A DNA stretch of 22,649 nucleotides from Botryococcus braunii. Its lineage: Eukaryota > Chlorophyta > Trebouxiophyceae. Positions 1 through 22,649 of the stretch are shown here, piece by piece (position 1 is the stretch's first letter; the number at the start of each line of letters is the position of its first letter). Position numbers and translations under genes: made by a program. The DNA lies in contig KV908365.1 in the NCBI GenBank assembly GCA_002005505.1, positions 731,687 through 754,335 on the forward strand. The letters run 5' to 3'. Under the pieces are notes generated by a model. It was not told the DNA's origin, searched no databases, and worked only from the letters and a program-made list of their open reading frames with translations.

Positions 1-189
1 GGATATTCCTGGCTGGCTCCTATGTACCTCCTATCGGGGGGTACTCGCCCGAGCCTATGGAGGGAAGTAGGGCGCCATGCTATGGCATTGGGCATTGATT
101 ACTGACTCAGAGAGTAATCTTACTTGTAACGAGCTCCGTGTCTCAACTATTATTCCCTTTCTCTTCCCTTGCATTGATGAGTACTACAA
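1..189. other. Unassigned DNA left of the first copia fragment
   Basis: No reading frame here resembles a known protein. The sequence ends where similarity to copia reverse transcriptase begins, around 175-190. It is probably flanking DNA or part of another decayed repeat. Confidence 0.4.
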
Positions 190-1657
190 CTAGGGACCTG
201 GTCATATGTTGTGGTTGATGACAAAACCAAGAAGAAGGCTCTTCCAGTTAAGTGGGTTTACAAAGTAAAACTTTCTGAAACTGGAGAGATTGAGAGGTTT
301 AAGGCTAGGCTTGTGGCCAAAGGCTTTAAACAAATTTATGGTGTTGATTACACTGAAGTGTATGCACCAGTTTCCAAGCACTCAACTCTAAGATATGTGT
401 TGTCTAAAGCAGTTGAGAGAAACATGCAGGTCCATCAAATGGATGTGAGCACTGCATTTTTGCATGGAGACCTTGAAGAGAAGGTCTTCATTCAGCAGCC
501 AGAAGGGTTTCACATTGGCCTAACCCAGGCCTAACACTGTCTGCAGGTTGCACAAAGCCTTGTATGGGCTTAAACAGGCTCCTAGGGCCTGGTATGTCAC
601 TATCAGCAGTTTTCTAAAATCTGCTGGTTTTGTCATTTTTGATGCAGACCCATCTTTATTTATACTGCAGAGAGGTAGTTCTGAGACTGTTTATCTACTT
701 TTATATGTGGATGATATTCTCATAGTTTCTCAGGACCCCAAATGTATCTCTGAAGTGAAGTCTCTCCTTGCAAGTAAGTTTGCAGTGAAGGATTTAGGGG
801 AGGCCCGACACTTTTTGGGTATGCAGATTACCTTTGAAAGGTATTTAGATGGCAGTCTAAAGTCAGTGAAGTTATCAAATGAGAAGCTAATCACTGACAT
901 TTTGGACAGCTTTGGCATGACAGGCTGCAACCCCAAGGCTACACCCCTGGATAATTCATTCAAGTTGCAGAAGAATTCAGGGGATCCCTTGCCTAAAGAC
1001 AACAGGTACAGGGAACTTGTGGGGGGCATTTTATATTTGGCCAACACAACTAGGCCTGATCTGTCATATGCTACTGGTGTCCTTGCGCGTTTTGCAAATG
1101 CCCCTTCAAATACACATCTCAGTGCTGGCATGCATGTCTTAAAATATCTTGCTGGTACTAAGAATTTGGGGCTTGTGTGGGAGAAGAGTGACTCAGGTTT
1201 TATGGCCTTTGTTGACTCAGATTATGCAGGGGATTTGGATGGTAGAAAGTCCACCTCTGGTTTTGTTTTCATGTCTGGGTCAGCTGCAGTTTCATGGGGT
1301 AGCAAGTTGCAACCAATAGTTGCTTTGTCTACTGTTGAAGCTGAGTTTATTTCCTTGTGCACTGGAGTTCAGGAGGCACTGTGGTTCACCAAGTTGATTA
1401 CTGACTTTGGTGAAAATCCTGGTAGTATTGTGGTTTACACAGACAATACTGGGGCCCTTGCTAATGTGAAGGGGATTCCCATTTCATCCAGGACTAAACA
1501 CATTGCTGTAAGGTACCACAGGGTCAGAGATGAGGTGGAGAATGGAGCAATTGAGCCAAAGTATGTGGCTACCAGTGAGAAGATTGATGATTTCTTCACC
1601 AAGGTACTTTCAAAGGTCACTTTTGCCAAGCTTAGAGCAATGGCAGGACTAAAATAA
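190..1657 (+). pseudogene. Copia reverse transcriptase-RNase H, 5'-truncated and frameshifted
   Basis: This is the C-terminal half of a Ty1/copia polyprotein, which copies element RNA into DNA in cytoplasmic particles. Frame 1 (about 190-534) carries the RVT_2 start ([34 protein letters not shown]). Frame 2 (548-1657) carries LHKALYGLKQAPRAWY, the catalytic YVDD and the RNase H block (VDSDYAGDLDGRKSTSGF, VEAEF, YTDNTGAL), and ends MAGLK-stop. The frames are separated by an 11-bp tandem duplication at 517-535. Gag, protease and integrase are absent; similarity stops abruptly near 190, with a stop codon at 178-180. It is related to the minus-strand copies at 14525-16234 and 21163-22649 but clearly diverged, so this insertion is older or belongs to a sister family. 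It cannot make a functional enzyme as it stands. Confidence 0.93.
517..535 (+). repeat. 11-bp tandem duplication causing a frameshift
   Basis: GGCCTAAC occurs at 517-524 and again at 528-535, giving an 11-bp period. The uninterrupted copia copies have only one such block at this place, so the duplication is the likely cause of the frame break. Confidence 0.75.
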
Positions 1658-1704
1658 ACTTGTGACCTACTTTCAAACAATATTTTTAGAGATGTTTCTC
1701 CCTA

Positions 1705-1718
1705 CACATGAGGGGAGG
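1705..1718 (+). other. Polypurine tract of copia 1
   Basis: CACATGAGGGGAGG lies immediately before the LTR start TGTTGG. The same block with the same junction occurs in the minus-strand copies (14244-14257 and 20883-20896). This is the primer for plus-strand DNA synthesis. Confidence 0.85.
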
Positions 1719-2268
1719 TGTTGGAAAAATGGACACTAACATGTATACCTTAGGTATTTCTTCAACATGTTGGGTCATTTCATCTTAGCATGTTTGTGAG
1801 CCACATCAATTCATTTCAAGGGTTTATAATATTAAGAATGCTCATAAACATTAAGGTACAGTCTTAGTTCACTTGGGTGTGTTTGTACTGTATGGTACTT
1901 TAAGGTAAATTGACACTCATAGTGATTTATAGTGGCCCTGGTACAATTTCGGGCTGTTTCCTTGTTGTTTTCTATTAAGGTATACTTATACCGGACCTCA
2001 TCGATCGTGAGACTTTAAGTCCTGCGGTCCTTGGTGTTTGATTCGAGGTTCATCTCGGTGGTGAGTTAAAGTTTCGAGTCATTTAGATTCGAGATTAGCA
2101 TCGACCGAGATTCGTACTATTCATCGACGACCATGTCGAGTCATGAGGTACATTGAAATTCCAGTGCATAGTACTGAGGCATGCAAACTTGATCGTGCCC
2201 GTACTCTTTTAAGATCTGGAGTTGCAAACCTGTCAGGAGGCTAATAAATGAATAGTCTTCTTAGTTAG

Positions 2269-2277
2269 TATAAATAG
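2269..2277 (+). promoter_or_regulatory. TATA box of the copia 1 LTR
   Basis: TATAAATAG lies exactly 30 bp upstream of A2299, the first base of the duplicated unit. This makes 2299 the predicted transcription start. Confidence 0.7.
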
Positions 2278-2298
2278 GAAGTGTCCAAGGGATCAGTC

Positions 2299-2412
2299 AG
2301 TCTTGAGTATCCCTTATCAAGCTTCTGTCCCGTTTGCTTCGTCGTGTTTCGTCCACTTATACAAGCTTCACTTGGGCACAGTTCACTTACTCAGAAGAGT
2401 GTGAGTTACAGG
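2299..2412 (+). repeat. Duplicated LTR unit, first copy (copia 1)
   Basis: This 114-bp unit begins AGTCTTG at the predicted transcription start and ends CAG followed by GTAATT, a good 5' splice site. It differs from the second copy at two positions. A 37-bp spacer ending TGTAACA separates them. Confidence 0.85.
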
Positions 2413-2449
2413 TAATTACAGCATCATTAGATTAGTTGTTATTGTAACA

Positions 2450-2563
2450 AGTCTTGAGTATCCCTTATCAAGCTCCTGTCCCGTTTGCTTGGTCGTGTTT
2501 CGTCCACTTATACAAGCTTCACTTGGGCACAGTTCACTTACTCAGAAGAGTGTGAGTTACAGG
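2450..2563 (+). repeat. Duplicated LTR unit, second copy (copia 1)
   Basis: This is the second copy of the 114-bp unit, offset 151 bp from the first. It has no TATA box 30 bp upstream. It ends CAG|GGATTT, which lacks the GT and would fit a 3' splice site or an exon-exon junction. Confidence 0.85.
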
Positions 2564-2618
2564 GATTTTTATACCAATTCAAATTCTACAAATTCTGTTT
2601 TGATGATGCCATTACGCT

Positions 2619-2806
2619 AAAGAGTGATTCACAGGCTCGCCCTTAATCCCATCCAGGGTCGGATGTACACCGTACTGCCACGGACGTATAGTCGGGCAAC
2701 CGAGCGACTACCTGAGCGAGGTTTTACCGTGAATCTAGATCACATGGCAAGTCATAGAGCAATGCCAAGGACCATACTAGAGCATTATACCCTGGGAAAT
2801 GCTACA
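2619..2806 (-). repeat. Diverged remnant of the 261-bp gypsy LTR
   Basis: The stretch matches the right 190 bp of the LTRs at 6909-7169 and 12678-12938 with many substitutions and small indels. Shared blocks include GGGCAACCGAGCGA, CTACCTGAGCGAGG and CTAGAGCATTATACCCT, and it ends GCTACA at 2806. The R/U5 end is missing, cut off by the copia 1 LTR side. It is an old truncated or solo LTR. Confidence 0.8.
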
Positions 2807-3165
2807 ATCAGGCACGTTAGTGAGTTTAGCATATGATGCCAATTTCCGTGCAAAAAACATGAAACTGCCTCTTTTTCCATTAAACAGAGAAGGAGGGGCA
2901 CCACGCACTTGCACCGGTTTGAGGATCGGTGCTTGGGCTCAGCCTGCCGAGCCTCCAACTTTTGTTCGACTAACGTGTTAATATATTCTTCAATTTCATC
3001 CTTTGACAAGGGGCGTTTCTTCCTTTTGCCTTCCGATCCCTCGGTTGTAGGGGCGATCGGGTTCATGGAATCGACGTCCTCCTCTAACAAATCCGTAACC
3101 TCGAAGCCTTCCCGCAAAGAACCTTCCAAAAGGCTTCGGTCGTCTTCAGAGAGGCTTTTAAACCT
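2807..3165 (-). pseudogene. Gag-like N-terminal fragment of a retroelement, unassigned
   Basis: A minus-strand frame open from about 3165 encodes a charged, helical, lysine/glutamate-rich sequence (LSEDDRSLLEG, EGKRKKRPLSKDEIEEY, NTLVEQKLEARQ). Quality falls off towards 2850. It starts about 110 bp downstream of a primer binding site motif on the same strand (3290 to 3274), the usual position of gag. No capsid motif or zinc knuckle remains, so the family cannot be named. It could instead be a host exon, but the primer site makes a retroelement more likely. The remnant LTR at 2806 cuts it off. Confidence 0.45.
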
Positions 3166-3273
3166 ATCTCATATCACCGAGCTCATCTACGAGGGGCATC
3201 CCAAAGTTAGATCCTTGCATCGGCATGTGCCAACTTCCAACAACTTGATCGAAAACCCCAAAGGATTGATAAC

Positions 3274-3290
3274 GGCTTTCGCCGATACCA
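3274..3290 (-). other. Primer binding site of the element at 2807-3772
   Basis: On the minus strand TGGTATCGGCGAAAGCC follows TTATTACATT. The first 12 bases are identical to the primer sites at 12676, 13355 and 20105. Confidence 0.65.
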
Positions 3291-3292
3291 AA

Positions 3293-3772
3293 TGTAATAA
3301 CTCAGCGGAATTTATAAGGAAGTAAGGCAGGAAGGGGGCAAGGAACGAGGCGCGACACGAGGTCCGTCACTTGGGGCAAGCAAGCGTTTACAAGAACCAC
3401 CCCACCACACAGCTTCCCCTTGTAGTTTCTCCAGTTCTGTCCTCTCGTGTTAATCTACTCGGCACGCGGGCTCCTACCCAGGGGACGCCTATGATTCGAA
3501 CTCGGCCCATGTACGACTTATGTCCCTCTATCCTTCGTGAGAGCCCTAGATCGTCCACTCGTTCGCGTGCTAACGGTGACAACTATTGTCATCAAACACA
3601 CGCATTGACGGAGTGCCAACTATGCATGGCGTAAGCAACCATCACCGACGGAAGGTCCTACTCTCGTTCGAGCGGCTAAGCACGTGGCTCCCACGGGCGT
3701 GCAGTATGGCGCCAAAGGGCGTCTCCCGCAAATGTCCCGAAATGCTCGGAAATCCTCGCATTCCGTTACAGC
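3293..3772 (-). repeat. Probable 5' LTR of a minus-strand element
   Basis: On the minus strand the stretch begins TGTAACGGAATGCG (3772) and ends GAGTTATTACA (3293), two bases before the primer site. TGTAA at one end and TTACA at the other form the expected short inverted termini. The ends resemble those of the element at 6175-6365 (TGTAACG...ATTACA). The outer end is chosen by that motif only, since no second copy is available. No convincing gene lies inside. Confidence 0.45.
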
Positions 3773-4241
3773 ACGGGCCTTAATCTTTCTCCCCCCGCCT
3801 CGTTTCCTACCTATTATTTTTAAGACAGGTCCCACTTGGGCTCTACCACGCAACGTATAAGATATTTCTGGGGCACAGGTGGCATAAAAATTCTCCCAAC
3901 CACACCCCCCCCCCCTTACCCTTTCTCACTGATTTACAACAGGCTCTCACATAGAGTCCTGCCAAACATCCTTGAAGTTCTGCTGTCCAAGGCAGGCGGG
4001 CTCAATCATTCTCCCCTGCCGCTCTCTTCAAACTTTCTCTACATCCCATCACAGCGCCTCAAAACAGACTCTCTCGTAACACATCCTGTAACACAACACA
4101 GCGCCTCAAAACAGACTCCCGTAACACATCCGGCAACACAACACAGAGCCCTGTAACACAACCTCAAAATAGAGCCCTTTAACACAACCCGCAACTGTAG
4201 AACATCCCGGACGTTGCATCGTCTGCAGCAAGGGGCCTCAC
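3773..4241. other. Non-coding stretch, probably AGXT intron plus flank
   Basis: No conserved reading frame is present. Read on the minus strand it follows the 5' splice site at 4241, so part of it is probably intron. It holds a C-run near 3906-3917 and a degenerate tandem repeat at 4052-4195. I searched for the next aminotransferase exon, which should begin by completing a Trp codon, and did not find it. Confidence 0.5.
4052..4195. repeat. Degenerate minisatellite, about 47-bp period
   Basis: CAGCGCCTCAAAACAGACT occurs at 4052 and again at 4099. Around these are several variants of GTAACACA/GTAACACAAC (4076-4185). The repeat creates a Cys-rich shadow frame on the minus strand. Confidence 0.7.
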
Positions 4242-5006
<765 letters not shown>

Positions 5007-5061
5007 TCAATTCTGACAACCTCCACTACACCCTCCACCACATACCTCCTTTCTGACAACG

Positions 5062-5081
5062 ACTAGCTAGCGCTAGCTAGT
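5062..5081. repeat. Perfect 20-bp palindrome
   Basis: ACTAGCTAGCGCTAGCTAGT equals its own reverse complement. It lies 15 bp outside the point where the gypsy pol fragment stops. Confidence 0.9.
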
Positions 5082-5095
5082 GGCCACAACGTCTA

Positions 5096-6174
5096 GACTT
5101 CCAAAGTCCTCTTGCTTCCCATGTGCCCATATGAAGGTGTGTCATGAAATTCTGCGATGAGCCCACACTTCACTTCAGTGTCACAGGGTACCACGATGCG
5201 TTGGTGCCCTTGCTTCACCGTCTTCCACCAAAATCCATCATGAAACTTCAATTTAGCAGTTGTAGAGGTCATCGAGAACTTAGGGTCTTTCTGATAAGCC
5301 CTTTTAAGTTTGTCAAGCAAGGGTGGGCCTGGAAGTTGCAGCTCACTTGGAAAATGTATGCTGTGGGAACGGAATTTCCCCGAAAGGTGTTGGTTCAACT
5401 CATTTGGTATGCTGAAGCCTAAATCACTTGAAAAAACTTCACATTCTACCGTTGTGGGGTGGGACTGAACTTGCAGGTCGTTAGACTGCAGGTGACTCGC
5501 ACAACCGGGTACCGTTACAGGTAAGTTCGGTTTCGAATGAGAAATAGACTTATCTTGAAATAAGATGGTGTTCTCAAATGGCGCGGAAGTAACCGGACCA
5601 CTCTGTTGTCCCGAAAGCGTTGCATGATCGAGATCCGCAGCTCGGGCCTATGCGCGAGTAAACGCCGCGAGAATGTGTTGCCTGTGCTCCGCAACAGTAT
5701 TCAAAAGGTTAGAGCATCTTGACAAGGGATCAGCCACATTTGTGTGTCCAGGCTCGTACTTCCAGCTGAAGTGGAACCTTTGCAGAGTTTCATACCACCT
5801 TGCTTGCCTCCTGCTCAGAACATGAGTGCCTTGAAAGAAAGTATTTGGATGATGATCTGTGATAATAGTAAGACCGTCACAACCTTCAAGGTAATGTCTC
5901 CAAGCTTTCAGCGCATATATGGTGGCACACAATTCCTGCTCAGACACTGAATAGTTCATTTCTGCTGCAGAGAAACGCTTAGACAAGTATGCAATGGGTT
6001 TGTCATTCTGCAATAAAACTGCACCCATCCCAAATCCAGAAGCATCTGTGACAAGAGTGTAAGGGAGAGAGGGGTCAGGCGCTTGGAGAATTGGCGCTTC
6101 AGTAAGGGCCGTCTTCAGCCCTTCAAATCCCTCGTGGCATGCAATGGTCCATCTAAATACTGCATGCTTCTTGG
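5096..6174 (-). pseudogene. Ty3/gypsy pol fragment: RT end, RNase H, integrase zinc finger
   Basis: On the minus strand this begins in the RT connection region (KKHAVFRWTIACHEGFEGLK, TEAPILQAPDPSLP). It continues through RNase H (LVTDASGFGMGAVL, SEQELCATIYALKAWRHYL, ITDHHPNTFF, VADPLSR) and a variable linker to the start of the integrase HHCC finger (EFHDTPSYGHMGSKRTLE). A single in-frame TAG at 5648-5650 interrupts an otherwise open frame. Both ends are abrupt: at 6174 by the TGTAAC end of another element, and near 5096 beside a palindrome. It differs from the chromodomain gypsy at 6909-12938 and is a different, older family. Non-functional. Confidence 0.92.
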
Positions 6175-6365
6175 TGTAACGTTCCGAGTGCGAAGGGTCC
6201 GTTAGGGAGCCGATCGGCATCGAGCCGATAGCGCGTGATCGGAGAGCGGGGTACGATGACCTCATTACGTAATCTGGCCAGCTTGGCTGGCGGGGTGCTA
6301 TCAGACGGGTCGCACCTGTGTGAGGTCATTCTCACACGAACTTGAGATCGGCACAAGATATTACA
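6175..6365 (+). repeat. Probable 5' LTR of the interrupted plus-strand element
   Basis: The sequence starts TGTAACGTTCC exactly where the older pol homology ends, and finishes AAGATATTACA. When the nested insertions (6371-13350 plus one TCTTT) are removed, its end lies four bases before a primer site TGGTATCGGCGA (13355). TGTAA/TTACA form inverted termini. It includes a 7-bp hairpin (GTGTGAG 6318, CTCACAC 6331). The right-hand LTR of this element is not in the window, so the length of 191 bp is inferred. Confidence 0.5.
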
Positions 6366-6370
6366 TCTTT
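6366..6370. repeat. Target site duplication TCTTT, left copy
   Basis: TCTTT precedes the solo LTR start at 6371. The right copy is at 13351-13355, directly after the LTR end ACAACA. Confidence 0.8.
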
Positions 6371-6443
6371 TGTTGGAAAATCGGCTGCCGTTGTCCCACC
6401 CCTTTGTCCATTGCCGCCTTCATTTCAACCCAGCTTCTTCATC

Positions 6444-6558
6444 CCTGCAATAAGCTGCAGTCTTAGCAGTCTATGCAGGGAACAGTACCACACATTGATG
6501 AGTCGTACCAAACAAGGACGACTGCTCAAGTACTGGAGTCTGCGAAGCAACAGATCTA
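6444..6558 (-). repeat. Duplicated LTR unit, second copy (solo LTR)
   Basis: This 115-bp unit is identical to 6621-6735. On the minus strand it starts TAGATCTG and ends TTGCAG|GGATGAAG, without GT at the boundary. Confidence 0.9.
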
Positions 6559-6620
6559 TTTACAATGCAAGTGCACTAAAGCGTAACTGCTCTAACTAAG
6601 GAACAACTGATCAAGGGATA

Positions 6621-6735
6621 CCTGCAATAAGCTGCAGTCTTAGCAGTCTATGCAGGGAACAGTACCACACATTGATGAGTCGTACCAAACAAGGACGACT
6701 GCTCAAGTACTGGAGTCTGCGAAGCAACAGATCTA
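6621..6735 (-). repeat. Duplicated LTR unit, first copy (solo LTR)
   Basis: On the minus strand this 115-bp unit begins 31 bp after TATTTAA and ends TTGCAG|GTATCC, a 5' splice-site sequence. The 62-bp spacer that follows (6620-6559) ends TGTAAA. Confidence 0.9.
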
Positions 6736-6759
6736 CCAGAAAATCTGTGATACTATCCC

Positions 6760-6766
6760 TTAAATA
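6760..6766 (-). promoter_or_regulatory. TATA-like box of the solo LTR
   Basis: TATTTAA on the minus strand lies 31 bp upstream of the first unit's start at 6735. Confidence 0.6.
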
Positions 6767-6903
6767 CTGACGCAGGAGGACTTACATAATTTGCCTCCCT
6801 TAGACGTCACCGTCAAGCACTTTATGCACGCAACTCATGCGGAATGTCCTGCTATCCGTGCGAATCCCGTCGTACCATTCAAGCATCGTCAAAAGTGCTG
6901 ACC

Positions 6904-6908
6904 GCTAA
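6904..6908. repeat. Target site duplication GCTAA, left copy
   Basis: GCTAA is adjacent to the gypsy LTR at 6909. Its partner is at 12939-12943, beside the other LTR. Confidence 0.95.
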
Positions 6909-7169
6909 TGTAGACTATAGCTTAGCGGAAGAGGTTTAGAAGGAGACAGTGAGACGTTCGTGGTGTGCAACAAAAGAGTGTTACATGATTGATTCGCAAG
7001 CGTACTCTTAAACCCAGGGTGGATTGAATTATATCGTACTGCCACAGACGCGTGATCGGGCAACCGAGCGAAGTACCTGAGCGAGGTTGTACTGCGAACT
7101 AGATCACAAGGCAAGTCATGCACTATGCCAAGGACCCTACTAGAGCATTATACCCTAGGAAATGCTACA
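6909..7169 (-). repeat. 3' LTR of the gypsy element
   Basis: On the minus strand it runs TGTAGCATTTCC...GTCTACA. TGTAA occurs in its middle (minus strand, about 6990) and could be the poly(A) signal. A short TTTAAG motif lies about 30 bp upstream of it. Confidence 0.95.
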
Positions 7170-7185
7170 TGCCCTCCCCCTTGGC
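7170..7185 (-). other. Polypurine tract of the gypsy element
   Basis: AAGGGGGAGGGCA on the minus strand lies directly before the LTR start TGTAGC. Confidence 0.85.
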
Positions 7186-7927
7186 ATAAGCTATGAGATG
7201 ATGTTTATGGCAATTGGGGCCACAAACGTAAGACAGGAGTATCACGAACCCTGCTTACTGTAACTATAGACAATCACACCTCCTATAGTTACTACATAAC
7301 GCAAGTCAGAGGATGAAATCCACAAGCAAGTTTAGCACGACACAGACGAGGGACTCATCTGCTCAATGCTCGAATACCTTAACATTCTAAGGACTATCGT
7401 CTGCAAGGCGGATCCTCTAACTTAGGGGACGAACTCCCTAGACAGCACTCACACCAGTGATGAAACAATAAGGTTGAGTCATTAGACTAGCACTTGTCCA
7501 AACCTTAGGTCCAGTTACCCTGCTACGCAGTGCAACCTTCGCTTGAGGTGGCTTTCCAACAACGGGCATAAGGCATATTGTCTAGAGCAGCAAGCTAGAC
7601 ACACTAACTGCCACATGTTGTATCTCATGGGTAAGATACCAAAGCAAGTTATTCAAGCACGGAACTACAATTTGCAGCTACACTGCAACAGCAAGTGCAT
7701 CACAAAGTGGAGCCGTGGGTCAAGGAAACATAACCCATGCAAAACATATAACCAAGAGACATGCATGCAAATCCCCAATCACGAATCCCCCTCCCAGACC
7801 CTTCCACCCTCCCTCCCTCCCAAACCCAAGCTGGCTGGCATTGAAGCTCCAAGGGTCATCAGCCGCAAGTGGCTGGAAAAGGCTCAAGCCGCAAATGGCT
7901 TAATCAAGGGATGCCCGCAAGTGGGAC
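7186..7927 (-). other. 3' untranslated region of the gypsy element
   Basis: These 742 bp lie between the chromodomain stop and the polypurine tract. I see no conserved frame on the minus strand. The 161-codon plus-strand frame at 7543-8028 has no recognisable motif and is antisense to the element. Confidence 0.7.
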
Positions 7928-8431
7928 TTAGGAGAAGACAGGGGCAGCTGCCACGTCATCAGCCAGATGGCGAACATGGGCAAGAGGCTCCCAAGTATTC
8001 TCAGTCTCATCGTAGCCTTTCCATTTGACTAAGTAGCGCCAAGACTTTCCAACTCTCTTCTTAGCTATGATGGCCTCCACTTCGTACACGCCGCCACGCC
8101 TGTCTGCATACAAAGGAGGTGGTGAAGTAACGGTCACTGGTACAGATGAAGATACATATGGCTTCAACTGGGAAACATGAAATACAGGATGAATGTTAAC
8201 AGTCTCAGGCAACACAAGCCTAAAAGCTCGAGAACCAACTGCTGCAGCAATCACAAAGGGCCCAAAATACTTAGCTGATAACTTGGACGAGAGCCCAGGT
8301 TCAAGCTAGTTCTTCCTCGCAGCCAGCAAGACCTGGTTCCCCACCTTAAAAGGATGGTCCCGTCTCTTCTTATCCGCGTAAGTCTTCTGCCGTTGCTGTG
8401 CAGAGGCAAGGTTAGATTTGGCACTCTTTAA
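7928..8431 (-). pseudogene. Integrase C-terminal (GPY/F) domain and chromodomain
   Basis: After the integrase break the minus strand reads AKSNLASAQQRQKTYADKK, then KVGNQVLLAARKN, an in-frame TAG (8306-8308), then KLSAKYFGPF (GPY/F module), FHVSQLKPY, and a chromodomain (GVYEVEAIIAKKR, WRYLVKWKGYDETENTWEP). In chromoviruses this tail binds modified histone tails and directs integration. All key aromatic residues of the chromodomain (Y, W, and W in ENTWEP) are present. It is out of frame with the upstream pol reading frame, so it cannot be translated as one protein without suppression. Confidence 0.9.
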
Positions 8432-11108
8432 GGCAGTCTAATATATTCATAAAGGCCTGCCAAAAATGGCTAGTGAACCTAGGATCTCCATCACTCACAA
8501 TTGAGGTAGGCATTCCAAATCTCACAAAGACCCTGTCAATAAATAGTTGTGCAAGCTGGGGTGCAGTGATAGTTTTATTGCATGCAGCCAATACACACAA
8601 CTTAGAAAACCTATCAACAAATACCACAATAGAATCAAACCCACAACAGACAGGTAAATCAGTCACTAAGTCCAGGGAAACGCTCTGCCAAGGTCCATCC
8701 GGAATAGGTAGTGGCTGGAGCAGTCCATAAGGTACAGTTCCCGTCCCTTTAGTGCGCTGGCAGGTGTCACAAGACCTGCAAAAGTCCCTGACTGACGAGT
8801 TGAGCCGTGGCCACCAAAAGTTCCTGCAAACTAAGTCATGCATCTTGTTAATCCCAAGATGTCCAGAAAAGGGGGTGGAATGACACTCTCTCAATACCTT
8901 CTCTCTCATTGCATCAGGGACAAATACTCGACCTGACTGCACATAATAAGGTATAGTGTCTCTCATCACCAAAACACCTTCTTCCACCAGTTTAGTAACT
9001 GTGGGGTCATTAGTACACAGCAAAGCAATTTCTGGTAGGAGGGACGAGACAGAAACAGAGGAGACATGCATTACTGCTAAATCAACACGCCTGGATAAAG
9101 CATCTGCAACAACGTTGTCAGTCCCTTTAACATATTTGATGTCAGGCATGAACCTCATGATCTCAGTAAGCCAACGTTCTTGTCTACTAGTCCTAACAGG
9201 AGCAGTAAGTAAATACTTAAGTGCTTGCTGGTCAGTGTGCACAGTAAACTTAGCCCCTAGCAACAAATGCTTCCACTTCAGTAATGCATGTACCAGGGCA
9301 AGCAATTCTCTATCATAGGGTGCTAACTTCCTTTCAGGGGGTTGGAATTTCCTGGATTCGAAGGCCACGGGCTGCAGTCCCTTCCCTTGATCCTGCTGTA
9401 GTACAGCTCCAACAGCAAATCCTGAGGCGTCTACATGTACAACAAAAGGTTTGTCTAAATCAGGCATCAACAGGCAAGGAGGAGTAGAAACAAGATCTTT
9501 CAGTGCAACAAAGGCTTCCCTCTGGGGTCCCTCCCAGGTCCAAGGCATATCCTTCTTAAGCAACTCAGTCATAGGATAAGCAACATCTGCAAAATGGTCA
9601 ATAAAAGTGTCATAATATTGTGTCAACCCAAGGAACCCTCTCAACTGTGACACATTACAAGGAGTGGGCCAATCCTGAATGGCAGCAACCTTCCTAGGAT
9701 CCACCTTGATCCCACCCGGTGTCAACAGGTGCCCAAGGTATTCCACCTGCTTGGCAGCAAATTCACACTTAGACCTTTTACAATAAAATTTATGTTCCCG
9801 TAACACTGACAAGACAGTTCTTAGATGCTCCATATGTTCTGCAACAGATTTAAAATAAATGAGGATATCGTCTAGGTACACTAGCACAAATCTGTCAAGA
9901 AAGGGAGCCAAGACAGAGTTCATTACAGCCTGAAAGGTGGCAGGAGCATTAGTCAACCCAAAAGGCATCACAGTAAATTCATAATGACCATAACGAGTTT
10001 TAAATGCAGTCTTTTCTATACTGTCTTCATGCATACGTATCTGATGATACCCAGAAGCCAGATCAAGTTTAGAAAAGATACAACTGCCATGAAGTTGTTC
10101 AAACATCTCATCAATTCTAGGCAATGGGTGCTGGTTCCTAACAGTAATCCTATTCAAGGCTCTATAGTCAATGCACAAACGCCAGCCACCATCTTTCTTT
10201 GGGACAAATAAGATAGGTGCACCAAAAGGGGATGTTGATGGGCGGATGAAGCCTCGCTCCAGGAGCTCTTGTAACTGCGCACGAAGTTCAGCCAGCTGAG
10301 CTCCGGACAGTGGGTAAATACGAGAGACTGGAGGAGTTGCCTCCGGCTCCAATCTGATATGGTGGTCTCCAGCACGAGTAGGGGGTAGGCCTTCAGGAAG
10401 TCCAGATAAAACATCTTGAAACTCCTGCAAAAGCTCCTCCAACTCTGGCACATTATATGCATCGGTATCTGGACTGTCAGTCACTGCATTTAATTGAACA
10501 ACATAGATTGATTCACCCAACTTCACCATCTCCTCTACTTCCATAGAAGAAATCACATATTCTGGCATGCCTGACCTCTGACACCCCAAAAGTACATGTG
10601 TTTGATCAGCATGAACCAAGGACACAGCATTCAATTTCCAATTTACAACTGGGTTAAAAGCAGTAAGCCAAGGTTTGCCCAAGACAAGATCATAATAAGT
10701 CAACTCAGTAGGGAGGCAGGTGACTCTAAAACCCAATGTCCCAACAGTCAGGTCAGTTGACACACTATGTCCTACCATAGATGTTCTGCCATCAGCTACT
10801 CTCACAGTAACATGTGAACTCATAGATTCAGTGGGAAGGGCAAGGTCATGCACAAGTTTATCATCAATAAAATTTGCAGAAGCTCCACTGTCTAACAAAA
10901 TCCTGACAGTCCTACCAGCAAGAGTTCCCTCAAACTCAATACAAGTACCAGAAAGATCAAGACCATCCACAATGTGTCTACTGTCAAGCTGAACAAAAGA
11001 GTCAAAACAGGTTGCAGGCAGTGGCTTCTTCTTCTCACCGAGACAGCCAGACTGTACCAAACAACTAACAAGGGCAAGCCTGTATGGGAATTGCAATGGG
11101 GTGTGCAC
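8412..11108 (-). CDS. Ty3/gypsy pol: protease, RT, RNase H, truncated integrase
   Basis: The open frame spans 898 codons; the true start lies upstream in another frame, so the first codons are nominal. Protease: ILLDSGASANFID (Asp73). RT: FSKLDLASGYHQI (Asp349) and YLDD (411-414). RNase H: VVHVDASG (Asp560), Glu601, HTDQQ (Asp626), VADALSR (Asp669). Integrase: zinc finger with HSTPFSGH (743-750) and CRSCDTC, then SLDLVTDLP (Asp813) and VSDGDPRFTSHFW (Asp873). The frame then ends in LKECQI, and the region that should carry the catalytic Glu is missing. RT and RNase H look complete. Confidence 0.95.
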   Translation of the reverse strand: MHTPLQFPYRLALVSCLVQSGCLGEKKKPLPATCFDSFVQLDSRHIVDGLDLSGTCIEFEGTLAGRTVRILLDSGASANFIDDKLVHDLALPTESMSSHVTVRVADGRTSMVGHSVSTDLTVGTLGFRVTCLPTELTYYDLVLGKPWLTAFNPVVNWKLNAVSLVHADQTHVLLGCQRSGMPEYVISSMEVEEMVKLGESIYVVQLNAVTDSPDTDAYNVPELEELLQEFQDVLSGLPEGLPPTRAGDHHIRLEPEATPPVSRIYPLSGAQLAELRAQLQELLERGFIRPSTSPFGAPILFVPKKDGGWRLCIDYRALNRITVRNQHPLPRIDEMFEQLHGSCIFSKLDLASGYHQIRMHEDSIEKTAFKTRYGHYEFTVMPFGLTNAPATFQAVMNSVLAPFLDRFVLVYLDDILIYFKSVAEHMEHLRTVLSVLREHKFYCKRSKCEFAAKQVEYLGHLLTPGGIKVDPRKVAAIQDWPTPCNVSQLRGFLGLTQYYDTFIDHFADVAYPMTELLKKDMPWTWEGPQREAFVALKDLVSTPPCLLMPDLDKPFVVHVDASGFAVGAVLQQDQGKGLQPVAFESRKFQPPERKLAPYDRELLALVHALLKWKHLLLGAKFTVHTDQQALKYLLTAPVRTSRQERWLTEIMRFMPDIKYVKGTDNVVADALSRRVDLAVMHVSSVSVSSLLPEIALLCTNDPTVTKLVEEGVLVMRDTIPYYVQSGRVFVPDAMREKVLRECHSTPFSGHLGINKMHDLVCRNFWWPRLNSSVRDFCRSCDTCQRTKGTGTVPYGLLQPLPIPDGPWQSVSLDLVTDLPVCCGFDSIVVFVDRFSKLCVLAACNKTITAPQLAQLFIDRVFVRFGMPTSIVSDGDPRFTSHFWQAFMNILDCLKECQI

Positions 11109-11542
11109 ATAGTGGTGGAAGATAAACCCAATGCAGCCAAAACAGAAGCCGAGAGTAGTAATTCATGTGACTGCTGTGAAGTAGTCCCTTCCAGCACCTG
11201 CTCACAATGGCTTTGACAAGAGAGCACAGTCAATCTTGTTCCTGGCAACAACTGTGACACAAGCTGGCTGACAGAATCCTCTCTATCACTACTATCAACA
11301 AACAAAACAACATGAGCATCACTATCAATAAGGTGAGGAGCTGCATCTCTCTTAAACATGCTCTCAGGACTGATCAGGTCACTGGCAGAGGGGGATGTCT
11401 GAAACTCTCTACACAAACCATGCCCACCTACAATATGGGTCATGAAATTATGGTAACAACTGTGGAAATAATTCTGCAGATGACCAAGCTCATACAAAAC
11501 AGGAATACCATACTGGGGCTCTGAACAGTTGGCTGGCATCAT
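11109..11542 (-). CDS. Spacer frame between gag and protease of the gypsy element
   Basis: A minus-strand frame open from 11542 overlaps the protease frame and probably codes down to about 11110. It has an ordinary, hydrophilic composition (HLIDSDAHVVLFVDSSDRED) and no named domain. It lies between the gag stop at 11586 and the protease frame, so a frame change near 11110-11150 is needed to join them. It may be a natural linker or the trace of one indel. Confidence 0.45.
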
Positions 11543-11585
11543 AAACAGGACTCACACTGCTGTTTTACCAAAGAAGACCAACAAA

Positions 11586-12612
11586 TCAAGTAGTACTTGA
11601 CTTGCGCTTGGGTTGTCTGAGCTCTGGATGCAATTTCCAGCAACGCTCTGCTGCGTGTCCTGACTTGCCACAATGTGCGCAGGGCTGCGCAGAAGTTTTT
11701 GTCGGGCCTGGTGACTTGGAGTCAGGGGAGAACTTTGGAGCAGGGTTCACAGGCTTAGACGGTCCTGGGAGGTCTGATATTGTCACAGCATGCTTGAAGT
11801 AGTCTTCCAAGGTCTGGGGATACTGTAGGGAGATGCTTTTCTGAAGATCAGCCCTGCAGCCAGCCAAAAATAAGTGACACAAAGTCTCTTCTGCAAATGC
11901 CTTTGGAACCTTTGACCTCAATGCATTAAATGTTGCAATATAGCTTCGCATGTCAGTCTTTCCCTGTGAGAGACTCAGCAACTGCTCTAAATGCCTCTTA
12001 TGCAGCTCTACAGGCCTAAAAGCAGCAGTAAGTGCAGTCACAAACGATTCCCACGTCCCATAAGCAGCAAGACTCCCTGAAGCAATTAACTTAAACTGCC
12101 CAGTCCACCAATCCAACGCTAGAACGTCGTAGCCACCTCCACCGAGCGGATGCCAAGCCTACATCGTAGGTCCCCAAACACATTTCAGTCTGCATAAGCC
12201 ATGGATCCAACTTCATTGGATCTCCCTCGAATACAGATGGGTATGGCAACTTGAGCGAGGGCTTCCCTGAACCTGACGAGGCTGTAGCCGATGCCGGAAT
12301 CGCCGTTGGTATGGGCTGCGGCACGACCACAGATGCAGGTTGCGCGAGAGAGCACTGAATTAACATCTCAAGTCCCTTTGAAATGCTCTGAGCGGTATCA
12401 ACTGGAGGGGAATGCGACGGAACACTAGATCCTAATGCAACGGCTCCTTCGAGCAGGGCACCGATATCTACCACACGCCTAAGCATACAACGAAGATCTA
12501 CCCATGAACGATCTACATATACATAAGCAAGAAGATCTATGGATGGATCTGGCTCTGCGATGCCAGGACTCGGTGCACGGACCCTCGAACTCGAACAAGG
12601 ATGCCGAGACAT
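11586..12612 (-). pseudogene. Gag of the gypsy element, frameshifted
   Basis: Frame 1 starts at ATG 12612, 48 bp after the primer site, and carries the capsid N-terminal part (LPYPSVFEGDPMKLDPWLMQ). Frame 2 (12116-11586) carries the capsid continuation (DWWTGQFKLI, GTWESFVTALTAAFRP, LLSLSQGKTDMRSYIATFN) and a CCHC zinc knuckle CAHCGKSGHAAERC that binds RNA. The frames switch between about 12165 and 12116. Given the identical LTRs, this shift either arose very recently or was already present in the copied RNA. Confidence 0.88.
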
Positions 12613-12659
12613 CACAATCACGAAAGAAACGCACCACGAACGAACGACAAGGAACTAAT

Positions 12660-12676
12660 CCTTGTCGCCGATACCA
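12660..12676 (-). other. Primer binding site of the gypsy element
   Basis: TGGTATCGGCGACAAGG on the minus strand starts one base after the 5' LTR end GTCTACA. It would pair with the 3' end of a tRNA ending TCGCCGATACCA. Confidence 0.85.
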
Positions 12677-12677
12677 C

Positions 12678-12938
12678 TGTAGACTATAGCTTAGCGGAAG
12701 AGGTTTAGAAGGAGACAGTGAGACGTTCGTGGTGTGCAACAAAAGAGTGTTACATGATTGATTCGCAAGCGTACTCTTAAACCCAGGGTGGATTGAATTA
12801 TATCGTACTGCCACAGACGCGTGATCGGGCAACCGAGCGAAGTACCTGAGCGAGGTTGTACTGCGAACTAGATCACAAGGCAAGTCATGCACTATGCCAA
12901 GGACCCTACTAGAGCATTATACCCTAGGAAATGCTACA
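12678..12938 (-). repeat. 5' LTR of the gypsy element
   Basis: This 261-bp LTR is identical on reading to 6909-7169. The outer flank is the target duplication GCTAA (12939-12943). Confidence 0.95.
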
Positions 12939-12943
12939 GCTAA
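12939..12943. repeat. Target site duplication GCTAA, right copy
   Basis: This is the partner of 6904-6908. Confidence 0.95.
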
Positions 12944-13350
12944 GACGGATTACCGCATCCGACCAGCCCTCGAATGGCCTTAACGACTCGATCAATGCAA
13001 ATGACGTCCGTAGGACTACTCAGAGTCTGGAACGAACACTAAGGTAGCAGTAGGTGCCTAAGATGGTCCGGATACAACACCAGTTGGACTTACTTGCCTG
13101 AATCTACCCGTTAGCACCTTAACCAGTGTCCGAATCATCCGAATCAGTCCGTAAACAACCCTATATACACTAAGATAGGGTTTACAGGTACCACGTACCT
13201 CCATATATGTCTCATGAGTGACACCTGACTCAGGTCAGTGACCATTATGTTTGCACCAGTCACGTCACTTCACAAATACACACAATCACAGTGGGAATTT
13301 CCCAACTTAGAAATTCACCACTGAGCCCCAAGGGGGCCCATTTTACAACA
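12944..13350 (-). mobile_element. Solo LTR, right part (start of its U3)
   Basis: This continues the LTR interrupted at 6908. It starts TGTTGTAAAATGG on the minus strand at 13350, next to the TCTTT duplication. It carries short repeated motifs (GATTCGGA twice) and no coding frame. Confidence 0.8.
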
Positions 13351-13355
13351 TCTTT
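13351..13355. repeat. Target site duplication TCTTT, right copy
   Basis: This is the partner of 6366-6370. It overlaps the first base of the primer site of the invaded element. Confidence 0.8.
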
Positions 13356-13366
13356 GGTATCGGCGA
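13355..13366 (+). other. Primer binding site of the plus-strand element
   Basis: TGGTATCGGCGA lies in plus orientation. Without the nested insertions it follows the LTR end ATATTACA and TCTT. Confidence 0.7.
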
Positions 13367-13454
13367 GAATTCTAAAACCTGGGGTTTTCGATTTCTCGTG
13401 TATCTTGTGTGTTTTACGGACCTGGGGTCCGTGGTCGTAAACCTGGGGTTTGCG
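13364..13454 (+). promoter_or_regulatory. Three consecutive hairpins with a common CC-TGG-GG head
   Basis: Hairpin 1: AAAACC-TGG-GGTTTT (13374-13388), extended by CGAGAA (13364) and TTCTCG (13393). Hairpin 2: ACGGACC-TGG-GGTCCGT (13416-13432). Hairpin 3: TAAACC-TGG-GGTTTG (13438-13452), closed by CG pairs. All lie between primer site and gag start, the usual place of RNA packaging signals. Confidence 0.6.
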
Positions 13455-13926
13455 ATGGCACTCCGGACACTTGTCGAAGTGCCGCTGGGGTTGCGAAATA
13501 CATTTGTAACCGTGCCTCCTACGAGGAGGTGTGCTATTGGGACGGTTTGGGACGACTCGTGGCCCACTTGGGCCAGGAAAAATCCCCGAGTCCCGGACCT
13601 TTCGAACGGCTTGAGTTACGAGAATTGTCGCGCTTTCACGAAACAGAAGCTCGTAGAGATCCAAGCACTTCCTAGTGCCGAGATCGCTACGCAGCAACTG
13701 GTTCGTGAAATCGGTGATTATTTCGAGAAGCTTGAGCCGGTCGAGGTTCACTTAGCGAAGCTGTCGACGCAGCTGCACCTCCAGGTAACTGGAGAGGGCG
13801 GCTTTAAGCCGGGTTTCGACTCGGTGGCGCATTTTGCCGAAATGCAGAGGCTCGCGACGGCGAAACTGGAATATGAAACGAGAGTTTGGCAGTTGTACTT
13901 CATCGCTGCCGAGCTCGATACGGATT
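13455..13926 (+). pseudogene. Gag-like N-terminal frame of the plus-strand element, truncated
   Basis: From ATG 13455 (MALRTLVEVP) the frame stays open to the junction with copia LTR sequence at 13926/13927. It encodes mainly helical, charged sequence (CRAFTKQKLVEIQALPSAEI, REIGDYFEKLEPVEVHLAKL, KLEYETRVWQLYFIAAEL). It lies just after a primer site and structured leader, as gag does. No diagnostic motif is left and I cannot name the family. The reading frame beyond 13927 belongs to the copia LTR and is not part of this protein. Confidence 0.5.
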
Positions 13927-14243
13927 CTTGTCGATCGGCCTCGTCGACTCATTCGCAAAATAACCGATCGTACTTAAAAACAAGTACACTTTGCAGCCAA
14001 TTGTTTATTGTACGTGGCCGATCGACTCGTACTTCGAAATCGACCGAATCAACAAGAGTCCGAAACATCCGTTGTCGTCCTAAAACATCCGTATCTCTAA
14101 GAACCTCCGGATTTTACGGAAAGACCCAATTTTTGCAAAGTAAGATAACTGTTCATTATTGTAGGGCCATAAACTAAGGTTCATACGAACATGCAACTTA
14201 TGCTAAGACATTATATGTCCAATAAAAGATGTCTTTGCCAACA
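13927..14243 (-). repeat. Truncated 3' LTR of copia 2 (U3 part only)
   Basis: The stretch reads identically to 20566-20882. It starts TGTTGGCAAAG on the minus strand at 14243, right after the polypurine tract, and stops after 317 bp where the gag-like frame begins. The TATA box, units and U5 are missing. A deletion or rearrangement, not a clean insertion, made this junction. Confidence 0.88.
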
Positions 14244-14257
14244 CCTCCCCTCATGTG
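14244..14257 (-). other. Polypurine tract of copia 2
   Basis: CACATGAGGGGAGG on the minus strand directly precedes TGTTGG, as in copia 1 and copia 3. Confidence 0.85.
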
Positions 14258-14524
14258 AAGTATGAAACTTTTATGCAATTCATTAACTGGTAACATTTTA
14301 AGGCTCATGAGCATCAAGAAAATCATCAGATGTTGCCATGGCTCGGTGCTCCAAACCGTGTCAGCCACAAACCCCTTGACATCCAGCCACCAAATGACCC
14401 CCCCTCTTTTTTATTGGGTGCGGTGTCATCTCCCCCTTCTTCAAGGTGGGTTTATGGTGGGGAGTATCTGTTGATGCGCAGGGTGTCTGATTTATCTTGA
14501 TAGTCAAAAGCACAAAAAAAAAAA

Positions 14525-16234
14525 TCATTTCATTCCTGCCATCTCCCTGAACTTAACAAATGAGGATTTTGGTAGAATTTTGGTGAACATATCAGCAACA
14601 TTTTCTGATGTGTGGATGTATTGAGGATTAATGTTCCCCTTGACCACTTCACCCCTGACTCTGTGATAGCGGACTCCAATGTGCTTTGTCCTGGGTGAAA
14701 TGGGTATGCCTCTAATGTTGGCCAGGGCTCCAGTATTATCTGAGAGTATGACTGCAGCTCCCAGATCCTCTCCAACATCCTGCACCAACTTGGACAGCCA
14801 AAGTGCCTCCTGGACACCAGTGCTCATTGCTATGAATTCAGCCTCAACAGTTGACAGGGCAGCCAGCTTTTGGAGTTTGCTACCCCAAGAGATAGCCGTG
14901 CCATCAGACAGGAAGATAAAACCAGAGGTGGATCTGTACCCATCCAGATCCCCTGCAAAGTCTGAATCAACATATCCAATGATCCCTCCCTTGCTCCTTT
15001 CCCATTTGAGACCTAACTCCTTGGTCCCTGACAGATACTGGAGCAGATGAATCCCAGCCCCCCAGTGAATAGAAGTCGGGGAGTTTGAGAATCTTGCTAG
15101 GAGAGAAGCAGAGTAGGAAATGTCTGGTCTGGTAGTGTTTGACAAGTAAAGAACACCCCCAACCAGTTCCCTATATCTGTTGTTTTGGGGAAGTGGTTTG
15201 CCTTCTCCCTTTTTGAGTTTCATTGATCTATCGAGGGGAGTAGATTTGGGCTTGTCCCCTTTTAAATCAAAACTCTCAAGCATGTCACTGATCAATTTCT
15301 CATTTGAGAGTGTAATTGACAACAAAGCACCATTTGCATCTCTCTCTTGTTTTATTTGCATGCCTAGAAAGTGTTTTGCCTCCCCTAAGTCCTTTATGCT
15401 GAAATGACTGGACATAAGTGATTTGACTTCTGTTATGACAGACATGCTCTGTGATAGTAATAGTATGTCATCAACATACAGCAGAAGATAGACTACAGAC
15501 CCCTCTGACTTGTTCAGGATGAATAGGGATGGATCAGCATCTGAGATAGTAAAACCTGAACTCACAAGGACATGACTGATAGTGTCATACCAAGCCTTGG
15601 GCGCCTGCTTGAGCCCATAGAGGGCCTTGTGCAGCTTGCAAACAGTATTGGGTCCACCTACATGAAAACCCTCTGGTTGCTGCACATAAATTTCCTCTGC
15701 TAATTTCCCATGTAGGAAGGCTGTGCTGACATCCATCTGATGCACATGCATGTCCCTGTTCACAGCCTTCGCCAACAGGTACCTTAGTGTGGTATGTTTA
15801 GACACAGGGGCATCGACTTCAGTGTAATCTATGCCATATATCTGTTTGAAACCCTTGGCTACCAGTCTTGCTTTAAATCTATCCACCTCCCCTGTTTCAG
15901 TGAGCTTTATTTTGTAAACCCATTTGACAGGGAGGGCCTTTTTGCGTTGTGCATCTGAAACTTCCACATATGTCCAGGTGCCAAGAGCAGAGAGAGACTG
16001 CATTTCATCTTTCATGGCATCCAACCATTTTTCAGCTTCAGGGGAGTTGATAGCTTGAAAGTAAGTGACAGGTTCAACATATATTGTGTCTTTTTGGACT
16101 TGAACATATCCAAGGAAAGAGGTTTGGGTTTCTGTAGTGTGTGCACCAGACCACCAGGGATGTGTTTCTGCATTTTTCCTATTCCTAACTGGATACTTAC
16201 TGCTGAAACCACCTGCTGGAGGCTTAGGGACCAC
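14525..16234 (-). CDS. Copia 2 reverse transcriptase-RNase H (569 codons)
   Basis: The frame is intact. It covers the end of the integrase linker (residues 1-90), RVT_2 ([10 protein letters not shown] about 101, [24 protein letters not shown] about 167, LHKALYGLKQAPKAWY 201, YVDD 253-256) and RNase H (VDSDFAGDLDGYRSTSGF, VEAEF, LSDNTGAL, ADMFTK), ending FREMAGMK. It begins inside the end of the gag-integrase frame, overlapping it by 11 nt in the +1 frame. The nominal start is GTG, so normal expression needs a frameshift. At residue 141 the usual aromatic of TEVYAPV is Asp; the sister copy at 21163 keeps Tyr. That may impair this copy. Confidence 0.95.
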   Translation of the reverse strand: MVPKPPAGGFSSKYPVRNRKNAETHPWWSGAHTTETQTSFLGYVQVQKDTIYVEPVTYFQAINSPEAEKWLDAMKDEMQSLSALGTWTYVEVSDAQRKKALPVKWVYKIKLTETGEVDRFKARLVAKGFKQIYGIDYTEVDAPVSKHTTLRYLLAKAVNRDMHVHQMDVSTAFLHGKLAEEIYVQQPEGFHVGGPNTVCKLHKALYGLKQAPKAWYDTISHVLVSSGFTISDADPSLFILNKSEGSVVYLLLYVDDILLLSQSMSVITEVKSLMSSHFSIKDLGEAKHFLGMQIKQERDANGALLSITLSNEKLISDMLESFDLKGDKPKSTPLDRSMKLKKGEGKPLPQNNRYRELVGGVLYLSNTTRPDISYSASLLARFSNSPTSIHWGAGIHLLQYLSGTKELGLKWERSKGGIIGYVDSDFAGDLDGYRSTSGFIFLSDGTAISWGSKLQKLAALSTVEAEFIAMSTGVQEALWLSKLVQDVGEDLGAAVILSDNTGALANIRGIPISPRTKHIGVRYHRVRGEVVKGNINPQYIHTSENVADMFTKILPKSSFVKFREMAGMK

Positions 16235-19200
16235 TCTGGTCTACTCCAGGTTCTAATTGGGGGTCTGGGACACTCCCCCCACTCATTTCATGGATAGCCG
16301 CTTGTGGAACACCCTTAAGTGGGCGCGGACTTGCAGCACTTGTGTAACAGGGTTCTGGACCTAAAGCGTCCGTACTTCCCGCGGCTGCACTTTTACCATG
16401 CTTAGTCCCACTAGGATCAAGACCAAAGTGGTCCTGATCCTTTCCCGTTTGCTCTCCAGCACTAACTAGTGTAGTACCCTGATCTAGCTCTAAGCTAATT
16501 TCTGGGATATCTAATGCAAAAGAGACATCAGGCATTTGCTCAGTGGTATCACCATCATCAGAATGACCATCTTCTGAGTCAGAATCAGAGACACTCACTA
16601 GTGATGGGCAAGTGTCATCCTCATCGTCTTCAGCCAGTGCTTCAGGCAGATCATGAACAGCATGTTCAGAGAATTTGACATATTCTCTGCAGTAAACATC
16701 AATCTTTCCATCAACAAGAACTTTGTAGTTCTTGCTAAGGCCATCATAACCTACAAAGATACCCTCAGCACTGACAGGCTCAAATTTCCCTCCCCTCTTT
16801 GACTTAGGAAGAAGGAGAAAACATTTGGAGCCAAAGATTCTGAGATGTGAAACATTGGGAGCCTTTCCATGCATCATTTCAAATGGGGTTTTGCTCAAGT
16901 GCTTAACAGGAGACATATTTCTAACATAATTTGAAGTAAGAAGAGCTTCACCCCAGTTTTCAGATGATAAACCTGAGGCAGCTAGCAAACACCTTGCTTT
17001 CTCCTGTAGCGTACGGTTGAGCCTCTCTATTTTCCCATTCTGCTGATGTGCATATGGGGCAGTCTTCTGGTGAACTGCCCCATGCTCCCTACAGAATTTG
17101 AACAACCCATTGAACTCAGTACCATTATCTGTTCTGATAAATTGTACTTTACAGTCTTGCTGGTTTTGCAAAGCTGTGAGAATGTATGTAGCTTCTTTTG
17201 CTGCATCACTCTTAGATTTAATCAGAACAACAAATGAGTACTCTGTGAACTCATCCAAAATGACAAGGGCATACTTGTATCCTTCAGGAGTTTCAGGATC
17301 TATGGGGCCCATAAGGTCCATGTGAATGACTTCAAGAGGTTTTGAACAAGTATTTTGGGTTGATTTAAATGGTGAGGCTGTCTGCCTCCCATGCATACAG
17401 GCATCGCAAGTACCTTGATGACCAATGCACTTGGATAGGTCACCTGATGGGAGTTTTAAGCCTTCTACCATTTTCTCCCTGCTCAACCTTTGCAAGTTTT
17501 GAGCAGAGAGATGACCAAAACGCTGATGCCATATGTTTACCAGATCTACATCCACCTTTGTATGGTTGCACTGTGTCTTTTCATTTGACACTGGTAGGGG
17601 AACACTGTTTTGTATAGAAAGGTCTGTGAGCCACTGATAAGGGTATACATGTTCAGCAATGCCCACAAGATCACCATTTGAATCTGTAAGGTGACAGTGA
17701 ATGCCATTTATATGAACATCTAACCCATCATGATAGGCCTTCCCTACAGACAATAAACGCTTTTTAGCTGAGGGTACATGTTTAACATTGTACAGGTAAA
17801 GAGAGTTTCCTGTTTCCAGGAAGACCTGCACAGTACCCTCACCAATGATTTCCTCCCTACCACCAATTGCTACTATCAAGATATCTGGTTTATCATACTT
17901 GAGATAATTCATCATATTCTCACAGTCAGGGGAAATATGATCTGTTGAACCAGAATCTATCAGCCAACCAGAAATAGAGGGTTCAGAGCAAACTGTATAT
18001 AGCTGTGTGCAGTGGCTCTGCTTTAGTGGAGAAGCAAAGCTAACTCTCTTCCCCTCCAACTTTGGGCAGGTCTCTATGCTGTGTCCATCCTGCTTGCAGT
18101 ACCTGCAAAATGGTAAAGGCCTCCCTATCTGTTGGAAGGCTGTTTTACCACTCTGCCCACCACCACCTTGATTAGCACCTTTCTCTACAGCATTTGAAGT
18201 AGGGGAATTTGGTGCCTTATACTTAAGGTTGTAACCTTGACCAGCAGAGGACTTCTGGTTAAAGGTGTTATTTTTAGGTGGTGGGGTTTGGAGTCTCTTA
18301 TTCACTATCTGCATATGTGCCAGCTCTAAAGAGTGTTGTAGAAGATTTACATCAGGATTGGACACTATAATAGATTGTTGAACCTGCTTATGTATATTAT
18401 ACTCCTCAGGGAGTCCATTTAAAAGCATAGTGCAGAGTGAGAGGTCACTGAACTCATGTCCTAAGCTTTTAATTGTGTTGGCTATTTTTCTACCCCTTAG
18501 TACATATGAGGAAGGTTTCTCATTTGTATGCATCTTGAAGGTGCGGGACTCTTCCTGGAGAGATATGATTTTGCCATTTGCTTTTGTAGCAAATAAGGCC
18601 ATCAAGTAGTCCCACATAGAGTAGGCAGACAAATGATCAGAGATTTGTATTTGATACTCCTCTGAACAAGACTGTGTTATAATGCTCTGGGCCTTATAAT
18701 CATCTAAATAACCTCTCATGTCATGAAGAATACAGTATTCTACCCCCATCTTTATAAGCATTGCATGAACATATCTAGACCATATGACCCAGTTATCATC
18801 ATTAAGTTTAAGGGGCTCTAACTTTGGAGTAAGCCTTTGAGAAGGAGAATTGAACTTCATGAAGGGATACCCACTGTAACCATAGGGGTTGGAATTCACC
18901 ATAGCCCAACTGCCAGGTACACCACTAAACCAGGGAGGGCCTGAGGAAGAACCCCCTGGTGGATTTGGAGGCCAGCCACCACCTCCTGGTGGACCACTAT
19001 AAGGAGGCCCACCACCTGGTGGAGGTGGAGGAGGTGGGGCAGACACTTGTGCCGTTGACTGTGCAGCAGTTCCCTGTGTAGCACTCACACTTTGAACAGT
19101 TGGTGCAATAGAGTTTAAAATTGTAGATGTTGGAAGACTGATTGGCATTGTGCCACCAGTTGCCAAGGGAACATGCACTACTGTAGTACCTGATGCTGTA

Positions 19201-19754
19201 CTTGCCTGATTTATGTTTCCTGAAAGGAGCATAATACCTGTGTGTGGTACACTTGTCATGAATGAGGAAACATTGACTGGTGCACCTGCCAGTGGTGCAC
19301 TAGGTACAGGTAAGTGTGTAGGCCTCACTGGGATCCTGACTGCAGTCCTAGGTATCCCAAACAAAGGGCTTAAGACAGGTCTGGAGGCAGGCAAATTTGT
19401 TTGAAAGCCTAGCACTCTAGAAGACATAGGGGCAGGAGATGCAGCAGCTTGCTGAGCAGGTACAAAGGTACCAAGGTTGTCTCGTCTTGAGAAAGCAGGG
19501 TTTAGAGGTATGTTTTGAGTCTGTGGATCATATCCCCATGCTTCCCATTCTGAGTCTCCCTGTGGTCTTTGTAGACCCTCATCAGTTTGCTGCTGCATTC
19601 CATTTAGGACCCCTGTAACATGTGACACAGAATCATCAGTGACTGCTTCTGCATCATAGGTAGGATTCCTAAAGACATTCCTGCCCATTGGGCTGGCAGG
19701 TTCTATCTCAATACTGACATTGAATCCTTCATCTTGTGATTCTGTCTGTGACAT
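16224..19754 (-). CDS. Copia 2 Gag-protease-integrase polyprotein
   Basis: The start is taken at the first ATG (19754); eight further upstream codons are open. Numbering from the upstream TTG at 19778, the order is: Pro/Gly-rich N-terminus (248-285); Gag capsid region (about 315-495, NDDNWVIWSRYVHAML); CCHC zinc knuckle CRYCKQDGHSIETC (558-571); protease WLIDSGSTDHIS (Asp608); integrase HHCC finger (H751, H756, C791, C794); catalytic Asp821 (HMDLMGP), Asp884 (RTDNGTEF), Glu918 (NGKIERLN); then an acidic, low-complexity tail. All catalytic residues are present with no internal stop. It ends with CCC TAA, 11 nt into the RT frame. Confidence 0.95.
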   Translation of the reverse strand: MSQTESQDEGFNVSIEIEPASPMGRNVFRNPTYDAEAVTDDSVSHVTGVLNGMQQQTDEGLQRPQGDSEWEAWGYDPQTQNIPLNPAFSRRDNLGTFVPAQQAAASPAPMSSRVLGFQTNLPASRPVLSPLFGIPRTAVRIPVRPTHLPVPSAPLAGAPVNVSSFMTSVPHTGIMLLSGNINQASTASGTTVVHVPLATGGTMPISLPTSTILNSIAPTVQSVSATQGTAAQSTAQVSAPPPPPPPGGGPPYSGPPGGGGWPPNPPGGSSSGPPWFSGVPGSWAMVNSNPYGYSGYPFMKFNSPSQRLTPKLEPLKLNDDNWVIWSRYVHAMLIKMGVEYCILHDMRGYLDDYKAQSIITQSCSEEYQIQISDHLSAYSMWDYLMALFATKANGKIISLQEESRTFKMHTNEKPSSYVLRGRKIANTIKSLGHEFSDLSLCTMLLNGLPEEYNIHKQVQQSIIVSNPDVNLLQHSLELAHMQIVNKRLQTPPPKNNTFNQKSSAGQGYNLKYKAPNSPTSNAVEKGANQGGGGQSGKTAFQQIGRPLPFCRYCKQDGHSIETCPKLEGKRVSFASPLKQSHCTQLYTVCSEPSISGWLIDSGSTDHISPDCENMMNYLKYDKPDILIVAIGGREEIIGEGTVQVFLETGNSLYLYNVKHVPSAKKRLLSVGKAYHDGLDVHINGIHCHLTDSNGDLVGIAEHVYPYQWLTDLSIQNSVPLPVSNEKTQCNHTKVDVDLVNIWHQRFGHLSAQNLQRLSREKMVEGLKLPSGDLSKCIGHQGTCDACMHGRQTASPFKSTQNTCSKPLEVIHMDLMGPIDPETPEGYKYALVILDEFTEYSFVVLIKSKSDAAKEATYILTALQNQQDCKVQFIRTDNGTEFNGLFKFCREHGAVHQKTAPYAHQQNGKIERLNRTLQEKARCLLAASGLSSENWGEALLTSNYVRNMSPVKHLSKTPFEMMHGKAPNVSHLRIFGSKCFLLLPKSKRGGKFEPVSAEGIFVGYDGLSKNYKVLVDGKIDVYCREYVKFSEHAVHDLPEALAEDDEDDTCPSLVSVSDSDSEDGHSDDGDTTEQMPDVSFALDIPEISLELDQGTTLVSAGEQTGKDQDHFGLDPSGTKHGKSAAAGSTDALGPEPCYTSAASPRPLKGVPQAAIHEMSGGSVPDPQLEPGVDQSGP

Positions 19755-20089
19755 TATTCCAGAAGCCTTGACGGGCAACTGGCAAAGAAAGATTAAAAGG
19801 AAAACAAACTTGCTTGCACTTTAAACAGATATTCCACAACCACCAGATCCCAACAGCCAATACATCCAATTGTCTCTCACTACTAGATCAACACAAGTGC
19901 CTTTCCAGCGAGACAATCCAGCAACCCGAAGTTCCAAGCGATCGTTCAACCCAAGACACTACAAACAACTACGTTGAAAGCAGAGAAATGGGCGAGAATT
20001 TCTGGAGACTTGCTGAAGCTTGCAAATAGTTGTATGAGTATTATTCTCCTCGCTGCTGGCGGGAGCAGTGACCAGTATCGACACCAAAC
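19755..20089 (-). other. 5' leader of copia 2
   Basis: These 335 bp lie between primer site and gag ATG. No convincing upstream frame is visible. It is probably leader RNA with packaging signals. Confidence 0.7.
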
Positions 20090-20105
20090 GGTGTCGCCGA
20101 TACCA
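20075..20105 (-). other. Primer binding site of copia 2, within a hairpin
   Basis: TGGTATCGGCGACACC starts at 20105 on the minus strand. GTAT and CGACACC of this site pair with GGTGTCG-ATAC just downstream (loop GTTT, bulge CGG), forming an 11-bp stem between 20103 and 20075. Confidence 0.75.
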
Positions 20106-20151
20106 TATTCGATTATTTGATGTCAATTTGATCAAAAACAGTTTCAGGATT

Positions 20152-20253
20152 CCTGCATAGCAAGCGACAGCTGAGTTAATGCAGGCAAAGGACGGTGCCA
20201 AACGGAAATACAGAGGTCCGACTTGAGGCACCGGAGACAGCAATCGAATGTCT
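20152..20253 (-). repeat. Duplicated LTR unit, second copy (copia 2/3 LTR)
   Basis: This 102-bp unit reads identically to 20301-20402. On the minus strand it starts AGACATTC and ends ATGCAG|GAATCC. Confidence 0.92.
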
Positions 20254-20300
20254 ATTACATATATCAAACTATACAATAAAGCTCGAAACAACTAAACACA

Positions 20301-20402
20301 CCTGCATAGCAAGCGACAGCTGAGTTAATGCAGGCAAAGGACGGTGCCAAACGGAAATACAGAGGTCCGACTTGAGGCACCGGAGACAGCAATCGAATGT
20401 CT
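20301..20402 (-). repeat. Duplicated LTR unit, first copy (copia 2/3 LTR)
   Basis: On the minus strand it starts 30 bp after the TATA-like box and ends ATGCAG|GTGTGT, a 5' splice-site sequence. The 47-bp spacer that follows (20300-20254) ends TGTAAT. Confidence 0.92.
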
Positions 20403-20426
20403 GAGGATACGACTCTGTCTCTACCC

Positions 20427-20433
20427 CTTTATC
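20427..20433 (-). promoter_or_regulatory. TATA-like box of the copia 2/3 LTR
   Basis: GATAAAG on the minus strand lies about 30 bp upstream of 20402. It is weaker than the box in copia 1 but at the same distance. Confidence 0.5.
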
Positions 20434-20882
20434 CACCTAGAATCGTTGTTCCGTGCAAAACAGATTCCTATTGACAGAATACTACTTGCCAGAATGCTAT
20501 ATGCCGCGTCGATCGGCCCAGTCGATCAGCTCCGTCGACACTTATGGACAGAAATACTTCTACGCCTTGTCGATCGGCCTCGTCGACTCATTCGCAAAAT
20601 AACCGATCGTACTTAAAAACAAGTACACTTTGCAGCCAATTGTTTATTGTACGTGGCCGATCGACTCGTACTTCGAAATCGACCGAATCAACAAGAGTCC
20701 GAAACATCCGTTGTCGTCCTAAAACATCCGTATCTCTAAGAACCTCCGGATTTTACGGAAAGACCCAATTTTTGCAAAGTAAGATAACTGTTCATTATTG
20801 TAGGGCCATAAACTAAGGTTCATACGAACATGCAACTTATGCTAAGACATTATATGTCCAATAAAAGATGTCTTTGCCAACA

Positions 20883-20896
20883 CCTCCCCTCATGTG
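20883..20896 (-). other. Polypurine tract of copia 3
   Basis: This sequence and junction are the same as at 14244-14257. Confidence 0.85.
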
Positions 20897-21162
20897 AAGT
20901 ATGAAACTTTTATGCAATTCATTAACTGGTAACATTTTAAGGCTAATGAGCATCAAGAAAATCATCAGATGTTGCCATGGCTCGGTGCTCCAAACCGTGT
21001 CAGCCACAAACCCCTTGACATCCAGCCACCAAATGACCCCCCCTCTTTTTTATTGGGTGCGGTGTCATCTCCCCCTTCTTCAAGGTGGGTTTATGGTGGG
21101 GAGTATCTGTTGATGCGCAGGGTGTCTGATTTATCTTGATAGTCAAAAGCACAAAAAAAAAA

Positions 21163-22649
21163 TCATTTCATTCCTGCCATCTCCCTGAACTTAACAAATG
21201 AGGCTTTTGGTAGAATTTTGGTGAACATATCAGCAACATTTTCTGATGTGTGGATGTATTGAGGATTAATGTTCCCCTTGACCACTTCACCCCTGACTCT
21301 GTGATAGCGGACTCCAATGTGCTTCGTCCTGGGTGAAATGGGTATGCCTCTAATGTTGGCCAGGGCTCCAGTATTATCTGAGAGTATGACTGCAGCTCCC
21401 AGATCCTCTCCAACATCCTGCACCAACTTGGACAGCCAAAGTGCCTCCTGGACACCAGTGCTCATTGCTATGAATTCAGCCTCAACAGTTGACAGGGCAG
21501 CCAGCTTTTGGAGTTTGCTACCCCAAGAGATAGCCGTGCCATCAGACAGGAAGATAAAACCAGAGGTGGATCTGTACCCATCCAGATCCCCTGCAAAGTC
21601 TGAATCAACATATCCAATGATCCCTCCCTTGCTCCTTTCCCATTTGAGACCTAACTCCTTGGTCCCTGACAGATACTGGAGCAGATGAATCCCAGCCCCC
21701 CAGTGAATAGAAGTCGGGGAGTTTGAGAATCTTGCTAGGAGAGAAGCAGAGTAGGAAATGTCTGGTCTGGTAGTGTTTGACAAGTAAAGAACACCCCCAA
21801 CCAGTTCCCTATATCTGTTGTTTTGGGGAAGTGGTTTGCCTTCTCCCTTTTTGAGTTTCATTGATCTATCGAGGGGAGTAGATTTGGGCTTGTCCCCTTT
21901 TAAATCGAAACTCTCAAGCATGTCACTGATCAATTTCTCATTTGAGAGTGTAATTGACAACAAAGCACCATTTGCATCTCTCTCTTGTTTTATTTGCATG
22001 CCTAGAAAGTGTTTTGCCTCCCCTAAGTCCTTTATGCTGAAATGACTGGACATAAGTGATTTGACTTCTGTTATGACAGACATGCTCTGTGATAGTAATA
22101 GTATGTCATCAACATACAGCAGAAGATAGACTACAGACCCCTCTGACTTGTTCAGGATGAATAGGGATGGATCAGCATCTGAGATAGTAAAACCTGAACT
22201 CACAAGGACATGACTGATAGTGTCATACCAAGCCTTGGGCGCCTGCTTGAGCCCATAGAGGGCCTTGTGCAGCTTGCAAACAGTATTGGGTCCACCTACA
22301 TGAAAACCCTCTGGTTGCTGCACATAAATTTCCTCTGCTAATTTCCCATGTAGGAAGGCTGTGCTGACATCCATCTGATGCACATGCATGTCCCTGTTCA
22401 CAGCCTTCGCCAACAGGTACCTTAGTGTGGTATGTTTAGACACAGGGGCATAGACTTCAGTGTAATCTATGCCATATATCTGTTTGAAACCCTTGGCTAC
22501 CAGTCTTGCTTTAAATCTATCCACCTCCCCTGTTTCAGTGAGCTTTATTTTGTAACCCATTTGACAGGGAGGCCTTTTGCGTTGTGCATCTGAAACTTCC
22601 ACATATGTCCAGGTGCCAAGAGCAGAGAGAGACTGCATTTCATCTTTCA
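21163..22649 (-). CDS. Copia 3 reverse transcriptase-RNase H, cut by the window edge
   Basis: This frame is nearly identical at DNA level to 14525-16022, with only a handful of substitutions. YVDD, the TAFLHGKL block, all RNase H motifs and the FREMAGMK end are present; TEVYAPV is intact. Close to the edge, three single-base losses in homopolymers (about 22553-22578) change a short stretch of residues (RKRPPCQMGYKIK instead of the conserved [10 protein letters not shown] context) and then restore the frame. The frame stays open to the window end, so the rest of the element lies outside. Confidence 0.93.
   Translation of the reverse strand, partial: KDEMQSLSALGTWTYVEVSDAQRKRPPCQMGYKIKLTETGEVDRFKARLVAKGFKQIYGIDYTEVYAPVSKHTTLRYLLAKAVNRDMHVHQMDVSTAFLHGKLAEEIYVQQPEGFHVGGPNTVCKLHKALYGLKQAPKAWYDTISHVLVSSGFTISDADPSLFILNKSEGSVVYLLLYVDDILLLSQSMSVITEVKSLMSSHFSIKDLGEAKHFLGMQIKQERDANGALLSITLSNEKLISDMLESFDLKGDKPKSTPLDRSMKLKKGEGKPLPQNNRYRELVGGVLYLSNTTRPDISYSASLLARFSNSPTSIHWGAGIHLLQYLSGTKELGLKWERSKGGIIGYVDSDFAGDLDGYRSTSGFIFLSDGTAISWGSKLQKLAALSTVEAEFIAMSTGVQEALWLSKLVQDVGEDLGAAVILSDNTGALANIRGIPISPRTKHIGVRYHRVRGEVVKGNINPQYIHTSENVADMFTKILPKASFVKFREMAGMK

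Follow-up and report, generated by a model that had tools for sequence, protein, structure and literature searches.

What makes and maintains the second copy of a unit that occurs twice within one long terminal repeat (LTR)? The question is raised by the window (the whole stretch of 22 649 nucleotides analysed here), in which each of three copia LTRs, called f1, f2 and f3 below, contains a unit of 101–114 nt twice. The first-pass annotation had predicted that the second unit is the reverse-transcribed exon of a spliced leader, re-made in every replication cycle. This prediction is supported by exons found joined in a further LTR family of the same genome (f7), by the kinship of the two units and by the joints that precede unit 2.

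Repeated units in the LTRs of the window

The relevant features of the window are the following (TATA-like boxes are presumed from the motif; a slash in the motifs below marks a boundary).

1719..2621, + strand: 3' LTR of f1 (copia 1), TGTTGG...GCTAAA; the end base is the same in other copies
2269..2276, +: f1 TATA-like box, 30 nt 5' of unit 1
2299..2411, +: f1 unit 1, predicted leader exon, 113 nt
2412..2562, +: f1 predicted leader intron (GT...CAG), made up of spacer and unit 2; splicing predicted by analogy with f7
2443..2447, +: f1 TGTAA, predicted poly(A) signal, end of spacer
2448-2449, +: f1 variable joint, CA
2450..2562, +: f1 unit 2, 113 nt
2563..2621, +: f1 U5
6371..6908, − strand: 3' piece of f2 solo LTR (remainder of U3, units, U5)
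6445..6558, −: f2 unit 2, 114 nt
6445-6621, −: f2 predicted intron
6559..6621, −: f2 spacer, GT...TGTAAA
6622..6735, −: f2 unit 1, 114 nt
6760..6766, −: f2 TATA-like box, about 31 nt 5' of unit 1
12939..13350, −: 5' piece of the U3 of the f2 solo LTR, severed by a nested gypsy element
14525..19778, −: f3 (copia 2) gag–pol frames, with gag_2, rve integrase, then RVT_2 (copia order)
20092..20105, −: f3 primer-binding site (PBS), TGGTATCGGCGACA
20106..20882, −: f3 LTR, between copia 2 and copia 3
20153..20253, −: f3 unit 2, 101 nt
20153-20301, −: f3 predicted intron
20254..20301, −: f3 spacer, GT...TGTAAT
20302..20402, −: f3 unit 1, 101 nt
20426..20432, −: f3 TATA-like box, about 30 nt 5' of unit 1

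All three duplications lie where the first-pass annotation had placed them. The unit lengths that it gave (114, 115 and 102 nt) hold if the next G is counted; measured to the CAG, they are 113 nt in f1, 114 nt in f2 and 101 nt in f3. The units of the three LTRs have no sequence kinship with one another, and their boundaries are alike: unit 1 ends CAG/GT, the spacer ends with TGTAA plus 1–2 nt and unit 2 ends CAG/G. The bases directly 3' of unit 1 are GT in all three LTRs; those directly 3' of unit 2 are GG in f1 and f2 and GA in f3. Counted from the GT, the spacers are 38 nt (f1), 63 nt (f2) and 48 nt (f3) long, and TGTAA is followed by CA in f1, by A (then TAGATC) in f2 and by T in f3. In f1–f5 and f8 the G after unit 2 is not followed by a T, as had been stated; in f6 and f7 unit 2, too, is followed by GT. 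What we take to be a TATA-like box lies 30–31 nt 5' of unit 1 in each of the three LTRs, as had been noted.

The f2 LTR, described earlier as a solo LTR, is a true one, flanked by the target site duplication (TSD) TCTTT (6366-6370 and 13351-13355), but it is split in two by a nested Ty3/gypsy element (6909-12938, TSD GCTAA); the first five bases of the piece 12939..13350 are the repeat of GCTAA. Copies of f1 continue beyond the shared LTR end either with the PBS TGGTATCGGCGATTAA (5' LTRs) or with unrelated flank. In f3, the frame 16224-19778 carries rve, SH3_retrovirus and gag_2, with RVT_2 in the next frame; integrase is therefore 5' of reverse transcriptase, with copia-type domains, as in Ty1/copia. 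The PBS TGGTATCGGCGA... adjoins the 5' LTRs of f1 and f2 and the f3 LTR.

Spread of the layout and the joined exons of f7

Five further LTR families of the same genome have the layout, bringing the total to eight (f1–f8). In all eight, CAG/GT precedes a spacer of 23–184 nt with TGTAA at its end; judged by sequence only, a predicted splice donor thus lies 5' of a predicted poly(A) signal inside the LTR. As a measure of chance, the frequency of CAGGT over both strands of the longer loci and the window is 0.0012 per point, and that of a TGTAA whose end lies 0–4 nt upstream is 0.006. Both units were spanned by 40 of the 40 scored f1 matches and by 40 of 42 in f3. In f7 the TATA-like box is weak, and f8 has an A after the acceptor, both points against the pattern.

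A blind scan was made for spaced direct repeats of at least 60 nt with a gap of 5–250 in loci of at least 1500 bases, after removal of matches near known families. Five of the 16 repeats listed have the layout, four representing two new families and the fifth a distant f1 relative (L060); one is a decayed f2 relative (L054) and 10 lack the layout. L060 has TGTCAT in place of TGTAA, a further point against. One of the 10 repeats without the layout (in L048) shares the CAG ends and has a gap closed by TGTAA, but it has no GT.

In a survey based on RVT_2, 150 of 2658 candidates were scored and nine were chosen for diversity, not at random. Seven of the nine reached an LTR, and all seven have the layout: C355 and C389 (f4), C500 (f7), C448 (f5), C364 and C94 (f1) and C212 (f8). 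Candidate C330 has a gag-like coding sequence and no LTR in its stretch; the f1-like U3 of C402 stops after about 188 bp, before the units. The PBS 14-mer TGGTATCGGCGACA, with 347 sites, was dropped as an anchor for a copia survey. The 80 loci read are the first 100 sites less 12 already assigned to f2 or f3, the gypsy site of the window and the seven at the end of the list. They form three clusters with LTR ends like those of the window's gypsy LTR, as judged from the LTRs, and were therefore used as a comparison group only. None of these 80 gypsy-type loci has the unit–spacer–unit layout upstream of the PBS. No relatives were found in viral contigs.

Family f7, which lies outside the window, differs in the structure of its units. 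In locus L162, unit 1 consists of exons A (142 nt), B (71 nt) and C (76 nt) separated by two introns, both cut at GT...AG (ATATCG/GTAAGG...GCAG/G and GCAGCG/GTAAGA...ACAG/G). Unit 2 is A–B–C joined, with each exon 100% identical to that in unit 1. The joined form occurs in all 40 scored f7 copies (of 105 candidates); separate matches to exon A alone number 39 among the matches listed. Since unit 2 lacks both introns, it is a DNA copy of a spliced RNA, and the elements were likely copied from spliced RNA; the 40 scored copies speak against an f7 LTR copied from an unspliced leader. The joined A–B–C is, at the level of sequence, the decisive find for the spliced-copy reading. Exon joining is present in f7 DNA, and splicing in the other families is predicted by analogy with it.

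Predicted replication cycle and its alternatives

In these copia LTRs unit 2 is a copy of unit 1, and in f7 an exon-joined copy. We consider it very probable that every round of reverse transcription makes this copy anew, with a predicted spliced leader as template and with transfer of the strong-stop DNA to an RNA 3' end predicted to lie a few bases inside unit 2. The TATA spacing and the variable joint suggest the first base of unit 1 as the start of transcription. The leader of the 5' LTR would be spliced from CAG/GT to the CAG ending unit 2, with loss of the spacer, the poly(A) signal and unit 2 itself; the CAG at the unit end would act as donor flank in unit 1 and as acceptor in unit 2. 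In the 3' LTR, cleavage of the RNA directly behind TGTAA would precede synthesis of the acceptor; the 3' copy could therefore not splice this intron, and the RNA would end with U3–unit 1–spacer–first bases of unit 2. These few bases would serve as a very short R to which the strong-stop DNA (U5 and leader exon) anneals, and extension would yield U3–unit 1–spacer–unit–U5. The parent's unit 2 would not be passed on, and each round would copy unit 1 into unit 2. It is also likely that this copia group, in what is probably a chlorophyte alga, replicates via obligate splicing. Its LTR intron would survive with the spacer half coming from the unspliced 3' end and the unit 2 half cast anew from the leader exon, the same exons and introns being spliced at one RNA end and kept at the other. 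That the inner introns of f7 must be treated in these two ways counts against the cycle.

Transfer of the strong-stop DNA onto the longer match in unit 1 would yield U3–unit–U5, the form seen in single-unit f2 LTRs. There are 24 two-unit and six single-unit LTRs among the 30 f2 loci fetched, so the forms lacking the duplication, which at equal abundance had been named as evidence against the model, are fewer in f2; four further f2 matches, seen as matches only, also end at unit 1. On the f2 tree the single-unit LTRs occupy four positions. Both LTRs are single-unit in each of the two elements with pairs that were read (C443 and C57), which is what an occasional transfer onto unit 1 would produce. 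Single-unit f2 elements, some with intact LTR pairs, are also listed against the cycle.

In four families the closest match of a unit 2 is the unit 1 within the same LTR. Mean distances, and the number of 20 000 permutations as low as the observed same-LTR distance, are as follows.

f1 (30 LTRs): unit 1–unit 2, same LTR 0.0029, other LTRs 0.0090; unit 1–unit 1, 0.0084; permutations, 0
f2 (22 LTRs): unit 1–unit 2, same LTR 0.0164, other LTRs 0.0325; unit 1–unit 1, 0.0325; permutations, 0
f3 (21 LTRs): unit 1–unit 2, same LTR 0.0037, other LTRs 0.0065; unit 1–unit 1, 0.0055; permutations, 0
f7 (6 LTRs): unit 1–unit 2, same LTR 0.0046, other LTRs 0.0593; unit 1–unit 1, 0.0607; permutations, 54

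In the six f7 LTRs, 28 of the 36 variable unit positions, including two deletions, change identically in both units; seven of the other eight are private to one unit of one LTR. Two results argue against the cycle: of 11 unit alleles common to at least two elements in f1–f3, only four are in both units of every carrier, and the unit 1s of f1 and f3 are slightly closer to one another than to other unit 2s.

The joint between spacer and unit 2 is hypervariable between elements in f1 and f7. Across the 423 columns of 29 f1 copies, diversity is highest at the joint base, and the f1 joints mostly vary by a replaced base at the same length. In f7 there are 13 different strings of 1–5 nt among 48 matches, one of them, in C295, with extra As; the joint between U3 and unit 1 is fixed there (60 matches, a single length, base −1 a C in 59). 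The whole-genome joint searches accepted only exact unit starts (for f1 and f7, also only an exact TGTAA), so damaged joints could not show up in these figures. Variability in every family is ruled out by f2, with TGTAAA at all 24 two-unit loci, and by f4, where the joint is mostly C (86 of the 100 matches listed out of 431); re-making is therefore not visible in all families. The two LTRs of an element have the same joint in 10 of 11 f1 pairs (2.8 expected by chance; none of 20 000 shuffles) and in six of 10 f7 pairs (1.1 expected; two of 20 000 shuffles). One cDNA should give both LTRs one joint, so the disagreement within four of 10 f7 pairs, one of 11 f1 pairs and an f4 pair at C24 counts against the cycle.

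A variant of the last step, overlapping in probability with the cycle itself, does without R: on reaching the cap end of the spliced leader, reverse transcription would jump to the poly(A) end. The f7 strings of 1–5 nt and the extra As in C295 favour it, but the f1 joints are mostly replacements at one length and those of f2 and f4 are nearly constant. In addition, UGUAA of Chlamydomonas is reported to occupy the near-upstream region, at −28 to −5 relative to the cut (PMC4025486); with that spacing, the cut would fall inside unit 2. We regard the variant as unlikely.

It is very improbable that unit 2 was formed by one ancestral spliced retrocopy, followed by usual replication from unspliced RNA with a long R (unit 1 and spacer). 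A single event would be enough for the joined copy in f7 and agrees with the constant or nearly constant joints of f2 and f4. However, the f7 subfamilies are several per cent apart and still match between their own units, including the two deletions, and in all four families the between-LTR distances of unit 1 to unit 2 approximate those among unit 1s, which would need continuing homogenization. Equally improbable is an origin without splicing, in which gene conversion or unequal crossing over in the genome homogenizes the copies of an ancient tandem duplication in the LTR: it accounts for like units within one LTR and for single-unit LTRs, but it makes no exon-joined A–B–C with introns cut at GT...AG, leaves unaccounted for both the CAG/GT, CAG ends and spacer-end TGTAA of eight families and an f7 joint that varies before unit 2 while the bases before unit 1 are constant, and, if chromosomal, would usually turn one LTR of a pair single, not both as in C443 and C57.

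Comparison with known elements

Standard LTRs have the order U3–R–U5, and the RNA that serves as their template carries R at both ends; introns in the template of a retroelement are expected to be lost at reverse transcription. In foamy viruses the acceptors lie downstream in the genome, the LTR has no unit duplication and the genomic RNA is unspliced. The elements described here resemble standard Ty1/copia in having integrase before reverse transcriptase, gag_2 and RVT_2, a tRNA-type PBS adjoining the LTR and near-identical LTR pairs. Unlike them, they have LTRs of the form U3–unit–spacer–unit–U5, the second unit being a spliced copy in f7. Under the cycle proposed here, the intron would be kept through its restoration by reverse transcription itself, and splicing would become an added step of LTR replication.

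A donor 5' of the poly(A) signal in the LTR, predicted here, is shared with foamy viruses: in the prototype foamy virus the donor is in R, and U1 bound to it suppresses the 5' poly(A) site, so that identical sequences behave differently at the two RNA ends (PMC3694450). The acceptor of the present LTRs differs from that of foamy viruses in being the end of a second leader-exon copy, which in f7 is spliced. The same source describes the poly(A) signal of RSV, MMTV and HTLV-1 as located in U3 and the donor of HIV-1 as downstream of the signal; in these viruses too the poly(A) site must serve at the 3' end only (PMC3694450). Unlike these viruses, the present elements are predicted to splice the signal out within an intron that they then restore, which would be a new way for an element to disregard its own 5' poly(A) signal.

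A literature search, with subscription journals mostly outside its coverage, found no described LTR with an intron or made from a spliced template, and none is described in the accessible parts of PMC5542766, PMC12789967, PMC8226300 and PMC5014426. The engineered LTR1 lentiviral vector obtains its LTR product via an altered geometry of reverse transcription that dispenses with the first strand transfer. One version of the vector contains a leader intron, and no rebuilding of an LTR intron is described in the part of that report available (PMC5542766).

If the cycle is correct, each insertion documents in its DNA the splice junctions as well as the first strand transfer, and the joint could be used as a tag of insertion events in the families where it varies. 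An alternatively spliced extra unit was considered for C384 and dropped, a pattern search for such a unit giving no match; this locus has two joints, 238 bp apart.

Duplicated units in the copia LTRs of the window

The window (C31:731687-754335) contains members of three copia LTR families: on the plus strand, the 3' end of an element with its LTR (f1); on the minus strand, a solo LTR interrupted by a Ty3/gypsy element (f2) and two tandem elements with a common LTR (f3).

Window features
6371-13350, minus: f2 solo LTR with its own TSD (TCTTT), outer layer of a two-layer nest with the gypsy element
6909-12938: Ty3/gypsy element inside the f2 solo LTR, 261-bp LTRs, TSD GCTAA
13927-22649, minus: f3 copia elements in tandem, LTRs common to neighbours
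20092-20105: 14-nt primer-binding site (PBS) TGGTATCGGCGACA, common to copia f2 and f3 and to gypsy-type LTRs (loci L081-L160)

Tandem copia elements with common LTRs also occur in f1, as three LTRs in a row on contigs C781 (spacing about 6.69 kb) and C46 (5242 bp).

Each of the three window LTRs carries a unit of 101-114 nt twice, and the units of the three families show no sequence kinship. The first copy (unit 1) ends in CAG|GT in all three and the second (unit 2) in CAG|GG, CAG|GG and CAG|GA in f1, f2 and f3, respectively; the spacer ends in TGTAA plus 1-2 nt, and a TATA-like box is found 30-31 nt upstream. The boundaries proposed in the first-pass annotation are thus confirmed, with unit lengths one base shorter when counted to the splice site. 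Matches extend across both units in 40/40 f1 rows (40 scored of 349 candidates) and in 40/42 f3 rows (40 scored of 78).

Domain order (f3) and PBS (f1-f3) are those of copia; the elements are still copia retrotransposons, and the LTR is the new part. The host is probably a chlorophyte alga. The best 120 of 6459 relatives of the f3 polymerase are mostly unnamed metagenome proteins; the named ones among these 120 include proteins of Haematococcus, Tetradesmus, Volvox africanus and land plants, with one from Amaranthus scoring highest of the named (42% identity). The annotation knew of no described LTR with this layout, and we found none in the open literature on LTR and leader introns, spliced templates and algal copia, although subscription papers might contain one. 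The nearest known system in logic is the R (terminal repeat of the RNA) of foamy viruses.

A spliced second unit and the spread of the layout

In f7, a family found elsewhere in the genome, unit 1 is divided into three exons.

Features of the f7 reference LTR (locus L162, contig C500)
163-304: exon A of unit 1
between A and B: intron 1, 105 nt, starts GTAAGG, ends GCAG
410-480: exon B of unit 1
between B and C: intron 2, 109 nt, starts GTAAGA, ends ACAG
590-665: exon C of unit 1
between exon C and unit 2: spacer, 23 nt, terminal CCATGTAAAT
689-977: unit 2, A, B and C joined, intronless

Each exon is 100% identical to its counterpart in unit 2. Spacer and joined A-B-C are matched throughout in all 40 scored copies (of 105 candidates), for which there are 39 separate matches to exon A only, the missing one falling at a contig start. 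We know of no DNA-level recombination that excises two introns at their splice sites; the joined unit 2 is a copy of spliced RNA. At C384:8969-9232 (minus strand) an f7 LTR has two spacer/unit-2 joints 238 bp apart, which amounts to one additional, shorter unit; searching by pattern for a truncated exon C gave no match.

The layout is present in eight families, chosen by hand, in the one genome examined (176 Mb).

Unit lengths in the eight families
f1: 111-113 nt
f2: 114 nt
f3: 101 nt
f4: 141-142 nt
f5: 142-147 nt (kin to f4, 71.6 and 72.8% over part)
f6: 107-108 nt
f7: 289 nt, three exons
f8: 96 nt

Spacers measure 23-184 nt. In all eight families CAG|GT follows unit 1 (exon C in f7) and unit 2 terminates in CAG, the next base at the f8 acceptor being A, not G. 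TGTAA lies 0-5 nt before unit 2, except in an f1 relative (L060) with TGTCAT. The proposed absence of T after the CAG|G of unit 2 holds for f1-f3 and fails for f6 and f7, where GT follows unit 2 too, so that T cannot distinguish the two unit ends there.

Long fetched loci were also scanned blind for direct repeats separated by a gap, which left 16 rows once those near known families were removed. Four of these represent two new families, one is a distant relative of f1, another a decayed relative of f2, and the other ten depart from the unit-spacer-unit rule. Among nine hand-picked RVT_2 matches, with the LTR region behind each examined, seven were informative (five families) and all seven have the layout. 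It occurs in 0/80 comparison LTRs resembling the gypsy LTR of the window. Genome-wide, joints (the bases between TGTAA and unit 2) number 431 in f4, 48 in f7 and 31 in f1, as exact-pattern matches or lower bounds. With its 431 LTR joints, and dozens of listed RVT_2 matches with identical score and 1805-aa frames, f4 probably represents a large recent burst.

Common ancestry of the units and variation of the joint

Unit distances were compared in 30 f1, 22 f2, 21 f3 and 6 f7 LTRs (f2 excluding the incomplete L052 and L053 and single-unit loci). In all four families a unit resembles its partner in the same LTR more than it does the units of different LTRs, and between-LTR distances are similar for unit 1-unit 2 and unit 1-unit 1 (0.0090/0.0084 in f1, 0.0325/0.0325 in f2, 0.0065/0.0055 in f3, 0.0593/0.0607 in f7). 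Beyond the age of the copy, the two units therefore share all or nearly all of their ancestry. Among 36 variable unit positions in six f7 LTRs, 28 have an identical pattern in both units, including two single-base deletions; seven of the remaining eight vary in just a single unit of a single LTR. The picture from single alleles in f1-f3 is less clean than that from distances. Alleles common to at least two elements number 11; four occupy both units in each element that has them and seven do not, some of these seven (f2 sites 59 and 63) looking recurrent or mixed. Another 57 alleles each occur in a single element, 47 of them in only one of its units and 10 in both. One-unit alleles arise by post-insertion changes.

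The f7 joint takes 13 different forms of 1-5 nt (48 matches); the bases before unit 1 have one length in 60/60 matches, with C at -1 in 59/60. No other of 423 aligned columns (29 copies) is as diverse as the f1 joint (C 10, T 9, A 9, CA 2, none 1; 31 matches). Joints agree in 10/11 f1 and 6/10 f7 presumed LTR pairs (2.8 and 1.1 expected by chance), the pairing of neighbours 4-7.6 kb apart being inferred from distance. We read the variable joint as a mark of first-strand transfer: a base would be added to the end of strong-stop DNA (U5 plus leader exon) at the cap, then carried into the new copy. Untemplated additions are known from Ty1 and retroviruses. Against this reading, the joint is constant in 24/24 two-unit f2 loci, mostly C in f4 (C 86, G 9, T 2 and three others among 100 matches listed of 431) and mostly T in f3 (T 18, A 2; 20 aligned copies), and neighbouring presumed pairs are discordant in five cases in f7 (C14, C162, C427, C764) and f1 (C781) and in one in f4 (C24). 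In f2, f3 and f4 most joints would be copies of the RNA 3' end, as expected with a short R.

Probable replication cycle and single-unit LTRs

PMC4025486 gives UGUAA as the main poly(A) signal in Chlamydomonas, near-upstream at -28 to -5 from the cut; according to PMC1868727, of the algae studied only late-branching chlorophytes use it. With TGTAA at the spacer end, the RNA would end among the initial bases of unit 2; these duplicate the cap-proximal ones and would form a short R. In the 5' LTR the poly(A) signal would lie inside the predicted intron. Replication through a predicted spliced leader, with its strong-stop DNA transferred onto the start of unit 2 by way of this short R, is likely. 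In f7, the RNA would also have to retain introns 1 and 2 in the part transcribed from the 3' LTR; in foamy viruses identical donors can work at one end only, according to PMC3694450.

Six of the 30 fetched f2 loci have a single unit (U3-unit-U5), with the unit-U5 junction exactly as splicing would make it; in four further f2 rows the match stops at unit 1. The single-unit LTRs (L055-L060) are without the spacer TGTAA. Strong-stop DNA transferred onto unit 1 of the 3' LTR would give this structure. In a tree of U3 plus unit 1 (28 of 30 loci; L052 and L053 are too short) the six occupy four places. Starred branches call for two changes or more, and a value as low as the observed one came up in 24 of 500 label shuffles. 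Chromosomal recombination would usually leave the two LTRs of one element unlike; at C443 and C57 both LTRs of the f2 element are single-unit.
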